DNA of 64,000 nucleotides from Herpetosiphon giganteus (GTDB lineage Bacteria > Chloroflexota > Chloroflexia > Chloroflexales > Herpetosiphonaceae): assembly GCF_016907925.1 (NCBI RefSeq), contig NZ_JAFBCZ010000004.1, positions 1-64,000 of the forward strand, in the 5' to 3' direction. The translations under genes and the position numbers were made by a program. The stretch's first letter is position 1; each line of letters begins with the position of its first letter. The notes beneath the pieces were generated by a model that was given only the letters and a program-made list of their open reading frames with translations, was not told where the DNA came from and made no database searches. Shown here one piece after another: positions 1 through 64,000 of this stretch.

Positions 1-89
1 CGCCACTCATTCCGAAGAATGCGTTCGACTTGCATGCATTAGGCACGCCGCCAGCGTTCGTCCTGAGCCAGGATCAAACTCGCCGACAA
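1..89 (-). rRNA. rrs: 16S ribosomal RNA, 5' end (partial)
   Basis: Read on the minus strand, positions 81 down to 71 give the universal GAGTTTGATCC, followed by TGGCTCAG and the conserved GACGAACGCTGGCGG and TGCAAGTCGAAC blocks, down to the window edge. The mature 5' end is placed about 8 nt before GAGTTTGATC by analogy with E. coli. The rest of the gene lies outside the window. The two promoters at 358-386 and 462-490 and the structured leader between them belong to this transcript. Confidence 0.97.
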
Positions 90-357
90 GTGACCAAAAG
101 TCACTGCGTGTGCTTCTGATTTTGAGAGCGGAAGCACGGTCACTCTGTTTGGTGGTAGATCAACCACCAACGCATTGACGGTGACAAAAAAGAAAATATT
201 GATGCATGGAATGTGCTGCGGACGCAGCACCCATCAGTTGGAAAGGTGCAGTTTGGCGATAAAAAATCCGCTGATGCCAGATGGCCATCGGAGCGGAGTA
301 AATCGTCAAATTGTGTGATGTTGAGCAAACATCGTGCTGTCGGTCAACAGCCTGAGG
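90..357 (-). other. rRNA operon leader with three hairpins
   Basis: This untranslated stretch lies between the proximal rRNA promoter and 16S. Three clear stem-loops are visible: 213-219 with 224-230 (GTGCTGC/GCAGCAC), 149-156 with 163-170 (TTGGTGGT/ACCACCAA), and 90-94 with 100-104 (GTGAC/GTCAC), directly against the mature 16S end. Such leaders normally carry antitermination signals and processing stems. I could not identify a convincing boxA. The short ORFs here have no coding character. Confidence 0.6.
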
Positions 358-386
358 ATTCTACCACAGCCGCTCATTCTTGTCAA
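358..386 (-). promoter_or_regulatory. rRNA promoter, proximal copy
   Basis: On the minus strand a perfect TTGACA (-35, 381-386) is followed by a 17-bp spacer and TAGAAT (-10, 358-363). The following bases, CCTCAGGCTGTTGACC, give a GC-rich discriminator as in growth-regulated rRNA promoters. The same layout recurs 104 bp upstream at 462-490. Both point at the 16S gene. Confidence 0.85.
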
Positions 387-461
387 ATCGCGTGTCCGTG
401 GGTCACTATCTCAGTTGGTGTGTCGTGACTCGTTTTGAAGTCATGCGTTGACAGCCCGAGG

Positions 462-490
462 ATTCTACCGCAGATCGGCAGCCTTGTCAA
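462..490 (-). promoter_or_regulatory. rRNA promoter, distal copy
   Basis: TTGACA (485-490 on the minus strand), a 17-bp spacer and TAGAAT (462-467), followed by CCTCGGGCTGTCAACG. This differs from the proximal copy by few bases downstream of the -10 box. The conserved block GAATCCTC(A/G)GGCTGT in both copies suggests one duplicated promoter unit, probably stringently controlled through its GC-rich discriminator. Confidence 0.85.
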
Positions 491-499
491 ATGCCACGA

Positions 500-606
500 A
501 CCCGATCCACGAAGAGCACGAAGGACACGAAGGATCGGAACCACGAAGCGCGCGAAGGGCTATTGGCTTTCTGGTTTTTGATTTCTGACTTTTGACTTCT
601 GACTTT
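500..606. repeat. Intergenic CACGAAG nonamer and GTCAGAA-type heptamer repeats
   Basis: From 500 the sequence carries imperfect nonamers built on CACGAAGRR (CACGAAGAG, CACGAAGGA and relatives). From about 572 it carries heptamers of the TTTTTGA/TTTCTGAC/TTTTGAC type, the complement of the arrays at 10093. The array ends a few bases from the sfsA stop codon. The same vocabulary recurs at 10201-10492, 24252-24356, 28490-28835 and 35096-35324. Confidence 0.75.
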
Positions 607-608
607 AT

Positions 609-1358
609 CTACAATTCAACTGGCAACTGTTCGGCTAACTGAATACCAGCAAGGCTCAAGGGGCAGCGATAGGCATAAATTTCAACCCCGCGAGCAGCAA
701 CCAAAGCCAAGGTTTCAGCAAACGCTGGATCAATCTGGCGGTTGACGGCTACGCGTTGGGCATCGCCGCGCTGCACAATAAAAACCACAGCTGTGCGTCG
801 CCCTTGTTCATGCAATTCGGCCAATTCGAGCAAGTGTCGTCGCCCACGCAGCGTCGGCGCATCGGGAAACAACGCCAAGCCAGCTTCGGCATCACCAACA
901 CTTTTTACCTCAACCAGCCATGGGCAATCGCCACCATAGCGCTTGGCGTGGGTTGGCGGGGCTGGCGCTAGGCCAAAATCAAAGCGGCTTGCTCCATGTT
1001 TTACTTCGCGCTCAACATAGCCATATTCAGCAAACGGCGCTAAAGCCCGCGCCCGCAAAGCAGCCTCAACTAAACGATTAGGCAAACCTGTATCCAACGA
1101 AACCAGTTCGTTGCCCTCATAAACGCCCGCCACTTGATAGGCGGTTTTGCGGCCTGCTGCTGGTTTGTGGCCAAGCACAAGCTGCGCACCTGGCACAAGT
1201 TTGGTCAATAAACGGCCACGATCAGCCATATGCGCCTGCACGATGGAGCCATCGGCTAATGCTGCAACCACCACAAATTGGTTTGGACGCGCTAAAAAGC
1301 TGGCCATCACCAAGGGCGCGCCGCCCACCAACGCAATTTGAATCGGATTTGTTTCCAC
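609..1358 (-). CDS. sfsA: SfsA family protein (sugar fermentation stimulation homolog)
   Basis: The protein matches the SfsA family along its length: a RPNQF-type N-terminal segment, AHMADRGRL, KTAYQVAGVYEGNELVSLDT followed by GLPNRLVEAAL, then EVKHGASRFDF, LVEVKSV, LFPDAPTLRGRRHL, FIVQRGDA and a final NRQIDPAFAETL region. SfsA proteins are cytosolic, have a nuclease-like fold and were linked genetically to maltose metabolism in E. coli; their biochemical role is unclear. A longer frame reaches 1415, but a TATAAT on the minus strand (1390-1395) covers that region, so I favour the GTG at 1358, preceded by AAGGCG. It is divergent from the phosphatase gene, and its stop abuts a repeat array. Confidence 0.88.
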   Translation of the reverse strand: METNPIQIALVGGAPLVMASFLARPNQFVVVAALADGSIVQAHMADRGRLLTKLVPGAQLVLGHKPAAGRKTAYQVAGVYEGNELVSLDTGLPNRLVEAALRARALAPFAEYGYVEREVKHGASRFDFGLAPAPPTHAKRYGGDCPWLVEVKSVGDAEAGLALFPDAPTLRGRRHLLELAELHEQGRRTAVVFIVQRGDAQRVAVNRQIDPAFAETLALVAARGVEIYAYRCPLSLAGIQLAEQLPVEL

Positions 1359-1441
1359 AAGCGCCTTGCAACTATAAAAAATCGTAGCCATTATAGCCCG
1401 ATTAGGTTCAACCAAAATGCGATAAACGGCGTGGTACAGCG

Positions 1442-1450
1442 TGGTACAAT
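1442..1450 (+). promoter_or_regulatory. Extended -10 promoter of the 1497-4331 operon
   Basis: TGGTACAAT (TG at 1442-1443, TACAAT at 1445-1450) is an extended -10 element with no good -35 box. It sits on the second unit of a 10-bp tandem direct repeat, GCGTGGTACA twice, at about 1429-1448. It lies 46 bp before the phosphatase start and is divergent from the sfsA -10 at 1390-1395. Confidence 0.5.
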
Positions 1451-1496
1451 GGCTTTCGGTCGTTGATTAGGCCAAAAACTGACAAAGGATTGAGGT

Positions 1497-2039
1497 ATGC
1501 TGGCCGTTTTGCTGCGTTGGTTTTATATTGTGCGCTCGAAGCTTGTAATGGGAACCCGCCGACTGTATCGGCGGCTTGGCGGCAAGGTTGTGCCACGAGC
1601 AAGCCAAATTACTGATCAGCTTTACCTCGGCGGTTTTTTCGATGAGCACGATTGGCACATTTTACACACCCAAGGCGTGCGCGTGACAGTCAATCTGCAA
1701 GCAGAACGCCAAGATCGCTTTGGTTCGCTTGGTAACGAGGGCTATTTGTGGCTACCAACCCAAGATCGCCAAGCCCCAACCACTGAGGCATTGCAACAAG
1801 GTGTGGCCTTTGTGCAACATGCAACCAAAGCTGGCCACAAAGTGCTCATCCATTGTCACGCAGGCATGAGCCGTTCGGCAACGCTATGTACCGCCGTGCT
1901 GATAGCCGAAGGCATGAGCCTCGAAAACGCCTGGAATTTAGTTAAAGAGCGTCGCCCAATTGTTCACTTGCATCCCTGGCAACGCCAAGCATTAGAGCAG
2001 TTTGCCCACGATTGGGCACAGCAAGGAGCAACGTCATGA
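1497..2039 (+). CDS. Dual-specificity protein phosphatase family protein
   Basis: A 180-residue protein with the cysteine phosphatase signature HCHAGMSRS near residue 122, the Cx5R loop with the nucleophilic Cys and phosphate-binding Arg. It is preceded by a YLGG beta-strand motif (around residue 41) and an Asp-containing loop near 82 that could supply the general acid. The fold is that of small dual-specificity phosphatases, whose substrates range from phosphoproteins to lipids, sugars and RNA 5' ends. The first 25 residues are hydrophobic then basic, so membrane association is possible. Its stop overlaps the next start (ATGA at 2036-2039), which implies translational coupling with the SDR and cotranscription with two heptose-type sugar genes. 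The substrate is unknown; a sugar phosphate is a context-based guess. Confidence 0.85.
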   Translation: MLAVLLRWFYIVRSKLVMGTRRLYRRLGGKVVPRASQITDQLYLGGFFDEHDWHILHTQGVRVTVNLQAERQDRFGSLGNEGYLWLPTQDRQAPTTEALQQGVAFVQHATKAGHKVLIHCHAGMSRSATLCTAVLIAEGMSLENAWNLVKERRPIVHLHPWQRQALEQFAHDWAQQGATS

Positions 2040-2812
2040 GTTTTGCTGGCAAAACCGCCATCGTTACTGGCGCGTCATCAGGCATTGGAAAATTAATTGC
2101 TGAAGGCTTAGCACGCGGCGGAGCCAATGTGGTGCTGGCCGCACGCTCAGCTGATCAATTAAATGATCTTGCTGCTGCGATTAACCAAACCGGAGCCAAA
2201 GCCCTTGCTGTTGCTACCGATGTCAGCGATGTTGATGCAGTTCAAGCTTTGATTGATCAATCGGTTGCAACGTTTGGGCGGGTCGATTTACTGATCAATA
2301 ATGCTGGCTATGGGGTGTTCGATTCAATTGAGCACATCGATTGGAAACATCTTGAAGGCATGATGACGGTTAATTATTTTGGCGCAATGCACTGTATTCG
2401 CGCAGTCTTGCCAGTAATGCACAAGCAACATAGTGGCCATATTGTGAATGTGGCTTCGGTGGCAGGCTTAGTTTCAACCCATAACATGGGCAGTTATTCG
2501 GCCTCAAAACATGCCTTGATGGCAGCCTCGGAAGCGTTGCAAATTGAGCTGCGTGGCACGCCAATCAAATGTTCGATCGTTTGCCCAGCGCCCATCGCTA
2601 CGCCATTTTTTGAATCAGCAGATTTCAATAAGATGTCGCGCTTTGCGTCGCTTTTTGGCACACTCAAACCCCACGATGTGACTGATATTGTATTGCATGT
2701 GGCGGCCAACCCCACAACCCAGCGGGTTATTCCGCGAATTTATCATCTGTTTGGGGTAGCCTATCGTATCTTCCCAGCGTTCACCCGTTGGCTGGTGAAG
2801 CTGGTTGGTTAA
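2036..2812 (+). CDS. Short-chain dehydrogenase/reductase (classical SDR)
   Basis: A 258-residue classical SDR. It has the Rossmann dinucleotide motif TGASSGIG near residue 12, NNAGYG near 88, a catalytic Ser in NVASVAG and the YSASK catalytic pair near 155-159. The start at 2036 is supported by AAGGAG eight bases upstream and overlaps the phosphatase stop. A longer frame from 2012 has no such site. The C-terminal 50 residues are hydrophobic, with FRIFPAFTRWLVKL-like character, as in SDRs that touch membranes or lipids. It oxidises or reduces a hydroxyl/carbonyl using NAD(P); the substrate cannot be read from sequence. The neighbours suggest a role in a nucleotide-sugar or glycolipid route, but that is inference. 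Confidence 0.9.
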   Translation: MSFAGKTAIVTGASSGIGKLIAEGLARGGANVVLAARSADQLNDLAAAINQTGAKALAVATDVSDVDAVQALIDQSVATFGRVDLLINNAGYGVFDSIEHIDWKHLEGMMTVNYFGAMHCIRAVLPVMHKQHSGHIVNVASVAGLVSTHNMGSYSASKHALMAASEALQIELRGTPIKCSIVCPAPIATPFFESADFNKMSRFASLFGTLKPHDVTDIVLHVAANPTTQRVIPRIYHLFGVAYRIFPAFTRWLVKLVG

Positions 2813-2833
2813 TTTTGGATGTTGAGAACACGC

Positions 2834-3829
2834 ATGATCACGCTTGAACATGTTGCACAACTCGCCAATCGCCGAATCCTGGTGGTTGGCGATGTTGTGC
2901 TCGATGAATATTTGTATGGTAAGCCCGAACGGCTCTCGCGCGAGGCCGCAATTCCGGTCTTAGAATTTGAGCAACGGCGGACAATTCCAGGTGGCGCGGC
3001 CAATCCTGCGGCCAATATCACAGCGCTTGGCAGCACAGCAGGCATCGTTGCTTTGATTGGAGCCGATCAGGCTGGCCAAGAATTAGCCAATGCGTTGCAT
3101 AAACGCAAGGTCAGCACAGATGGACTCTTGCGCGATGAGCAACGCCCAACCACCACCAAAACCCGCATTTTGGCCTCGGTGCAATTAACCGTCGCCCAGC
3201 AAGTAGCGCGGCTCGATAAAGTCGACCGGCGGCCTGTCGATCCAGATTTAGAAGATCAGGCGATCGAATTATTGGGCCAATTGATTCCCCAAGTTGATGC
3301 TGTGCTCTGCTCAGATTATCGGGTTGGCTGGCTCAGCGAGCGGCTCATTCAACACATTCAACAATTATGTCAACAATATCAGGTTTTATTGACGGTTGAT
3401 AGCCAAGGCCGCTTTGAACCCTACGCTGGAGCCGATTTTCTCAAGTGCAATTTGGGCGAAGCAGAAGCCTGGCTGGGCCAGCAACTCCGCGATGACCAGC
3501 AGGTTGAACAGGGCTTGCAACGCTTGCGCGATCAACTCAAGCTGGCGGCGGTAGTAATTACCAGAGGCGGCGCGGGCTTTTCGTTGCTCGATCCAGCAGG
3601 CATCCATCACATTCCAGCGGTGCCAATTGGCGAGGTGTTTGATGCGACTGGTGCGGGCGATACCTTTATTGCGACTGCGACGCTGAGCTTGTGCGCTGGC
3701 CATAGCCCATTAATTGCCGCCCAACTTGCCAACACAGCTGCGGCCTTGGTCGTGCGCCGCATCGGCGTGGCCACGGTTAGCCCCAACGAACTCCAAAGCG
3801 CATTAATTCAATTTGGTCAAATTGCATGA
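2834..3829 (+). CDS. PfkB-family sugar kinase, heptose-7-phosphate kinase type (HldE domain I/RfaE1)
   Basis: A PfkB/ribokinase-fold kinase of about 331 residues with the N-terminal VGDVVLDEYLYG strand, the GGAANPAAN substrate loop and the C-terminal ATP/anion-hole motif DATGAGDTF with the catalytic Asp. Overall spacing is that of the kinase half of HldE, which makes D-glycero-D-manno-heptose 1,7-bisphosphate. The matching adenylyltransferase half is the next gene rather than a fused domain. ATG 2834 gives an N-terminus (MITLEHVAQL) like that of the family; an ATG at 2819 is also possible. Neither has a strong ribosome site. The gene follows the SDR by a few bases. Heptose specificity is inferred from family resemblance and the partner gene. 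Confidence 0.85.
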   Translation: MITLEHVAQLANRRILVVGDVVLDEYLYGKPERLSREAAIPVLEFEQRRTIPGGAANPAANITALGSTAGIVALIGADQAGQELANALHKRKVSTDGLLRDEQRPTTTKTRILASVQLTVAQQVARLDKVDRRPVDPDLEDQAIELLGQLIPQVDAVLCSDYRVGWLSERLIQHIQQLCQQYQVLLTVDSQGRFEPYAGADFLKCNLGEAEAWLGQQLRDDQQVEQGLQRLRDQLKLAAVVITRGGAGFSLLDPAGIHHIPAVPIGEVFDATGAGDTFIATATLSLCAGHSPLIAAQLANTAAALVVRRIGVATVSPNELQSALIQFGQIA

Positions 3830-3836
3830 GGCATCG

Positions 3837-4331
3837 ATGAAATCACCATTTCGCAGCTTAGAAGAATTAGTAACGCGCCGCCAACAGTGGCGCAAACAGG
3901 GCTTAACCGTCGTATTTACCAATGGCGCATTCGATCTGGTGCATGCTGGCCATGTGAGCTATTTGCAAGCAGCACGTGCGCTTGGCGATCTGCTAATTGT
4001 GGGATTGAACAGCGATGCCTCGGTGCGCGGCTATAAAGGCCCAACTAGACCAATCGTACCCGAATTGCAACGCGGCATTGTCTTGGCGGGCTTGCGTGCA
4101 GTCGATTATGTCACTTTGTTCGATTCGCTCACTGCCGAGCCATTAGTCAGTGCTTTGCAACCTGATGTCTATGTTAAAGGCGGCGATTATGCGCACCCCG
4201 AGCAAGCAAGCAACGGCAAAGAGCTGCCCGAAGCCAGAATCGTCTTAGCCTATGGTGGGCAAGTTGAGTTGATCCAGTATCAAGCAGGCTTATCGACCAG
4301 CAACTTGATTGCCAAAATTCGCAGCGAATAA
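3837..4331 (+). CDS. Heptose-1-phosphate-type nucleotidyltransferase (HldE domain II/RfaE2)
   Basis: A 164-residue cytidylyltransferase-like enzyme with FTNGAFDLVHAGHVSYL near residues 28-44, in which HAGH is the HxGH nucleotide-binding motif. YVKGGDY and STSNLIAKI near the C-terminus are typical of the ADP-heptose synthase half of HldE. It transfers AMP from ATP onto a sugar 1-phosphate. The start at 3837 has GAGG (3829-3832) overlapping the kinase stop; an in-frame ATG at 3813 lies inside the kinase gene. This is the last gene of the four-gene operon and is followed by the palindrome at 4336-4369. It could instead act on glycerol phosphate or a related substrate, but the flanking kinase argues for heptose. 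Confidence 0.87.
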   Translation: MKSPFRSLEELVTRRQQWRKQGLTVVFTNGAFDLVHAGHVSYLQAARALGDLLIVGLNSDASVRGYKGPTRPIVPELQRGIVLAGLRAVDYVTLFDSLTAEPLVSALQPDVYVKGGDYAHPEQASNGKELPEARIVLAYGGQVELIQYQAGLSTSNLIAKIRSE

Positions 4332-4335
4332 AAAC

Positions 4336-4369
4336 CAATGGCTCAGCATGAATTCATGCTGAGCCATTG
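4336..4369 (-). terminator. Perfect 34-nt palindrome, terminator between convergent genes
   Basis: Positions 4336-4369 form an uninterrupted inverted repeat (CAATGGCTCAGCATG with its complement around AATT). On the minus strand it is followed by GGTTTTTATT, so it suits the convergent gene at 4391-5572. On the plus strand there is no T run, though the stem could still stop or stabilise the 1497-4331 transcript. Confidence 0.8.
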
Positions 4370-4390
4370 AATAGAGTTGGAGATAGTTGA

Positions 4391-5572
4391 TTAAGGTTTA
4401 TGGCTCACCAATGGATTATAGGTTGTATAGGGCATGGTCGGAGTCCATGCGGCAATATGTCGCCCATCACCAGTACCACTCTCAAGATAAAAGCCAGCAA
4501 TATAGACCTGATGGCCAAGCCCAACGATAGCATCGGTAGAGACTCGATACTGGCTAAACTCAGGCCCAAGCCCTTCCCACCGACTGCCATTCCAGCGGGC
4601 CACATTGCCAGTCTTAACCCCATCAATTGTGTCAAAACTGCCAGTAACATAGATATAACCGCCAATTCGGACCATCGCAAACACCCAAGCACGTGTTGAC
4701 CCTGTAGCATAGCTAGCAGTAAAGGTGCGAGTCGGAGTATTTGCCAGCTCAAAGCGAATTTTTTCCCTAATAAAGCTATAGCGATTAGTGCCCTCACAAA
4801 TCGCCATATTCACCCGCCCTCCACTCACCGCAATAGTTCCGGTTGCTGGTGTATATTTGCGTAGCTCTTCGAGCGTAACAACAACATGTTCATTAACCTG
4901 CATCGCTTCAACATAGGTGAAATATATTCCATCACCACAATGTCGTAAGTCAGCAATCCCCTCAATTCCAGGCCCATCCTCATGGGTTTGCTTAATCGTC
5001 CAAGTTGTGCCATTCCAAATCAGCAAGCTACGATTATTATCAATCATATAAATCTCAGTATTGCTGAGCGCAATATATGAATTAAAACTATTGCCTGGCA
5101 AAGGAGCTACCGGGGTGACATCAACCCATGCCGATCCGTTGAAGGTTGAAACCAGCCGCTGAGGAACTGTTCCGGAACTGCCATAGATTGTATGCAGCGC
5201 ATATAGCCGGCCATCACGGCCTGTTTGTAATTTAGTCCAGCGATTGCTCGCTGTGTTTGCTTGAAGCAGTGTCCACTCTTGGGTTAGCGGATTCCATGCA
5301 CGCAGGGCTTCAGGTTGAGGGTTCGATCCATCCACCCAAGCAATAATATAGACCCGTTCGTTTGCAACGGTCATACTATTGATTTTCATATCTGGGATGT
5401 TAATTGTCGGATGCCATGTCCCTTCCACGAACGCAGCTGGCACTGTCGCAACCATCGCCGCAGCATCATCAGCCTCAGTATTCAAGGCTAACGCTCTATG
5501 TGATCGGGAATCAGGCAGAATGCCCATACTCACAACCAACATCATCATAACGAACTTCAAACCACGACGCAT
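4391..5572 (-). CDS. Secreted beta-propeller-like protein with YxPxV tail
   Basis: A 393-residue exported protein. Residues 1-30 form a Sec signal (basic MRRG, a hydrophobic core, cleavage near ALA). The mature part repeats short blocks of the type W(N/D)G..W and GRLYALHT, IYMIDNN and YVTGSFDTIDG, as in kelch or delta-type propellers that read out measured values. I see no catalytic motif. The last residues, TYNPLVSHKP, resemble the ends of three other secreted proteins here. AAGGAGGAG lies seven bases before the ATG. It is monocistronic, between the palindrome at 4336 and a gene-free 300 bp. Function unknown; cell-surface recognition or structural roles are possible. Confidence 0.75.
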   Translation of the reverse strand: MRRGLKFVMMMLVVSMGILPDSRSHRALALNTEADDAAAMVATVPAAFVEGTWHPTINIPDMKINSMTVANERVYIIAWVDGSNPQPEALRAWNPLTQEWTLLQANTASNRWTKLQTGRDGRLYALHTIYGSSGTVPQRLVSTFNGSAWVDVTPVAPLPGNSFNSYIALSNTEIYMIDNNRSLLIWNGTTWTIKQTHEDGPGIEGIADLRHCGDGIYFTYVEAMQVNEHVVVTLEELRKYTPATGTIAVSGGRVNMAICEGTNRYSFIREKIRFELANTPTRTFTASYATGSTRAWVFAMVRIGGYIYVTGSFDTIDGVKTGNVARWNGSRWEGLGPEFSQYRVSTDAIVGLGHQVYIAGFYLESGTGDGRHIAAWTPTMPYTTYNPLVSHKP

Positions 5573-5872
5573 CTGAACTCCTCCTTAATGTTAGGTGACT
5601 CATCGACCATCGCAATCAATGCCAATATGATGCCTGAATCAGTATGCATTTAAAGCTGAATTCGACCATATCCAAGCTGTGCACAAGCGTTGTAGACACC
5701 CTTCCGACATCATCCTCTATTCTCAATCATGTTTAGCTAGCTATGGATTAATGGTCTTTAAGAATAAAGGATCCAACATTCTATACCTATGCATTGATAG
5801 GCTAAAAGTACTAAATATTTAATGAGGGTTCACGATTGTTGGCCCCTAAACCCTGAACCCTAGTTCCTGCGG
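5573..5872. other. Gene-free interval upstream of the propeller gene
   Basis: About 300 bp, AT-rich, between the start of the gene at 4391-5572 and the terminator of the polyamine operon. It holds no frame with a ribosome site and none of the repeat vocabulary found in the other gaps. A promoter for the propeller gene must be here, but no hexamer pair stands out. Confidence 0.5.
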
Positions 5873-5922
5873 GGATCAAAAAAGGGATTGCTCACATTGA
5901 TGTGAGCAATCCCCAACAACCA
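5873..5922 (-). terminator. Rho-independent terminator of potABCD, variable-core family copy 1
   Basis: On the minus strand GGGGATTGCTCACAT pairs with ATGTGAGCAATCCC around a short loop and is followed by TTTTTT (5878-5883 on the plus strand as A6). The outer 16 and 14 bases are identical to the terminator at 28836-28885, whereas the 20-nt cores differ and each is self-complementary. Confidence 0.9.
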
Positions 5923-5941
5923 AGTTTTTATACGCAAATGG

Positions 5942-7063
5942 TTACTGCGATTTGACCGCCGACCAGACATCGGAGAAGGCGGTGGCATTTTGGCCTTTGC
6001 GCAGCCAATCGAGCCGCTTGCGATCTTCGGCGCTGGGCTTGATCTTAGGGTAAACTGCCTTGAGTTCTTCGCCGATCAATGGCTCAGCTTTAACATTGGG
6101 CGTTAAAGCTGCGGTGAAATCGGCAACTTTGGCAGCAATCTCAGGCCGATTCATAAAATCGATAAAGACTTCGGCGGTATATTGGTTGGGCGTGCCAGCC
6201 ACAATCGCCATCGTATCTTGCCAAATCACGCCGCCCTCTTGCGGAATGACCCACTCGATATTTTCGTTATCGATCATAGCCAAGCCGGTGTAGAGATTCC
6301 ACGATTGAGCCAAGACGACTTCGCCTGAAGCCAAATCTTGATAAACATTATCGCTGTTGTATTTGGCTAACAACGGTTTTTGCTCAAGCAAAACTTTTTT
6401 GGCAGCTTCGAGATCAGCAGGCTCGCTGGAGTTGCGATCTTTGCCCAAAAACAGCATGGCTGCGCCAATCACTTCGCGCTCGTCGTTGAGCATGCTCACC
6501 CGGCCTTTGTAGGCGCTCAGCTGAGCAGGATCAAACAAAATTGACCAGCTGGTTGGGGCTGGCGAAACTGCGGTTTTATCGTAGGCAATGCCGGTGGTTC
6601 CCCACAGGTACGGCACTGAAAATTCGTTGTTTGGATCGTAATACAAGCCCATATTGGCAGGATCGATGTTGGCAACATTTGGAATATTGGCCAGATTGAT
6701 TTTGGCTAAGTAATTGCCCTCGGCCAACAAGGCCACCATATAATCTGAAGGTTGAACAATATCGTAGCCTGAATTGCCAGCCCGAATTTTGGCGGCCATT
6801 TCTTCGTTCGACGAATAGGTATCAACCGTGACTTTTACGCCAAACTCGCTTTCGAAAAGTTGGGGCACATCTTCGGGAATGTACTCGCCCCAAGCGTAGA
6901 TGCGCAGCGTTTCGCTCAGCTTACTGCGATCAACCGAGCCAGAATTGCCCCCAGTTGCCGTGCCAGCTGGCGTGGTTGGCGGCGTGGTGGTTGGGCTGGC
7001 TTCGCCGCAGGCCACCAATAAACTCAGCACCATGAGCAACAGCCCAAAGCGGTTTAGTTTCAT
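5942..7063 (-). CDS. potD: Spermidine/putrescine ABC transporter, substrate-binding lipoprotein
   Basis: The periplasmic-type polyamine receptor of the operon. A lipoprotein signal ends at Cys19 (LLVAC), followed by a Thr/Pro/Gly-rich tether. From about residue 50 the PotD fold begins: LRIYAWGEYIPEDVP, then FEVKVTVDTYSSNEEM-like sequence, YDIVQPSDYMV, NEFSVPYLWGTTGIAYD, NDEREVIGAAM and the C-terminal FIDFMNRPE segment. It captures polyamine and delivers it to PotBC. ATG 7063, with AAGGAG eight bases upstream, is preferred over the TTG one codon earlier. Last gene of potABCD, 31 bases after potC, followed by a strong terminator. Confidence 0.95.
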   Translation of the reverse strand: MKLNRFGLLLMVLSLLVACGEASPTTTPPTTPAGTATGGNSGSVDRSKLSETLRIYAWGEYIPEDVPQLFESEFGVKVTVDTYSSNEEMAAKIRAGNSGYDIVQPSDYMVALLAEGNYLAKINLANIPNVANIDPANMGLYYDPNNEFSVPYLWGTTGIAYDKTAVSPAPTSWSILFDPAQLSAYKGRVSMLNDEREVIGAAMLFLGKDRNSSEPADLEAAKKVLLEQKPLLAKYNSDNVYQDLASGEVVLAQSWNLYTGLAMIDNENIEWVIPQEGGVIWQDTMAIVAGTPNQYTAEVFIDFMNRPEIAAKVADFTAALTPNVKAEPLIGEELKAVYPKIKPSAEDRKRLDWLRKGQNATAFSDVWSAVKSQ

Positions 7064-7097
7064 CAATCAAACTCCTTACAACACACAAAACAGATTA

Positions 7098-7976
7098 TTA
7101 GGCTTGGCGGCGACGTTGCATCCACAACGAAGTCAGCACCAAGATCGTTGAACCAAGCAGCATCAAGCTTGAGATGGCGTTAATCTCAGGCGAAATAGAT
7201 TTTTTGATTCGCCCGTAAACTTCGGTGGTCAAGGTGTTGACCCCTGGGCCACGAGTGAAAAAGGTTACCACAAAATCATCAAGCGAAAGCGTGAACGAAA
7301 GCAACGCGCCGCCCAAAACCCCAGGCCCAATCAAGGGAAACTTGATCTTCCAAAAGGTTTGCCATGGCGTTGCGCCCAAATCAGCAGCGGCTTCTTCCAA
7401 GCGGCGATCGAAATTGGCCAAACTTGTGCCAACCACAACCGTCACAAACGAAATATTAAACGCCACGTGCGAGATGATCACCGTCCACAAGCCCATCGCC
7501 AAATTCAAACCCAACAAGGCTTGGAATTGGCGAAAAGCCAAGGTGAAGAAACCCAACAGCGAGACAGCCATCACCACATCAGGAATAATGACTGGCAAGT
7601 ATAGGCCTGTATCAAAGGCTTTGCGCCCGCGCCAGCCACGTTTTTCCAAGGCCAAGGCCGCCAAGGTGCCAATTGTCGTGGCAATCACGGTCGATAAACC
7701 AGCAATTTTGAGGCTTGTCCAGAGCGCATCGCCCAAACGGGCATCGGCGAATAGTTCGTTGTACCATTGCAGGGTGAAGCCTTGCCATTGCGCGCCAACT
7801 TTGGCCGCATTGAAGGAGAACAACACCAACACAATAATCGGCACATACAAGAAGGTGTAGACGAAAATCGCATTCAGCGTTAGCGCCCATGTACCCCAAG
7901 GCATGTGCCGTTTGGCCACCGGACGCGAACGCCCGTGCTTGGTTTCAATGCGCTTATCAGCCAGGATTTTCGCCAT
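7098..7976 (-). CDS. potC: Spermidine/putrescine ABC transporter permease PotC
   Basis: An inner-membrane permease of 292 residues with six predicted membrane segments. The first, near residues 30-55, contains TFLYVPIIVLVLFSFN, typical of PotC. The cytosolic EAA loop EEAAADLGATPWQTFWKIKFPLIGP-like region at about 185-210 contacts the ATPase. It forms the channel with PotB. The start overlaps the end of potB; AGGAGG lies seven bases before ATG 7976, so that ATG is preferred over the one directly before it. The first 25 residues are basic and soluble, slightly longer than usual. Confidence 0.95.
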   Translation of the reverse strand: MAKILADKRIETKHGRSRPVAKRHMPWGTWALTLNAIFVYTFLYVPIIVLVLFSFNAAKVGAQWQGFTLQWYNELFADARLGDALWTSLKIAGLSTVIATTIGTLAALALEKRGWRGRKAFDTGLYLPVIIPDVVMAVSLLGFFTLAFRQFQALLGLNLAMGLWTVIISHVAFNISFVTVVVGTSLANFDRRLEEAAADLGATPWQTFWKIKFPLIGPGVLGGALLSFTLSLDDFVVTFFTRGPGVNTLTTEVYGRIKKSISPEINAISSLMLLGSTILVLTSLWMQRRRQA

Positions 7977-8820
7977 CATTCACCTCCTGTGTGGCTTTGA
8001 AATAAAGCAAGATTGCGCCCAAGAGCAGCAGCATAAAGATCATCGAAATTGCCGAGCCATAGGCCCAATTCGAGGCCGAGCCAAATTGTAAACTCAAGCT
8101 GTTGCCCACCATGTTCACGCTCGTGCCGCCCAAAATATCGGAAACGGCAAAAGTTCCGACGGTTGGCACAAAGACCAAAATTGAGCCAGCAGTGATGCCA
8201 GGCAAGGTTTGCGGCAACAGCACGCGCCAAAAAGTTTGGAAGCGGCCAGCGCCCAAATCGCGTGCCGCCTCAAGCTGCACCCAATCGAAGCGTTCAAGCG
8301 CTGCGTACAAGGGCAAAATCATATACGGCAATTCGCCATAGATTAGCGCCATAATCACCGCACTTGGGTTATTGATCATCTGCAACGGGCCAAGATCAAA
8401 TTGATCTAAAAAGCGATTGACCACGCCATTATTGCCAAGCAACACTTTCCACGCGTAAATCCGCACCAGAAAGTTGGTCCAAAACGGAATCATGACTGCA
8501 AGCACCAGCAAACCACGGCGTTTGGGGCTGCGCGTCGCCATAAAAAAGGCAAGCGGATAACTGACCACCAATGTGATCGCCGTCACCACCAGCGCAATCC
8601 AAGTCGAAAGCCAGAGCGTGCGCCAAAACGCGCCATCGGCAAACAGCTTTTGATAATTGGCCAGCGACCAGTTCCACAACACCGTACCATCGTTGGCGCG
8701 GCCTTGGAATGAATAAATGAGAATGAGCACTAAGGGAGCCAAAAAGAAGAAGCCCAACCAAATTAAGGCAGGCGAGGCTTGCAACCAGGCACGGCGTTGC
8801 TCAGTTCGCGCATTATACAT
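7957..8820 (-). CDS. potB: Spermidine/putrescine ABC transporter permease PotB
   Basis: A permease of 287 residues with six membrane helices: an N-terminal LIWLGFFFLAPLVLILIYSF segment, the NFLVRIYAWKVLLGNNG loop typical of PotB and the EAA motif LEAARDLGAGRFQTFWRVLLP near residue 185. It pairs with PotC in the membrane. ATG 8820 is preceded by GGGGGAACT; the frame can be extended to 8850 without a better site. The stop overlaps the start of potC by about 20 bases, indicating coupled translation, and the gap to potA is about 57 bases. Confidence 0.94.
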   Translation of the reverse strand: MYNARTEQRRAWLQASPALIWLGFFFLAPLVLILIYSFQGRANDGTVLWNWSLANYQKLFADGAFWRTLWLSTWIALVVTAITLVVSYPLAFFMATRSPKRRGLLVLAVMIPFWTNFLVRIYAWKVLLGNNGVVNRFLDQFDLGPLQMINNPSAVIMALIYGELPYMILPLYAALERFDWVQLEAARDLGAGRFQTFWRVLLPQTLPGITAGSILVFVPTVGTFAVSDILGGTSVNMVGNSLSLQFGSASNWAYGSAISMIFMLLLLGAILLYFKATQEVNDGENPG

Positions 8821-8877
8821 AGTTCCCCCATGGATGTTGTTTGTTTGCACAAACCAACAAACCTGAGCAGAGTACGA

Positions 8878-9978
8878 TTACCGTTCGAGAATGAGGCTAT
8901 TTTGGGTGGCCCATGTAACATAAACAGGGTCGCCAGCGGTATAGTATTGGTTCGGGTCAAGCGTCGAAACCGTGTTTGCTTCCCACACATCAAACGGCGA
9001 GCCATCAGGCAAACGCACAATAATTCGGGTATCAGAGCCAATATACGCGACTCGCTCAACAATTGCAGCAAAAACGTTTGTACCTTGGGGCTGTTGGCCT
9101 TCAACCAAACGGACTTTCTCGGGCCGGACAGCCAGCACCGCATGATCACCAGCAGCAACCGGAAACATGCCAGTGCCCACAACCCGCACGCCGCCAGTTG
9201 TCTCAAGAGTTACCGCACCGTTTTCAACCGCCATCACCGTACCATCAATAAAATTGCATTCGCCAATAAAATCGGCGACAAAACGCGTTTTGGGGCGTTC
9301 GTAGATTTCGGTTGGCTGGCCAACTTGGAGCACTTTGCCCAATTCCATCACCGCAATGCGGTCGCTCATGGTCAAGGCTTCTTCTTGATCGTGGGTTACG
9401 AAGATAAAGGTAATGCCCAAGCGCTGCTGAATGCTTTTGAGTTCCAATTGCATTTCTTTGCGCAATTTCAGGTCAAGCGCTGCCAAGGGTTCGTCAAGCA
9501 ACAACACTTCTGGCTCGTTGATCAAGGCGCGGGCTAAGGCAACCCGTTGTTGCTGACCACCAGAAAGTTGCTTGGGGCGGCGATCGCCAAATGCATGCAG
9601 TTGCACCATATCCAGCGCTTGCTTCACGCGGGTGGCAACATCAACCTTGTTGATCTTTTTCATGTGCAGGCCAAAGGCCACATTTTCAGCCACCGACATA
9701 TGTGGAAATAGGGCATAGCTTTGAAAAACGGTATTCACATCGCGCCGATTGGCAGGCGTTTCGCCCATCAACTCGCCTTCGATGTAAATATCGCCACTAC
9801 TGGGGTTTTCAAAGCCAGCGATCATGCGGAGTAGCGTGGTTTTACCACAGCCAGAGGGGCCAAGTAGGGAAAAAAATTCACCGTCCGCGATTTTTAAAGA
9901 AACATCACGAACGGCTGTGCTGCCGCGAAATTCTTTGGTTACGTGGTCAAGTTCCACCGCCCAAGTGGGTGTGTTCAT
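8878..9978 (-). CDS. potA: Spermidine/putrescine ABC transporter ATPase PotA
   Basis: A 366-residue ABC ATPase with Walker A GPSGCGKTT near residue 40, Q-loop VFQSYALFPHM, signature LSGGQQQR near 138, Walker B VLLLDEPLAALD and the switch His in FVTHDQEEAL. A TOBE domain occupies the last 100 residues, as in PotA and other CUT-type ATPases. It powers polyamine uptake through PotBC. First gene of the operon; AAGGAGG lies about a dozen bases before the ATG. A perfect TATAAT on the minus strand at 10052-10057 gives a leader of about 67 nt. Without the linked potD, a generic iron/thiamine/spermidine label would be the limit. Confidence 0.96.
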   Translation of the reverse strand: MNTPTWAVELDHVTKEFRGSTAVRDVSLKIADGEFFSLLGPSGCGKTTLLRMIAGFENPSSGDIYIEGELMGETPANRRDVNTVFQSYALFPHMSVAENVAFGLHMKKINKVDVATRVKQALDMVQLHAFGDRRPKQLSGGQQQRVALARALINEPEVLLLDEPLAALDLKLRKEMQLELKSIQQRLGITFIFVTHDQEEALTMSDRIAVMELGKVLQVGQPTEIYERPKTRFVADFIGECNFIDGTVMAVENGAVTLETTGGVRVVGTGMFPVAAGDHAVLAVRPEKVRLVEGQQPQGTNVFAAIVERVAYIGSDTRIIVRLPDGSPFDVWEANTVSTLDPNQYYTAGDPVYVTWATQNSLILER

Positions 9979-10051
9979 TGCAGTGCGTGCCTCCTTAGTG
10001 CGCGAACCAACCCTCCTGAATCATGCAAGATGCATACCATTTGGATGCTGA

Positions 10052-10057
10052 ATTATA
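10052..10057 (-). promoter_or_regulatory. Probable -10 element of potABCD
   Basis: TATAAT on the minus strand, 74 bases before the potA start. The region 17 bases upstream has no recognisable -35 box and instead carries the palindrome CTAGATCTAG (about 10076-10085), which could be an operator or chance. The assignment rests on the -10 match and the position. Confidence 0.4.
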
Positions 10058-10092
10058 CACCGTTTTTCGCATATTCTAGATCTAGGGTAAGC

Positions 10093-10197
10093 GGCAAAAG
10101 GCAGAAGGCAAAAGGCAAAAGTCAAAAGTCAAAAGTCAAAAGTCAAAAGTCAAAAGTCAAAAATCAGAAATCAGAAATCAGAAATCAGAAATCAGAA
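10093..10197. repeat. In-phase heptanucleotide array, 15 units
   Basis: Fifteen consecutive 7-mers keep perfect register. Three GGCAAAA and one GGCAGAA form the first four units, followed by six GTCAAAA and then five ATCAGAA. The change of unit occurs in blocks, which suggests successive slippage or duplication. The array lies directly upstream of the potABCD promoter and continues into the composite repeat region. It resembles the short tandem heptamer repeats described in filamentous cyanobacteria. Confidence 0.95.
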
Positions 10198-10200
10198 ATT

Positions 10201-10492
10201 AAAACCGCGAAGAACACGAAGAGCCACGAAGATTTATTTTTCGCCACAGATTCCACAGATTAGCCCAGATGGATTGTTTGATAGCCTAATTTCCTAATTT
10301 CCTATGTTCTATGCTCTATGTTCTATCGATACCTCTGCGCCACTGCGTTAAAAATGTGATCCACGAAGCGCACGAAGAGCCACGAAGATTTATTTCTAGC
10401 CACGAATTCCACGAACAATATTCCGCTAGCCCAAAGCCAATAGCCTCGTATCTCTTGTTGTTTTCTGCCTTCATCCTTCATCCCTCATCCTT
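10201..10492. repeat. Composite intergenic repeat region
   Basis: The 290 bp after the heptamer array hold no gene. They contain CACGAAG-based nonamers (10208-10231 and 10361-10412), a CCACAGATTCCACAGATT unit (10243-10260), CTATGTT/CTATGCT heptamers near 10303-10327, the phrase CTCTGCGCCACTGCGTTAAAAA, and a run of CATCCTT/CATCCCT heptamers that ends at the stop codon of the next gene. Each of these phrases recurs in other gaps of the window. Confidence 0.8.
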
Positions 10493-11257
10493 TTAAAGCA
10501 TGCTTTGCACAATATCGTAGCCATAGCGCAAAATCACCCCAACCACAACGACGAGAAAGATTATTCGCACAAATTGACTGCCTTTGGCCAGCGCCATGCG
10601 CGAGCCAATAATTCCCCCAACAATATTGCAAACCGCCATTGGTAGCGCCAAGTGCCAGATAATTTGGCCAGCACTAAGAAATTGGACTAAAGCTGCAACA
10701 TTGGTGGTTACATTAATGATTTTGGTCGAGGCCGAGGCTTGTAGAAAATCGAAGCCCAAAATGCCTACGAAGGCAAACATCAATAAACTGCCAGTGCCTG
10801 GCCCAAAAATCCCATCGTAGAAACCAATTAGGCCGCAAAAACCCAAAACATACGGCATTGGCCGCGCCGAGGCTTTGGTTTGGCGGGCAGCGCTGCCAAA
10901 ATCTTTCCGTTTAAATGTATAAATTGCCATCGCAATAATTAACAGCAGCATAATTGGCCGAAATAGCTCTGGCCTAATCAAGCTAACAGCTCGCGCCCCG
11001 AGCCACGAGCACAACGCTGCGCTCAGCATGCCCGGCCCAATGATCCGCCAGTTGACCTTCACCCGCCGATTGTAATTGACCGCCGCCGTGGCGGTGCCGG
11101 TTACTGCTGCAAATTTATTGGTTCCCAGCACAAGTGCAGGTGCAACATCTTTTTGCAAAATCAACAAGGGCGGTAGTTGAATCAGGCCGCCGCCACCAGC
11201 CACTGCATCAATAAACCCTGCCAACAAGGCAAAAGCACAAAGAATTAATAAGCTCAT
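10493..11257 (-). CDS. TSUP family permease (TauE/SafE type)
   Basis: A 254-residue membrane protein with about seven to eight hydrophobic helices. The family hallmarks are GFIDAVAGGGGLIQLPPLL in the first helix pair and the second-half repeat GFYDGIFGPGTGSLLMFAFV. TSUP proteins export or import organosulfur compounds and organic acids such as sulfite, sulfoacetate or taurine-derived anions; the substrate here cannot be told. The start ATG overlaps the end of the pseudouridine synthase gene upstream, so the two are cotranscribed without an obvious functional link. The stop codon lies directly against the CATCCTT heptamers of the repeat region. Confidence 0.9.
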   Translation of the reverse strand: MSLLILCAFALLAGFIDAVAGGGGLIQLPPLLILQKDVAPALVLGTNKFAAVTGTATAAVNYNRRVKVNWRIIGPGMLSAALCSWLGARAVSLIRPELFRPIMLLLIIAMAIYTFKRKDFGSAARQTKASARPMPYVLGFCGLIGFYDGIFGPGTGSLLMFAFVGILGFDFLQASASTKIINVTTNVAALVQFLSAGQIIWHLALPMAVCNIVGGIIGSRMALAKGSQFVRIIFLVVVVGVILRYGYDIVQSML

Positions 11258-12297
11258 AGCGCTGGGTTTCCTGTTTGCACAAATTCAGCTTGCAGATCAA
11301 TTCCCACTGCATCCCCAACTTCGTGCCAAAGGTTCGGCACTGGCGCGGTTAGCTCCAGCGTTGAGCCATAACGCGGATGGGGAAATTGCAGCCATGCAGC
11401 GTGTAATAATTGCCCAGTCACGGTTAAATTACCAAGCTGAGTTAAGCCGCCATAGCGTTGATCGCCAACCAATGGATGGCCAACATGCAGTGCATGCAAG
11501 CGAATTTGATGGGTGCGGCCAGTGTGCAAACGGGCGGCCAATAAAGCTGCTTGTGTGCCTGTCGCCCGCACTGTAAAACTGGTATGCGCCCGCCGCACCC
11601 GCCGATCCTTCGGGCCATACAATTGATCAATCATCGCCTCAGGATAGACCGACCACAAGCCATGTTCGCCGCGTGAATGGCCAGTTACAACCTCTAATTC
11701 GCGCCATGTTGGCACGCCGTTAGCCAGCGCAAGGTAGGTTTTTCCAACCCGACCTTCATTAAACATGCGCTGAAACCGGCTGTTGAGGCTTGGGTTTTTC
11801 GAGACGATCAATGCGCCCGAAGTACCATGATCGAGCCGATGAACCAAGTGAAATGGCACCGCCTCGCCATCACGCTGGAGGAAAAAGCGCGCCAATGCCC
11901 CTTCGAGATGACCAAAGGTATCCCATGGCGTAGCCACGCTATACCAAGCGGCGGGCTTGTTCAGCACCAAAATCCATTCATCCTCAAACATAATTTCGGC
12001 TGGAGTAACAATTGGGTTGGCATATAAACCAGCTGGCGGCGTATGCACTACCAATTCACCTGCTGGCGGGGTTTCGGCAAAGGGATCATTAACCCGCACA
12101 CTGTTGATCCAAATTGCACCGCGCACCATCAGGGTTTGGGCCAAGGTAGCGGAAAGCTGCAAACGCTCAATTAACAGTTGCCATAATGGCAGCCCTGCGG
12201 TTGGTGGTTCGAGGGTTAATTTAACAGGGTACTGTGCGGCTAAATCGCACAGTACCCGTTGATCAAGCGCCGACAATTCGGCTAATGGGTCGAACAC
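11254..12297 (-). CDS. RluA family RNA pseudouridine synthase
   Basis: A 347-residue RluA-type enzyme. The catalytic motif HRLDHGTSGALIVSK near residue 150 holds the Asp that attacks uridine C1', and LHTGRTHQIRLHALHVGHPLVGD marks the C-terminal half of the fold. The first 100 residues contain a degenerate S4-like segment (LQLSATLAQTLMVRGAIWINSVRV) that would bind RNA. It is a paralogue, not a duplicate, of the RluD-like protein at 36131. The start appears to be GTG 12297, 12 bases after the glycosidase stop, with a weak ribosome site. Target site in rRNA or tRNA unknown. It overlaps the TSUP gene downstream. Confidence 0.9.
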   Translation of the reverse strand: MFDPLAELSALDQRVLCDLAAQYPVKLTLEPPTAGLPLWQLLIERLQLSATLAQTLMVRGAIWINSVRVNDPFAETPPAGELVVHTPPAGLYANPIVTPAEIMFEDEWILVLNKPAAWYSVATPWDTFGHLEGALARFFLQRDGEAVPFHLVHRLDHGTSGALIVSKNPSLNSRFQRMFNEGRVGKTYLALANGVPTWRELEVVTGHSRGEHGLWSVYPEAMIDQLYGPKDRRVRRAHTSFTVRATGTQAALLAARLHTGRTHQIRLHALHVGHPLVGDQRYGGLTQLGNLTVTGQLLHAAWLQFPHPRYGSTLELTAPVPNLWHEVGDAVGIDLQAEFVQTGNPAL

Positions 12298-12309
12298 AAT
12301 CTATCCGTT

Positions 12310-14391
12310 CTATTTGTTGAACAGCACCAATGGATTGTAGAGGGTATAGGCGCTGTCGTCGGTTGCAAACCGCAAGAGCGTGATTGAGTAGGCTGGCAGC
12401 GTGACGGTTGTGGTTTCGCCCACATCAGTCAATTCGATCGTCTGCGCATTACTAAAATCATCGTTCACATTGGTTTGACCATTATACGTGATTGTGGTCG
12501 CATCGAGGCTTGCAGCTTGGGCAACATCAATTGAGCCAGAAACTGCTGGAATGACCGACCCGTCTGCGCGAAGTTGCACATTGGTGGTCGTAGCTTGGCC
12601 AGTTTTATTAATCGCCATCAGCGAGATCGTGTTGCCATCGCTGCCAGCATAGAAGCTAATTTGGGTTGCTGCATCAGCATCGCTGGTATATTCAAGCAAG
12701 CGATTACCGAAAAACTGCCACAAGTGGAAGGCATAATATTGGGGGCTGCGGGTGTAGCTTGGCACATCGCCAATCAAACCATAATCGGTACCATTGGTTT
12801 GGACATTACCATTCAACAGCCAATGGTTCGCCGCCAACACATCGCCTTGAATAATTTGGCCAGTCGTATCGGCAATAAACAACATATTCAGCGCTTTGGT
12901 CATCATCGCTTGCGGATCGTAAGGCCAGCCAGCGCTCAAATTGTATTCGCCAACCATAATTGGAATCTCGCGGCCTTCAGCAAAATCGGCGATTGCTTGG
13001 CGGGTGCTAGCAAACACTTCGGGCCATTGCTTTTGCGGGCGCGAAAGCATCAAATAGCGACCCAAGGCATCGTTGTTTGGCACATCAACAAATGAATAGG
13101 GGTGAATCGCGATGTAATCAATGATGTCGCCGCCCTCGGTCAAGACCTTGGTTGTCCAGTTGTTGAATTCGGTTGGGTTGGCCAAGGCGGTAACGCCAAC
13201 CATAATCGTTGGATCGACGAGCTTCATCGCAGCCCGAACGTCGATATAGCCCTCGTGGCGCTCAGGCGTTGTCAAACCGTTGATATATTCAGCGCCATCA
13301 CAGGTCCAGCCAACTTCCCAGCCTTGGACACATGATCCATAGGTTTCGTTGCCAAAATCCCAATATTTGATGCCGACTGGAGCAGGGTTGCCATGGCTGG
13401 CCCGCAGTTGCGCCCAATAGCCAACCGTGCGCCAATCTACGCCTTTGTGATCGGTTCCAAGCGCCCGTTGATCGTTGACTTCACCGTTGAAGAAAGCTAC
13501 TAAGGCAGCGGCTTCGCCCGAGGTGACGTTGGTATTGATCGTCCAAATTGCGTCGCGACCAGTTGCGCTCAAAAACTCAATAAAATCGGTTGGGGTCATG
13601 GCCCATTCATAATTACATGGCCATGCATTGGCAATCGTGTTGCCAGCCCCCAATTCGCAGTTGATTGCGCCATGATCTTGGCTCATCGAGCCGCCAGGCA
13701 AGCGAATCGTCATATTGCCCAAAGCACCACTGCGTGCAAGAAAGGTTGGATTAGCCGCAGCTTCCACGCCCCACATGCCGTAGTTGGTGCCTAATGCGTT
13801 GCGAGCATTAAAATCAAGCACTGTTTGATCGGTATCAATCGTCACATTAACGGTACCTGGAGGCGCAAAATCAACCACATTCAGCGTAATATCATCGAGA
13901 TAAAAGGTTGGTTGGGCTACGCCCGTAGATTCTTGCAGATTGATTCGCGAAACGGCGCTGGGATTGCCCAACTGAGCCATGGTCAATTGAACTTGAGTCC
14001 ATTGGCCAGCAGGCGCATTAATCAACACTGGCGTGACAATATTGCCACCATCGGTAGTGGTAACGCCAGCATTAAATTGGGTGCCACCAGTGCCGCCATA
14101 CACCCAAAAACTAATGCCCGTCAAGGCCTCAGCTGGAATTAACCCAGGCGAGTGCAGCGAAAAACCGCCCCAAGCTTCAAAGGTCACAGCCGTTGATTTC
14201 GTGCCAGTATGCGCTTGGGCTGTGCTATCAAACGCTACCGCTGTACTCCACGACCAATTCTGCCAACCGGTTGCCAAGGCTTCATCAAACACAATTGAAG
14301 TTCCGGTTGGAACTGCGGTATGTGCCCGCGTTGAACCAAGCCATGCGACACCCAACACCATCAGCAGCGAAAGTTGAACCAAACGTCGCAT
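12310..14391 (-). CDS. Secreted GH51-like (arabinofuranosidase-type) glycoside hydrolase with YxPxV tail
   Basis: A 693-residue exported protein. Signal peptide 1-24 (MRRLVQLSLLM... cleaved near THA). A jelly-roll, CBM-like domain spans about 25-180 (FDEALATGWQNWSW...FYLDDITL). A (beta/alpha)8 domain follows, with the clan GH-A acid/base Glu in KYWDFGNETYG and a nucleophile Glu in IMVGEYNLS, as in alpha-L-arabinofuranosidases. A beta-rich C-terminal domain ends in LYNPLVLFNK, the tail shared with other secreted proteins here. ATG 14391 has AGGAGG six bases upstream; the longer frame from 14412 runs over that site. It would release arabinose or a related sugar from plant-type polymers outside the cell; the specificity is inference. 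Confidence 0.82.
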   Translation of the reverse strand: MRRLVQLSLLMVLGVAWLGSTRAHTAVPTGTSIVFDEALATGWQNWSWSTAVAFDSTAQAHTGTKSTAVTFEAWGGFSLHSPGLIPAEALTGISFWVYGGTGGTQFNAGVTTTDGGNIVTPVLINAPAGQWTQVQLTMAQLGNPSAVSRINLQESTGVAQPTFYLDDITLNVVDFAPPGTVNVTIDTDQTVLDFNARNALGTNYGMWGVEAAANPTFLARSGALGNMTIRLPGGSMSQDHGAINCELGAGNTIANAWPCNYEWAMTPTDFIEFLSATGRDAIWTINTNVTSGEAAALVAFFNGEVNDQRALGTDHKGVDWRTVGYWAQLRASHGNPAPVGIKYWDFGNETYGSCVQGWEVGWTCDGAEYINGLTTPERHEGYIDVRAAMKLVDPTIMVGVTALANPTEFNNWTTKVLTEGGDIIDYIAIHPYSFVDVPNNDALGRYLMLSRPQKQWPEVFASTRQAIADFAEGREIPIMVGEYNLSAGWPYDPQAMMTKALNMLFIADTTGQIIQGDVLAANHWLLNGNVQTNGTDYGLIGDVPSYTRSPQYYAFHLWQFFGNRLLEYTSDADAATQISFYAGSDGNTISLMAINKTGQATTTNVQLRADGSVIPAVSGSIDVAQAASLDATTITYNGQTNVNDDFSNAQTIELTDVGETTTVTLPAYSITLLRFATDDSAYTLYNPLVLFNK

Positions 14392-14567
14392 CCATTGCCT
14401 CCTGATCATCATCGAACATAGCTTGATTATAGTAAAAAAAATCTAAAGAATATACTTAAAAAATTTAGTAATTATTCACTAAAAGAAGGCGCTGGGGATG
14501 GGAGGGTAGGGATCAGGTGTCAGAGATCGGTGATCAGGGGCTGGGGATCGGCGAAGGTTTTAAGATC

Positions 14568-14697
14568 CCCTCACCCCAGCCCCTCTCCCGCCCAGCAGGC
14601 GAGGGGCTTTAATACCGTGGTTTTTACGTGATTTGTGGTGAAAATTGGTGCGCCCCCTCTCCCACTGAACGTGGGCGAGGGGGCTGGGGGGTGAGGG
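14568..14697 (+). repeat. MITE-like inverted-repeat element, copy 1
   Basis: Ends CCCTCACCCCAGC and GCTGGGGGGTGAGGG form the outer stem. Inside, two further GC stems (GCCCCTC...GAGGGGC and GCCCCCTC...GAGGGGGC) flank an asymmetric core with CCGTGGTTTTT, GATTTGTGG and GAAAATTGGTGC. The same core occurs at 32264-32394 and, inverted, at 48537-48670. The rest of this 556-bp gap (14392-14948) is an AT-rich stretch, degenerate GGGGATC-like units near 14515-14560 and the repeat phrase CTCTGCGCCTCTGCGTTAAAAA near 14842. No transposase is present. Confidence 0.88.
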
Positions 14698-14915
14698 CAT
14701 GCCCCACGCCACTACCAAATGTCTAAAAACCTACCCTTGAAAGGTCAGGAGCTAGGAATAGAAATTCGTTCAATGCCAACTGCCCGAATTCCATAAATTA
14801 ATCATATTCATCCTTCATAATTCATCCCTCATATTTCTGTTCTCTGCGCCTCTGCGTTAAAAATTCCCCTCCTGAACCCTAACCCCTGATGCCTGCCCCC
14901 TCATCCCCCAACTAT

Positions 14916-14923
14916 GCTATACT
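14916..14923 (+). promoter_or_regulatory. Extended -10 promoter for the gene at 14949
   Basis: TGCTATACT combines the TGn extension (14915-14917) with TATACT (14918-14923). No -35 match lies at the right distance, as expected for extended -10 promoters. The start codon follows after 25 bases with AAGGAGG in between. Confidence 0.55.
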
Positions 14924-14948
14924 CGCAGCCAAAGCAAGGAGGTTTGCC

Positions 14949-15656
14949 ATGAAACAGCTGAAATTATTGCTGCTGAGTGTGCTGTTGCTTGGGTCAATTC
15001 GCGCGAGCACTGCTGCCAGCAACTATTGCTTCCCCGAACTCAAAGCCTATTGTGTTGAAGCGCCATTTGATAAATATTGGGTTGCTAATGGCGGCCTACC
15101 AGTTTTTGGCTACCCAATTAGCGCCAAAGATCGCTACCAAGCGCCAGATCAAGGCCCAATCCTCACTATGCAATGGACTGAGCGTCAACGCTTGGAGCAG
15201 CACAACACATTGGCTGGCACGCCCTACGAAATTCAAATTGGCTTGCTTGGCAAAGAGCGCATGGCCCAGTTCAACCGTGATTTGGAGCCAGCAGCGCGCC
15301 GACCTGCCGCTGATTGTTTGTGGTTTGCAGAAACCGGCCATAATGTCTGTAATCAAGCAGATGGCATGGGCTTCAAGCACTATTGGCAAAGCCATGGCAC
15401 AACCACCGCAGGCTTGGATAGCTATGCGCGTTCGTTGCAACTCTTTGGCTTGCCACTTACCAGCGCCCAATTTGAGGTTAATCCTGATGGTGATGAGGTG
15501 ATTACCCAATGGTTCGAGCGTGCTCGCTTCGAGTGGCATCCTGATCAGCCTGATCAATTTAAGGTGTTGTTGGGGCGTTTGGGCAGCGAAATAACTGGGT
15601 TTGAGCCAGAAATTATTCCAGAGCCAATTCCTGGGCCAAACCCACCAAATAAATAA
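14949..15656 (+). CDS. Small secreted protein with two YWxxxGG..FGxP / W(F/T)ER repeats
   Basis: A 235-residue exported protein; signal peptide 1-23 ends near STA. The mature part holds two copies of one unit. The first runs from FPELKAYCVEAPFDKYW through LPVFGYPIS to MQWTERQRLEQH and IGLLGKERM. The second runs from CLWFAETGHNVCNQ through FKHYWQSHG, LFGLPLTS and TQWFERARFEWHP to LLGRLGSEI. Each unit contains a pair of nearby Cys residues. The unit seems to be an unnamed surface module, and I do not recognise an enzyme. A Pro-rich C-terminus replaces the YxPxV tail. AAGGAGG (14937-14943) fixes the start. Monocistronic. Confidence 0.75.
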   Translation: MKQLKLLLLSVLLLGSIRASTAASNYCFPELKAYCVEAPFDKYWVANGGLPVFGYPISAKDRYQAPDQGPILTMQWTERQRLEQHNTLAGTPYEIQIGLLGKERMAQFNRDLEPAARRPAADCLWFAETGHNVCNQADGMGFKHYWQSHGTTTAGLDSYARSLQLFGLPLTSAQFEVNPDGDEVITQWFERARFEWHPDQPDQFKVLLGRLGSEITGFEPEIIPEPIPGPNPPNK

Positions 15657-15658
15657 AC

Positions 15659-15684
15659 GCGACGCTGGAATATTCCAACGTCGC
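15659..15684 (-). terminator. Stem-loop between convergent genes
   Basis: GCGACG-C-TGGAA pairs with TTCCA-A-CGTCGC around a two-base centre. On the minus strand it is followed by GTTTATTTATTT, a fair T-rich tail for the aldo/keto reductase gene. On the plus strand the tail is poor. It may serve both convergent transcripts. Confidence 0.65.
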
Positions 15685-15690
15685 AAGCTG

Positions 15691-16752
<1,062 letters not shown>

Positions 16753-16843
16753 CTAATGCTCCAAACCTATTGCCCAATGCTCTAAGCTTTGGTTATTCCT
16801 GCGGAGTTTTTAGCCACGAATTGCACAAATGATTACTAAATTA

Positions 16844-17248
16844 TCAGCGTAGCCAGTTTTCAATTCGCAGTTCTGGAACTGCGTCGAAATCCTTATCTGT
16901 GGTTAGCAATACTAAGTCATAGCGCAATGCGAGAGCCGCTATCAAGGCATCTACGGTGGCCAGTTGACGACCTTGGCGACGTAAGGCAATTTGCATCTCT
17001 GCTGCATTAACTGCATCAGTCTCATCAGGCAAATAGCAGGGAAATAAGGGTTGGATCTGTGCCCACGCTGCTCGATTCGCCACCGCACGAGGTAGCAGAC
17101 CAATGCCAAAAATTAGCTCAGTCACCATCGGGACGCAAATTGCAAAGGTTGCTCCAGCGGCTATAGCCGTGATTACACGATGGCGCAGCGGATGATGGGG
17201 AGTAATTAAAGGCGAAGCATGATTCGTATCTAAAAGGTAAATTGCCAT
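16844..17248 (-). CDS. PIN-domain toxin (VapC-like ribonuclease)
   Basis: A 134-residue PIN protein. The acidic active-site set is complete in appearance: Asp7 in YLLDTNHAS, Glu in MVTELIFG near 43, Asp in TVDALIAALAL near 93 and the TTDKDFD acidic cluster near 115. PIN toxins cleave RNA with divalent metal and are held inactive by a cognate antitoxin. ATG 17248 starts one base after the antitoxin stop; the frame continues to 17281 but overlaps the antitoxin. I assign this as the toxin of the pair. Whether it is functional cannot be told from sequence. Confidence 0.85.
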   Translation of the reverse strand: MAIYLLDTNHASPLITPHHPLRHRVITAIAAGATFAICVPMVTELIFGIGLLPRAVANRAAWAQIQPLFPCYLPDETDAVNAAEMQIALRRQGRQLATVDALIAALALRYDLVLLTTDKDFDAVPELRIENWLR

Positions 17249-17249
17249 C

Positions 17250-17588
17250 CTAACGCAATTCCTCATCTGTACTATCATCAATATTCATGTTGTGAATAAT
17301 AGTTTCAGCTTCTTGCCACGCTGCATCCCATTCCTGTCCAATTACGGGATCAGACTCCTCATCGTCGTAAAGTGCAGCTGCGAGTGATCCCAATGCCGGA
17401 CGAATTTGGGTTGGATTCGGTGGAGTTGATTGAATTCGTTGGACGACAGTAAGTAGCTGAGGATCGATAGCAGTATCTAAGGCACTTGTCAATAAGCTTA
17501 TAGCCAAGGTTTCTACTGATTGGTGCTGAGCCAAAGCATGCTGTTGTAAGCGCAATGCAAGTGCTTCGGGAACAGTAATGGTTGGCAT
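17250..17588 (-). CDS. VapB-like antitoxin
   Basis: A 112-residue partner of the PIN toxin. Residues 1-45 (MPTITVPEALALRLQQHA and onward) look like a small DNA-binding ribbon-helix-helix domain. The rest is acidic and probably disordered, with DDEESDP and DDSTDEE runs that would wrap the toxin. AGGAGG lies six bases before ATG 17588, so the longer frame to 17621 is rejected. Antitoxin and toxin are almost contiguous and must be coexpressed; autoregulation is usual for the type but no operator was identified. It is longer than the usual 70-90 residues. Confidence 0.75.
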   Translation of the reverse strand: MPTITVPEALALRLQQHALAQHQSVETLAISLLTSALDTAIDPQLLTVVQRIQSTPPNPTQIRPALGSLAAALYDDEESDPVIGQEWDAAWQEAETIIHNMNIDDSTDEELR

Positions 17589-17705
17589 TCTATACCTCCT
17601 ATGAATGACATACCAAATCAAGTCTGGTTATAGTCTAGCATTGCCCAGTTTTGGAGGCAAACTGGCTATTTAAATTGAAATTAATTTTAACATCGCTTTT
17701 GGCTA

Positions 17706-17736
17706 AAAATCAAAAGCCCTGCCCAAAGGCAAGGCT
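17706..17736 (-). terminator. Terminator of the amino-sugar operon
   Basis: On the minus strand AGCCTTGCC pairs with GGCAGGGCT around a short loop and is followed by TTTTGATTTTT. It lies about 26 bases after the stop of the last gene of the 17762-28290 operon. Confidence 0.8.
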
Positions 17737-17761
17737 TCGTGGATGAGGAGCAATTAAAGAG

Positions 17762-18808
17762 TTAGCGGGTTTCAGTAACTTTGCGCAAACCACGCGGCTG
17801 ATCAACATCGAAATCGCGGGTGTGGGCCAGATGCAAGGCCAACAATTGGCCAGGCACAATATTGATAATTGGCGAGAGCCATTCGGGCAAGCCAGTTGGT
17901 GTGCGCAAGGGTGTGCGACTCAAGCGCAAGGTATCGTGATCGTCGCTAATCGCCAGAATTTCCGCGCCACGCTCGCGAATCGTTTGGATAAAGCTTTGCA
18001 TTTCGGGCAACATCGGGCCGCTTGGCGCAATCACAATCACCGGAAAACCCTGTTCGAGCACGGCCACGGGGCCATGCAAAAAGTCGGCGCTGCTGTAGGG
18101 TTGCACAATCGTATAGGTCAATTCTTTGAGCTTGAGCGCCAATTCAAAAGCGGTTGAATAATTGTAGCCCCGGCCAATCACCACACATTGTTGCATATAG
18201 CGATAGCGCTGCACCACGTTCGCCATATCTGGCAAATTGCTGAGGGTATCGCCAACAAAGCGTGGCAAACGCTCAAGTGCAGCATTCATACTGGCATCAT
18301 CAGCCAAAGCAGTACTGAGCATGGCAATCGCAACCAATTGAGCGCTATAGCTCTTGGTCGCAGCAACCGCCAATTCCTCGCCAGCATGCAAATCGATCAC
18401 AAAATCGCCTGCTTGGGCCAACGGCGAATCGGTTTTGTTGGTAATCGCGGCAGTTAATGCGCCCTGTTTGCGCGCTTCGGTGAGCACCGCCACAATATCG
18501 GGGCTTTTGCCACTTTGGCTAATGCCCAGCACACACACATTGCCCAACACCGGCGGGCGTTGATAGATTGAAAATAGGCTTGGGGTAGCCAAAGTAACTA
18601 AGATCCCATTGATTGAGCCAAGCAAATATTGGGCATAGCGGGCAGCATTATCGCTCGTGCCACGCGCAGCAATTACAATTTGGCTGATATTACGTTCGCG
18701 AATGGCCGCCGCCAAACTGGCAACCGTGGCTTTTTCGGCCTCGAGCAGCCGTGCCAGCGATTGAGGTTGCTCATAAATTTCGCGATACAGATGGCTTTGG
18801 GTTAGCAT
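17762..18808 (-). CDS. SIS-domain glucosamine-6-phosphate deaminase (NagB-II type)
   Basis: A 348-residue protein with two SIS (sugar isomerase) domains and no glutaminase domain, like the isomerase half of Glm[20 protein letters not shown] near residue 47 and [15 protein letters not shown] near 95 bind the sugar phosphate. [15 protein letters not shown] near 143 and a C-terminal [23 protein letters not shown] segment match the NagB-II branch. Expected reaction: glucosamine 6-phosphate to fructose 6-phosphate and ammonia. It overlaps nagA by 7 bases, so deacetylation and deamination are coupled. An AgaS-like role on galactosamine 6-phosphate is the main alternative. Confidence 0.85.
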
Positions 18809-19938
18809 TGACGTTGCTCCAAGGTTGTAGAACCATAGACGATGTTGCCGCCAACAAGTGTGGCAACAACCTGATAGTGCTGATCGAAAATTACCAAATC
18901 AGCAGGGTTATTGATCGCAATTCGGCCATAGTGAGCCAAGCCCAGCAAATTGGCCGGAATCGTGGTAAAAGCTGGTAAAATCTGCTCTAGTGGGCTGTTC
19001 GTCCAAGCATGAATGTTGCGCAAAGCTTGATCCATCGCCAACACGCTGCCAGCCAAACGGCCATCGCTACGCCGCGCCTCGCCATTGGCGACGGTCAAAG
19101 TTGTGTCGCCAAGCAAATATTCGCCATCGGGCATGCCAAGTGCTGCCTGAGCATCGCTCACAATCGCAATTCGCTGGCTGGCGCTTTGCCAAACATGGCG
19201 CACCAAACCAGCATGCACATGCACCCCATCGGGAATCAAACCAATTGTGATCCGTTGGTCGCTCAAGGCGGCTCCGGCTAAACCTGGCTCGCGATGATGC
19301 AAGGCTGGCATAGCATTGAACAAATGGGTTACGGCGCGAATGCCTTGATTAAAACTGGCTTCTGCCTCTTCGAAGGTAGCTTCTGAGTGGCCAGCGCTGA
19401 CCACCACGCCACGCTCAACCAAAGCTTGAATGACTTGATCAGCTGCATCAAGCTCGGGAGCCAAAGTAACCAAGCGCACGCCATTGGCCAGCGACCAGCT
19501 TTCAATCGCCGCTAAACTGGGGTTTTGCAAATGATTAGGATTATGCGCACCGCGCTTGGCTGGGTTGAGAAACGGCCCTTCGAGATGCAAGCCCAGCACC
19601 CGCGAACCAGCAAAAGTAGCTTCTTGCACCACCTGTTGCGCCAAGGCAACTTGGCTCAGCGGCGAGGTGATGATCGTTGGCAAAAAGGCCGTCACGCCAT
19701 ATTGCACCAATTTGGCAGCCACCGCAGCAATCGTCTGGGGATCGCTGGTAAAGTCGTGACCAAACGCACCATTCAGTTGCAAATCGATCAAACCTGGCGC
19801 GACAATCAGATCAGTCAGATCGTAGCATGGCGCTGCTGGCGCGGCCTCGGCAAAATGGCCATTGGCAATCGCCAAACTACCTCCAGCGTTCAACTCAGGC
19901 GTGTAGATCGTGGCGTTTTCAAAACGTAAGCTGCTCAT
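18802..19938 (-). CDS. nagA: N-acetylglucosamine-6-phosphate deacetylase
   Basis: A 378-residue amidohydrolase: [19 protein letters not shown] near residue 48, [18 protein letters not shown] near 122 with the metal-binding Glu, SAGHSEAT near 190 and [18 protein letters not shown] near 208 with metal and substrate His residues, then [10 protein letters not shown] with the catalytic Asp near 265. It converts GlcNAc-6-P to GlcN-6-P in the cytosol. It overlaps both neighbours (4 bases with the acetyltransferase gene, 7 with the SIS gene). Family assignment is firm; the context of GH20, kinase and deaminase confirms it. Confidence 0.96.
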
Positions 19939-20396
19939 GCATCACCTTGCAACATCCCGCGATACACGCCGGGGGTTGAATCGGGGATGACGATTGCGCC
20001 AACGGTGCGCTGATAGAACTCAACTGGGCCTGCATCGCCCACAATCGCATAGCCAAAACCTTGCTGTTTCATCGCCTCCAAGGCTGCAATCAACAAGGCC
20101 GTGCCAACTCCGCGCCCACGGCAATCGGGGTCGACCCCAGTTGGGCCAAAGAAATTGCGGGTCGTTGTGTCGTAGCAGGCAAAGCCCAAGAGTTTTTGCT
20201 CTTCGACCGCAATGATGCAGCTAATTGGGGTTTGGCTGAAGGCCACAGCACACTCGCTGCGCCAAGCAGGGTAGAAAAAGCGCGCTACCCAATCGAGCAC
20301 CACATGGCGCTCAGGAGCAATTGCACGGCGAATTGTCACGCCAGCAACGCTCGGAATCGCTGGCAATTCGTAGAGTTTGACCAAGAGATCAGGCAT
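19935..20396 (-). CDS. GNAT family N-acetyltransferase in the amino-sugar operon
   Basis: A protein of about 153 residues with a GNAT core: FACYDTTTRNFFGPTGVDPDCRGRGVGTALL gives the beta4 strand, followed by the acetyl-CoA-binding loop RGRGVG near residue 100 and FYQRTVGA near 132. ATG 20396, after a GAGG site, overlaps the end of the GH20 gene. GNAT enzymes transfer acetyl groups to amines. Its place between GH20 and NagA suggests an amino sugar such as glucosamine as acceptor, which would feed deacetylated chitosan units into the GlcNAc route. That is inference; antibiotic or protein acetylation are alternatives. Confidence 0.85.
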   Translation of the reverse strand: MPDLLVKLYELPAIPSVAGVTIRRAIAPERHVVLDWVARFFYPAWRSECAVAFSQTPISCIIAVEEQKLLGFACYDTTTRNFFGPTGVDPDCRGRGVGTALLIAALEAMKQQGFGYAIVGDAGPVEFYQRTVGAIVIPDSTPGVYRGMLQGDA

Positions 20397-22188
20397 ATTG
20401 AACCTCGCCATAGCTACTGCGCAAGATTGCGAAGTGCTTCAAGCTATCCTGCAAGCCACCTGGCCGATTGCGGCTCAACCAAACTTCTTGGAAGCGTTCG
20501 ATCAAGCCATCGATTTCGGTTTGCAAACTGCTTGCCTGCTCGCTTGGCTGTTGATCGAGCACCCACAAGCCGCGCTGCACTGCATGGCGCAGCAAATCGA
20601 TCGCCCACGCCAACTCGACCAAGCACAATTCGCCATCGGCACGTTGTGGTTTGGTGTTCTGGAGGTCGTTGCGCAATTGCCCTAAAATCTCATCAGCGTT
20701 ATGTAAATCTTCACGATCAAGCTTCAAGTTAGCAATTGCTTCGGGGTTGGCTTGCAAAATGCGGAACAATGACGAGGTGTTGTGCAACAACGGCGGCACG
20801 GCGCGATAGACATCGCCCAATTGATAGACCAAATTGCCCAAAACCTTGTTGCTATCAGCAAAAACCACCGTATCGAGCAAGGCCACCACATCAAGCTCGG
20901 CCAGTGCGTTCCAAGCGCGAGCAGCACCGATTGCCAAGCCAAGATAGCTGGTTACCAGCGGTTGCCAGTGGCCATTATCGCCCCAATCGGTCATCAAAAA
21001 GCCTTTAGCGCCATAGTGCAGGCCATGTTTGGCGGCGCTGGCGATGTTTTCCAAGGCGTTGGTGGTGCGGCCTGCAACCGTGTTCCAACTTGAGGTGCCT
21101 GGGCAAACGTAAAATGGCAGGCCAGCTTTGGCAATAGTGGCCGATTGAGCTTCAAATGGATGATCGGCCTCGTAGCCCCAAATGAGCACTTCTGCATCCT
21201 GTGGCAATTCGCCTACCAACTCTGGGTAGTGCAAAATAATATCGCTCCAGAATTGCATGATATAGCCGCGGGAGTGGGCTTCGTGATAGAGCTTTTGCAA
21301 AAATTCAAGATACACCCGACCCTTGCCACGCTCAGCAACTGCCGCTGCACTTGCGCCCAAGCCCAATTCGACAGTTTCGTCGCAGCCGACGTTGAGGGTG
21401 CGGGTGCGGAAGTTCGGCAACAATTCGTCGAGCATACTGCGCACCAAGGCGATGCTGCCTGGGTGTTCGGGGGCCAAGGTGAAGGGTTCGTCGAAATAGC
21501 CCCAATCTGGGTCGCCAGTGTCGCAGCCATCAGGGCACTCGGCCAAATCGCGATATTCTGGCTTGGTCAGCCAGCGCCGCATATGGCCAAAACAATTTTG
21601 GTTGGGTACTAATTCAATAAAGCGTTCGAGACAAAAATCATCGAGTGCGCGCACTTCCTCGGCAGTCAGTGGCGAAGCATCAGCCCAAACCGTGGGGTGG
21701 TTTTGGTAGGCAAAAGTATGCTCGATATACAGCTGAATCTGGTTAATTTTCCAGCTGGCCAATTCATCGATTAGCGCATAGAGCGTAGCCATGGTTGGCA
21801 CTTTATCGCGGCTAATATCGAGCATAAAGCCCCGCACCGCAAAATCTGGCGCATCATTAATTAAGAGATAGGGCAATTGTGCAGCTGATTGCTGTTCAAT
21901 TTGGCGTAGCGTGTGTAAACCATAAAACAAACCAGCAGCAGTTTGCGCAGCGATTTGCACGCCCTCGGCAGCAATTTGCAAACGATAACCATCGGCATGA
22001 GCAATTGTTGAATCAAACGTTAGGGCCAAATTGGCGTTTTGCGCCACGACTTCATACGTGCTAAGCTGAGCCAAACTGGCTGAAACCCGTTGATCAAGCT
22101 CGTTTGGCAAGCTAATCTGCCAAATTTTGGGTAAAGCATAGCTTCCCTCAGCGAGCTGAAGGCTTTTTGGTGTTGGTAATAAGTGCAT
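20389..22188 (-). CDS. Beta-N-acetylhexosaminidase, GH20, cytosolic
   Basis: A 599-residue hexosaminidase with a GH20b-like N-terminal domain (1-105) and a TIM barrel from about 115. The GH20 catalytic Asp-Glu pair is Asp270-Glu271 in NVGCDETVELG; Glu protonates the leaving group and Asp orients the substrate 2-acetamido group. FMLDISRDKVPT near 121 and the Trp-rich MTDWGDNGHW near 395 help to form the sugar pocket. No signal peptide is present, so it should act on oligosaccharides after import by the linked ABC system. It may release terminal GlcNAc or GalNAc. The 200-residue C-terminal helical region is long for the family. Confidence 0.93.
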   Translation of the reverse strand: MHLLPTPKSLQLAEGSYALPKIWQISLPNELDQRVSASLAQLSTYEVVAQNANLALTFDSTIAHADGYRLQIAAEGVQIAAQTAAGLFYGLHTLRQIEQQSAAQLPYLLINDAPDFAVRGFMLDISRDKVPTMATLYALIDELASWKINQIQLYIEHTFAYQNHPTVWADASPLTAEEVRALDDFCLERFIELVPNQNCFGHMRRWLTKPEYRDLAECPDGCDTGDPDWGYFDEPFTLAPEHPGSIALVRSMLDELLPNFRTRTLNVGCDETVELGLGASAAAVAERGKGRVYLEFLQKLYHEAHSRGYIMQFWSDIILHYPELVGELPQDAEVLIWGYEADHPFEAQSATIAKAGLPFYVCPGTSSWNTVAGRTTNALENIASAAKHGLHYGAKGFLMTDWGDNGHWQPLVTSYLGLAIGAARAWNALAELDVVALLDTVVFADSNKVLGNLVYQLGDVYRAVPPLLHNTSSLFRILQANPEAIANLKLDREDLHNADEILGQLRNDLQNTKPQRADGELCLVELAWAIDLLRHAVQRGLWVLDQQPSEQASSLQTEIDGLIERFQEVWLSRNRPGGLQDSLKHFAILRSSYGEVQYA

Positions 22189-22191
22189 TTT

Positions 22192-23037
22192 TTATCCCTT
22201 GACTGATCCGGCTAGCAAACCACGCACGAAATAGCGTTGTAGTGCAAAGAACACTGCCAACGGCACGATCATCGAGACAAACGCGCCAGCAGTTAACAAG
22301 TGCCATTTATTGCCGAGCGAGCCGGTTAATTCTGAGAGTTTGACGGTCAACACTTTATTTGTGCCCAAGAACACCAACGAAACCAGCAGGTCATTCCAAA
22401 TCCAGAGGAATTGGAAGATCGCAAACGAAGCAATTGCTGGAGTCGAAAGTGGCAGCACAATCCGCATAAAGACGGTGAAATCGGATGCACCGTCGATTTT
22501 CGCCGATTCAATGAGATCGCCTGGAAGTTGCGAAATGTAGTTGTAGAGCAGATAAATTGCCAGCGGCAAGCCAAAACCGGTGTGCGCCAGCCACAAGCCA
22601 AGGAAGGTGCCAGCGATGCCGGTTTGCGTATACAAGCGCAAAATCGGAATCAACGCCACTTGCAATGGCACCACCATCAAGCCGATAACCATTGCAAACA
22701 GCCAATCGCGGCCTGGAAATTTCATCCATGCAAAGGCGTAGGCGGCAAAAGCGGCGACAGTAATTGGCAGAATTGTGGCGGGAATCGTGACGACCAAGGT
22801 ATTGACAAAGGCTTCGCCAAGGCCGTTAGCGCTAATCACATCAGCATAGTTTTTGAACGTCCAAACTGATTCCTCAAATGGATGTTTGAGCGCATTCCAC
22901 CAGCCTGAATTTTTCACATCGTTTTCGGGGCGAAACGAGCTAACCAACACGCCGACGGTTGGCAACGTCCAGAGGAAGGCAATTGCAATAACTGCAAAGT
23001 GAACGAATGAACGTGAGACAAGACGTTGGATACGCAT
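22192..23037 (-). CDS. Carbohydrate ABC transporter permease, MalG-like
   Basis: A 281-residue membrane protein with six helices. Family features are LWTLPTVGVLVSSFRPENDV in the first extracytoplasmic segment, FNTLVVTIPATI-like sequence and the EAA loop ESAKIDGASDFTVFMRIVLPLSTP near 185-208. The C-terminus, YFVRGLLAGSVKG, is the usual end of MalG-type proteins. It pairs with the permease encoded just upstream (2-base gap). No ATPase gene is linked, so a shared MsiK-like ATPase elsewhere is expected, as in many CUT1 systems. Confidence 0.94.
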   Translation of the reverse strand: MRIQRLVSRSFVHFAVIAIAFLWTLPTVGVLVSSFRPENDVKNSGWWNALKHPFEESVWTFKNYADVISANGLGEAFVNTLVVTIPATILPITVAAFAAYAFAWMKFPGRDWLFAMVIGLMVVPLQVALIPILRLYTQTGIAGTFLGLWLAHTGFGLPLAIYLLYNYISQLPGDLIESAKIDGASDFTVFMRIVLPLSTPAIASFAIFQFLWIWNDLLVSLVFLGTNKVLTVKLSELTGSLGNKWHLLTAGAFVSMIVPLAVFFALQRYFVRGLLAGSVKG

Positions 23038-23039
23038 GA

Positions 23040-24137
23040 TTACCCTCGCTGACGGCGGGCATTCCGCACGTTAATAATCATCACTGGCAGCACGGCGATT
23101 ACCAAAATCATGGTCAAAGCGCTACTGAGGCCATAGTTTTGATTTCGGAAGAACTCGGTAAACATGCGGTTGGCGATAACCTCGGTTTCATAGTTGCCGT
23201 TGGTCATCACAAACACAATGTCGAACACCTTCAAAACTGCGATCACCACGGTCGTAACCACGGTCAAAATCGTGGTTTTGAGCGAAGGAATGATAATCCG
23301 CCAGAAGATGTCAAGCTCGCCTGCGCCGTCGACGCGGGCTGCATCGATAATATCGGCGGGAATTGCCTTGAGCGCCGCTGAGAGAATCACCAGACAAAAG
23401 CCAGTTTGCAGCCAGATCATAATCACGATCAAGGCAATATTATTGACGCTCTTATTGATTAACCACGCAACCGGCTTGAAGTCGAAATTGCCAATAAAGG
23501 CATTCAACAAGCCAACACCTGGTGGATTGCTGGCATACATAAAGCGCCAAATCACGCCTGCACCAACAAACGAGATAATCATTGGCAAGAAGATCATCGA
23601 TTTGGCAACAGCTTCGTAGCGCACTTTATCGAACAGCACGGCCATAATCAGGCCGCCGATGACGCTAAACGAGGTTACGCCAACAATCCAGTAGACATTA
23701 TTGCGCAACGCAATTTGGATTGTGCGATTGGTAAAGGCAAACTTGAAGTTTTCCAGCCCAACAAAGGTCTCGCTATTTTTATCGAGCACACTGTAGTAGG
23801 CCGTCATCACGGTTGGATAGACCAAGTAGATAATCAGCAAAGCTAAGGCTGGGCCAACAAAAATCACTGGGCGAATCCTCTCGCGCAGTGTTTCAGAAGG
23901 AATCAGATTGAGCAGCTCGTTACAGAGCCAGTAGGCAATCCAAATGCCAAAGACCCCAACGAGCAAGGCCACCCCAACCACCAACAATCGCGGGGCATCA
24001 GCGTCTTTCATAACGCCGAGGCTCCAACGCCCGACCAAGATTGAAATAATTAATGCGAGAGGAACCAGCAACATGCGCACAATCTCGCTGGTGTTGCGCG
24101 AGCGTGGCCCAGTGCTAGTTTGTGGTTGTGATGACAT
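23040..24137 (-). CDS. Carbohydrate ABC transporter permease, MalF-like
   Basis: A 365-residue permease. Two N-terminal helices precede the core. The core has six helices with FVGLENFKFAF, NNVYWIVGVTSFSVIGGLIMA and the EAA loop DAARVDGAGELDIFWRIIIPSL near 280. The first 90 residues, including a GRWSLGVMKD loop and a second helix pair, make it longer than a standard 300-residue MalF core. ATG 24137 is fixed by AAGGAG seven bases upstream; the longer frame to 24209 has no such site. It is separated from the binding-protein gene by 306 bases containing repeats and a stem-loop. Confidence 0.93.
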   Translation of the reverse strand: MSSQPQTSTGPRSRNTSEIVRMLLVPLALIISILVGRWSLGVMKDADAPRLLVVGVALLVGVFGIWIAYWLCNELLNLIPSETLRERIRPVIFVGPALALLIIYLVYPTVMTAYYSVLDKNSETFVGLENFKFAFTNRTIQIALRNNVYWIVGVTSFSVIGGLIMAVLFDKVRYEAVAKSMIFLPMIISFVGAGVIWRFMYASNPPGVGLLNAFIGNFDFKPVAWLINKSVNNIALIVIMIWLQTGFCLVILSAALKAIPADIIDAARVDGAGELDIFWRIIIPSLKTTILTVVTTVVIAVLKVFDIVFVMTNGNYETEVIANRMFTEFFRNQNYGLSSALTMILVIAVLPVMIINVRNARRQRG

Positions 24138-24251
24138 GCCACAACTCCTTGCTGAGGAACAGTGCCAAGCAGCACTGCCTGAATACCGAGAACAGAGTCC
24201 AGAGAACAAATGAATGTGAGCGATTCCGCTGTTCTCTGTGCTATGTTTTGA

Positions 24252-24356
24252 TCCACGAAGGACACGAAGAGCACGAATGATGATTTTTTAGCCACGAATT
24301 ACACGAATTACACAAATGATTTAATTTCATCCCTCATACTTCATCCTTTTGAATGT
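24252..24356. repeat. Nonamer repeats inside the amino-sugar operon
   Basis: The gap between the binding-protein gene and the MalF-like gene carries CACGAAGGA/CACGAAGAG units from about 24254, CACGAATTA units near 24294-24315 and CATCCCTCATACTTCATCC heptamer-like runs to about 24350. The vocabulary is that of the other gaps, but here it lies between two cistrons that should be cotranscribed. Confidence 0.8.
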
Positions 24357-24372
24357 TCTGCTTACTATACAA

Positions 24373-24403
24373 CGAGAGGTAGGCATATGCTACCTACCTC
24401 TCG
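24373..24403 (-). terminator. Intercistronic stem-loop after the binding-protein gene
   Basis: An 11-bp perfect stem (24373-24383 with 24393-24403, CGAGAGGTAGG/CCTACCTCTCG) closes a 9-nt loop about 40 bases after the binding-protein stop. The tail on the minus strand, TTGTATAGT, is not a strong T run. A partial terminator or a 3' stabiliser that raises binding protein over permeases is likely, as in other ABC operons. Confidence 0.65.
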
Positions 24404-24443
24404 CGGCGTTTCGATGCACTGCATCGTCATCGAGGGAGGCTGA

Positions 24444-25919
24444 CTAGTTTTTTGGCCAGCTTTCTTCGATGGTGGTCAAAACGGTATCGATGTCGGTGTT
24501 GTTCACGTAATCGACCATACCTTTCCAGAAGGTACCAACGCCAACTTCAGCTGGCATCAAGTCGGAAGCATCGAAGCGGAATACGGTAGCTTCCTTGATG
24601 ATTTCAGCTTGGCGGCGGTCGATGTCGTTACCATACCAAGCCAAGTCGACGCTTTGGTTTGGTGAGATAAAGCCACCAGCTTCGACCCAGCCTTTGGCTG
24701 ATTCTGGGCTAGCCAAGTATTGCAACACAGCGCGAACTTCTGGGCGATCGTTGAACATTGCGAACACGTCGCCGCCACCCAACACAGGCTTGCCTAATGC
24801 TGGATCAATTGGTGGCAAATAGAAGAAGTTGCTGTCGGTGCCAGCTTTCTTGCCTTCTGGGAAGAATGATGGAATCCAGCCAGCTTGGCGGTGCAACCAG
24901 CAGCCTGGTTTGTCGGCGTTGAACATTGGGGTTTGGGTATCGGCCACGGCGGTGGTCAAGATACCTTCACGGCCACCGGCAACGTATTGTTCGTTGAACC
25001 AGATTTTACCCATAATTTCAGCAGCGTTTTTGACGCTTGGGTCGTTGAATGGGATTTCGTGGCTAACCCACTTGTCGTAGGTTTCAGGGCTAGCGGTGCG
25101 CAACATGATGTCTTCCATCCAGTCGGTAGCGACCCAGCCGGTCACGTTGCCGTGTTCCAAGCCGATACACCATGGAGTGTTGCCATCAGCAACCATCTTG
25201 TCGCTCAAAGCGGTCATTTCATCCCAAGTTTGGGGAATAGTGTAACCTGCTTCTTCGAAGGCTGGAACTGGATACCAGACGATGCTCTTGGTGCTAGCGC
25301 GGAAGAACACACCGTAGAGGGTGTTATCAACTGAGCCAAGATCGATCCATGATTGGATGTAATCTTTTTGCAAATCTTCTGGTTTGATGAAGCTTGAGAT
25401 GTCGACCAACTTGTTCTTGCGAGCCAAGGTTGCCATCAAGCCTGGTTGTGAGAAACCAGCGATGTCAGGGGCGTTACCGCCTTCGGCGCGAACAGGAATC
25501 AAGGTTTCGAAATCTTTCGAGCCTTCGTATTGAACATCGATGCCGGTGCGGGCTTCGAAGGCAGCCAAGGTTTGGTTGAAGGCTGCGTCTTCTGCTTCAA
25601 CCCACAAACCGAAGATGCTGACTTTGGTGCCCTTGAATTCGCCAGCTTCGGCGCGAACTAATTCAGCATAGTTTGGGTTGACAGCTGGAACGCTGCCAGT
25701 GCTATCTGTAGTTTTGGTTGCGGCTGGGGCTTCGGTTCCGGTGATTGCTTCGGTTGCAACAACTTCGGTTGCTGCTGGGACTTCAGTTGCAGCGGCGGTT
25801 TCGGTTGTGGCCGTTGCTGCAGGAGCAGTGGTTGGTGCGGTCGTAGGTGTTGTGCTACCACCACATGCGGCGATCAGCATGCTGATCAGCAGTAACAACA
25901 GGAAACTGCGATGTTTCAT
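24444..25919 (-). CDS. Carbohydrate ABC transporter substrate-binding lipoprotein
   Basis: A 491-residue binding protein of the CUT1 class. The lipobox IAAC ends at Cys19. A low-complexity tether of about 60 residues follows, rich in Thr, Ala, Pro and Glu (TTAPTTAPAATATTE). The mature fold starts near residue 95 (FKGTKVSIFGLWVEAEDAAFNQTLAAFE) and includes IDVQYEGSKDFE, PDIAGFSQPG, YGVFFRASTKSIVWYPVPAFEEAGY and IPQTWDEM. It should bind chito-oligosaccharides given its partners, although the residues do not prove specificity. GAGGA precedes the ATG. Synonymous codon choice looks more uniform than in its neighbours, as expected for a highly expressed gene. Confidence 0.92.
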   Translation of the reverse strand: MKHRSFLLLLLISMLIAACGGSTTPTTAPTTAPAATATTETAAATEVPAATEVVATEAITGTEAPAATKTTDSTGSVPAVNPNYAELVRAEAGEFKGTKVSIFGLWVEAEDAAFNQTLAAFEARTGIDVQYEGSKDFETLIPVRAEGGNAPDIAGFSQPGLMATLARKNKLVDISSFIKPEDLQKDYIQSWIDLGSVDNTLYGVFFRASTKSIVWYPVPAFEEAGYTIPQTWDEMTALSDKMVADGNTPWCIGLEHGNVTGWVATDWMEDIMLRTASPETYDKWVSHEIPFNDPSVKNAAEIMGKIWFNEQYVAGGREGILTTAVADTQTPMFNADKPGCWLHRQAGWIPSFFPEGKKAGTDSNFFYLPPIDPALGKPVLGGGDVFAMFNDRPEVRAVLQYLASPESAKGWVEAGGFISPNQSVDLAWYGNDIDRRQAEIIKEATVFRFDASDLMPAEVGVGTFWKGMVDYVNNTDIDTVLTTIEESWPKN

Positions 25920-25995
25920 CTAGACTGTTCCTCACTAATGCGGGGAATGATTGAGGTATGCGTGACTTCATACCCTGTGGCGTTTCCCCAAATCC

Positions 25996-26042
25996 AACCT
26001 AACAATGTGGGCCTGGTATGGTTTGCCATAAGATGTTAGGTT
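25996..26042 (-). promoter_or_regulatory. Long stem-loop upstream of the binding-protein gene
   Basis: AACCTAACA (25996-26004) and TGTTAGGTT (26034-26042) are perfect 9-base inverted arms around 29 bases that contain an inner stem (TATGG/CCATA with a CAAA loop on the minus strand). It lies between the ROK kinase stop and the binding-protein start. It may be an operator, a processing or stability structure, or an attenuator. Confidence 0.5.
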
Positions 26043-26058
26043 CATCTCGTGGCGGAGC

Positions 26059-27069
26059 TTAAGCCAATTGCGCGTGCGCGACCCGCGCCAACGCTTGGCT
26101 ATCGAGCAAGGCGATTCCGCCCCATGCACCAGCAGCAAAATCACGATCTACGAGCTTGACCCGCCCTGCAGGAAGCAACGATGCTGCTAGCGAACTTTGC
26201 TGACGTAAGCCATCGAGTGCTTGTTCGATTGGGCTGAAGAAGGCTGAGCCTGCGCGGCTAACACCGCCCCCCAGCACAATATGATCGCAATCGTAGGCAA
26301 GCACCATTGTATAGAGTGCTTGGGCAAGTTGGTCGCCAACCATGTGGGCAACTGACGCAGCTAATTCATCGCCAGCCTCGGCAGCGGCGTATACTGCTGA
26401 CGTGGTGACGGAATCAAGCTGATGAAGTTGGCTATGCGGGAATGATGAGAGCAGAGATTGCGCATAGTTGGCAATTGCTGGGCCTGCAACAACGGCTTCA
26501 AGACAGCCATAATTGCCACAGCGACAGCGAATTGTTGATGAACCAAAGCGTGCATGGCCGATTTCGCCCGCCATCCCGTGACTACCACGGTAGACAGCTC
26601 CATCAAGAATCATGCCAGCGGCTATGCCCGTGCCTATACTAACATATAAAATCGAATCGATCGAACCTGCCAGCCAATAGCGTTGAATGCCAAGCGCTGC
26701 GGCCCGAACGTCGTTTTCAATCACGCAAGCCGTGCCAAAAGTGGCGTTGATGAAGCCACGCAGATCAACTGATTGCCAGCCAAGATTGACGGCATGCCGC
26801 ACAATCCCGCTCTGCGTATCGACTTGGCCTGGAATGCCAATCCCAATTCCTGCAAGCAGCCGAATCGGCAGATCAGCTTGTTTCAGGGTTTCCCAAATCG
26901 TATCGGCAAGAGACTGGAGGGCATGGTCTGGGGTTCGGGTATCGGTGGGGCGTTGGACGCTGGCCCAAACCCGATTATCGTCGTCGACGAGCAGGGTCGC
27001 AATTTTTGTGCCCCCTACATCGACTCCTAACCGCCAGCCATTGGCGTTCCGGCGCTGTCGTTGATCCAC
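26059..27069 (-). CDS. ROK family sugar kinase (probable GlcNAc kinase)
   Basis: A 336-residue ROK kinase. ATP-binding LGVDVGGTKIA lies near residue 14, IENDVRAAALG with the catalytic Asp near 118, a phosphate motif GTGIAAGMI near 147 and the ROK zinc motif CRCGNYGCLE near 185, preceded by GEIGHARFG. It phosphorylates a hexose in the cytosol. In this operon GlcNAc is the logical substrate, giving GlcNAc-6-P for NagA. Glucose or N-acetylmannosamine remain possible. The start is GTG 27069 after GGGGG. It lies 60 bases after the ROK repressor and upstream of the binding-protein gene. Confidence 0.9.
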   Translation of the reverse strand: MDQRQRRNANGWRLGVDVGGTKIATLLVDDDNRVWASVQRPTDTRTPDHALQSLADTIWETLKQADLPIRLLAGIGIGIPGQVDTQSGIVRHAVNLGWQSVDLRGFINATFGTACVIENDVRAAALGIQRYWLAGSIDSILYVSIGTGIAAGMILDGAVYRGSHGMAGEIGHARFGSSTIRCRCGNYGCLEAVVAGPAIANYAQSLLSSFPHSQLHQLDSVTTSAVYAAAEAGDELAASVAHMVGDQLAQALYTMVLAYDCDHIVLGGGVSRAGSAFFSPIEQALDGLRQQSSLAASLLPAGRVKLVDRDFAAGAWGGIALLDSQALARVAHAQLA

Positions 27070-27129
27070 GCAAACCCCCTATACAAGGAACTAAGTGGCT
27101 AAGCTCGTCGGGGGGTGGTTTGCAGAACG

Positions 27130-28290
27130 TTAATCCCGAACAATGCCTAGCTCATTGGCTAGTAACAGCGCTGCTGCGCCTAAGGTTACGATATCGCTGC
27201 CGAGGGTGCTAACGTGCACATCGGTGGCTGCAACCAAGGTTTGCAACGCATGGTGGGCTAGCGAACGACGTAACGGTTGGAGTAAATCATTGCCAAGTTG
27301 GGCCAGTGACCCAGCCAAAATCACGAATTGAGTATTGAGCAAACCAACAACATTAGCAATGGCGATGCCAAGGTAGTGGGCTGCTTCGTCAATAATCGCG
27401 CGCACAGTCGGCTCGTTGTTGGACAAAGCGGCTTGAATCGCGGCAATCGTCCATGGTTCTGCTTGGGGCAAAGTTGCATCGAGTTTGGTCAGCAACGCAC
27501 TGGTGCTCGCCACAGTTTCGAGGCAGCCATGATGGCCGCAGCGGCAGAGAATTCCATTTGGTTGCACAACCACGTGACCGATCTCACCAGCTCCCCAAGC
27601 GTCGCCACCAACAATCCGACCATTGATAAAAATGCCTGCGCCGATCCCAAGCCCAATGTTGATCACCACCAAATTGGGTGCATTGCGCTGGCTGCCAAAC
27701 GTGTGTTCAGCAATCGCCGTCACATGACTATCATTGGCCAAATAGACTGGTAGCCCATAGCGCTTGCCCAGCAAATCGCGCAGTGCGAGATTGTGCCAAC
27801 CAAGGTTAACCGCTTGTTGGACAACCCCAGCAGTGGTGTTAATCACTCCTGGCGCGCCGATGCCAATGCCCAGCACTGGGTTGTGGGTGTTCGCAAGCAA
27901 TTGATCAATCAGTTGATACAATTGTTCAAGAACATTGCCCCCATTCAGTGCCAAGGTTTGGCGCTGGCGAATTGCCCCGCGTAAGTTGATGATCGTGCCT
28001 CGCAGTTCGTGTCCCGCAACATCCAAACCTATTAAGTGGCGACCATCATCCAATACGCTCAGCAATGTCGCTGGCTTTCCACCCCCAGAGGGCGCTAACC
28101 CGACTTCTTGCACCAAGCCTTCGTCAAGCAAAATCGCGACGTTACTCGAAACTGTGGTTGGCGTGAGGTTGGTTAAGCGGGCCACATCCACCCGACTAAT
28201 CGCGCCACCATCGTAGATGGCTTTGAAGACAAGTCGGTAGTTGTGAAGCTTGCTTTGCTCCCGACTGGCTTTCTTGGGCAGTCCCTGCAT
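27130..28290 (-). CDS. ROK family transcriptional repressor (NagC/Mlc-like)
   Basis: A 386-residue regulator. An N-terminal winged helix (about residues 10-75, NYRLVFKAIYDGGAISRVDVA then LTPTTVSSNVAILLDEGLV) is followed by a ROK sugar-binding domain with GLDVAGHELRGTIINLRG, IGIGAPGVI, ANDSHVTAIAEHTFG and the zinc cluster CRCGHHGCLE near residue 245. It is encoded first in the operon behind a strong promoter, so it probably represses its own operon and is released by GlcNAc or GlcNAc-6-P. A candidate operator half, CACTTAGT, overlaps the predicted start point and recurs before the ROK kinase gene. Confidence 0.92.
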   Translation of the reverse strand: MQGLPKKASREQSKLHNYRLVFKAIYDGGAISRVDVARLTNLTPTTVSSNVAILLDEGLVQEVGLAPSGGGKPATLLSVLDDGRHLIGLDVAGHELRGTIINLRGAIRQRQTLALNGGNVLEQLYQLIDQLLANTHNPVLGIGIGAPGVINTTAGVVQQAVNLGWHNLALRDLLGKRYGLPVYLANDSHVTAIAEHTFGSQRNAPNLVVINIGLGIGAGIFINGRIVGGDAWGAGEIGHVVVQPNGILCRCGHHGCLETVASTSALLTKLDATLPQAEPWTIAAIQAALSNNEPTVRAIIDEAAHYLGIAIANVVGLLNTQFVILAGSLAQLGNDLLQPLRRSLAHHALQTLVAATDVHVSTLGSDIVTLGAAALLLANELGIVRD

Positions 28291-28319
28291 AACTTATTCC
28301 AATGAATTTACTAAGTGAG

Positions 28320-28348
28320 AGTATCCCACAAGCGGCTCAATTTGTCAA
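28320..28348 (-). promoter_or_regulatory. Strong promoter of the amino-sugar operon
   Basis: On the minus strand TTGACA (28343-28348), a 17-bp spacer and GATACT (28320-28325) are close to consensus. The predicted start is near 28313, inside CTCACTTAGTAAATTC, where a bound repressor would block initiation. Confidence 0.8.
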
Positions 28349-28489
28349 GCGCAGCTTTGCGTGGCGCAAAAGGCTGAGCCTTGGGCAGCAAGAATAGTCT
28401 GATTTTGGCAGCGTGGAGTGCTTCATAAAATACCAATATGCGACTATTCCTGAATCCAATGCTATTTTATCCGATAAATGAAGGCTAGG

Positions 28490-28835
28490 TGTCAGGCAGA
28501 AAGGCAAAAGGCAGAAGGCAGAAGTCAAAAAATGAGGCTATGGGCTGGTGGCTATCGGCTATGGGAACAGCAATTAAGAAAATCTGTGCAATCTGTGGAT
28601 CAAAAGCTTTCGCGCTTTGGAATTTAACCCAGCGGCGCAGAGCCACGAAATTATGAAGGATGAAGGATGAGGGATGAAGGCAAAAGTCAAAAGTCAAAAA
28701 ATGAGGCTATCGGCTGGTGGCTATGGGCTATAAGAATAATAATCAAATATATCTGGGCAATCTGTGGCTAAATTAACCTTCGTGCTCTTCGCGTCCTTCG
28801 TGGTTCCCAACCTTCGTGGTCTTCGTGCCCTTCGT
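28490..28835. repeat. Composite repeat block with a duplicated 77-nt unit
   Basis: No gene in this stretch. Heptamers (GGCAAAA, GGCAGAA, GTCAAAA) occur at 28498-28530 and 28678-28700, GAAGGAT/GATGAGG units near 28656-28680, and CTTCGTG nonamers at 28780-28835. The segments 28522-28598 and 28691-28767 are ungapped copies of one 77-nt unit, with about ten differences concentrated in the second half. The remaining bases 28349-28489 contain nothing I can name. Confidence 0.8.
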
Positions 28836-28885
28836 GGATCAAAAAAGGGATCGATAACAAACTTGTTACCGATCCCCAACAACCA
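28836..28885 (-). terminator. Terminator of the M14 peptidase gene, variable-core family copy 2
   Basis: On the minus strand GGGGATCGGTAACAA pairs with TTGTTATCGATCCC (one mismatch) and is followed by TTTTTT. The outer GGATCAAAAAAGGGAT and ATCCCCAACAACCA (plus strand) are identical to copy 1 at 5873-5922; the 20-nt core differs. Confidence 0.88.
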
Positions 28886-28903
28886 GCCCTCAATCCCCAG
28901 CTA

Positions 28904-31900
28904 CTACTTCACAACATACGGCATATAGACCTTATATTGGCTAACTGGCGCACTAGTTGCGGTTGAAACTAAGCTAATGCTATTGCTTGCACCACTATCA
29001 GCGCTTGAGGTTGCAGTTACGGTTACGCTATCGGTCGTGTTAGCAACCGCATTGGCTGGAATCGTCACCACAACTTGGACGCTCGTGCTCGCGCCTGCGG
29101 CCAAGCTGACGCTGGTTTGACTCAAGTTGGTTGGCCATGCATTGCCGCTCACGCTCAGGTTGAAGCTATCGCTCACATTGCCGGTGTTGGTAATGTTCAC
29201 CGTATAGGTCAGCGTCGAGCCAGCAACTCCACTCTGAGCAGTTTGAGGAGTCTGCACTGCCACATCATGCACAGTTGAATTTCCAATCGTAAACACAACT
29301 GGCACCGTTTGATCGCCATTCACCGTGTTGGCTCCTGCGTTGACCCGCAAGCGCGCACGATAGGTACCATTAGCAATTCCATTGCTGTTGGCGGTTACTT
29401 GCACGTTTGCTGAGCCACGCGCTGCCACATCAACCGAGGTTGGATTCCAGCTCAGCCACGAGGCGCTGCCAGCATAGGCAACAAATTGAATTGCCAAATT
29501 GCTATGCAAACGGCCAGTGCTGTTGTAGACCCATTGGAAGCCAGAAGCTCCAGTGCTATCTTCGATGCCCACGCTGACGCTATTTTGGGTATCAACCGTT
29601 TGATATTGCAAGGTAATATCGCCACTGTTCAGATCCAGCACAAATTGGAAATCTTCAGGGCTGAAGCTGCCGCCGCTAGCCCAGTGGGGTACACCACTAA
29701 ATTCAACAATAAATTGATCGTTAGCGCTATCAGCATAGGTAAAGATCCCATCCACGCCACTGGTCAAATCGCTGGGATCAAGGTCATCCCACAAAGCGGC
29801 AATCACATTATTTGGCGCTGTGGTGCCAGGTACCACGCCGTTGGTCGACGTGCCCGAGGCACTACAGGTCGTGGCATTGGTTGGGCTGATAAAGCCGTTA
29901 CTATTCACAATCAACTTGCTATAGCCGCTGCCATAGTACATGAAACTGCGTGGCAAGTTCACAATCACACAGGCATCATCGCCCAAATTGAGCCGCGTGC
30001 CAGTGCTGCTGATGTCGTTCCAGTTATAGCTTGGGCCACCAACATCGTCGCTGCTCTTAACTTCGTAACCCATTGGAGCCAGCGTGATATTTGCATTAAA
30101 ACTAGTGCCACCAGCATTGCCAATCACTAAAGTTCGCTCTTGGCTACCATCGCTTACGTTGAAATTCAAGGCGTTGGGCGTGGTCGTCAAAGCCGCCAAT
30201 TGCGCAAGCACCAGATCTTGATTGGTAAAGCTGTTGCTGCTAACCGTTATGGTGTAGCTTGCTGGCGTTAAGCCCGTGCCGCTTACTTTGACACTATAGC
30301 TGCCAACTGGCAGTTCCAAGCGATAGCTGCCATCGCTGGCGCTGGTGGTGGTGCTAGTAAACGTGCCAGTCGTTGCCACGATCGTGGCATTGGCAATTGG
30401 CTGATTGTTATCGCTCGCGCGCACAACCCCGGTTAAGCCTTGCGGCGCAACATCGAGCCATTGAGCGCTAACCGGTCCCCAGTTGCCAGCAGTATCGCGG
30501 CCCCGGAAGTAGACCAAGTGACGGCCATTGCTCAACGTTTGGGGAATCGTCGCATTCACTGCTTCTTGAAGACCATTGAAACTTCCATCAGTGGCGTTTA
30601 GGCTAATCGCAGTTGCGCCAGCCCGCCATGGTGGAGTATCAACATAGGCTTCAGCAGCAGCAATCGTTTGAGCGCCGTTGTTAGCATCGTTGATTGTTGC
30701 CGACAATTTGTAGCCATTACTCGCCGATTGGGTGGTGACGTTCAAGGCATCAGGGCCACGTTGCAACAAATAAGGCGAACGAGCTACTTTCGAGGCATAC
30801 AAGAACGCTGGCAAGTTGCGGCCCCAGAAGTTGCCTTGGGGTTGGCCATCCAAACAGGTAAAGTTCGGGAAGAAACCACTACATGAGCCAGAGCCTGGCC
30901 CAACTTCAAAGGTGTACGAGGCAATCCCCAATTCGCCATAGGCCCAATCATCGGTCGTGCCGCTGGTTGGATACAGCTCGTCGGACTTTTGCGGCGTATA
31001 GCCATTGTAGCTGGCAAATTTCTTACCCAAACCACGCAAATCGGCATCGTTTGGCGCAAGTTGGGCTGAGTGACCATAGGGCCACAAGACCAAATCGCTA
31101 TACGAGTGAATGGAGATATAGACCCCTGCCGTATCGTCTGGCGCAGGATCAGTATCTGCTGGGCCACGGCGATCAGCAAACACCCCGCGAATCCATTGTT
31201 GCAAGGTAGCAACTTCTGGCTCAGAAGCGGCTGAAAGCCCAGGCCAAGTCTCGCCACAACGCGGTCCATTTGGGCTATCGACTTCGCCCCAATGGAATGA
31301 TGAGTTGCGGTTGAGGTCGATCCCAATTTGCACCCCACTACAGTTTGGGGTATCAACGGTATTACGATTTTTGCGTTGGGTAAACGATGAGCCTTGCTCG
31401 GCAATCTTGCGTCCATCGGGGTTGACGAAGGGCACAATCACAATCGTGTGCTCATCAAGCAACCAATGCACATCAGGATCGGTTGCATAGCGTGAGAGCA
31501 AATACTCAGTGTAGCGCAAGGTCAATTCAGCGGTTGACATTTCGCGCGCGTGAATTGCCGACATCAAGAAGAAGGTTGGTTTTGGCCCAGGAATCAACGA
31601 ATTGGTGATCGTAATCCCACGCAAATCGTAGCCTGCTGGCCCACCAGCGGTCACTTTATCCCACGAAGCGCCATAGGTAAACAACCCAGTCAGGTTGGGA
31701 TACGTTGCATGCCATTGTTCAAGCAAAGCATAGCCTTCTTCGACCGTACGAAAGCCACCTTGAACTGGCAAGATTGAAGGCATTTGCAGCAAGTCGGTTT
31801 GTTCTTGATCAATTGCTGCGGTAAAGCCATCTTGCTGCAATTTAGCCAATTCGCTTGGCGTAATTAGCGCAAACAGATCGTCTTTATCGCGCATTTCCAA

Positions 31901-32098
31901 TAAATCAAGGCCACGTGCGCTTAGGGCCAATGATTCACTTCGATCTTTGGCCTGAATTCGTGCCACAACCCGTTGTTCTTCGACAACTGGCTGGGCTTCG
32001 GTGCGTTTTGGCAGCGAAACCACCACCAAACTACTCCAAACCCCAATCAGCGCCACGATTGTTCCAATTAACGACCAACGATGCCTCAGACGGTCCAT
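28904..32098 (-). CDS. Secreted M14 zinc carboxypeptidase with multidomain C-terminus and YxPxV tail
   Basis: About 1064 residues. After an N-terminal signal anchor (residues 8-30) and a propeptide-like region comes the M14 domain (about 110-440): zinc ligands in HAREMSTAE, ligand His in SIHSYSDL, substrate-binding NRNSSFHWG and catalytic Glu in YTFEVGPG. Then follow a CarboxypepD_reg-like fold (LTGVVRASDNNQPIANATI), a beta-rich region (LNFNVSDGSQERTLVI onward) and an NEW3-like domain before the tail YKVYMPYVVK. It removes C-terminal residues from extracellular peptides, fitting a predatory or scavenging lifestyle. ATG 32098 has GGAGG eight bases upstream; the GTG at 32113 overlaps that site. 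Confidence 0.92.
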   Translation of the reverse strand: MDRLRHRWSLIGTIVALIGVWSSLVVVSLPKRTEAQPVVEEQRVVARIQAKDRSESLALSARGLDLLEMRDKDDLFALITPSELAKLQQDGFTAAIDQEQTDLLQMPSILPVQGGFRTVEEGYALLEQWHATYPNLTGLFTYGASWDKVTAGGPAGYDLRGITITNSLIPGPKPTFFLMSAIHAREMSTAELTLRYTEYLLSRYATDPDVHWLLDEHTIVIVPFVNPDGRKIAEQGSSFTQRKNRNTVDTPNCSGVQIGIDLNRNSSFHWGEVDSPNGPRCGETWPGLSAASEPEVATLQQWIRGVFADRRGPADTDPAPDDTAGVYISIHSYSDLVLWPYGHSAQLAPNDADLRGLGKKFASYNGYTPQKSDELYPTSGTTDDWAYGELGIASYTFEVGPGSGSCSGFFPNFTCLDGQPQGNFWGRNLPAFLYASKVARSPYLLQRGPDALNVTTQSASNGYKLSATINDANNGAQTIAAAEAYVDTPPWRAGATAISLNATDGSFNGLQEAVNATIPQTLSNGRHLVYFRGRDTAGNWGPVSAQWLDVAPQGLTGVVRASDNNQPIANATIVATTGTFTSTTTSASDGSYRLELPVGSYSVKVSGTGLTPASYTITVSSNSFTNQDLVLAQLAALTTTPNALNFNVSDGSQERTLVIGNAGGTSFNANITLAPMGYEVKSSDDVGGPSYNWNDISSTGTRLNLGDDACVIVNLPRSFMYYGSGYSKLIVNSNGFISPTNATTCSASGTSTNGVVPGTTAPNNVIAALWDDLDPSDLTSGVDGIFTYADSANDQFIVEFSGVPHWASGGSFSPEDFQFVLDLNSGDITLQYQTVDTQNSVSVGIEDSTGASGFQWVYNSTGRLHSNLAIQFVAYAGSASWLSWNPTSVDVAARGSANVQVTANSNGIANGTYRARLRVNAGANTVNGDQTVPVVFTIGNSTVHDVAVQTPQTAQSGVAGSTLTYTVNITNTGNVSDSFNLSVSGNAWPTNLSQTSVSLAAGASTSVQVVVTIPANAVANTTDSVTVTATSSADSGASNSISLVSTATSAPVSQYKVYMPYVVK

Positions 32099-32263
32099 AC
32101 AAACGACCTCCACACAGTGCGAGCCTAGCGCCGTGCCAGAATCTCCTTCGATTGTTACGCTAGGGAAGTTCTTGGGGAAAAACGACTCTTCGTTAAGTGT
32201 CTATTTTATCATTTTTAAGTATTTATAATGCAGCCTTGGCGATATGCGATTAAGTGATGTATT

Positions 32264-32394
32264 CCCTCACCCCAACCCCTCTCCCATCCTCTGGGCGAGG
32301 GGCTTTAACGCCGTGGTTCGTGCAAAAATCCTTGGTAAAAACGGCTGCTCCCCCTCACCCACGAAAACGTAGGCGAGGGGGCTGGGGGTGAGGG
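32264..32394 (+). repeat. MITE-like inverted-repeat element, copy 2
   Basis: The same architecture as 14568-14697, in the same orientation: CCCTCACCCCAACCCC end, GGCGAGGGGCTTTAACGCCGTGG, then CTCCCCCTCACCC and GGCGAGGGGGCTGGGGGTGAGGG. The outer inverted repeat extends five bases further on each side (GTATT/AATAC), so the whole palindromic unit may be 141 bp. The remaining bases of the 32099-32445 gap carry only the leader of the M14 gene and AT-rich DNA. Confidence 0.88.
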
Positions 32395-32445
32395 AATACT
32401 TAACCACCACGCTTTTTTAAAAACCTACCCTTAGGAAATCTAATG

Positions 32446-33231
32446 CTAGGCCGAAGCCCCAGTGTAATGGCGCAAACCAAAGCGCCAAAATAGGCGTGAA
32501 ACGATCAATAAAAAAACCGTCAGGCCCAGTGCAAACAATAAATTTTGGCCGTTTAACTGGCGCGCCAAGGTTTCAGCAGGCAGCGTTACCGCAAAGGCGA
32601 TTGGCAGCACAAAGGTCAAGGTATGTTTCAGCCAGCCAGGATAAATGCTCACCGGCCAACGGCCTGCCTGATACAGGCTATCAAAAATTTCCAAAAAGTT
32701 GTCGGCGCGAATAATCCAAAATGCGCCAACGCTGAGCATCAACCAAACGCTATAAATCATTAGGCCACCAAGTAGCACCGCCGCCGCAAACGAAAGTGCG
32801 CTCAGCCAGCCCAAACTGGTGCTTAATTGGCTAATTGCATAGCCCAAAACCACGCTGCCAAGCACCAAATCGATCAATTGCCAAATTCGAAATTCACGCA
32901 CACTGATAATTGCTTGGGCATCGGCAGGCTTGGTCAGGGCAAAATCCAAGGTACCTTCTTGAATATCTTCAATCAAGCGGTTCATATTTGGCTGAATGAT
33001 GGTTTTGATCAGACCGCCAACGATGATATGCACGCCCATTACTGCCAACAGTTCTGGTTGCGTCCAGCCAGCCAAATTTTGGGTATAGCTAAACACCAAG
33101 CTCATAGCAACCAAGCCCGTGCCCAAAGCCAAGGCCGATTGAAACAGCTGCACAAAAAAATTAACTCGATATTGAAATTCGCTGATCACGCTAACCCGCA
33201 GAAAGATCCAGAACAATCGTAAATACACCAT
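32446..33231 (-). CDS. ABC-2 type permease subunit (COG3694-like)
   Basis: A membrane protein of about 261 residues with six helices and the family start RLFWIFLRVSVISEFQYRVNFF. The segment FALTKPADAQAIISVREF after the second helix is typical of ABC-2 permeases of this uncharacterised three-gene system (ATPase COG4586 with permeases COG4587 and COG3694). ATG 33231 lies one base after the stop of the preceding gene, with GGGAGC upstream; the longer frame to 33267 overlaps that gene. Function is export of an unknown substrate, perhaps a lipid-linked or envelope component. Confidence 0.85.
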   Translation of the reverse strand: MVYLRLFWIFLRVSVISEFQYRVNFFVQLFQSALALGTGLVAMSLVFSYTQNLAGWTQPELLAVMGVHIIVGGLIKTIIQPNMNRLIEDIQEGTLDFALTKPADAQAIISVREFRIWQLIDLVLGSVVLGYAISQLSTSLGWLSALSFAAAVLLGGLMIYSVWLMLSVGAFWIIRADNFLEIFDSLYQAGRWPVSIYPGWLKHTLTFVLPIAFAVTLPAETLARQLNGQNLLFALGLTVFLLIVSRLFWRFGLRHYTGASA

Positions 33232-33232
33232 C

Positions 33233-34039
33233 TTACGCTCCCACTGCCGAGTAGCGCCGCACCGCATGCGGCCAAACTAAGGCCAAAATCCCGCCCGCAA
33301 TCAGCATCCAAACTGCTTGCATGGCCAAACCCCACGCCACTTGCGGGCCAGTTAACGTGCCAACCGCCACATCAATTGGAAAGCCAAATGTCCATTGAAA
33401 GGGCAGCCATTGCGAAATGTCGCGCACCCAAGCAGGCATAATCGCCAGCGGTACCAAACGCCCAGAAAGCAATAATTCGATCGTAAAATACAGCTCAAAC
33501 ACTGCACTCACTTTAGTAACCCAAAATGTGACCAAACCAAGCGCCCACAAACACAAAAAGCGCGTAACAAAACCGCCCAACAAGGCCAACATAAAGGCCG
33601 GAATTTGCCACCAAGCCGTGAAGGTAAACGCGGGCTGGAAAACCCACCACAGCAGGCCAGCGATTGGCAGCCACAGCACAATCGTCACCACTTTGAGGCT
33701 CATAAAGTAGCTCATATCAAAATGGATCGGGTGGATTGGCCGCATCAGTTCGTTGGAAAGCCGACCCTTGCGAATTCGATTTTCAAAGGCATATGGCGTG
33801 AGCGCAATATTCATCTGGCGCACCAACGTCCAAGTAATGTAGTAGGCCGCAAAGGTGCCAGCGGTATAACCCGCGACGTTGCCGCCTTGCGAGGTTGCAA
33901 TCGTGCCCCACACCACCAAATAGACAACTGGCTCAACCATCATCGCCAACAGCCAAAACAGATGCGCCACCCGATATTGAAATTGGCTGATAATCGATGT
34001 TTTGAGCAAGGTCAGGTATAAATCAAGGTGCTGCTTCAT
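33233..34039 (-). CDS. ABC-2 type permease subunit (COG4587-like)
   Basis: A 268-residue permease with six helices. It begins with YLTLLKTSIISQFQYRVAHLFWLLAMMVEPVVYLVVW, resembling the other permease (TSIISQFQYRV versus VSVISEFQYRV), so the two are paralogues that probably form a heterodimer. ISNELMRPIHPIHFDMSYF-like sequence lies after the second helix. It overlaps the ATPase gene by four bases (ATGA) and touches the downstream permease gene. No substrate indicated. Confidence 0.85.
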   Translation of the reverse strand: MKQHLDLYLTLLKTSIISQFQYRVAHLFWLLAMMVEPVVYLVVWGTIATSQGGNVAGYTAGTFAAYYITWTLVRQMNIALTPYAFENRIRKGRLSNELMRPIHPIHFDMSYFMSLKVVTIVLWLPIAGLLWWVFQPAFTFTAWWQIPAFMLALLGGFVTRFLCLWALGLVTFWVTKVSAVFELYFTIELLLSGRLVPLAIMPAWVRDISQWLPFQWTFGFPIDVAVGTLTGPQVAWGLAMQAVWMLIAGGILALVWPHAVRRYSAVGA

Positions 34040-35019
34040 ACGACCTGTGCCTCCTGTTGAAACACCTGCTCAATAATCGAATCAATCGCTGGATCTTCAA
34101 TCGTCAGATCGCTAATTGCAACTTCATTCAACAAACGGGTGGTAATTTGGGCCGTCGCGCTTTTGGGAACCCGCAAATTCACTTGGCCCTTGCTGTTGCT
34201 GATAATCTCGCCATATTCGCTCAAATCAAGTTCGGGGTCATTCAAGGTTACGCCGATGGTTTTGTAGGCGGCAAATTTCTCGACCAAGCCAGCCAAGCCG
34301 CCATCGTAGAGCAATTGGCCGTGGTGAATCACAATCACCCGTTTACACAACGCTTGGACATCGGCCATATAGTGACTAGTCAGCATCACGCTGGCTTGAT
34401 AGCGCTGGTTGTAGGCAGCCACAAACTCGCGAATCAAACGCTGAGCCGTCACATCCAAGCCAATCGTCGGCTCATCCAAAAACAACACTTTGGGGCGATG
34501 CAACAACGCCGAGATAAATTCGGCCTTCATGCGTTCGCCCAACGACAAGTTGCGCACTGGCTTTTTGACCAAATCGCCCATATTCAGCAAATCGATCAAC
34601 TCATCGCGCATGCGCCGAAACTCGCCTTCGGGAATTTGGTAGATGGCGCGTTGCAACTCAAATGAATCAAGCGCAGGAATATCCCACATCAACTGATTGC
34701 GCTGGCCCATCACAATCGTAATTTGGCGCAGTAGCTCTTTCTCGCGGCGCTGTGGCTCGTAGCCTAGCACATCGATCTGGCCGCTGGTTGGAAACAGCAA
34801 GCCTGCCAGCATTTTGAGGGTTGTGGTTTTGCCAGCACCATTTGGCCCCAGAAACCCAACAATCTCGCCAGCTTCGATGCCAAAACTAATCTTTTTGACC
34901 GCTTCGACTTCGCGATATTTGCGCTTGAACAAGCTGCCAACTGCCGCTTTCAAGCCCGCCTCACGTTCAGGTACCTGAAACGTTTTGATCAATGTATCAA
35001 CCTTAATCGTTTGGCCCAA
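34036..35019 (-). CDS. ABC transporter ATP-binding protein (COG4586-like)
   Basis: A 327-residue ATPase with Walker A GPNGAGKTTTLKML near residue 53, Q-loop VMGQRNQLMWDIPALDSFEL (the QLWWD/QLMWDI variant is typical of this family), signature LSLGERMKAEF near 158, Walker B VLFLDEPTIGLD and switch His in LTSHYMADV. The 80-residue C-terminal extension (GEIISNSKGQVNLRVP) is a regulatory domain common to COG4586. The start is probably TTG 35019 after GAGGA. First gene of the three-gene exporter operon. Confidence 0.9.
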   Translation of the reverse strand: MGQTIKVDTLIKTFQVPEREAGLKAAVGSLFKRKYREVEAVKKISFGIEAGEIVGFLGPNGAGKTTTLKMLAGLLFPTSGQIDVLGYEPQRREKELLRQITIVMGQRNQLMWDIPALDSFELQRAIYQIPEGEFRRMRDELIDLLNMGDLVKKPVRNLSLGERMKAEFISALLHRPKVLFLDEPTIGLDVTAQRLIREFVAAYNQRYQASVMLTSHYMADVQALCKRVIVIHHGQLLYDGGLAGLVEKFAAYKTIGVTLNDPELDLSEYGEIISNSKGQVNLRVPKSATAQITTRLLNEVAISDLTIEDPAIDSIIEQVFQQEAQVV

Positions 35020-35095
35020 GGCAGTTCATCCTCGCTACAAGAAAAGAGATGGCCTATTTTAGCAGAGATACCTATACACTTTAAAGGTCTTAAGA

Positions 35096-35324
35096 AGGAT
35101 GAGGAATAAATTATGAAGGATGAATTATGAAGGATGAAAAGGAAGGTCACAAAGCACACGAATTGCACGAAGCAATGAAACCACGAAGGACACGAAGAGC
35201 ACGAAGGATGTGTTTTTTGCCACGAATTGCACGAATTACACGAACAATTATCCGATAGCCTATAGCCTCATTTTTGATTTTTGATTTTTGCCTTCTGACT
35301 TTTGCCTTCATCCCTTCCTATGTT
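35096..35324. repeat. Composite intergenic repeat region
   Basis: About 230 bp without a gene. It contains GAAGGAT/GAATTAT heptamers (35096-35140), CACGAAGGA/CACGAAGAG nonamers (35170-35205), CACGAATTG/CACGAATTA units (35221-35243), TTTTTGA/TTCTGAC heptamers (35270-35305) and CTATGTT/CTTTGCT/CTATGTT units that run on into the end of the next gene (35325-35345). Confidence 0.82.
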
Positions 35325-36134
35325 CTATGTTCTTTGCTCTATGTTCTCGGTTGATTGCCAATTCAGGCGCAACTGAAAACGGCGCAAAACCGCCAAAATC
35401 GGCTTGCCAAAGGCCACAATTAACAGCAAATTGAATAGCGCCCGTGCGGCATCCCAGCCCAGCGAAGTCAGCAGATAAAAAGCCCAATAGCGATTCAAGG
35501 TTGGCCCAAGCCCCAAGCCTGGCTGCCACGAAATTGCGCTTTCGCCAGTGCTAAATGGCCAAAACGTGAGATTCATCAATGCGCCAAAGAGCAAGCCCCA
35601 AAGCCAGCCAAACGCCGCCAACAATGCCACTTCCCACCAACTGCCATCGGCGATGTTCAACCAGCGTTTAAGTGGTTGCAACAAACTGGTCGTTAGGCCC
35701 AACCAGCCCATCGCCAACATCTGAAACGGCATCCACGGGCCGATCCCGGCCACCAACAAGGCCGAAACCGCTAAACTGAGGCTGCCCAGCAAAAAGCCAA
35801 AACGCCCGCCATAGACATAGCCCGCCAATATCACCAAAAAGAAAAAGCTTGGGCTATCGCCGGGGCCAGCAGGCAAGCGCAATACCGCATTGATCGCCAC
35901 CAACATGCCTAAAGCTGCCACGACCCGCGAATTCATGGCATGGCTATTAATATCGGTCAAAATAATGCCCAACAGCAGCGGCCCCAACACCAGCATAATG
36001 ATTGGTGCATCGGCGGCATGATTATCGCCAGCGGCAACTTCGCTCAAGAAAAATGGATAAAAAAAGGCAACCAGCCCAACCAGACTGGTTACCAAGACTA
36101 AAATGCGACTGGCAAACGGCGTGGCTCGGCTCAT
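35325..36134 (-). CDS. ECF transporter S-component-like membrane protein
   Basis: A 269-residue protein with about six helices. The segment LPAGPGDSPSFFFLVILAGYVYGGRFGFLLGSLSLAVSALL is typical of ECF-type vitamin or cofactor S components, with GPWMPFQMLAMGWLGL in the following helix. S components bind the substrate (for example cobalamin, riboflavin, thiamine precursors) and join an energising EcfAA'T module encoded elsewhere. The start overlaps the end of the RluD-like gene. The last ten residues (STENIEQRT) are encoded by the CTATGTT-type repeat, so the C-terminus is an extension into repeat DNA. Vitamin specificity unknown. Confidence 0.78.
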   Translation of the reverse strand: MSRATPFASRILVLVTSLVGLVAFFYPFFLSEVAAGDNHAADAPIIMLVLGPLLLGIILTDINSHAMNSRVVAALGMLVAINAVLRLPAGPGDSPSFFFLVILAGYVYGGRFGFLLGSLSLAVSALLVAGIGPWMPFQMLAMGWLGLTTSLLQPLKRWLNIADGSWWEVALLAAFGWLWGLLFGALMNLTFWPFSTGESAISWQPGLGLGPTLNRYWAFYLLTSLGWDAARALFNLLLIVAFGKPILAVLRRFQLRLNWQSTENIEQRT

Positions 36135-37102
36135 ACCAACGGTTCAATCATAGGGTCAGGATAAACAATTGTTTCGTAGCGCGTGCGTAACGTCGTCAGA
36201 ATTTTCTCTAATTCTGCTGGCAGCGGCACTTCCCACGAGCGCCATTCGCCATTGCTGGGCAAGCGAAAACCCAAATGATAAGCATGCAAAAAATGGCGTT
36301 CGATGCCAAAGGTTTCTTTAGGCTTGCGATGACCATACAAGGCATCATTCAAAATTGGCCGATTGCGATAGGAAAAATGCACCCGAATTTGATGGGTTCG
36401 GCCTGTTTCCAAGGTCGCGCGCACCAACGAATACGGCCCAAGCACCTCAAGCACTTGATAATGGGTTACTGCATAGCGACCTTCAGGCATTACCATCATG
36501 CGCAAACGATTATTGGGATTACGCCCAATCGGCGCATCGATCGTGCCTGCTGGCTCACGCCAATGGCCTTCGACCAAAGCTAAATATTTTTTATGCATCC
36601 GCCGCGCCATTTGCTGCTCGGTCAGCACCATGCGCGCTTGATCATGCTTGGCGATAACCAATAAGCCCGAGGTATCTTTATCAAGCCGATGCACAATTCC
36701 AGGCCGCAAATCGCCGCTCGTGGTCAAATGGGGATAGCGATAGAGCAAGGCGTTGACCAACGTGCCATTGGTATGGCCTGGCGCAGGGTGCACCACCATA
36801 CCCGCCGCCTTGTTGACCAATAACACATCGTCATCTTCATACACAACATCGAGCGGCAAATCTTCGGCCACAATATCGGTTGGCTTGGCCAAGGGCAAAT
36901 AAATTTCAATCTGATCGCCCATTTGAACTGGCAAACTGGCCTTTGCCCCGCGCCCATTGACCCGAATATGCAAATCGGTGATTAATTGTTGCACATACGT
37001 CCGCGACAAATCAGGCATGCTAGCAGAAACAAGCCGATCGAGGCGTTGACCTGCTTCTGCTTCGTTCACCTGAATCGTCGTTAAGTTGTCGGTTTGCTCC
37101 AT
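36131..37102 (-). CDS. RluD-like 23S rRNA pseudouridine synthase
   Basis: A 323-residue enzyme with an N-terminal S4 RNA-binding domain (RLDRLVSASMPDLSRTYVQQLI, residues 18-65) and an RluA-type catalytic domain: GIVHRLDKDTSGLLVIAK near 138 with the catalytic Asp, and RATLETGRTHQIRVHF near 235. This architecture and length are those of RluD/YlyB, which modify 23S rRNA helix 69 or related sites. AGGAGAGG precedes the ATG. It overlaps the ECF gene by four bases and lies 24 bases after the DksA-like gene, an order often seen with RluD. Confidence 0.93.
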   Translation of the reverse strand: MEQTDNLTTIQVNEAEAGQRLDRLVSASMPDLSRTYVQQLITDLHIRVNGRGAKASLPVQMGDQIEIYLPLAKPTDIVAEDLPLDVVYEDDDVLLVNKAAGMVVHPAPGHTNGTLVNALLYRYPHLTTSGDLRPGIVHRLDKDTSGLLVIAKHDQARMVLTEQQMARRMHKKYLALVEGHWREPAGTIDAPIGRNPNNRLRMMVMPEGRYAVTHYQVLEVLGPYSLVRATLETGRTHQIRVHFSYRNRPILNDALYGHRKPKETFGIERHFLHAYHLGFRLPSNGEWRSWEVPLPAELEKILTTLRTRYETIVYPDPMIEPLV

Positions 37103-37125
37103 CGCTCTAACCTCTCCTGTGCTGG

Positions 37126-37479
37126 TTAACTATTGGCAGCCTCAATTGAAAGTGCTGCATAGGGCAAGACCTCTAGGCGTTCAATCGCAATCGGCTTGCC
37201 AGTTTTGAGGCAAATGCCATACGTGCCATGCTCGATTCGATCAAGCGCTGCTTCGACTTCGCCAATCAAACGCTGACGATCTTCAATCAAGGCAAAATTC
37301 TTTTCGCGCTCAAAAATATCCGAGGCATCATCGGCAATATGGTTACTGACCCCAAACTCGGCATCTTGATTCAATTCGTCGGTCGCTTCTTCCAAACGCT
37401 TGATTTCTTCGTTCAAATGTTTATGTATATCGTGCAAGCGCTCTTTGAAATAGCCTAACTGGGTTTTTGATAAAGTCAT
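37126..37479 (-). CDS. DksA/TraR-like protein with degenerate zinc finger
   Basis: A 117-residue protein. A coiled-coil hairpin (about 10-85, with NEEIKRLEEATDELNQ and the acidic HIADDASD tip region) is followed by EAALDRIEHGTYGICLKTGKPIAIERLEVLPYAAL. In typical DksA/YocK proteins four Cys bind zinc (CxxC...CxxC); here only the first Cys is present and the others are Thr, Ser and Glu. The coiled coil could still enter the RNA polymerase secondary channel, but zinc binding is lost. GGGAG precedes the ATG. It may be a regulator of transcription initiation; the role is uncertain. Confidence 0.85.
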   Translation of the reverse strand: MTLSKTQLGYFKERLHDIHKHLNEEIKRLEEATDELNQDAEFGVSNHIADDASDIFEREKNFALIEDRQRLIGEVEAALDRIEHGTYGICLKTGKPIAIERLEVLPYAALSIEAANS

Positions 37480-37643
37480 CGGTTAACTCCCACACAAATT
37501 TTTAAGCCAGGATTATAGCACGCCCATGGGCAAGACTCTAGCCATGAACCTCGATTTTTGCCAAATCATGCACAGATCTAATGCTTTTGGGATGTATGGG
37601 GATTAATTGAGCGCTATTGTACCCGATATTTAGCTAGCTAGAT

Positions 37644-38717
37644 TTAGTGGCTACCCCATTCAACAAACCAATAGACTTGCATCGGGGTTAAAGCGCGTTC
37701 CTCGCCGGTTGCCAAGGTGTATTCCATCAAGCCATCGTAGCCGTGGATATACAGAAATTGCTTGCCATCGGGATTCCAGCTGATCCGCCCATCATCAATA
37801 TTTTGGGCTAGCGGCTTCATGGCTCCATCACTAACTGTAATCTGCCATAAAGAAACTGGCTCGCCGTGAGCGCTTGCCACTTCTACGCCCAGCAAGCGTT
37901 CCCACCACGCCAATTCTGGCTTCTCGCCGCCGCCAATCGCGCCTGGCCCGCCATTGACCGTCACCACAACCATGCTGCCATCTGGCGACCATCGTGGGGC
38001 AATGATCGCTTTAAACGGTGGATCAGGCTGGCCCAGCGGTTGCGGATTGCTGCCATCAAGCTTGGCAATCATCAACGAAGGAAAGCCAATGTCAACGTTT
38101 GGTTGCACATACACCAGCTGTTTGCCATCGGGCGAGACCGCAGGCGTAGTGCTGCCATCGATGATAACCGTTGCTTGGTTGCTGCCTAATCCATAGCGCA
38201 CAATTGCTGCTTCTTCGCGCAGAAACTGATTTTTATCATTCAGGAAGGTGCGACGGCGGGTCACATAGAGCGATTGATCATCGCCAGCCCAGCTTGGTTC
38301 GCTCAGCGCATCGCCGAATTCGCCATAGGCCAAAAGCCGACCCTTGCCAGTGGCCGCATCAAGGCCGCAAATAATGCCCGATTGCAACCAAGGAATTGCC
38401 AAATCAATTGGTGGCAACATCAACGAATAGGCCAACGTTTTACGATCATGCGACCAAGCGGCATCGCGAATAAGCGTGCGCTCTTTCGCCGTGGTCAGCT
38501 GGCTCATGTCGCTGCCATCGCGATTGAGTGTCCAAATATTGCCTTCGAGGCCAACAATAACTGGCTTGGTAATTGGCGCAGTATCAATACAATAGCCTGC
38601 GAGATCCGCCGTATCGATGCTAGCTGGGGCTTGCGCTGCAGGTGTGACGCTGTTCGATGCTGCGCCACAGCCAACCAAACTGATCAGCAAGCCAATGCTT
38701 AAAAGCTGTTTCTTCAT
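37644..38717 (-). CDS. TolB-like/WD40-like propeller lipoprotein
   Basis: A 357-residue lipoprotein; lipobox LVGC at Cys17 (MKKQLLSIGLLISLVGC). The mature chain has repeated propeller blades with the TolB signature: NIWTLNRDGSDMSQLT, WSHDRKTLAYSL, PAVSPDGKQLVYV, IAKLDGSNPQPL, PRWSPDGSMVVVTV and ISWNPDGKQFLYI. Such proteins sense or scaffold at the cell surface. ATG 38717 is chosen because longer forms would run through the upstream terminator hairpin. The predicted start point (-10 at 38728-38733) leaves a leader of only about five bases and there is no ribosome site. No enzymatic motif. Confidence 0.8.
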   Translation of the reverse strand: MKKQLLSIGLLISLVGCGAASNSVTPAAQAPASIDTADLAGYCIDTAPITKPVIVGLEGNIWTLNRDGSDMSQLTTAKERTLIRDAAWSHDRKTLAYSLMLPPIDLAIPWLQSGIICGLDAATGKGRLLAYGEFGDALSEPSWAGDDQSLYVTRRRTFLNDKNQFLREEAAIVRYGLGSNQATVIIDGSTTPAVSPDGKQLVYVQPNVDIGFPSLMIAKLDGSNPQPLGQPDPPFKAIIAPRWSPDGSMVVVTVNGGPGAIGGGEKPELAWWERLLGVEVASAHGEPVSLWQITVSDGAMKPLAQNIDDGRISWNPDGKQFLYIHGYDGLMEYTLATGEERALTPMQVYWFVEWGSH

Positions 38718-38727
38718 AGATGATGCC

Positions 38728-38733
38728 ATTATA
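38728..38733 (-). promoter_or_regulatory. -10 element of the lipoprotein gene, near-leaderless
   Basis: A TATAAT on the minus strand ends 10 bases before ATG 38717 and directly follows the T-rich tail of the terminator at 38740-38774. Initiation about seven bases downstream gives a leader of at most about five nt. A TTGTCA at 19-bp spacing lies in the terminator loop, a poor -35. Confidence 0.5.
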
Positions 38734-38739
38734 TTAAAA

Positions 38740-38774
38740 CAATACCGCTGAGTGACAAACACTCAGCGGTATTG
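38740..38774 (-). terminator. Strong terminator of the nucleotidase gene
   Basis: A perfect 15-bp stem (38740-38754 with 38760-38774, CAATACCGCTGAGTG and complement) closes a five-base loop. On the minus strand it is followed by TTTTAATAT, so it ends the 38796-41381 transcript just before the next promoter. Confidence 0.9.
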
Positions 38775-38795
38775 TAACGCGTTTTAGCAAAAGCT

Positions 38796-41381
38796 TTATT
38801 TACCAACAACTGGCAGATAGAGTTTGTTGTTGACCACAGTCACGACGAAGGTTTGCTCGAAGCTATCTTCGCCATCATCAACCGTTACGGTGATGGTGGT
38901 TGTGCCAGTTTGGCCTGCGGCTGGAGTCAAGGTCAATGTCCGTTCAGCGCCAGTGCCCTCAATTGTGATATTGGCATTTGGCACCAAAGCCGTGTTTGAT
39001 GATTCAGCAGTAACCGTCAGGTTATTGACGCTATCATCAACATCGGTCAAGGTAAACAAAATTGGGCCAAGCGTTGAATTGATGGTAATCGTTTCATCAA
39101 CGAAGCTTGAAAGCTCAGGCGCATCGTTGACCGCGTTGACCGTCAATTGCACTGTGCGCGTTACCGTGCTCAAGCCATCGCCAATCGTGAAGGTCAGGCT
39201 GGTGTTGCCCGAAGCATTCAATGCTGGCGCAATGGTAAAGGTACGGGTGTAGGCATCAGTGCCAGCAGTCACCACAATATCGCCATCGGCAACCAAATCT
39301 TGGTCGCCAGAAACGGCAGTAATCGTAATATCGCGAGCTGCGGTATCGTTGTCGATCGCCCCAACCTGAACCGTGACTGGGGTATCTTCATCGGTGGTTA
39401 CGCTGGTTACGTTGCCGGTAGCGTTTGGTTTGTCGTTGACCACAACCACAAAGGTATCGCTAGCTGAGCCTTGGCCAGTGACCCGCACCTGAATCGTTGC
39501 CGTGCCATAGCGGCCAGCAGCAGGCGTAACCGTGATGTTGCGCGTCGTGCCCGTGCCAGTAATCGAAATATTGGCATTTGGCACTAAAGTGACGTTCGAT
39601 GAGGTTGCAGCCAACGTGACCGTCGTCGTATTGGGGTTGGTGACAAAGCGTGGGTCGACAATTTGGAAACTCATCGGCCCAGTCGTGCCATTCTCGACCA
39701 CAATGACATCAGCAATATCGTCGATTTGGGTTACGTCAAGCAAGCGATCTTCAATGGTTGGCATAATTGGCTGATGCTCATCGATGTATTCCAACACCAC
39801 ATCGGCCATAACCGCTAAGGTCGTGCCTTTACCATCGTTCAGCATGGTATAGCCGTCGCCACCAGCGTTGGTAAAATCGTTGGTTGCCAAGGTGTAAATC
39901 GAGGTCGTGTTTGAAAGCACCTGCGTGCCATCATTCAAGGTAATCGATTGGACTTGTTGGCCAATCGCCTTCGATGAATCAAAGGTTACTTTGAAGCCCG
40001 AAACTTGGGGGAAGCGACCATTTGCGCCAGGCAAAGCGCCCAAGCCAAATTCCATCACTTGCCACAATTGGCCACCAGTTACGGTGCGGGTTACAACGGT
40101 ATTGCCAAATGGCAGCACGGCGTAAATATCACCCAACACCAAATCGTAGCTTGGGCCAGCTGGATAGCCAACGCTCGCGCGGCGCAAGTTGCGGTTCATT
40201 GGGGTATACGATGATGGCAAGGTATCGCGCAAGCCACCGCCATTGGTAAAGGCGATTTGGGTGCCATATTTCTCGCGCATTGCATCGGTGACTAAATTGC
40301 CCAATGGCACTTCGGCTACCCGTTCGACGTTGTTGCCACGGGTGTAGAAGCCATGGCTCAAACCAATTGGCGTATCAAATTGTTGGGCCAATTGCGCACG
40401 ATAAGGCACCAACATCGCTTCGATTGCCGCATCTTTGGGCACATTCGCGGTTGGCGTTACAAAGGTAGCGCTCTTGTTGGTTACCGTTTCGGTGGTGGTA
40501 TCGTAGGTCAAATTAACCTTCAGATACTGCAAACCTTTGCTCTTATTTTCGGTAACCAAGGCACCGTTGATCGTATTTTGGAAGTTTAAGTCGGTGTGAT
40601 CGCCTAAGATCAAGTCGAAGCCAGTCACGCCGTTAGCAAAATCGATCAATGGCCCTTGATTTGGGGCGGTAATCCCTTTGTGGGTAATCACCACAAATAC
40701 ATCAGCACCAGCTGCCTCGGCTTGAGCCTTGGCATTCATCGCCGCATCAATCGAATCGGTAATTTGAATTGGCCCAAAATTGCCTGGCTTCACCAAGCTT
40801 GGGGCTTCTTCGTTTACCAAACCAATGACCGCAACTTGCACACCTTGGAATTCGAAAATTTTGTAGGGTGCTACGCCCGTCAACACGCCAGTGGTGTTGA
40901 TCAAGTTGGCGGCTACATACTGGAAGGGAATCCCGTTGTTGTAGCTTGAGCCAGGGGTTAATGGCGCGGTTGGCGAGCCAGCCAATTCGATCATCTGTTG
41001 CAAGTGGCCAACGCCACGGTCGAAGTTATGGTTGCCAAAGGTATTCACCTGAATACCCATCATGCGTTGGGCCAACACTGCTGGCACTTCGTCAAACATC
41101 CCCGAAAGTGGCGGCGTAGCGCCAAAATCATCACCAGCGGTCAAGGTAATGGTGTTGGGGTTCGCAGTGCGATCAGCATTCCAATAGGTTGCAATTGTGG
41201 AAGCGCCCCCAGCCGCTGGCGTACCACTTGGGTCGAGTTGCCCGTGCCAGTCGGAAACATTCAAGAGTTGAATGTCGACGACTGCAATCGGCGCGGCACT
41301 GGTCAAGGTTGAGCTAAGCGGAACAAGCGCACTCAAGATGGCGCAGAGAGCAACAAGGACAAGCAGTTTTCGTTTCGTCAT
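38796..41381 (-). CDS. Secreted 5'-nucleotidase/UDP-sugar hydrolase family protein with beta repeats and YxPxV tail
   Basis: 861 residues. Signal peptide 1-29 (cleaved near TSA). A calcineurin-like domain (about 36-280) has the metal motifs NVSDWHGQ, AGDDFG, GNHNFDRG and VITHKG. A 5'-nucleotidase C-terminal domain spans about 340-545 (PLGNLVTDAMREKYG...FTNGGGLRD). Three to four immunoglobulin-like repeats of the NDAPE/DEDTPVTVQV type follow, up to the tail NNKLYLPVVGK. It probably releases phosphate or nucleosides from nucleotides outside the cell. Two motifs are altered: the usual GNHEFD has Asn in place of Glu, and the GHTH motif reads GDHTD, so metal or substrate preference may differ. No clear ribosome site. 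Confidence 0.9.
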   Translation of the reverse strand: MTKRKLLVLVALCAILSALVPLSSTLTSAAPIAVVDIQLLNVSDWHGQLDPSGTPAAGGASTIATYWNADRTANPNTITLTAGDDFGATPPLSGMFDEVPAVLAQRMMGIQVNTFGNHNFDRGVGHLQQMIELAGSPTAPLTPGSSYNNGIPFQYVAANLINTTGVLTGVAPYKIFEFQGVQVAVIGLVNEEAPSLVKPGNFGPIQITDSIDAAMNAKAQAEAAGADVFVVITHKGITAPNQGPLIDFANGVTGFDLILGDHTDLNFQNTINGALVTENKSKGLQYLKVNLTYDTTTETVTNKSATFVTPTANVPKDAAIEAMLVPYRAQLAQQFDTPIGLSHGFYTRGNNVERVAEVPLGNLVTDAMREKYGTQIAFTNGGGLRDTLPSSYTPMNRNLRRASVGYPAGPSYDLVLGDIYAVLPFGNTVVTRTVTGGQLWQVMEFGLGALPGANGRFPQVSGFKVTFDSSKAIGQQVQSITLNDGTQVLSNTTSIYTLATNDFTNAGGDGYTMLNDGKGTTLAVMADVVLEYIDEHQPIMPTIEDRLLDVTQIDDIADVIVVENGTTGPMSFQIVDPRFVTNPNTTTVTLAATSSNVTLVPNANISITGTGTTRNITVTPAAGRYGTATIQVRVTGQGSASDTFVVVVNDKPNATGNVTSVTTDEDTPVTVQVGAIDNDTAARDITITAVSGDQDLVADGDIVVTAGTDAYTRTFTIAPALNASGNTSLTFTIGDGLSTVTRTVQLTVNAVNDAPELSSFVDETITINSTLGPILFTLTDVDDSVNNLTVTAESSNTALVPNANITIEGTGAERTLTLTPAAGQTGTTTITVTVDDGEDSFEQTFVVTVVNNKLYLPVVGK

Positions 41382-41688
41382 AGGCCATGAGATGACAGAG
41401 GTTTGGCACCTTTGCCATCGTTCCCCCTTTCGTGGAGCGACAATGATCTAAATATGAGCGTTTTGGCTGATCTGACTCAGTATATTGTACTCGATCTTAA
41501 TAGCAGAGCAACTGTTAGAAAACTTTAATTAGAGGTTAAATTTGGGTTATCTTGACTAATAAAAGCTAAATATTTGATGAGAAACGCCATATGCTCTAGG
41601 AGCGCTTTCAAAATCAATTATGAGAAAAATTTGCTCTGAACTAGGCCTAATCGTAGCTATTTTTTAATCTTTCTGGCCCCGAATTATG
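41382..41688. other. Gene-free divergent intergenic region
   Basis: About 300 bp between the divergent nucleotidase and M23 genes, AT-rich from 41500 onward. It contains the plus-strand promoter at 41689-41717 at its end and an AT-rich minus-strand stretch near 41478-41495 (TACAAT, TATACT) that could hold the nucleotidase promoter. None of the intergenic repeat families is present. Confidence 0.5.
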
Positions 41689-41717
41689 TTGACGAGATCT
41701 GCAAGCCTTGGTATCCT
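41689..41717 (+). promoter_or_regulatory. Promoter of the M23 peptidase gene
   Basis: TTGACG (41689-41694), 17 bp and TATCCT (41712-41717). A start near 41724 gives a leader of about 75 bases before ATG 41800. Confidence 0.6.
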
Positions 41718-41799
41718 CCCTCGCCGATACACCATGCATTGTGTATTGCATCCTTGTCTCGATGGTGGCTCCATGTTGAGCCTGTTTTCTGGAGGTTCC

Positions 41800-42930
41800 A
41801 TGGTGAAGCGGACACTGCGCTCGGTTTTGTTTGGGTTTATCGGGGTCGCGGTGTTACTGGGGTTTGCCCAATCGGCACAGGCCGAAGGCAAGCCAACGTT
41901 CTATCTACCAACACCACCTGGTCAAACATGGGAAGTTATCCAAGGCTATAACTGCGGAACACACGATAGTTGGGGTCGGCTCTCGTTCGATTTGGTCAAT
42001 ACCGAAGGCGATACCTACGGAGCACCCATCTATGCAGCCGCAGATGGCACAATCTTTTTCTGGACAGGCCGCTCTGGCTCGCTGATTCTCTCACACGGCG
42101 ATGGCTACTACACAATGTACTCCCACTTGTCATCGTGGATCGAAGCGCCAACTGGTACTTCGGTCAAACGCGGTCAGTATATTGGTAATGCAGGTGCGAC
42201 CAATCCCTCACCCACAGTTCCCCATTTACACTTTACCGTATTCCGTGGCGATGGTCCATACGCCTACAATCGCCAACCGGTCGCTTTAGCCTTTGCTGAA
42301 GGCTATAACTTCCCGGATAATGGTGGCTGTAATCAATATGCTGGGAGCTTATTAACCGCCAATGGCGAGGCCGATACGATCGCTCCAACTTTAGAGTGGT
42401 CTGGCCCAGCCGAACGCACATGGGTTAATAGCGGGCGGCTCGATTGGAACTTGAGCGATAATCAAAGCATCCAAGGCTTTAGCCAAAACTGGGATGCACC
42501 AGCAGCCAGCGATAAGCCGCAATTCGCCGCCGAAACAGGCTACCTTGATCTGATCGCAGGTCAACATATCGCCAATGTTACGGCGTGGGATGCAGCCGGC
42601 AATACTGCAAGCTTCCAGCGCGAAATTTGGTTTGATCCAACCGCGCCCAGCCTGCCAACCACCACTGTTACCGAGAGTCTCACCCTCAACGGCAGTCAAA
42701 GCAGTTTGGTGCTCAATTGGCAAGCTGCCAGCGATGCAGATTCGGGCCTGCGCGGCTACCAACTCTACTTCGGTACTGATCCGCAAGGCACGAGCGAATG
42801 GTTTGTCGCCGAACAACAAGTTGATGTTGGCTTGCGCGAACCAGGCCTCTACTACTTCCGCATTCGCAGCGAAGATAATGCCCATAATTTCAGCGAATGG
42901 ACGACGCTGCAAACCGTGCAGATTAATTAA
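41800..42930 (+). CDS. Secreted M23 family metallopeptidase
   Basis: 376 residues. Signal peptide 1-28 (cleaved after AQA). The M23 (LytM) domain spans about 40-175: THDSWGRLSFDLV supplies His and Asp ligands (a longer spacing than the classic HxxxD), YTMYSHLSS holds an active-site His and VPHLHFTV is the HxH motif. Two fibronectin- or Ig-like domains follow (APTLEWSGP...IWFDPTAPS and LVLNWQAASDADSGLRGYQLYF). It should cut peptide cross-links in cell walls, either its own or those of prey. GGAGG before ATG 41800 fixes the start; the frame open to 41686 overlaps the promoter. It ends in the terminator at 42955-43004. Confidence 0.9.
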   Translation: MVKRTLRSVLFGFIGVAVLLGFAQSAQAEGKPTFYLPTPPGQTWEVIQGYNCGTHDSWGRLSFDLVNTEGDTYGAPIYAAADGTIFFWTGRSGSLILSHGDGYYTMYSHLSSWIEAPTGTSVKRGQYIGNAGATNPSPTVPHLHFTVFRGDGPYAYNRQPVALAFAEGYNFPDNGGCNQYAGSLLTANGEADTIAPTLEWSGPAERTWVNSGRLDWNLSDNQSIQGFSQNWDAPAASDKPQFAAETGYLDLIAGQHIANVTAWDAAGNTASFQREIWFDPTAPSLPTTTVTESLTLNGSQSSLVLNWQAASDADSGLRGYQLYFGTDPQGTSEWFVAEQQVDVGLREPGLYYFRIRSEDNAHNFSEWTTLQTVQIN

Positions 42931-42954
42931 AGCTCCAACTATTCCACCCAATTT

Positions 42955-43004
42955 ATAGCGTATAGCCGCGCAGTTGAAAGTGCGTTGGGCTATACGCTAT
43001 TTTT
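42955..43004 (+). terminator. Terminator of the M23 peptidase gene
   Basis: ATAGCGTATAGCC (42955-42967) pairs perfectly with GGCTATACGCTAT (42988-43000), followed by TTTTT. The 20-base loop is long but the 13-bp stem and T run are clear. Confidence 0.85.
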
Positions 43005-43191
43005 CACCCCACATCTAACCCAGCCCACCGATTTTGCTGAACGCGATTTTGTTGCTCTTAATGTTCAAGCAACAGCCTTGGGAACGCAGTATCAATTTTG
43101 GGCATGGGTTGAAACCAGCGGCGTGCATTATTTTGCAATCACCGTGGCAGCTGATGGCACACTTACAACTGAATCAAGTTTTAGCCGTTAA
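42985..43191 (+). CDS. Short ORF of uncertain status (possible gene remnant)
   Basis: 68 codons from a TTG that lies inside the 3' arm of the terminator stem, with no ribosome site. The composition looks protein-like (FWAWVETSGVHYFAITVAADG is plausible beta-sheet), so it may be the end of a decayed gene or a small protein with a start further in. I do not recognise it. Expression behind the terminator is doubtful. Confidence 0.25.
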   Translation: MGYTLFFTPHLTQPTDFAERDFVALNVQATALGTQYQFWAWVETSGVHYFAITVAADGTLTTESSFSR

Positions 43192-43229
43192 ATCCCCCCA
43201 AAGGTGTTGAAAGTAAGAATTGAGTGTCA

Positions 43230-43258
43230 TTGCACAGCCAATCAATGACCTTTATACT
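43230..43258 (+). promoter_or_regulatory. Promoter of the GIDE-domain gene
   Basis: TTGCAC (43230-43235), 17 bp and TATACT (43253-43258). The start near 43265 leaves a leader of about 25 bases with GGGAGG before ATG 43290. Confidence 0.7.
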
Positions 43259-43289
43259 CACGTTACTAGCCTTTGGGAGGATCGCTGAT

Positions 43290-44081
43290 ATGGTGTTCTT
43301 TGGGATCATCTTGCTGATCGCTGCTGTCATCTGCTTCTTCTTCGCTCGCAGTCAATCCAACAAACTGGCCGATCTGAATGCCACCGACACCTACACCACC
43401 ACAATGCTGCATGACCTGCATAAAAAGGTTGTTGCAACGCTCGGGGCTGAAGCACTTGCCGAACCCTGCGAAATCGAAGGAACCGTCAGTTGCGATAATC
43501 CATTGGTCGCCCCGATTTCTGGCAAAACCTGTATTGCCTATCGGTTTTCATTAACCCGCGAATATAGCGAGGTTGTGCACGATACCGATAGCGAAGGCCG
43601 CAAACGAACTCGCACCCAAACTGGCAGCGAAACCATCAAAACCGAGGAAGAATGCGCCTATTTCTGGATCAATGATAATTTTGGCAAGGCCTGGGTTGAC
43701 CCAACTGATGCTGAAATTGAGTATGTAGCAGGTCAAAATATTTTGCTGCCTTCGCCAGATAAAGCTTCGATTCTGCAATTTGGTGATTTTGAATTTTCTG
43801 CTCCAGCCTCAAATAATGGCGCTCGCCGCACGACCGGCTATCGTGCGCAAGAAGAACTGTTTACCGATGATGGACGAGCGTATATTCTTGGCTGTGTGGT
43901 TGATGACGAAGGTGAACCAACCATCGCGTACCGCGATAAAAAGCTCAAACGTATGCTTGTTAGCCGCCAAACTGAACGTGAATTAGCCAAAAGCGCCGCC
44001 GGATGGTCACGTAACTTGTATTATGGCGCTGCTGGCACAGCCATCGCTGGCATCATTTTCACCGTAATGGGTTTACTTTAA
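43290..44081 (+). CDS. GIDE-domain membrane protein (prokaryotic MUL1/E3-ligase-like)
   Basis: 263 residues with a membrane helix at each end (about 3-20 and 242-262). Between them the GIDE pattern is seen: CEIEGTVSCDNPLVAPISGKTCIAYRFSLTREYSEVV, then ECAYFWINDNFGKAWVDPTDAEIEYV and YILGCVVDDEGEPTI. GIDE is the intermembrane domain of the mitochondrial E3 ligase MUL1; bacterial members lack the RING and their job is unknown. GGGAGG and the promoter at 43230-43258 support ATG 43290; the frame to 43224 overlaps the promoter. The 3' end overlaps the convergent membrane-protein gene by nine bases. Confidence 0.8.
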   Translation: MVFFGIILLIAAVICFFFARSQSNKLADLNATDTYTTTMLHDLHKKVVATLGAEALAEPCEIEGTVSCDNPLVAPISGKTCIAYRFSLTREYSEVVHDTDSEGRKRTRTQTGSETIKTEEECAYFWINDNFGKAWVDPTDAEIEYVAGQNILLPSPDKASILQFGDFEFSAPASNNGARRTTGYRAQEELFTDDGRAYILGCVVDDEGEPTIAYRDKKLKRMLVSRQTERELAKSAAGWSRNLYYGAAGTAIAGIIFTVMGLL

Positions 44082-46025
44082 GCTGCCATAGACCCGTAAA
44101 ATTGGATCGATCGCGCTGAGGTGGCTCAAAGCCCATGCCAAACAGACTGCTTGAACTGCCTCAGCCAGCCAACGACTACCTCGCGGCCAGCGCCACGCCT
44201 GCCCGCGCAACCATTCCAACCAATACGCGCCCAATACCAACAACAATGGCACAATCGGCAAATAAAAGCGATCTTTATTCCAAGTCAGGGCAATAATGGG
44301 AATGTAGCACAAGCTCAGCCACGCCAACAAACTCAAACGGGCATCAGCGCGTTTCAGCAATGCCAAGCCCAGCCCCAACAGCATCAATAACCCAAAGGGC
44401 CAGATAAAAATCGTGTGCAAGGTGAAGCTGAAAAATTGGCTTAAATTCGCTTGCCAATGGCCAAACAACCCATAAGGATCAAAGGCCACAATATCATAAA
44501 GCCCGGTTTCGCTGGCGGTCGTTGCAATCGCCTCGGGGCTAGCAGCAGCCACCACCGGATCAACCCGATTGTAGGCGGCTTGCCAGATATTTTCATATTG
44601 TTGCGAAAAGAAGGGTCGCCCTGTATCACGAATATCAAGCACCCACTGCGGCGCAGAGCCAAGCACAAATCCCGCTACCAGCAAGGTAGGCGCAAACAAA
44701 CGCCCCAAACGCTGCGGCCAACGCGGCGGCGCGGGCAGCGCTTGCAGCCACAACCAAGGCAACACCAACACCATCATCACAATCGATTGAAAACGGAATA
44801 AATAGGCTACGCCCAAAAGCAAACCAGCGAGCACAACCCGGCGTTTGCTTAGCGCTGGCTGCCAGAGCAATACCAGCAAAGCCGCCAAAAAAGCTGGCAA
44901 TTGCACACTATCGCTGCTTGCAACCACCCCAAATGCCAGCAACAGCGGAGTTGCCAAAGCCAAAACCAAGCCTAGCAACGCACCCCGCAAGGCCAAAATG
45001 CGGTAGGCAATCAACGCCGTCAGGATCAAGGTTATAAGGATGCTGATAAAACCCGCCGTCTGGCCAATCGCCAACTGATCGCCATCCCAGAGCAGGCCAA
45101 GCCATAAAATCAGTGGAAAGCCAAGCGGATAAAAGGGATGCGCACGAAAGACCGAGGCCGCTGAGCTGCCATGATTCGAGTGCCAGCCAAAATCAGGCCC
45201 TTGCACCAGCCACCACTTGCGCGAAAGCAGCATCACAATTGCTGCAATCCCAATTAAACCAAGCACTGGCAGCGCTTGCCGCCAGCCTTGCCAAGGCCAA
45301 TGCAACAGGGCCAACGCTGCCAACGGCAAAATAAGCAAACTTGGCGCAAAGCGAATTGGCCACCAAACCGCCTGATCATTGGCCAACCAAGTCAAGCCGC
45401 CGAATAGTAAGCTCGCTCCAATTGCTGCCGCCGCCAACCACAGCCAAGCCTTGCGCTGTTGCGGCCTGATCAAAGCGGTTAAACTCACCACCAAAGCCGT
45501 AATCCAAGCAAATGGCAACAGCGAGACGCGGCCCGCTGGCGACCAACTGAGATTTTGCAAAACCACGCCCAAAGCTCGTTGATCGCTGCCTTCAAGGATT
45601 TGTAACTCGCTGCTGAGGCTCAGTTGCTGATCGCTCGCCCAACGCAGCCAATTCAATGAGGCATCTGGCTGCCAGAAAATTTGATAATAGCGCGGCGCAT
45701 TGCTAACTGGTAAATTCAGCACTTCATGGCCAGCAGCATTAAGTTGCACCAGCGTTGTGGTTACTGGTGAAACGAGGGTTAAGCCAAGCATATAGCTCGT
45801 ATGGGTGGCGGGCGTGCCAATAATGCCTTGGCCGTTAGTCCAGCGATAGGCTCCCAACTCTGAACGTTCTTTGGTTTGAAAGCCTTCAACCAGCCATGGC
45901 GAATCGGTTTTGCCGCCAATCGTAATTTGGGCTGGTTTGCGTTGTAGCACCCAAACCAAGGTTATGGCTAAACAAAGGGCTAAAATAGCCAGAAAACTGC
46001 TAATTTGAATAATTCTACGCTGCAC
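44073..46025 (-). CDS. GT39-like multi-pass glycosyltransferase
   Basis: 650 residues with about a dozen helices after an N-terminal extracytoplasmic beta domain (residues 30-150). The first large loop following the N-terminal domain is typical of ArnT/PMT-like enzymes, with FRAHPFYPLGFPLILW and LALATPLLLAFGVVASSDSVQLPAFLAALLVLL around the canonical region; I do not see a clear DD or DE catalytic pair. Such proteins transfer sugars from polyprenyl phosphates to proteins or lipids at the outer membrane face. The start is GTG 46025. Monocistronic; it overlaps the GIDE gene at its 3' end. Family call moderate, substrate unknown. Confidence 0.7.
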   Translation of the reverse strand: MQRRIIQISSFLAILALCLAITLVWVLQRKPAQITIGGKTDSPWLVEGFQTKERSELGAYRWTNGQGIIGTPATHTSYMLGLTLVSPVTTTLVQLNAAGHEVLNLPVSNAPRYYQIFWQPDASLNWLRWASDQQLSLSSELQILEGSDQRALGVVLQNLSWSPAGRVSLLPFAWITALVVSLTALIRPQQRKAWLWLAAAAIGASLLFGGLTWLANDQAVWWPIRFAPSLLILPLAALALLHWPWQGWRQALPVLGLIGIAAIVMLLSRKWWLVQGPDFGWHSNHGSSAASVFRAHPFYPLGFPLILWLGLLWDGDQLAIGQTAGFISILITLILTALIAYRILALRGALLGLVLALATPLLLAFGVVASSDSVQLPAFLAALLVLLWQPALSKRRVVLAGLLLGVAYLFRFQSIVMMVLVLPWLWLQALPAPPRWPQRLGRLFAPTLLVAGFVLGSAPQWVLDIRDTGRPFFSQQYENIWQAAYNRVDPVVAAASPEAIATTASETGLYDIVAFDPYGLFGHWQANLSQFFSFTLHTIFIWPFGLLMLLGLGLALLKRADARLSLLAWLSLCYIPIIALTWNKDRFYLPIVPLLLVLGAYWLEWLRGQAWRWPRGSRWLAEAVQAVCLAWALSHLSAIDPILRVYGSLK

Positions 46026-46098
46026 GATTGGCCAATCCTTGTCACCTAAACTAGTTCAGGCCCATCGTAGCATATGCGCCGCAATTCAAGCAATTCAG

Positions 46099-46386
46099 CT
46101 ATTGCTTAATCCATTGGCTGCGTAAACGCTGCATAACTTGGGCTTCGTAGCCCAATAATTCACGGGTAATCAAGGCCATGCGGGGCTGCAAATCGTTCAG
46201 CGAGCGCATTTGATGCAGCATTTGCTTGCCCAAGCGCTTGCTCACATTGGTATAGATTTGTTCGAACATGCCATAGCTTTCGGGCAGTGAATGCGGCTTG
46301 ATATTCCAGCCACATTCACACCATGGCAAATAGGCAGCGTTGAGCGCAAGCTGACGCTGGCACTGGGGACATGCTTGTTGCTGCAT
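46099..46386 (-). CDS. Small zinc-ribbon protein
   Basis: 95 residues. The first 30 residues hold a ribbon, CPQCQRQL with PWCECGWNIKP, in which CPxC and CxC could bind zinc. The remainder (ESYGMFEQIYTNVSKRLGKQ) is helical and charged. The ribbon resembles the N-terminus of some M48-type metalloproteases, but no protease domain follows here, so it may be a trimmed relative. The ATG has a weak GAGAGAG site. It lies between the GT39-like gene and the thioesterase gene on the same strand, without tight linkage. No function assigned. Confidence 0.6.
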   Translation of the reverse strand: MQQQACPQCQRQLALNAAYLPWCECGWNIKPHSLPESYGMFEQIYTNVSKRLGKQMLHQMRSLNDLQPRMALITRELLGYEAQVMQRLRSQWIKQ

Positions 46387-46475
46387 AACTCTCTCTCATC
46401 AATCAGAAATCGACATTGAGCTAGCGCCAGTCTAACGTAGCCGCTAGCAACCACAATCAGACATACGACCGAGAT

Positions 46476-46868
46476 TTAAGCGCCTTGATAGGTGGCAACC
46501 TGCTGGCGAAACGAATCGGGAATTGGCACCGAACGCTGGCTTTTGAAATCAAACCAAATCAATTCGGTCGAGCCTTGGGTCACAATTTCGTTGCCGCGCT
46601 TGAGGGTATACAGCATGGTAAAGCTTTTCGTGCCAATTCGCGAAACTTCCACGCTGCCCTGCAATTGGTCGCCGAAAAAGACTGGCATGAGGTAGCGCAC
46701 CGTCGCCTCGCCCAAAATAAACGGCACGTCGGCCAACTCCACCGCACCCAATAATTCAATTGCAAACTGTAACCGCAGGGTTTCAAAATAGGTCAAATAG
46801 ACAGCATTATTGACATGCCCCAGCCCATCCAAATCGCGAAACCGTACTTCGATTGGATATTCAAATGC
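46476..46868 (-). CDS. Acyl-CoA thioesterase, YbgC/FadM-like hotdog fold
   Basis: 130 residues with the hotdog pattern of the 4-hydroxybenzoyl-CoA thioesterase group. VRFRDLDGLGHVNNAVYLTYFETLRL, near residues 8-33, contains the catalytic Asp and the GHVNN helix start, followed by RYLMPVFFGDQLQGSVEVSRIGTKSFTMLYTL. It hydrolyses acyl-CoA thioesters, usually short or medium chain. GGAGGG six bases before ATG 46868 supports this start over 46892. Monocistronic; specificity unknown. Confidence 0.88.
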   Translation of the reverse strand, partial: AFEYPIEVRFRDLDGLGHVNNAVYLTYFETLRLQFAIELLGAVELADVPFILGEATVRYLMPVFFGDQLQGSVEVSRIGTKSFTMLYTLKRGNEIVTQGSTELIWFDFKSQRSVPIPDSFRQQVATYQGA

Positions 46869-47054
46869 CATCGATGCCCTCCAACCAGCCAAATAGGCAT
46901 AAAATTTGGCCTATTGTAACAAATTTCTCAAAATAGTGGGCTTGTTGATAACCTTGTCTTTCGCAAATCTTTGTGATATTCTGCACATAGCTGTAGCAAG
47001 GGCAAGCGCATGGGGCAATTGAACGAGCGAGCAGCGTCACAAGGGGGTTTTAGC

Positions 47055-47606
47055 ATGAGCGACAATCCATTTCTTGACCGATTTCGTGAGCAAAGCCGGA
47101 CAGCAGGTAAAGTCAAACCAGCAACACCAACGCCCGAAACACCAAGCGAAGCAGAAAAACCCAAACGCGGCCCATCGCTCACTGCTCAACGTGCTGGCTC
47201 AATTGCCGAACAGCGCATTCAAGCAGCCATGGAAGATGGCATGTTTGATAATTTGCCCGGCGAAGGCCAGCCAATCGATTTAAACGACGATATGTATATT
47301 CCCGCCGAGATGCGCATGGCTTTTCGGGTGATGAAAGGCAATGAGCAAGGCTCGCCATGGGGTTCTGCCCAACACGATTATAATAACCACATGAATCGCT
47401 ACCAGATTTGGTTGCGCAATAATCGTGAAACATGGGCAACAACCAGCTTCAACGAGCAAGAACGGCTGCGCCAAGAGTTGCATATTTGGGTGCGTGATCT
47501 GAATACGATCATTCATCAACTCAATGCCATGGTGCCCAACGACACGTTGCGGGTTGGCCTGGTTGTCTATGAACGTGAGTTGCGGGCCTTAGAAAGCGCC
47601 TTATAA
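47055..47606 (+). CDS. DUF1992 (DnaJ C28-like) domain protein
   Basis: 183 residues. After a Pro/Glu-rich stretch (residues 10-45), the DUF1992 core appears: GSIAEQRIQAAMEDGMFDNLPGEGQPIDLNDDMYIPAEMRMAFRVMKGNEQ, followed by a helical region of QHDYNNHMNRYQIWLRNNRETW character. The family occurs alone or with J domains and is linked to protein folding or trafficking in eukaryotes; the bacterial function is unknown. ATG 47055 follows GGGGG. It is transcribed with the CDF gene (1-base gap). No J domain is present here. Confidence 0.9.
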   Translation: MSDNPFLDRFREQSRTAGKVKPATPTPETPSEAEKPKRGPSLTAQRAGSIAEQRIQAAMEDGMFDNLPGEGQPIDLNDDMYIPAEMRMAFRVMKGNEQGSPWGSAQHDYNNHMNRYQIWLRNNRETWATTSFNEQERLRQELHIWVRDLNTIIHQLNAMVPNDTLRVGLVVYERELRALESAL

Positions 47607-47607
47607 G

Positions 47608-48525
47608 ATGTTAAATGGAAAACAGCGCTATGCTTTATTATCAATTGCTGCTGCATGCATCACGATTGGGTTGAAGTTTGGCGCATATCTTTTGACCGGA
47701 TCAATCGGGCTTTTTTCGGATGCTGCTGAATCAGTTGTTAATTTAATTGCCGCCATGATGGCCTTGTGGATGTTGACCATCGCCATGCGCCCGCCCGATC
47801 ACGACCATGCCTTCGGCCATACCAAAGCTGAATATTTTGCTAGCGGCTTAGAAGGCATGTTGATTATGCTCGCTGCGGGTAGCATTATCTGGACAGCCTG
47901 GCCCCGCGTTTTAAATCCGACCGAGATCACACGGCTCGATCTTGGCTTAGGACTTTCGATCTTGGCCACCGCCATCAATGGTGGCGTTGCGTGGATTATT
48001 ATGCGGGCTGGCAAACGCCTGCGTTCAATCACCCTGCAAGCTGATGCCCATCACTTATTTACCGACGTATGGACAACGGTTGGCGTAATTGGTGGGATTT
48101 TACTAACCAAAATAACTGGCTGGCTCGTACTTGACCCATTGATTGCTATCGCTGTAGCCTTGCATATTATCTGGATTGGCTTTCGAATTCTGCGCGAATC
48201 GGGCTACGGCTTGCTTGATAGCGCCCTATCCGACGACGATCAAGCAGTAATTGAAGATATTCTGGCGCGTTATCGCCAACGGGGCTTAGAATTTCATGCG
48301 CTGCGCACGCGCGTGGCCGGTCCACGGCGCTTTGTTTCGTTGCATGTGCTTGTACCAGGCTCGTGGAGCGTGCAAAAGGGCCATGATGTTTGTGAAACAA
48401 TCGAGTTGGCGATTGCCGCAGCGCTGCCTGATAGCCATGCCATCACCCATCTCGAACCCCTCGAAGACCCAGCCGCTTGGGATGATGAAGGCTTAGATCG
48501 AGTTAATCACGAGCCGATTAATTGA
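47608..48525 (+). CDS. Cation diffusion facilitator (CDF) metal transporter
   Basis: 305 residues with six helices. The metal-site motifs SDAAESVVN near residue 37 and ADAHHLFTDVWTT near 145 (HxxxD) match Fe/Zn-exporting CDFs, and DHDHAFGHTKAEYFAS is the typical His-rich loop before helix 3. The C-terminal 95 residues form the dimerising metallochaperone-like domain (RTRVAGPRRFVSLHVLVPG). It exports divalent metal (Zn, Fe or Mn) using proton exchange. It starts one base after DUF1992, so the two are coexpressed. The element at 48537 follows directly. Confidence 0.93.
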   Translation: MLNGKQRYALLSIAAACITIGLKFGAYLLTGSIGLFSDAAESVVNLIAAMMALWMLTIAMRPPDHDHAFGHTKAEYFASGLEGMLIMLAAGSIIWTAWPRVLNPTEITRLDLGLGLSILATAINGGVAWIIMRAGKRLRSITLQADAHHLFTDVWTTVGVIGGILLTKITGWLVLDPLIAIAVALHIIWIGFRILRESGYGLLDSALSDDDQAVIEDILARYRQRGLEFHALRTRVAGPRRFVSLHVLVPGSWSVQKGHDVCETIELAIAAALPDSHAITHLEPLEDPAAWDDEGLDRVNHEPIN

Positions 48526-48536
48526 GCAAGTGAATC

Positions 48537-48670
48537 CCCTCACCCCCAGCCCCTCTCCCACAAAAACGCGGGCGAGGGGGAGCACCAATTTTCTCCACAA
48601 ATCATGTCATGCAAAAACCACGGCCTTAAAGCCCCTCTCCCGCTGAGCGGGAGAGGGGCTGGGGTGAGGG
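48537..48670 (-). repeat. MITE-like inverted-repeat element, copy 3 (inverted)
   Basis: The outer ends CCCTCACCCCCAGCCCC and GGGGCTGGGGTGAGGG match copies 1 and 2. The core on the minus strand reads GGGGCTTTAAGGCCGTGGTTTTTGC..., then GATTTGTGGAGAAAATTGGTGC, so this copy is inverted with respect to 14568-14697. It starts 12 bases after the CDF stop and lies just upstream of the tRNA-Asp genes. Confidence 0.88.
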
Positions 48671-48753
48671 CATGCTCCCCCGCTGCATTCCATTTGCAAA
48701 AAAAACGAGTCTGTGGTAGTATATCCCCGTTGTCGCGAGGCAAACAAAAACGC

Positions 48754-48830
48754 GGGCTCGTGGTGTAGCGGCCTAACATGCCACTCTGTCACAGTGGAGA
48801 TCGGGGGTTCGAATCCCCTCGGGCCCGCCA
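48754..48830 (+). tRNA. tRNA-Asp (GTC), first copy
   Basis: 77 nt with CCA encoded. Acceptor GGGCTCG pairs with CGGGCCC (one G-U), the T arm is GGGGGTTCGAATCCCC and the anticodon stem-loop is CCACT-CTGTCAC-AGTGG, with anticodon GTC. Identical to the second copy. Confidence 0.97.
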
Positions 48831-48864
48831 ATTTTTATCTGCCAGCGCAACAACAACCTGATCG

Positions 48865-48941
48865 GGGCTCGTGGTGTAGCGGCCTAACATGCCACTCTGT
48901 CACAGTGGAGATCGGGGGTTCGAATCCCCTCGGGCCCGCCA
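48865..48941 (+). tRNA. tRNA-Asp (GTC), second copy
   Basis: 77 nt, identical to 48754-48830 and separated from it by 34 bases. It is followed five bases later by a strong hairpin terminator, so both are probably cut from one precursor. Confidence 0.97.
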
Positions 48942-48945
48942 GACG

Positions 48946-48983
48946 ATACGGACGTAGAACACTCTACGTCCGTATTTTGTTTT
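48946..48983 (+). terminator. Terminator of the tRNA-Asp pair
   Basis: ATACGGACGTAGA and TCTACGTCCGTAT form a perfect 13-bp stem around ACAC, followed by TTTGTTTT. Confidence 0.93.
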
Positions 48984-49000
48984 AGCACTGCGAGGATGAT

Positions 49001-49336
49001 GTGCTACGAACAAAAATGCGCTTTGTTACGCTATTTTGGCTTGCTGCTGCCTTGATCGCCAGCGCAGCCGTGATTAACGTGTTTTGGCAGCCATTTTCAT
49101 GGGCGTTGCTTTTGCAAACGATTGTGCATAGCTGTGTGGCTGGATTAATCGCGGTTTATGCTTTGGCAGTGCAACGAACGCCAAATCACCATCATCGCTA
49201 TCGGCGCAGCCTGCGCGATTTGCTGAGCCTGCGCTTTAGCTGGATGCCATGGCAGTTTGCCCGATTGGCCTATGCCTTAGTTTTGCTTGGCTGCGCAGCA
49301 GGGCTTGGGATCGTTCTGCTGATTCTATTGGGCTAA
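49001..49336 (+). CDS. Small three-helix membrane protein, unknown function
   Basis: 111 residues with hydrophobic helices at about 9-28, 33-56 and 85-110 and a basic loop between (RTPNHHHRYRRSLRDLL), so two loops may face the cytosol. GTG 49001 follows GAGG by five bases; an ATG at codon 6 is an alternative. It lies between the tRNA pair and the histidine kinase gene, 55 bases from the latter. I do not recognise a family. Confidence 0.65.
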   Translation: MLRTKMRFVTLFWLAAALIASAAVINVFWQPFSWALLLQTIVHSCVAGLIAVYALAVQRTPNHHHRYRRSLRDLLSLRFSWMPWQFARLAYALVLLGCAAGLGIVLLILLG

Positions 49337-49379
49337 AATCTAGGGCTCAATCTTGATTTAAAAGATTGATGGTTGATGA

Positions 49380-49385
49380 TACAAT
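49380..49385 (+). promoter_or_regulatory. -10 element for a leaderless histidine kinase transcript
   Basis: TACAAT ends exactly six bases before ATG 49392, which has no ribosome site upstream. Initiation at the usual distance would fall on or next to the A of the start codon. Confidence 0.5.
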
Positions 49386-49391
49386 ACAGCT

Positions 49392-50432
49392 ATGCGACGG
49401 ATACCACTGATTTACCAGATTTTAATTGGCAATAGTGCAATAGTTTGTTTGGGCGCAATCGCTGGCACGGCAATCACGCGCCGCTTGGCAACAACCGAAG
49501 GCCTGACCTTGACGGTTGTTTTTTCGTTGATCGGTGTTGTGCTCAGCGTGGCGGTCAATTATGTGGTGTTGCGGGTGGCCTTAGGCCCACTCACCAATCT
49601 GCAAATTGCCGCCGAACGGGTTACCGACGGCGATTTGAGTGTGCGCGTGCCCCAAACCAGCGCTGGCGATACCCAAATTGCTCAACTTTCGCAAGCCTTC
49701 AATGCAATGCTTGATCAAGTTGAGGACGACACACGGGCAATCGAGCGTTCGCGTGCCTTGACTGAGCGCCTAACTCAGCAAGTTATCAACGCGCAAGAAG
49801 AAGAACGGCGACGGATCGCTCGTGAATTGCATGATGATACAGCGCAATCGCTGGCAACCTTGGTGATCTATGCAGAAACCGCCGCCCAAAATCCACAAGC
49901 GCAGGCAGTTCGTGAACGGTTGATTGGGTTACGCGATTTGGCAGGAAATACACTCGAAGGCGTGCGCACGATTATTGCCGATTTACGTCCATCGCAACTT
50001 GACGACCTTGGCTTGGCTGCCGCCGTGCGCGCCCAAGCAGCCGAACGTCTAGCCCATCGCGGCATTCGGGTTGATGTGCAGGTGCGGGGCGAGGAACGGC
50101 GTTTGCCCTCAGCCGTCGAAACTGCACTCTATCGCATGCTCCAAGAAGCATTCAGCAATATTGTAAAACACGCTCAAGCCTCGTATGTTGAGGTCGATAT
50201 TGACCTCACGAATCCCCAAATTGTACGGGCGAGGGTTGAAGATAATGGCGTTGGCTTCGATCCCAATACAATCAATCCCGAGCGTGATGGCCGTGGGGTC
50301 GGCATGTTCGGCATGTATGAGCGGATTAACCTGCTCGGCGGAACGATGGTGATTGATAGTGCTCCAAGCATTGGCACCGAATTGACAATCACCGTTCCCC
50401 TAGAGCCAGTTACCCAAGCCAGCGCCGCCTAA
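49392..50432 (+). CDS. NarL-type sensor histidine kinase (HAMP-HisKA_3)
   Basis: 346 residues. Two membrane helices (about 7-28 and 38-62) enclose a short external loop, so little periplasmic sensing is possible. HAMP follows (about 62-115, ALGPLTNLQIAAERVTDGDLSVRVP), then HisKA_3 with the phosphoacceptor His147 in EEERRRIARELHDDTAQSL, and a HATPase with EAFSNIVKHA, DNGVGFD and GMYERINLLGGTM. It controls the response regulator encoded 11 bases downstream. The transcript is predicted to be leaderless. The signal is unknown and may be membrane state. Confidence 0.94.
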   Translation: MRRIPLIYQILIGNSAIVCLGAIAGTAITRRLATTEGLTLTVVFSLIGVVLSVAVNYVVLRVALGPLTNLQIAAERVTDGDLSVRVPQTSAGDTQIAQLSQAFNAMLDQVEDDTRAIERSRALTERLTQQVINAQEEERRRIARELHDDTAQSLATLVIYAETAAQNPQAQAVRERLIGLRDLAGNTLEGVRTIIADLRPSQLDDLGLAAAVRAQAAERLAHRGIRVDVQVRGEERRLPSAVETALYRMLQEAFSNIVKHAQASYVEVDIDLTNPQIVRARVEDNGVGFDPNTINPERDGRGVGMFGMYERINLLGGTMVIDSAPSIGTELTITVPLEPVTQASAA

Positions 50433-50443
50433 AGGATTGTGCT

Positions 50444-51085
50444 ATGGCAATTGCCGAAATAACAATTTTATTGGCCGATGATCACGCCGTGATGCGCGAT
50501 GGCGTGCGCATGGTTTTGGAAGCTCAGCCCGATTTTCGGGTTGTAGGAACGGCCAACGATGGAACTGAAGCTGTCGATCTGGCCGATGCCTTGCACCCCG
50601 ATTTGGCGGTCTTGGATATTGCCATGCCTGGCATGAATGGCCTCGCCGCCGCCCGCGAGATTCGCTCGCGCTCGCCAGAAACCAAAGTCATCTTTTTGAG
50701 CATGCACGAAGGCGAGGAATATCTCAAGGAAGCGCTGCGGGCTGGCGCAACTGGCTATGTGCTCAAACGCGCCGCCGCCACCGAGCTGGTTTCGGCGATT
50801 CGCGCAGTGCAACGTGGCGATTCGTATCTCGACCCCGCCTTGATTGCCAAGCTCAATCAGTTGGGCGATAGCGATACCGTGAAGTTTGCCGATTTGACCG
50901 AGCGTGAATTAGAGGTGTTGAAATTGGTTGCCGAAGGCTTGACCAACCGCCAAATTGCTGCCCAATTAGTCATTAGCGTCAAAACCGTGCAAAGCCATCG
51001 CACCAATATTATGGAAAAACTCGACCTCCACGATCGCACCGACTTGGTTAAATATGCCATTCGCCGCGGCATGATCGAGCCATAG
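50444..51085 (+). CDS. NarL/FixJ-type response regulator
   Basis: 213 residues. The receiver has acidic Asp12-Asp13 (LLADDHA), phosphoacceptor Asp58 (LAVLDIAMPGMNG), Ser/Thr in IFLSMHEGEE and Lys in GYVLKRA. A LuxR-type HTH follows at about 148-210 (LTERELEVLKLVAEGLTNRQIA...VKTVQSHRTNIMEKL). It is the partner of the kinase just upstream, with AAGGA before the ATG, and will act as a DNA-binding output. Target genes unknown. Confidence 0.95.
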   Translation: MAIAEITILLADDHAVMRDGVRMVLEAQPDFRVVGTANDGTEAVDLADALHPDLAVLDIAMPGMNGLAAAREIRSRSPETKVIFLSMHEGEEYLKEALRAGATGYVLKRAAATELVSAIRAVQRGDSYLDPALIAKLNQLGDSDTVKFADLTERELEVLKLVAEGLTNRQIAAQLVISVKTVQSHRTNIMEKLDLHDRTDLVKYAIRRGMIEP

Positions 51086-51172
51086 CCAAGCCTTGAGAAG
51101 CGAGAGCCGAAGGCCCACGCAGCAATTTGTTTCGCCCGAAACCTTACCAAACCCGCGACCTAGAAACTCAAA

Positions 51173-51904
51173 CTAACATTCAGGAAAACCATCTTCCGGA
51201 AGCGGCTCAAAGCTGATATCGGGTATCACTCCATCGACTCCCTTCAACGGAATAGTTGGTTTATTGATTGTCTTCCGATCTTTTATGATAGCCGCTCGTT
51301 CTTTCTCAGTGATAATCTGTTCTGCAACAGCTACTCTGAGGTAGTTGTTAAGCAAACCACCAGATTGGTTATTGCCGAAATTGCCAAGTTTTGTTGCCAA
51401 AAAAATCTGACTTTGATGATATGAATACGGTATTCGACAGCCAGATTCTGTCTCAGGGAGAGGGTTTGGGATCATGGTTATCAGGGCAACAACGCGCCCA
51501 AATCCTTCGTGCGATGTTCGGATTATCAGCGGCATACTCGTAAACCCATCACCACGCACACGGATTGTGTCCGATACGGGAAAGACCGCCTGCGCACTGC
51601 CATCCACCGTCAAAGAAATAGTGACTGATACAGTGGTTGCAGCGTTAAAGGTCGAGTAAAAATCGACAGTTCCATAGGCTAGTCCATCAATTGACGGCGT
51701 TGATGATCTAAGATTAATTGCGGCATACACATAATTCATCCGCAATGCTGGCGAAGTGTTAATTACATCTGCCCCATCACTCTCGGAATGAGGTACTAAG
51801 TCTGGCGCTAATGAAGTGGCTGGCTGGGTCTGAACGGACAAGCTCCAACTGACGAGCATGAGCAGCAAGCAGCTGGCAACGCTGAACCGTGCAACATTAA
51901 TCAC
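51173..51904 (-). CDS. Secreted protein of unknown function
   Basis: 243 residues with a Sec signal (residues 1-25, LLLMLVSWSLSVQT). The mature chain is beta-rich, with repeated TVDFYSTFNAATTVSVTISLTVDG and IPYSYHQSQIFLATKLGNFGN blocks, and has Cys residues at about 159 and at the very end (GFPEC). I do not recognise a domain. GTG 51904 follows GGGAGG. It is the only secreted protein in this stretch without a YxPxV tail. Confidence 0.65.
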   Translation of the reverse strand: MINVARFSVASCLLLMLVSWSLSVQTQPATSLAPDLVPHSESDGADVINTSPALRMNYVYAAINLRSSTPSIDGLAYGTVDFYSTFNAATTVSVTISLTVDGSAQAVFPVSDTIRVRGDGFTSMPLIIRTSHEGFGRVVALITMIPNPLPETESGCRIPYSYHQSQIFLATKLGNFGNNQSGGLLNNYLRVAVAEQIITEKERAAIIKDRKTINKPTIPLKGVDGVIPDISFEPLPEDGFPEC

Positions 51905-52070
51905 AGAATCCTCCCATGCATAGAGCTAAAGTCTATGCAAAGAACGAAGGATTCTCATTTTCAGTTCCCAAACAGCATAGATGCTACGCCAAATTAATAA
52001 ACTATTCTCGGTTAAGCACTCAAACCACCACACTTTTATGTCAATATACCCTTTTGGATTGAAAAATCTC

Positions 52071-54179
52071 CTACTGAGCAACATTGGCGTTAAGCGGAAC
52101 CATCACATGGCCTTGAGCAAAACGGCTAATTAATGCGTGGGCTTCTTCTGGCGGCAATGCCTTGGAATACCACCAGCCTTGACCAAAATCACAGCCCATT
52201 TCAATCAACATCTGGGCAGTTTTGGCATCTTCCACGCCCTCGGCCACCACGGCACAACCCAATGAACGCGCCATCAAGCTAATCAATTGGGCGATTGAAT
52301 GATTGCTGGCCCCACCATCAGTGTGAATAAAGGCCCGATCGATCTTCAAAACATCAATTGGCGCATTATGTAACAAATTAAGCGACGCATAGCCAGTGCC
52401 AAAATCGTCGATATGCACCTGAACACCCAACTCACGTAGTTCTCGCATTACCTCAACCGCCCGATTGCTTTGCATCATCACGCCTTCGGTAATTTCGGCG
52501 CACAAATGGCGCGCAGGCATGCCAGTTTCGGCCAAAATAGTTTGCACTTGTTGAATTAAGTTGGCCTGAAAAAATTGGCGATGAGTAAAATTAACGCTTA
52601 ATTCCAAGGGCGGATGAAACTGAAACTCGGTTTGCCAAGCCCAAATTTGCTCACACGATTCGCGCAACAGCTTCCAACCAATTTGAGCCAAAATGCCGGT
52701 TTCTTCGGCAATCGCAAAAAATGAGGCTGGGCCAATTACGCCTTGGGTTGGGTGATTCCAACGCAACAAAGCCTCAAAGCCCGACAATTCACCAGTCGCC
52801 AGCTTGATAATTGGCTGATAGTGCAAGCACAATTCGTTGCGCTCAACTGCACGCCGCAATTCAACCTCAACCTGCAACGTGCGCAAGGCCTCAACATGCA
52901 TTTCAGCATCAAACACTGCCCGACAACCACGGCCCTGCGATTTTGCCCGATACATTGCGCTATCCACGTCGCGCAGCACTTCGTGATAATGTTTATAATG
53001 ATCGTCGATCACCACAATCCCAATGCTGGCCGCCGTAAACACTTTATAGCCATCAATATGATATGGCTCGGCAACCACAGTTAATAAACGATCGGTTATG
53101 CGCAACACATCGTGCAGATCATGAATTCCATCAAGCAAAATCGTAAATTCATCGCCACCTAAGCGCGCAACTAAATCATGTGAGCGAATACAACGCTCCA
53201 AGCGTTGGCCAACTTGAATTAATAATTTATCGCCAACAATATGGCCTAAGCTATCGTTGATAACTTTAAAACGATCAAGATCAATAAACAATACAGCGTG
53301 TTGATGTTGCAAATGATAATGATCAAGAATATATTGCAAGCGATTGATAAACACATTCCGATTTGATAAGCCAGTTAGGGCATCATGCATTGCCTGATGG
53401 CGAATGTGTTCTTCAGCAGCATCAAGATCGCGCATATCACGCAATACCAACACAATTCCAGCAACACGATCATCTTCTTCGCGAATTTGCGAAATACTCG
53501 GCGCAACCATCAATTGTTCTTGATCGTTTACCAGCATTTGACGGGGCAATAAAAGATGGTGATTTGGTTGCTGAATTAAGTATTCCAGATCAAATTGATA
53601 GGTCATTTGGCTTTCACGATCAAGCAATTTCACCACATCGCCAATAAATTGCCCAATCAAGACATCATTCGGAACATGCAGTAAATTGCTCGCAGTTGGG
53701 TTGGCAAATTTGATCAAGCCCGCAGTATCGGTCGTAATAATTGCATCATCAACACTATTCAAGGTGCTTGAATACAACCGCTCCATCCGCCGCAAGCGCT
53801 GATCAACCCGATGGCGATATAAGCCCATTTCGATTGCGCTCAGCAAATCACGATCTTCAAACGGCTTGACCAAGTAGGCATATGGCTCGGTCGCTTTGGC
53901 GCGGCCCAAGGTTTCGGAATCGGAATAGGCGGTCAGGTAAATAATTGGCAGGCCATAGACTTTTTGCAGCTGCTCGGCGGTGCTAATGCCATCAAGCTGG
54001 CCCTGCAAATGAATATCCATCACCACCAAATCAGGGCATTGTTGGGCAATAAAATCCAGCGCATCTTCGCCGCGGCTAAAACTGCCAATCACATTGTAGC
54101 CAGCCGCCCTGAGCGCCTGCTGCATATCCAAGGCTACAATCACTTCATCTTCAACTATCACAATACTTGCTTTACTCAT
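52071..54179 (-). CDS. REC-PAS-GGDEF-EAL cyclic-di-GMP protein
   Basis: 702 residues: receiver (1-120, Asp55 in LVVMDIHLQG), PAS (about 130-255), GGDEF (about 265-430, intact RLGGDEF motif and LFIDLDRFKVIND) and EAL (about 440-695, FEALLRW, the DDFGTGYASL motif and KIDRAFI). Both catalytic motifs look intact, so it may make or break cyclic di-GMP, or both. The histidine kinase encoded 14 bases upstream would phosphorylate the receiver. AAGGA precedes the ATG. Confidence 0.95.
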   Translation of the reverse strand: MSKASIVIVEDEVIVALDMQQALRAAGYNVIGSFSRGEDALDFIAQQCPDLVVMDIHLQGQLDGISTAEQLQKVYGLPIIYLTAYSDSETLGRAKATEPYAYLVKPFEDRDLLSAIEMGLYRHRVDQRLRRMERLYSSTLNSVDDAIITTDTAGLIKFANPTASNLLHVPNDVLIGQFIGDVVKLLDRESQMTYQFDLEYLIQQPNHHLLLPRQMLVNDQEQLMVAPSISQIREEDDRVAGIVLVLRDMRDLDAAEEHIRHQAMHDALTGLSNRNVFINRLQYILDHYHLQHQHAVLFIDLDRFKVINDSLGHIVGDKLLIQVGQRLERCIRSHDLVARLGGDEFTILLDGIHDLHDVLRITDRLLTVVAEPYHIDGYKVFTAASIGIVVIDDHYKHYHEVLRDVDSAMYRAKSQGRGCRAVFDAEMHVEALRTLQVEVELRRAVERNELCLHYQPIIKLATGELSGFEALLRWNHPTQGVIGPASFFAIAEETGILAQIGWKLLRESCEQIWAWQTEFQFHPPLELSVNFTHRQFFQANLIQQVQTILAETGMPARHLCAEITEGVMMQSNRAVEVMRELRELGVQVHIDDFGTGYASLNLLHNAPIDVLKIDRAFIHTDGGASNHSIAQLISLMARSLGCAVVAEGVEDAKTAQMLIEMGCDFGQGWWYSKALPPEEAHALISRFAQGHVMVPLNANVAQ

Positions 54180-54192
54180 TGCGCAAAATCCT

Positions 54193-56829
54193 TTATTTAT
54201 GTGGAATTGTTAACTTAAAGACTGTGCCAGAGGTTGAAAGTTGCTGGATTGTGGCACCCAATTGCCGAATCAGGGCATGTACCAATTCAAGGCCCATGGA
54301 ATTCGAGGTTTGACGATCGGCTGGCAGCCCAATGCCATCATCGCCAATTTCAAGCTCAACATGCTGCTGATTACTGTTTCCTTTGAGCCAAATTGTGCCG
54401 CCTTCTCGCGCAATAAAAGCATGTTTAAAACTGTTCGTCAAGAGTTCATTGATAATTAATCCTATTTGAATGGTTGTATCAGTATTAAGCGTAATTGGTT
54501 CAAGCATAACTTGAACCGCAATTGTTGGCCGATTGGTATGCGAACGGCGAAAAAATTGCACCAAGTGTTTTATATATTCAGCCAAATCAATCGAACGCAA
54601 ATCTGATGAACGATAGAGTTGTTCGTGAACTAAAGCCATAGCATGAATGCGACTTTGGCTTTCCAAAAAGCGATCACGAGTAGCTACATCGGTAATCTGG
54701 CGAGCTTGCAAATTAAGTAAACTAGAAACAATTTGCAAATTATTTTTAACCCGATGATGAATTTCTTGCAGCAACACCATTTTTTCTTGTAACGATGCTT
54801 GCAATTGTTCACGCTGCAAATAAAGCTCGGTTACATCTTGCAAAGCAGATAAAACTGAAGTTGCATAGCCAGTTTCATCACTTTCAAAGACCGTATCATA
54901 GCTCACAATCCAATGCCATTGACCATCACGATGTTTAAACCGAAACCGATTTTGAATAATCGTTCCTGGTTTTGAGTTATAGAGACTTGGCAGATAGGCA
55001 TCAATTTCAAGTAAATCATCAGGATGAATTAAACTGCGTAAATCCATTTCTTCCATGCCAACCATTTCGTCTACTGCATAACCAAGCATTGATTTCAATG
55101 AACGATTGATATAGGTAACTTGATTAATTCGCACATCATACATATAGACAATACATGGAATTGAATTATTAATTTGCTCAACCAAACGCTTACTTTCCTC
55201 CAACGATTGTTGCAGCTTACGACTTTCGGTAATATCTTCGAGCACAAAACAAAACCGCTGATCAATTGGCGAGCTTGTAACAACTGGACTCAACGTTGCT
55301 TTATACATAATCGTTTGGTCAAACGGATCAATATAATCAAAATGTTCTGGTTGGCCTTTGGTGCGGCTGCGCTGAAAAAATTGAATCCAGCGATCAATAT
55401 CAATGCGTGGAATCCCCAGCTCACTCATAGTCATTTCACAATAATCAGCTGCTAAGCGCCATTGTTTAATCGTCATGGTATTGGCAGCTAGCAAAACTAA
55501 ATCAGCTTCAGGCGTAATCTCGACCACACCCATCATAACTGGCGTGCTTTCGTAAAAACTGCGTAATAGCGCTTGGCTTTCGACTAAGGCTTTTTCGGTA
55601 GCGCGCCGGCGATCTAATTCACGATTCAGCTGCACATTCGTCGTGGATAAGGCATTGGTTCGTTCTTCAACCTGTTCTTCTAAACGACGCACCATTAACA
55701 TTAATGCTTGCTCTTGTTCATGCAATTCAGTATATAAACGGGTTTGCTCAAGCGCTTCCACAAAACGAGTGCCAATATCACGCGCAATATCAAGATCTTC
55801 TTGCATAAATGGCAAATTGATGTGCGTTCGCAATAAGGTTAATATACCAACTGGATGATCATTCCAAGATAAGCCTACAATCAAAACGCTGTTGAGTTGA
55901 TAGGCACCAAGCAGCGGCTGAAACTCACTGGCTTCTAAAAGAGCTTGATGTTCGTAAATATTTAATGCGAGAGCTTGATTGGAAATTAGTACTTGATTGC
56001 GCAACGAATCAGTTGCTACTTGATCGGCCCACTCCGCTGACATTCGATAAAGCTGGGTTCGATACTCGGCTTGTTGATGATAAAACATTTCTTGCTGAAT
56101 ATGGCTTGTTTCACCCATACTCAAAATTTGCAGCATACAACCATCGCTAAAATGCTCGCATAAATGCTTGCTTAACGCCAAAAGCATGCGATCCAAATTC
56201 AAGCCAGTATGCGCCAAAATATGCGACGATTCGCTCATCATATGCATCCGTTGGTAGGCTTGCACCTCGTATTCGCGGGCATAGCGTGCATCGAGGTGCA
56301 AACTGAGGTTGGCAATTGCTTGAGCCAGCATGGTGTAAAGTGGATGCTGGCTCGGTGGGCTAGCCTCAGCGACTTCGAGCAGCACAATGCCCCATAAACG
56401 GCCATAGGCTTGGAGTGGAATCAGCCATATTGGTGCAGCGCTCGGCGGCAATAGCAAACCAAATTCAGCAGGATTTGCCAAGCAGTGCGGCGTTTGTAAG
56501 GCTTGGGCTGTATTAAAATAATGGGTTTCGAGCCAAGCCAAGCGAATTGATTGCGGTACTACTTGGTATAGTTCGTTCTCGCCAATCACGAAGCTCTGGA
56601 GTAGGGTTTTGGGATCGGTCGGCAGGAACAAGAGCCATGAGGTGAGGTTGCTCAACCACGGTTTAAAATAGGGCACTAGGCTTTCGCAAGCGAGGCTTTC
56701 ATTGGCAATCCAGCTCACAAACTGGGTTAATGCACTATTCCAAGCCGTCGCTTGCTGTTCAACGGGCAGCGTTGGTGATGGATCAGGATCAGATTGTTGC
56801 AGAAAACCCATACCAGCACCGCCTTTCAT
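54193..56829 (-). CDS. GAF/PAS sensor histidine kinase, HisKA_2 type
   Basis: About 878 residues, apparently soluble. An N-terminal GAF-like sensor region (up to about 380) is followed by a coiled coil (MVRRLEEQVEERTNALS), two PAS/PAC domains (from about 430 and about 560), then HisKA_2 with the His in LQEIHHRVKNNLQIVSSLLNLQ and a HATPase near the end (INELLTNSFKHAF...IGDDGIGLP). No membrane helix is seen. The start is chosen at ATG 56829, ahead of another ATG at 56811. Partner of the REC-PAS-GGDEF-EAL gene that follows. Signal unknown. Confidence 0.9.
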   Translation of the reverse strand: MKGGAGMGFLQQSDPDPSPTLPVEQQATAWNSALTQFVSWIANESLACESLVPYFKPWLSNLTSWLLFLPTDPKTLLQSFVIGENELYQVVPQSIRLAWLETHYFNTAQALQTPHCLANPAEFGLLLPPSAAPIWLIPLQAYGRLWGIVLLEVAEASPPSQHPLYTMLAQAIANLSLHLDARYAREYEVQAYQRMHMMSESSHILAHTGLNLDRMLLALSKHLCEHFSDGCMLQILSMGETSHIQQEMFYHQQAEYRTQLYRMSAEWADQVATDSLRNQVLISNQALALNIYEHQALLEASEFQPLLGAYQLNSVLIVGLSWNDHPVGILTLLRTHINLPFMQEDLDIARDIGTRFVEALEQTRLYTELHEQEQALMLMVRRLEEQVEERTNALSTTNVQLNRELDRRRATEKALVESQALLRSFYESTPVMMGVVEITPEADLVLLAANTMTIKQWRLAADYCEMTMSELGIPRIDIDRWIQFFQRSRTKGQPEHFDYIDPFDQTIMYKATLSPVVTSSPIDQRFCFVLEDITESRKLQQSLEESKRLVEQINNSIPCIVYMYDVRINQVTYINRSLKSMLGYAVDEMVGMEEMDLRSLIHPDDLLEIDAYLPSLYNSKPGTIIQNRFRFKHRDGQWHWIVSYDTVFESDETGYATSVLSALQDVTELYLQREQLQASLQEKMVLLQEIHHRVKNNLQIVSSLLNLQARQITDVATRDRFLESQSRIHAMALVHEQLYRSSDLRSIDLAEYIKHLVQFFRRSHTNRPTIAVQVMLEPITLNTDTTIQIGLIINELLTNSFKHAFIAREGGTIWLKGNSNQQHVELEIGDDGIGLPADRQTSNSMGLELVHALIRQLGATIQQLSTSGTVFKLTIPHK

Positions 56830-56938
56830 GATCAGCCAATTGGGCAAGGCAGATCATAACAAGGCTTCACAGGTTCGTCAGGATGACTAGTGTCTTATTT
56901 GCGGGGTAGACATCTGGTCTAGCGAAATTCACTATGGC

Positions 56939-57805
56939 CTACCCCTCGCCCCGTACAAATGGGATCAAGACGGCATTGACTTCGTTGGGAGCTTCTTGCT
57001 GTACCCAATGGCTCACATCAGTTAAATAGCGAATTCGCAGGTCGGTAGCGTAGCGCTCGGTGCCATAGGTTAATTCTTGGCCCAGCGCCCCATCGGCAGT
57101 ACCCCAAATGAGCAAGGTTGGTGCATGCACCAAATGAGTGCTTAATTGATTTAAATGCTTCATTCCCTGCCGCACATACGCCCGATACCAATTAATCATC
57201 GCAGTTAGTGCCCCAGGCTGGCTCCAAGCTTGGTGATAGGCTTGAATATCGTCGGGGCTAAATACGCCAGGCCGTTGCACAGCACTCGTCAAGGCTTTAG
57301 TCAAGAACTCAAAATTATTGCGTTTGGCAAACCACTCTGGTAACTCAGGGATTTGAAACATAAAGATGTACCACGAACGCAGCATCTGACGCGGATTCGT
57401 CCAAAGATTTTTGATCATCAGCTTAGGATGCGGCAGATTCATCACCACCAAGCGCTCAACATAGCCGTGATAGCGCATGGCAAACGTCCACGCCACCGCC
57501 CCGCCCCAATCGTGGCCAACAATTGTCGCCCGCTCAAAGCCCAAATGCTCGATTAATCCGCGCACATCATCAACTAAAAGATCGATTGTGTAGTGCTGCC
57601 ATAACGCTGGTTTATCCGAGAGGTTGTAGCCCCGTTGATCGAGTGCAACCACGGTATGGGTTTCGGCCAATGCCGGAATTTGGTGCCGCCACGAATACCA
57701 AAACTCAGGAAAGCCGTGTAAGAGCACGACCAATGGCCCGCTGCCAGCTCGCACATAATGCAAATTGAGGCCATTAATCAGGGCTGTTGCATGTTCAATC
57801 TGCAT
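56939..57805 (-). CDS. Epoxide hydrolase-like alpha/beta hydrolase
   Basis: 288 residues with the alpha/beta hydrolase fold. HGFPEFWYSWRHQIPALAE near 29 contains the oxyanion HGxP motif, VALDQRGYNLSDKP follows, and VGHDWGGAVAW near 96 holds the nucleophile Asp. The C-terminal His lies in TDVSHWVQQEAP near 268. Asp as nucleophile and the surrounding cap domain match epoxide hydrolases and dehalogenases. The ATG follows GAGGATTAAGC. It is the last gene of an operon with two small helical proteins. Natural substrate unknown. Confidence 0.9.
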   Translation of the reverse strand: MQIEHATALINGLNLHYVRAGSGPLVVLLHGFPEFWYSWRHQIPALAETHTVVALDQRGYNLSDKPALWQHYTIDLLVDDVRGLIEHLGFERATIVGHDWGGAVAWTFAMRYHGYVERLVVMNLPHPKLMIKNLWTNPRQMLRSWYIFMFQIPELPEWFAKRNNFEFLTKALTSAVQRPGVFSPDDIQAYHQAWSQPGALTAMINWYRAYVRQGMKHLNQLSTHLVHAPTLLIWGTADGALGQELTYGTERYATDLRIRYLTDVSHWVQQEAPNEVNAVLIPFVRGEG

Positions 57806-57807
57806 GC

Positions 57808-58026
57808 TTAATCCTCTTTTTGCAGCAACGCTTCACGGGCGTTCGCCGCTTTGGCGGCCAGCACCCGAAAAGCATATTCGGTTTCTTGATCGTTATGCAA
57901 ATGCGCAGGTTTCATCAACAGGCCAGCCATCTGTTGCAAATGAGCCAACTCGGCAGGGTTTTTGGCTTCAATCGCTTGGGCAATTGCCTCGCGTACATGT
58001 TGTTGAATCAATTCAATTGTTAACAT
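57808..58026 (-). CDS. Small helical protein upstream of the hydrolase (downstream of a paralogue-like gene)
   Basis: 72 residues, soluble, predicted mostly helical (MLTIELIQQHVREAIAQAIEAKNPAELAHLQQMAGLL). AAGGAG stands ahead of the ATG. It ends two bases before the hydrolase start and follows the 58037-58228 gene by 10 bases, so the three are translated together. No domain recognised. Confidence 0.7.
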   Translation of the reverse strand: MLTIELIQQHVREAIAQAIEAKNPAELAHLQQMAGLLMKPAHLHNDQETEYAFRVLAAKAANAREALLQKED

Positions 58027-58036
58027 TTTATGCTCC

Positions 58037-58228
58037 TTAGGCTTGACTAGATTGAGCTAAGTGCGTAAAGCGTTGGGCATTGGTCGAATCGCCAGCTTGT
58101 TGGGCCAGCTCGGCCAAAAATTCACACAAACGCTGCATCTGCCGCAGCTCAATTTGGCCGCCATCAAGCGTTTTGCGGGCAATCAGGGCTTCTGCATAAT
58201 CGTAAATTTGATCAATTGATAGAGCCAT
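58037..58228 (-). CDS. Small helical protein, first gene of the hydrolase operon
   Basis: 63 residues (MALSIDQIYDYAEALIARKTLDGGQIELRQMQRLCEFLAELAQQ). GGAGG lies before two ATG codons in tandem and the second has better spacing. It resembles the next small gene in length, helix content and Leu/Gln-rich pattern (...LxxMQRLCEFL versus LxxLQQMAGLL), so the pair may be distant paralogues or subunits of one complex. Unknown function. Confidence 0.65.
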   Translation of the reverse strand: MALSIDQIYDYAEALIARKTLDGGQIELRQMQRLCEFLAELAQQAGDSTNAQRFTHLAQSSQA

Positions 58229-58367
58229 CATCCACCTCCATAACCAATCAACTGTTAATCGGGCAACGCTGCCATCGTTGGAACTTCTGTGTTAGACTTG
58301 CAACAGTTGCCCACAGCATAGCGTAGCATACAACAGGGAAGGGTGCTGAGCCTAAGGAACCATCGAT

Positions 58368-59828
58368 ATGAGTATAGAAAACGAGCGAACGTTGTGTCCA
58401 ATCTGTGGCACCGATAATCGCAATGATGCCAAATTCTGCCAACAATGTGGCAATAATATAGTTCTCAACAATCGCTACCGCATCACCCGTGCCATCAAAG
58501 AAGGCGGGATGGGAGCGGTGTATGCAGCAACCGATCAGAGTGGCAAACGCTATGCGCTCAAATCGTTGATCGATCGTTTCAACGATAAAGCCGAACGCGA
58601 TGAGGCGATTGAACGCTTTAAAGAAGAAGCCTCGATTCTGCGCGAATTAAAGCACCCCCAAATTCCCCATGTTTATGGCGATTTTTTGCATGGCGGGCGC
58701 TATTACCTCGCGATGGATTTTGTCGAAGGCGACGATTTAGAAGATTTGCAGCGCCAACAGCCCAACGAGCAATTCGATGAGCCAACTGTTTTGCGCTGGG
58801 CCGAGCAAATTGCCAATGTGCTTGATTATTTGCACGAACGACGCTTGATTTACCGCGATGTGAAGCCCTCGAATATTATGATCGAGCGTAAAACTGGCAA
58901 TGTGAAAGTTGTCGATTTTGGCATCGCCAAATTGTTTCAACCCAATGAACGCGGCACGCTAATTGGCACGCCTGGCTATTCGCCACCTGAGCAATATCAA
59001 GGCCAAGCCACGCCCCAATCGGATATTTACGCCTTGGGCGCAACCTTACATCATCTTTTAACTGGCCGCGACCCGCGTGATGAAGCACCATTTTCCTTTC
59101 CATCAGTGCGCGATTTAGCACCCAAAGTTTCGGTTGCCACTGCCCAAGCGATTAGCGTGGCCTTGGAGATGGAAATTAGCAAGCGTTGGAAAAGTGCGGC
59201 GGCTTTTCGCGCAGCCTTGCCCTTGGAATCGTTGCATAAACCCAAGCCCAAGCCCAAACCACAGCCAACCGTTATTCTGGAGCAAAAACCACAAAAACCA
59301 GCCATGGCCGCCAGCGTTGGCGCAATTCCGCAGCCGCAAAAAGCTGCCCCAACCAGCAGCACCAAGCCCAAACCAAAGCCCAAAAGCCAACCTTTGCCCA
59401 GCAAGCCAAATCCCAAGCCAAATCCCAAACCGCAAAAGCGCTTCCGCCCATGGATTCCGCTGTTGACCTTGCTAGTTGTCGGAGCTTTGTTGGCGCTCGG
59501 TATTCCAGGCATGGATCAAAAGATCCTCAATTTGTTCAATTCAAGCCCAACCGCCAGCGTCACGCCAATTCCACAAGCAGCTAGCAATCGCTGGATTGAG
59601 AAAAATATCGTGGTCAGTGTGGCCGAAGGCACACCTGATGCAGAGATCGCCAACCAACTCAAGCAGCAATATCGCCAAGCGATAGTTGCCGAATTTAGCA
59701 ATACTGCTAAAATCAACGAGGCATCGCTGACCTTTGTGGGCGGAAATCCACGCAATATCGGCACCGATGCTAGTGGCATCCGCTATGAAGTGACGATTCG
59801 AGCCTCGGTTGCCATTCCTAGGCCCTAA
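58368..59828 (+). CDS. Zinc-ribbon Ser/Thr protein kinase with single membrane helix
   Basis: 486 residues. A zinc ribbon (Cys10, Cys13, Cys24, Cys27) leads into the kinase domain (36-290): glycine loop EGGMGAVY, Lys65 in YALKS, catalytic loop YRDVKPSN (Tyr162 replaces the usual His), DFG at 183 and GTPGYSPPEQY in the activation region. A Lys/Pro-rich linker (KPKPKPKP types, about 290-365) leads to a helix near 370-392 and an extracytoplasmic C-terminal domain, so the kinase is cytosolic. The variant Tyr in HRD occurs in some active kinases. AAGGA precedes the ATG. Cotranscribed with the GT4 gene. Confidence 0.92.
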   Translation: MSIENERTLCPICGTDNRNDAKFCQQCGNNIVLNNRYRITRAIKEGGMGAVYAATDQSGKRYALKSLIDRFNDKAERDEAIERFKEEASILRELKHPQIPHVYGDFLHGGRYYLAMDFVEGDDLEDLQRQQPNEQFDEPTVLRWAEQIANVLDYLHERRLIYRDVKPSNIMIERKTGNVKVVDFGIAKLFQPNERGTLIGTPGYSPPEQYQGQATPQSDIYALGATLHHLLTGRDPRDEAPFSFPSVRDLAPKVSVATAQAISVALEMEISKRWKSAAAFRAALPLESLHKPKPKPKPQPTVILEQKPQKPAMAASVGAIPQPQKAAPTSSTKPKPKPKSQPLPSKPNPKPNPKPQKRFRPWIPLLTLLVVGALLALGIPGMDQKILNLFNSSPTASVTPIPQAASNRWIEKNIVVSVAEGTPDAEIANQLKQQYRQAIVAEFSNTAKINEASLTFVGGNPRNIGTDASGIRYEVTIRASVAIPRP

Positions 59829-59852
59829 GCCGCGATAGGAATTACAAACATT

Positions 59853-60893
59853 ATGCTAAAGCCACTGTACATCTCGCCGCTCGGCAAGGGCGGCGTTGAT
59901 ATTGGCATTCAAAATATCACCCGTGCCATGCAACGGGCTGGCCATCAACCAAGCTTACGCCGTTTATCACACCTATTTAATTTCGCTCCCATGGCGGCAA
60001 AATTAGCCTTAGGCCGCAATTGGTGGCAAGGCCATGATTTGGTTCAGGGGCGTTCGCGTTGCGCTTGGGCCTTGCGCGCACCAGGTTTGCCGCTCGTTAC
60101 CACTGTGCATCACATTGTGACTGACCCTTTGCTGCAACCTTACAGCTCGCCGCAACAACGCTTGTTCTATCGCTTGGTCGAAAAAACCTACGATGGTTTG
60201 TCGGTACGTTTGGCCGATGAGGTGATTTGCGTCAGCCGCTACACCCAAGAGCAAACCCGCCGCACCTACGGCGATCGCCCAACAACCGTGATTTACGATG
60301 GAATTGACACCGAAGCCTTTACCCCAGCGCCCGATTTTGAGCGAACCAACGATTTGCCCGAGCATCCAGCGCCAATTCGTTTGTTGTTTGTGGGCAATCG
60401 CACGCGGCGCAAAGGCTTTGATCTGTTGCCAAAAATTATGGATCAACTTGGGCCGCAATATGTGTTGTATTACACCGAATCGTTTCAAGGCGTGCAAGCA
60501 GCGCCGCCACATCCGCAGATGGTGCGCATTGGCACGCCCGACCGCGATGGCTTAATTGCTGCCTATCGTTCGTGTGATATGTTGCTGTTTCCAGCGCGGG
60601 TTGAAGGCTTTGGCATCGTTGCAGCAGAGGCAGGAGCTTGCGGCAGACCTGTCGTCACCACCAACGCCTCGGCCTTGCCCGAAGTCGTCAACCACGGCGA
60701 AACTGGCTTGCTCTGCGAATTGGATAATGTCCAAGCGTTTGTCCAAGCAATTCAGGAGCTAGGCGAAGATCCAGCCCGCCGCTTGAAGATGGGCCAAGCA
60801 GCACGCGAACGTGTAGCCAGCAATTTTGGCTATGCTGTGCTAGCCCGTGAGCTAGAGGCCGTCTATCGCCGCGCCTTATTTGGCGCAAATTAA
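59853..60893 (+). CDS. GT4 family glycosyltransferase
   Basis: 346 residues with the GT-B fold: an N-terminal half (LYISPLGKGGVDIGIQN, HHIVTDPLL, VICVSRYTQEQTRRTYG) and a C-terminal nucleotide-binding half (RLLFVGNRTRRKGFDLLP, RFEGFGIVAAEA-like VEGFGIVAAEAGACGRPVV with the EX7E Glu pair, and TGLLCE). It transfers sugar from a nucleotide donor with retention. It lies 24 bases after the kinase gene, so kinase control of a glycan pathway is a reasonable guess. Acceptor unknown. Confidence 0.92.
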   Translation: MLKPLYISPLGKGGVDIGIQNITRAMQRAGHQPSLRRLSHLFNFAPMAAKLALGRNWWQGHDLVQGRSRCAWALRAPGLPLVTTVHHIVTDPLLQPYSSPQQRLFYRLVEKTYDGLSVRLADEVICVSRYTQEQTRRTYGDRPTTVIYDGIDTEAFTPAPDFERTNDLPEHPAPIRLLFVGNRTRRKGFDLLPKIMDQLGPQYVLYYTESFQGVQAAPPHPQMVRIGTPDRDGLIAAYRSCDMLLFPARVEGFGIVAAEAGACGRPVVTTNASALPEVVNHGETGLLCELDNVQAFVQAIQELGEDPARRLKMGQAARERVASNFGYAVLARELEAVYRRALFGAN

Positions 60894-60930
60894 CTACTTG
60901 ATCAGCGATAAACTAATAGTGGGCAACAAA

Positions 60931-60957
60931 AAAGCAGTAGTTTTGCGCTACTGCTTT
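60931..60957 (-). terminator. Bidirectional terminator between convergent genes
   Basis: AAAGCAGTAG and CTACTGCTTT (60931-60940 with 60948-60957) close a short loop. On the minus strand CTGCTTTTTTGTT gives a good T run for the gene at 60977. On the plus strand it may also serve the glycosyltransferase. Confidence 0.8.
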
Positions 60958-60976
60958 CAATTTAATCTTGCTCAGC

Positions 60977-61390
60977 TTATTTGCTTGGTGCAAACCAAGC
61001 CCGCGTTTTATCGCGTGATAAATACCAAATAATTAACATTGTGAGCAAAGCCGCAATAATATCCCATAGGGTTATTTGCTCAGCAAAAAACCGCAAATAC
61101 ATGCCATAGCAAACTAAAATAATAGTTTCAACAATGACTGCCAACTTGCGTGCTTTCTCGCGCAAATTGAACAAACCTTGTGCAATTTTGAAATGGAAAA
61201 CCGTAGCAACCCCAAAAAACGGTAGCATAACCACTATTGGGCCTAAATATTGATACTCCATATCTAAAAGTCGCAACCCATAAATAAACATCATTATTCC
61301 TGCCAAAGCGCCGCGAGCCGCAAACATAAAGCCAATCAATACTAATCCTAGCGGCTTTTTTCCATAGCGTATTTGTTGAATCTGTTGCAT
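60977..61390 (-). CDS. Four-helix membrane protein, tandem paralogue family member C
   Basis: 137 residues with four hydrophobic helices. Family features are LGLVLIGFMF near 12, the cytosolic helix GLFNLREKARKLAVIVE and the end IIWYLSRDKTRAWF. It is similar in plan to the two genes upstream. ATG 61390 is used because AAGGA is about ten bases before it; the ATG at 61399 abuts that site. I know no function. The three genes form a run that ends in the terminator at 60931. Confidence 0.7.
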   Translation of the reverse strand: MQQIQQIRYGKKPLGLVLIGFMFAARGALAGIMMFIYGLRLLDMEYQYLGPIVVMLPFFGVATVFHFKIAQGLFNLREKARKLAVIVETIILVCYGMYLRFFAEQITLWDIIAALLTMLIIWYLSRDKTRAWFAPSK

Positions 61391-61442
61391 AACTATCATT
61401 CCTTAGTGAGGTAACGTTTTAATCTCAGTGCGATAAACACGA

Positions 61443-61850
61443 TTAAGCTTCGTAGAAATAATCTAAGGTTTCGGCGCGACGTAAATACCAAATAACCGCA
61501 ACGCTGATGCCAACCGAAATTAAATCCCCTGCTTCAAAATTTCCAGTCAACAGGTCGAATGCTGAAATTGCCAAAGCCAGAAATTCAAGGAACACGCCAT
61601 ATTTGCGCGCTTGCTCTTGTTGCTTAAAAATGCCCCAGGTAACCCGCGCATACAACGCAGTAATGCCGGCACACGCCAACAACAACAGCAATGGAATAAA
61701 GAAGGTATCACTGCGCCACGCCTGTAGCTCCAAGCCCATGACGACAGTGACTGCTGCTATCATTAGCATGCCTAAACCGTAGCGAATACCAACTATTTTC
61801 AGGCCAAGTGGGGCGGGCAATTTGGTTTGGTTTGCGGGAACGTTATACAT
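61443..61850 (-). CDS. Four-helix membrane protein, tandem paralogue family member B
   Basis: 135 residues, four helices. LGLKIVGIRYGLGMLMI, the GIFKQQEQARKYGVFLE cytosolic helix and VIWYLRRAETLDYFYE match the neighbours. GGAGAGAG precedes ATG 61850. The stop is 52 bases before the member C start and the start is 49 bases after the member A stop. Unknown function. Confidence 0.72.
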   Translation of the reverse strand: MYNVPANQTKLPAPLGLKIVGIRYGLGMLMIAAVTVVMGLELQAWRSDTFFIPLLLLLACAGITALYARVTWGIFKQQEQARKYGVFLEFLALAISAFDLLTGNFEAGDLISVGISVAVIWYLRRAETLDYFYEA

Positions 61851-61899
61851 ACTCTCTCCAATGGTTCAAAATCTTCGTCGCTAGATACGTGGAATCTGG

Positions 61900-62277
61900 T
61901 TAATGGTTGCAAAGTGCTATAATCTCATGGCAGGTCAGATACCAAAGGCTGATAATCGCCAACCCAAAATCCACAAGGCCTAAAATTGTCCAGCCTACGA
62001 AAAAGCTCAGCCCATAGGCAACACTCCGCAGCGATTCAAACAACACTGCCGTGCGCCGCGCTTCGGCTTTTAGCAAGATTAAGTGCTTGCCAACCCACCC
62101 AAAGAGCCATGCTATCGCCCCAAACACCAGCCAAATAAATAATCGGGTGCCGAAATCAGCACTGGAAAACTCAGTAATTGTTGTATAAACAAGCATCGCA
62201 GCGGTCAGATAATAGCGCCAGCCAATTAATTTAAGCCCCAAAGGCACTGAATTTGATGTTAAATGGTCGATTTGCAT
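61900..62277 (-). CDS. Four-helix membrane protein, tandem paralogue family member A
   Basis: 125 residues, four helices. LGLKLIGWRYYLTAAM, HLILLKAEARRTAVLFE and ISLWYLTCHEI match members B and C. GAGG five bases before ATG 62277 sets the start; the frame up to 62424 is open but without a site or family match. Unknown function. The 328-bp gap to the next gene holds nothing I can name; a TATAGT on the minus strand near 62450 lacks a -35. Confidence 0.7.
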   Translation of the reverse strand: MQIDHLTSNSVPLGLKLIGWRYYLTAAMLVYTTITEFSSADFGTRLFIWLVFGAIAWLFGWVGKHLILLKAEARRTAVLFESLRSVAYGLSFFVGWTILGLVDFGLAIISLWYLTCHEIIALCNH

Positions 62278-62605
62278 CAGATCCTCATTCTCTGTTAATC
62301 CCAAGAGTATACGCTGCCGATCAGGATTGGTTACCAGATCGCTCTCCATGAAACCGTTGCGACAACGAGTGCATTGACCATTAAGTAGAAGTTTTGGCCG
62401 TACCATTAAACGACGTGTGGGCAATAATGAGGTGTACTATGTGGCACGTACTATAATTTAAACAGCCATTTCGGAGATAGAGCTGATTATGGTAATTGTA
62501 ACAATATACCATGACAAGTGAATAAAGCCAGTGTAGCATAGCCTACGCTGCTTGAATATAGTACTATTCGCAAGTTTGTTCAAGTACTGACGAAGGAGCC
62601 ATTGT

Positions 62606-62818
62606 ATGCACTATGAAATTGTCGTTCGGGCCGAAGCTGGCCAATTTCGCGCAATCTGCCCGCAAATTGCGGGAGTTGTTGGCTATGGTACAAGCGCTGG
62701 TGCGGCACTTGATGCAGCAATAGCCGCATTGCAAAGCTATTGCCTCCAACACAACTTGCCCACGCCACAGCTGGAGGTGACGCGGGCAAATCTCAAAACC
62801 TTGGTTGGGCGCGCTTAG
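62606..62818 (+). CDS. HicB-like small protein (solitary)
   Basis: 70 residues of the HicB N-terminal/YcfA-partner fold: MHYEIVVRAEAGQFRAICPQIAGVVGYGTSAGAALDAAIAALQSYC, with the buried Pro and a helix of AAxxAIxxL pattern. No HicA toxin and no DNA-binding domain are encoded beside it. AAGGAG precedes the ATG. HicB-like proteins bind and neutralise HicA; alone they may do other things. Its last bases overlap the convergent YccF-like gene. Confidence 0.7.
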   Translation: MHYEIVVRAEAGQFRAICPQIAGVVGYGTSAGAALDAAIAALQSYCLQHNLPTPQLEVTRANLKTLVGRA

Positions 62819-63255
62819 CCTAAGGTTGTAATTGCAGGCACGCGATTGAACATCCAAAAGGCAATAGGCAAGCCCAAGCCAAACGTAAACCCTGCAATCG
62901 CCCATGCAGCACCCAGCCAAAGGCCGCTCAGCCACCAACCAACCAACACAAAGTAAATGGCGCGCACAATAAACGCTTGTTGTGGGCGACCATTTGCAAT
63001 CACAACCTGACCATTTGCAACCACAATCAGCGGCATATTGGCAGGGTTTGGGCGCAAGGTCATCATTTGGGGTAGTCGATTGAGCAACATCAAGCCCAAC
63101 GGCAAGCCAATCACGCTGACGATGAGAAACCAAGCCAGCCCTGTAACCAATGCACCCAACCACAAACCCACACAAATAAACCAGAGACCGCGAATCAGAC
63201 AGCCCGGCCCAGTATTACCATTGTGGATAATGACGGTTGGTGGTTGATAGTTCAT
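62815..63255 (-). CDS. YccF-like membrane protein with two repeats
   Basis: 146 residues. Two repeats of the YccF type: RGLWFICVGLWLGALVTGLAWFLIVSVIGLPLGLMLLNRLPQ (1-60) and RAIYFVLVGWWLSGLWLGAAWAIAGFTFGLGLPIAFWMFNRVP (90-140), joined by a beta-like linker (VANGQVVIANG). Each contributes two helices. YccF-domain proteins are inner-membrane proteins of unknown role. AAGGG precedes the ATG. It overlaps the HicB-like gene by four bases at its 3' end. Confidence 0.82.
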   Translation of the reverse strand: MNYQPPTVIIHNGNTGPGCLIRGLWFICVGLWLGALVTGLAWFLIVSVIGLPLGLMLLNRLPQMMTLRPNPANMPLIVVANGQVVIANGRPQQAFIVRAIYFVLVGWWLSGLWLGAAWAIAGFTFGLGLPIAFWMFNRVPAITTLG

Positions 63256-63504
63256 TGCGATTCCCTTTCTAACTCAAAATGCTTGGGCGTAGCATAGCGC
63301 ATGGGTAGCAGCACAAATGTGAATGTGCAAAGTTTAATTCAAGCAATTTTTGCCAATTTTGCAAAATTGCTCAAATTTTGACATCTTCGATACATCCATT
63401 CAAAACCAAGTCGCGTAGAACAACACAATAGCGCTATAACGAGTTGAGATGGGCCAAGGCAAAAACAGTTTCCTTGAAGATTGTTGTTTTTGGAGGATTC
63501 TCGA

Positions 63505-64000
63505 ATGTTACGACGATGTATGGTTATCGCGTTGGCACTGTTGGCAATTCTCGGCGTAAGCACCCCGCAAGCAACCAAAGCTGCGACGATGAACTATGTT
63601 CGGGTTATGCACGCCTCACCAGATGCACCAGCGGTCGATATTTTTGTCGATGGCAAAGCAGTGTTAACCAGCGTACCATTCTTTGCACTCAGCGGCCAAT
63701 TGGCCTTACCAGATGGAACCTATACAATTGATATTGCTCCAGCTGGCGCAGGTTTGGCAGCTTCAGTATTCGAAACCAAATTAACAGTTGAAGGCGGCTA
63801 TACTGGTACGGTTGCCGCAGTTGGTAGCTTGGGTTTGGGTAATTTTGATGTCAACGTCTATGATGATGATTTCTCGATGACAAAACCAGGCATGAGCCGC
63901 GTGCGGGTTATTCACGGCTCACCAGATGCACCAGCTGTCGATATTAAAATTGCAGGCACGCAAAATATCGTTGTCAAAGGCGCTAAATTCGGCGATGCAG
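63505..64000 (+). CDS. DUF4397 secreted protein (runs off the window)
   Basis: 165 codons to the edge. ATG 63505 has GGAGG eight bases upstream. The signal peptide is about 1-27 (MLRRCMVIALALLAILGVS, cleaved near KAA). Two DUF4397 units follow, each starting VRVMHASPDAPAVDIFVDG and VRVIHGSPDAPAVDIKIAG. DUF4397 is a beta-rich domain seen in surface and biofilm-type proteins. The 3' end, which might show a YxPxV tail, is outside the window. The gap 63256-63504 contains only an AGCAATTTT/AAAATTGCT inverted repeat (63342-63350 with 63363-63371). Confidence 0.88.
   Translation, partial: MLRRCMVIALALLAILGVSTPQATKAATMNYVRVMHASPDAPAVDIFVDGKAVLTSVPFFALSGQLALPDGTYTIDIAPAGAGLAASVFETKLTVEGGYTGTVAAVGSLGLGNFDVNVYDDDFSMTKPGMSRVRVIHGSPDAPAVDIKIAGTQNIVVKGAKFGDA

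Follow-up and report, generated by a model that had tools for sequence, protein, structure and literature searches.

A short C-terminal tail on exported proteins of Herpetosiphon giganteus and the putative YLP-box sorting motif of Chloroflexota

Results

Here, we analyze a stretch of 64,000 nucleotides from Herpetosiphon giganteus (contig NZ_JAFBCZ010000004.1, positions 1 to 64,000; referred to as the window), in which four genes for exported proteins lie on the reverse strand. A sequence-only reading had described a common Tyr-x-Pro-x-Val pattern at the C-termini of these four proteins, and all four tails are present as described. The genes and tails are as follows:

4391..5572, reverse strand: exported protein of 393 aa with no Pfam family at E ≤ 0.001 (open reading frame and N-terminus)
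4394..4420, reverse strand: its tail, YNPLVSHKP (end of the open reading frame; no NCBIfam YLP-box match)
12310..14412, reverse strand: exported glycosidase-like protein of 700 aa with weak similarity to the arabinosylfuranosidase ArfA
12313..12339, reverse strand: its tail, YNPLVLFNK (end of the open reading frame; no NCBIfam YLP-box match)
28904..32113, reverse strand: exported M14 zinc carboxypeptidase of 1069 aa with CarboxypepD_reg and Ig-like domains (open reading frame, Pfam and N-terminus)
28907..28927, reverse strand: its tail, YMPYVVK (end of the open reading frame; no NCBIfam YLP-box match)
38796..41381, reverse strand: exported 5'-nucleotidase of 861 aa with cadherin/Ig domains (open reading frame, profile matches and N-terminus)
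38799..38819, reverse strand: its tail, YLPVVGK (match to NF053834 ultrashort_CTERM, 14.1 bits against a cut-off of 10)

The similarity of the glycosidase-like protein to ArfA derives from a profile search with NF051901 (E 7e-9; 35 bits, cut-off 625). All four proteins were called exported by a heuristic classifier, end two to four residues after the Val and lack a C-terminal helix. Two orthologues of the 5'-nucleotidase from the same genus end in YLPLVGK and YLPVVGK. The start codons of the genes at 12310..14412 and 28904..32113 differ slightly from those given earlier, and an S-layer model named PACE-CTERM matches the Ig region of the M14 protein rather than its tail.

The sequence-only reading knew of no named system with this motif; however, NCBIfam already holds two models for it, NF050076 (sort_motif_YLP) and NF053834 (ultrashort_CTERM), under the product name 'YLP-box putative sorting motif-containing protein'. 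The models have the motif and the C-terminal place of the window tails and name the motif only, with no partner. The reading of the NCBIfam curators is the same, i.e. a putative sorting motif. Searches of the open-licence literature on the motif, on C25 peptidases of Chloroflexi and on the names of the NCBIfam models yielded no paper on this tail. The extreme C-terminal position on exported proteins that the YLP-box requires is found here, and one of the four tails (the 5'-nucleotidase) scores above the NF053834 cut-off with a match ending at the last residue of the protein. The other three gave no match to a YLP-box model in searches in which HMMER filters may hide weak ones. One of the four window tails can be assigned firmly to the YLP-box family, and the other three are divergent. 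In a set of 68 tail proteins, 25 and 15 match NF050076 and NF053834, respectively, at E ≤ 10; at this threshold, NF050076 also matches in 10/14 unrelated control genomes, in two of them above its cut-off.

Within the window, the tail is present on four of the seven proteins with a signal-peptide call and on none of the 49 others (three lipoproteins, 20 membrane and 26 cytosolic proteins). Elsewhere in the same genome, a broad YxPxV-type ending was found on 8/36 signal-peptide proteins and on 2/358 others (Fisher, 9e-8), with gene and signal-peptide calls made by home-made heuristics on samples (~9% of the window's genome); both exceptions resemble exported proteins with a miscalled start. The strict form Y.P.V gave 3/36 and 1/358 (p=0.003). 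The expected enrichment on secreted proteins over background is therefore present. In other Chloroflexales, using stretches picked irrespective of tails, the signal was weaker (broad pattern, 3/44 versus 8/691, p=0.024; strict form, 0/44 versus 3/691). At least three of these eight other proteins (L060, L072 and L264) resemble exported tail proteins with a missed or cut-off start, while some of the remaining ones look like chance.

The motif is also strongly biased toward the end of the protein. In pooled stretches picked irrespective of tails (Chloroflexales including the window, plus genome G095), signal-peptide proteins have 14 copies of the core motif in their 12 C-terminal residues against seven at other positions of their 35,517 residues, by our arithmetic an approximately hundredfold terminal excess per position over 87 signal-peptide proteins. 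In a blind set, 12/24 tails have exactly two residues after the Val. We conclude that the four window tails are real and not due to chance. The earlier description of cytosolic proteins, lipoproteins and the M23 peptidase as lacking the tail is accurate for the window (0/26 and 0/3 for the first two). Cytosolic proteins aside, it does not hold in general: the lipoproteins L106 9308-10228 and L090 16257-17576 bear the tail, and 2/68 tail proteins have M23 domains.

The tails of relatives yield the consensus (V)-Y-L-P-L-V-x-[R/K]-COOH. Across 133 collected C-termini, a few of which look like chance, the counts are Y 114, L 118, P 133, V 114 and R/K 112; because all of these C-termini were selected by the motif, the counts describe the motif but do not test it. 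The 68 tail proteins (75 references minus seven, namely the chance-looking L073, L075 and L106 5163, the near-copy L150 and, without good reason, L165, L173 4016 and L185) match 111 Pfam families, the commonest of which is found in only five proteins. The tail therefore does not represent the final strand of a single common domain; rather, it caps unrelated folds as well as P/T-rich linkers, and its bearers include propellers and peptidases. Many are large multi-domain proteins, and many end in Ig-like or DUF11 domains. The tail occurs with Sec-type, Tat and lipoprotein signals and without a transmembrane helix; examples are the Tat protein L011 761-2050, which passes TIGR01409 and ends in SYLPMARR, and the lipoprotein L090 16257-17576, a PDIAV_lipo protein ending in YLPLVRK. 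In both structure models made, the last residues have a pLDDT <50, namely residues 857-866 of a C25 protein and the last five residues of the 5'-nucleotidase, which a shallow AF2 model places after the final Ig strand (fragment residues 200-204, with Tyr198 inside a short predicted strand, 196-198). As the two models were built from 13 and 3 sequences, respectively, their low pLDDT speaks only weakly for disorder.

The tail is nearly restricted to Chloroflexota. A scan of ~85,000 genomes found 90 loci; of the 80 that were listed, 74 belong to this phylum. In a panel of 201 genomes, 20/21 genomes of the window's order were positive, with up to 16 matches versus 0 in the backwards control.

A membrane protease or transferase had been suggested as a co-occurring partner. 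No membrane transferase was found by phyletic profile; instead, the sharpest partner is a secreted gingipain/PorU-type C25 peptidase, which the NCBIfam model detects in 20/21 tail-rich genomes and in 9/180 others, where a genome counts as tail-rich with 12 or more six-frame matches to NF050076 at E ≤ 10, internal and chance matches included. At E<1e-50, C25 is present in 18/18 genomes with at least three tail hits (outside the order, 4/4 versus 6/176); these hits derive from a single codon-degenerate pattern, which requires Leu, Val and two terminal residues and under-counts variants such as the YNPLV tails of the window. Most C25 copies themselves end in a form of the tail, and the cargo peptidase C11 also co-occurs (15/21 tail-rich genomes versus 8/180), arguing that part of the C25 association is just cargo. 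Neither G191 nor G133 has C25, yet tails are present in both; G191, a single contig, has 17 tail-model matches.

Similarity between the C25 protein L280 and PorU spans positions 4-738 of the 1095 in the PorU model, and among PDB entries L280 matches PorU best by sequence (9.8e-26 versus 1.4e-10 for RgpB). The VIA-align figures (PorU, Z 16.1 over 540 residues, rmsd 7.2; RgpB, Z 27.8 over 322 residues) place the fold of the C25 catalytic domain nearer to that of RgpB. H713 and C754, the catalytic residues, do not vary among the aligned C25 proteins (13/13). According to PMC4560394, Arg722, located 32 residues after the Cys, distinguishes PorU from the gingipains. The aligned position is Gly in 13/13 aligned C25 proteins and, by reading, in L256 and L291; these 15 proteins are those with a readable stretch, which the C25 proteins L274, L275, L278, L281, L287 and L288 lack. 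The cut-off of 420 for the PorU model NF033707 was not reached (169-218 bits in five proteins; at most 278 bits in the 5/18 genomes with a match).

Sortases were detected in 138/201 genomes, including 20/21 tail-rich ones and 118/180 others, and in all 26 genomes with at least two pattern matches; the exception among the tail-rich genomes, G156, has 14 tail-model matches and C25 yet no sortase match. Some sortases are paired with their own LPxT-type helix-bearing proteins in genomes of the window's order. A tree of a partial sample of the matches (41 rows, 33 of them different) contained no sortase clade that tail genomes of Chloroflexales share with those of other classes and that tail-less genomes lack. 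We rejected sortase as the tag reader, as it is phylum-wide, also frequent in tail-less families and without a private clade in this sample. C25 or tail genes adjoin sortase or LPXTG-type DUF11 genes. As a phyletic marker, DUF11 is too common (132/201 genomes), and PDIAV_lipo (NF053835), which exceeds its cut-off in just 5/201 genomes, is a family of cargo and not a partner.

Discussion

Beyond the YLP-box, the tail resembles several known C-terminal signals without coinciding with any of them. As in the T9SS, it is found on diverse exported cargo, including C25 peptidases, and co-occurs with a PorU-like C25; however, it comprises 7-9 residues, whereas the T9SS CTD is a domain (75 positions in PF18962). 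PF18962 (Por_Secre_tail) was found in 0/26 genomes of the window's order, TIGR04183 gave no match at E ≤ 1 in the four window proteins, and its match in 2/68 tail proteins is weak (best 0.017). The C25 proteins share the His/Cys dyad of the PorU sortase but not, in the 15 checked, its Arg722. Like the LPXTG/sortase signal, the tail is C-terminal, has an LP core and a basic end, and is borne by exported cargo. However, it lacks the C-terminal transmembrane helix of LPXTG, and separate LPxT-type proteins with such a helix exist in the same order. The PEP-CTERM, GlyGly-CTERM and MYXO-CTERM tags are longer and have a membrane-spanning helix. Like the YLP tail, they occur genome-wide at the C-termini of otherwise unrelated proteins; the abstract on MYXO-CTERM terms that tag tripartite. 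No PEP-CTERM model is among the NCBIfam matches of the four window proteins at E ≤ 1. With no helix and no CTD profile match in these proteins, the tail is distinct from LPXTG, PEP-CTERM and the T9SS CTD, as had been proposed.

We consider it probable that the tail is the YLP-box, a short linear C-terminal address tag of exported Chloroflexota proteins that is docked after export. We infer the sorting function from the position and distribution of the tail. Thus, the original proposal of a C-terminal sorting, anchoring or assembly signal fits a modular tail enriched on exported proteins, while its novelty and the expected membrane transferase did not hold up. Because cargo of different export routes shares the tag and nothing holds it in the membrane, the tag would be read after export. 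The free C-terminus would most likely dock into a peptide-binding receptor of the cell envelope or surface layer, and docking would retain or assemble the tagged protein at the envelope; a covalent step may be involved but seems less likely than docking. The best leads for the receptor may be the tail-bearing C25 peptidase and the LPXTG-like wall-anchored DUF11 proteins encoded next to tail genes. Lipoprotein cargo, however, has an anchor of its own, so the function may go beyond mere retention.

Alternatively, the tail could be a covalent processing signal at which an extracytoplasmic cysteine transpeptidase (a PorU-like C25 or a C60 sortase) cuts and joins the protein to the wall or a glycan, by analogy with PorU in the T9SS. 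The co-occurrence of C25 and of sortases with the tail, the PorU-like L280, the invariant dyad and the neighborhood of C25 or tail genes with sortase or DUF11 genes would all fit such an enzyme. However, we regard this reading as rather unlikely. Arg722 is replaced by Gly in the 15 checked proteins and the NF033707 cut-off is unmet; G191 and G133 lack C25, while G156 lacks a sortase match; part of the C25 association is cargo; sortases are frequent in tail-less families; and where R/K is the last residue, nothing beyond it is left to depart. Given the missing Arg722 and the tails without C25, a PorU-type transpeptidase is kept as a rival only. Extending the same analogy, we speculate, with considerable doubt, that Chloroflexota without a T9SS run a stripped-down analogue of it, in which a 7-residue tag would replace the folded CTD, and a tail-bearing PorU-like C25 peptidase, together with sortase-anchored DUF11 surface proteins from neighboring genes, would process or dock the cargo at the wall. 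In G191, a different enzyme of clan CD or of sortase type would take this part.

It is similarly improbable that the tail assists secretion or folding, i.e. acts as a hydrophobic-basic peptide for an export chaperone or for membrane release with no role in final location. The link to export, the C-terminal position and the many large multi-domain cargo proteins agree with such a role. Against it, the tail is also present on a Tat-type protein, Tat cargo crosses the membrane folded, and many of the listed exported proteins without the tail appear to be small. Finally, it is hardly credible that the motif arose by chance convergence or is simply the final strand of beta-rich domains: although it is short, many cargo proteins end in Ig-like or DUF11 domains and a short strand reaches the Tyr of the tail in the 5'-nucleotidase model, the motif is in terminal excess and is appended alike to linkers, propellers and peptidases as well as to a Tat protein.

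To our knowledge, the placement of proteins at the surface of filamentous, gliding and predatory Chloroflexota is not understood. The present analysis adds to the catalogued motif its phylum restriction, a cargo range spanning Sec-type, Tat and lipoprotein signals, the co-occurrence with PorU-like C25 and its limits, and divergent tails missed by the existing models. If the tail is a sorting tag, it would be among the shortest C-terminal sorting signals known, borne by approximately one-fifth of the sampled signal-peptide proteins in the window's genome (8/36), would predict that many unannotated proteins reside at the cell surface or in the matrix, and would narrow the search for its reader to testable candidates.

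Enrichment of the tail on exported proteins

Four C-termini had been described as sharing a common tail, and all four are present as described in the window (G000:C4:1-64000 of the 6.16-Mb genome):

4391-5572, protein ending YNPLVSHKP
12310-14412, protein ending YNPLVLFNK
28904-32113, protein ending YMPYVVK
38796-41381, exported 5'-nucleotidase with cadherin/Ig domains, ending YLPVVGK

By reading of the sequence, the window also holds two further minus-strand features:

16844-17621, minus strand, small gene pair that looks like a VapBC-type toxin-antitoxin module
17762-28290, minus strand, genes that look like an amino-sugar utilisation cluster (SIS-domain protein, deacetylase, acetyltransferase, beta-hexosaminidase, ABC transporter with lipoprotein, ROK kinase and ROK regulator)

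Genes and signal peptides were called using a simple home-made caller and classifier, neither Prodigal nor SignalP, and the stretches of the same genome outside the window were picked irrespective of tails. The enrichment on secreted relative to other proteins implied by the sequence-only reading was found in these stretches, where a broad form of the pattern occurs on 8 of 36 signal-peptide proteins versus 2 of the remaining 358 (p=9e-8); both exceptions (L002 and L010) look like exported proteins whose start was called too late. Within the window, the corresponding numbers are 4/7 and 0/49. In blind stretches of Chloroflexales (including the window) and of genome G095, signal-peptide proteins carry the core motif 14 times within their final 12 residues and 7 times elsewhere (35,517 residues), versus 4 terminal and 41 internal occurrences in cytosolic proteins (207,066 residues), 2 and 53 in membrane proteins (159,446 residues), and 1 and 4 in lipoproteins (15,154 residues). 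When blind sampling is limited to the other Chloroflexales, the signal is weaker, with the broad form on 3/44 signal-peptide proteins versus 8/691 others (p=0.024) and the strict form on 0/44 versus 3/691. The stretches sampled from G103 and G191, genomes of other classes, gave 1/20 versus 3/211; G191 does hold tail-model matches, so samples of this kind can miss tails. Altogether, we conclude that the tail is a real, modular C-terminal tag on exported Chloroflexota proteins.

Form of the tail and its cargo

Read position by position, 133 collected C-termini give V/L/I, Y, L, P, L, V, x, R/K; in the blind set, exactly two residues follow the Val in 12 of 24 cases, and three, four or seven in the remainder. 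In tail-rich relatives, the tail is strongly conserved and is present on 15/23 (G196) and 6/13 (G010) signal-peptide proteins, in stretches centred on tail matches that do not measure prevalence. The 68 tail proteins match 111 Pfam families, each in at most five proteins, and their domains include DUF11, CarboxypepD_reg, PPC, RCC1, FG-GAP, beta-helix, Ig, lectin-like and peptidase domains. P/T-rich linkers precede some tails. The cargo extends to a Tat-type protein (L011, with TIGR01409 above its cut-off) and a lipoprotein (L090, matched by NF053835). The tail is without helix, and in AlphaFold models pLDDT is below 50 at residues 857-866 of L280, a peptidase C25 protein (13 sequences), and at 200-204 of the C-terminal part of the 38796 protein (3 sequences). 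The 38796 model has its last Ig strand at 183-193 and, at 196-198, a short strand that takes in the Tyr of the tail (Tyr198). The tail is thus a modular linear motif rather than the final strand of a single domain common to all these proteins, and it is probably disordered. In Candidatus Chloroploca asiatica, four tail-bearing genes follow in succession (L091, 7818-16480, plus strand).

The sequence-only reading placed the motif in no named system; however, NCBIfam release 20.0 lists it in two models, NF050076 (sort_motif_YLP) and NF053834 (ultrashort_CTERM), which share the name "YLP-box putative sorting motif-containing protein". Of the 68 tail proteins, 25 match the first model and 15 the second at E<=10. 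NF050076 alone is unspecific in six-frame searches: of 14 control genomes, 10 match at E<=10 and two score above cut-off. The 38796 tail scores 14.1 bits against NF053834 (cut-off 10); the other three window tails match neither model, even as 40-residue fragments, and neither do the tails of L280, L011 and L018. A search of an open-licence paper library found no description of the tail and no publication on the YLP-box models.

Distribution

A degenerate pattern (Y-L-P-h-V-x-[K/R and some others]-stop), with the backwards pattern as control, has at least one match in 54 of a panel of 201 Chloroflexota genomes. In Chloroflexales, 20/21 genomes are positive, with up to 16 matches versus 0 for the control, and the window's own genome has 5 versus 1. 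The two other families of the class have no match in their five genomes. Elsewhere, G009 has 9 matches, G095 4, G079 and G142 3 each, and G120, G148 and G180 2 each, while the remaining genomes have 0 or 1, near control level. A stricter codon-specific pattern, biased to GC-rich codons and thus under-sampling AT-rich genomes, gave 90 stretches in about 85,000 genomes; 74 of the 80 listed are Chloroflexota, including Chloroflexales, Thermoflexales, Caldilineaceae, Anaerolineales and Ardenticatenia, and two of these (L189 and L190) lie in frames of just 19 and 27 codons. The six listed loci from outside the phylum comprise two in 14- and 17-codon frames, L172, L146, L161 and L180. The L172 contig, filed as Elioraea, is probably a binning error, as the last 19 residues are identical to those of the Roseiflexus protein L193. 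The YLPLVxR genes L146 and L161 are on contigs filed as Scytonema and Gracilibacteria.

Candidate readers of the tail

Sortase (PF04203) is present in 138/201 genomes, tail-less families included; the Chloroflexales sortases fall into several clades, and some adjoin LPxT-type helix proteins. The profile of peptidase C25 (PF01364) is sharper, with strong matches (E<1e-50) in 29/201 genomes, including 18/18 of those with at least three tail matches. Outside Chloroflexales, strong C25 is found in 4/4 genomes at this tail threshold versus 6/176 others (p=5e-6, ignoring shared ancestry). Likewise ignoring shared ancestry, C25 occurs in 22/26 versus 7/175 genomes at a threshold of two tail matches, in 20/21 versus 9/180 at 12 or more NCBIfam tail-model matches, and in 22/27 versus 7/174 at eight, while the control cargo peptidase C11 co-occurs more loosely (15/21 versus 8/180). 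The C25-less exception among the tail-rich genomes is G191, a single contig with 17 YLP-box model matches; neither G191 nor G133 matches PF01364 or the PorU model. G191 is the key exception genome for tracing the true partner of the tail. G156 has 14 YLP-box model matches and C25, and no sortase or degenerate-pattern match.

The conserved C25 protein carries a relaxed tail directly behind its catalytic domain. Among 13 aligned sequences, the Pro is invariant, the final K or R is present in 13/13 and the aromatic residue is kept in 6/13; L291, a C25 protein of G009, ends without the tail. Among solved relatives, the C25 profile by sequence is closest to PorU (9.8e-26), followed by RgpB (1.4e-10), and L280 aligns to positions 4-738 of the 1095-position PorU model with a score under cut-off. 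By fold, RgpB is nearest to the L280 catalytic domain (Z 27.8, 322 residues), with PorU at Z 16.1 over 540 residues. Arg722 is described as the residue that sets PorU apart from gingipains (PMC4560394). The aligned position is Gly in all 13 aligned proteins and in L256 and L291, the 15 C25 proteins checked. C25 is thus more likely to be cargo itself, an active protease of the gingipain kind, than a transpeptidase. At residues 262-384, L280 has a domain aligning with carbohydrate-binding modules of CBM35/CBM36 (Z about 10-11), so it may bind a surface glycan.

DUF11 genes lie beside C25 and tail genes at several loci, as at L107:

6181-6963, DUF11 protein with C-terminus LPNTS plus helix, directly before the C25 gene
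7250-9979, tail-bearing C25 gene

By coordinates, DUF11 frames adjoin the C25 gene in ten further genomes of the order (G020, G037, G045, G069, G077, G101, G117, G175, G182 and G196). In the window's own genome, L257 encodes a tail protein (C-terminus YMPAVVR) and a DUF11-helix protein, then two more genes and a sortase, and L256 encodes, in order, a C25 protein ending YLPLTIAAP, a sortase and a protein ending IPATG plus helix:

G000:C1:271001-291000, 7445-16872, minus strand, L256 cluster of a small PqqD-like frame, radical SAM-like, S26 signal-peptidase-like, tail-bearing C25, sortase and IPATG-helix genes (C25 and sortase by Pfam, the others assigned by eye from the sequence)

The adjacency of DUF11 genes to C25 and tail genes suggests that DUF11 proteins anchored in the wall may partner the tailed proteins at the surface.

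The best reading is that the tail is a putative sorting or retention signal, in agreement with the YLP-box models. The motif is known to database curators, and the window contributes divergent members; although it is already listed, the system behind the tail is testable.
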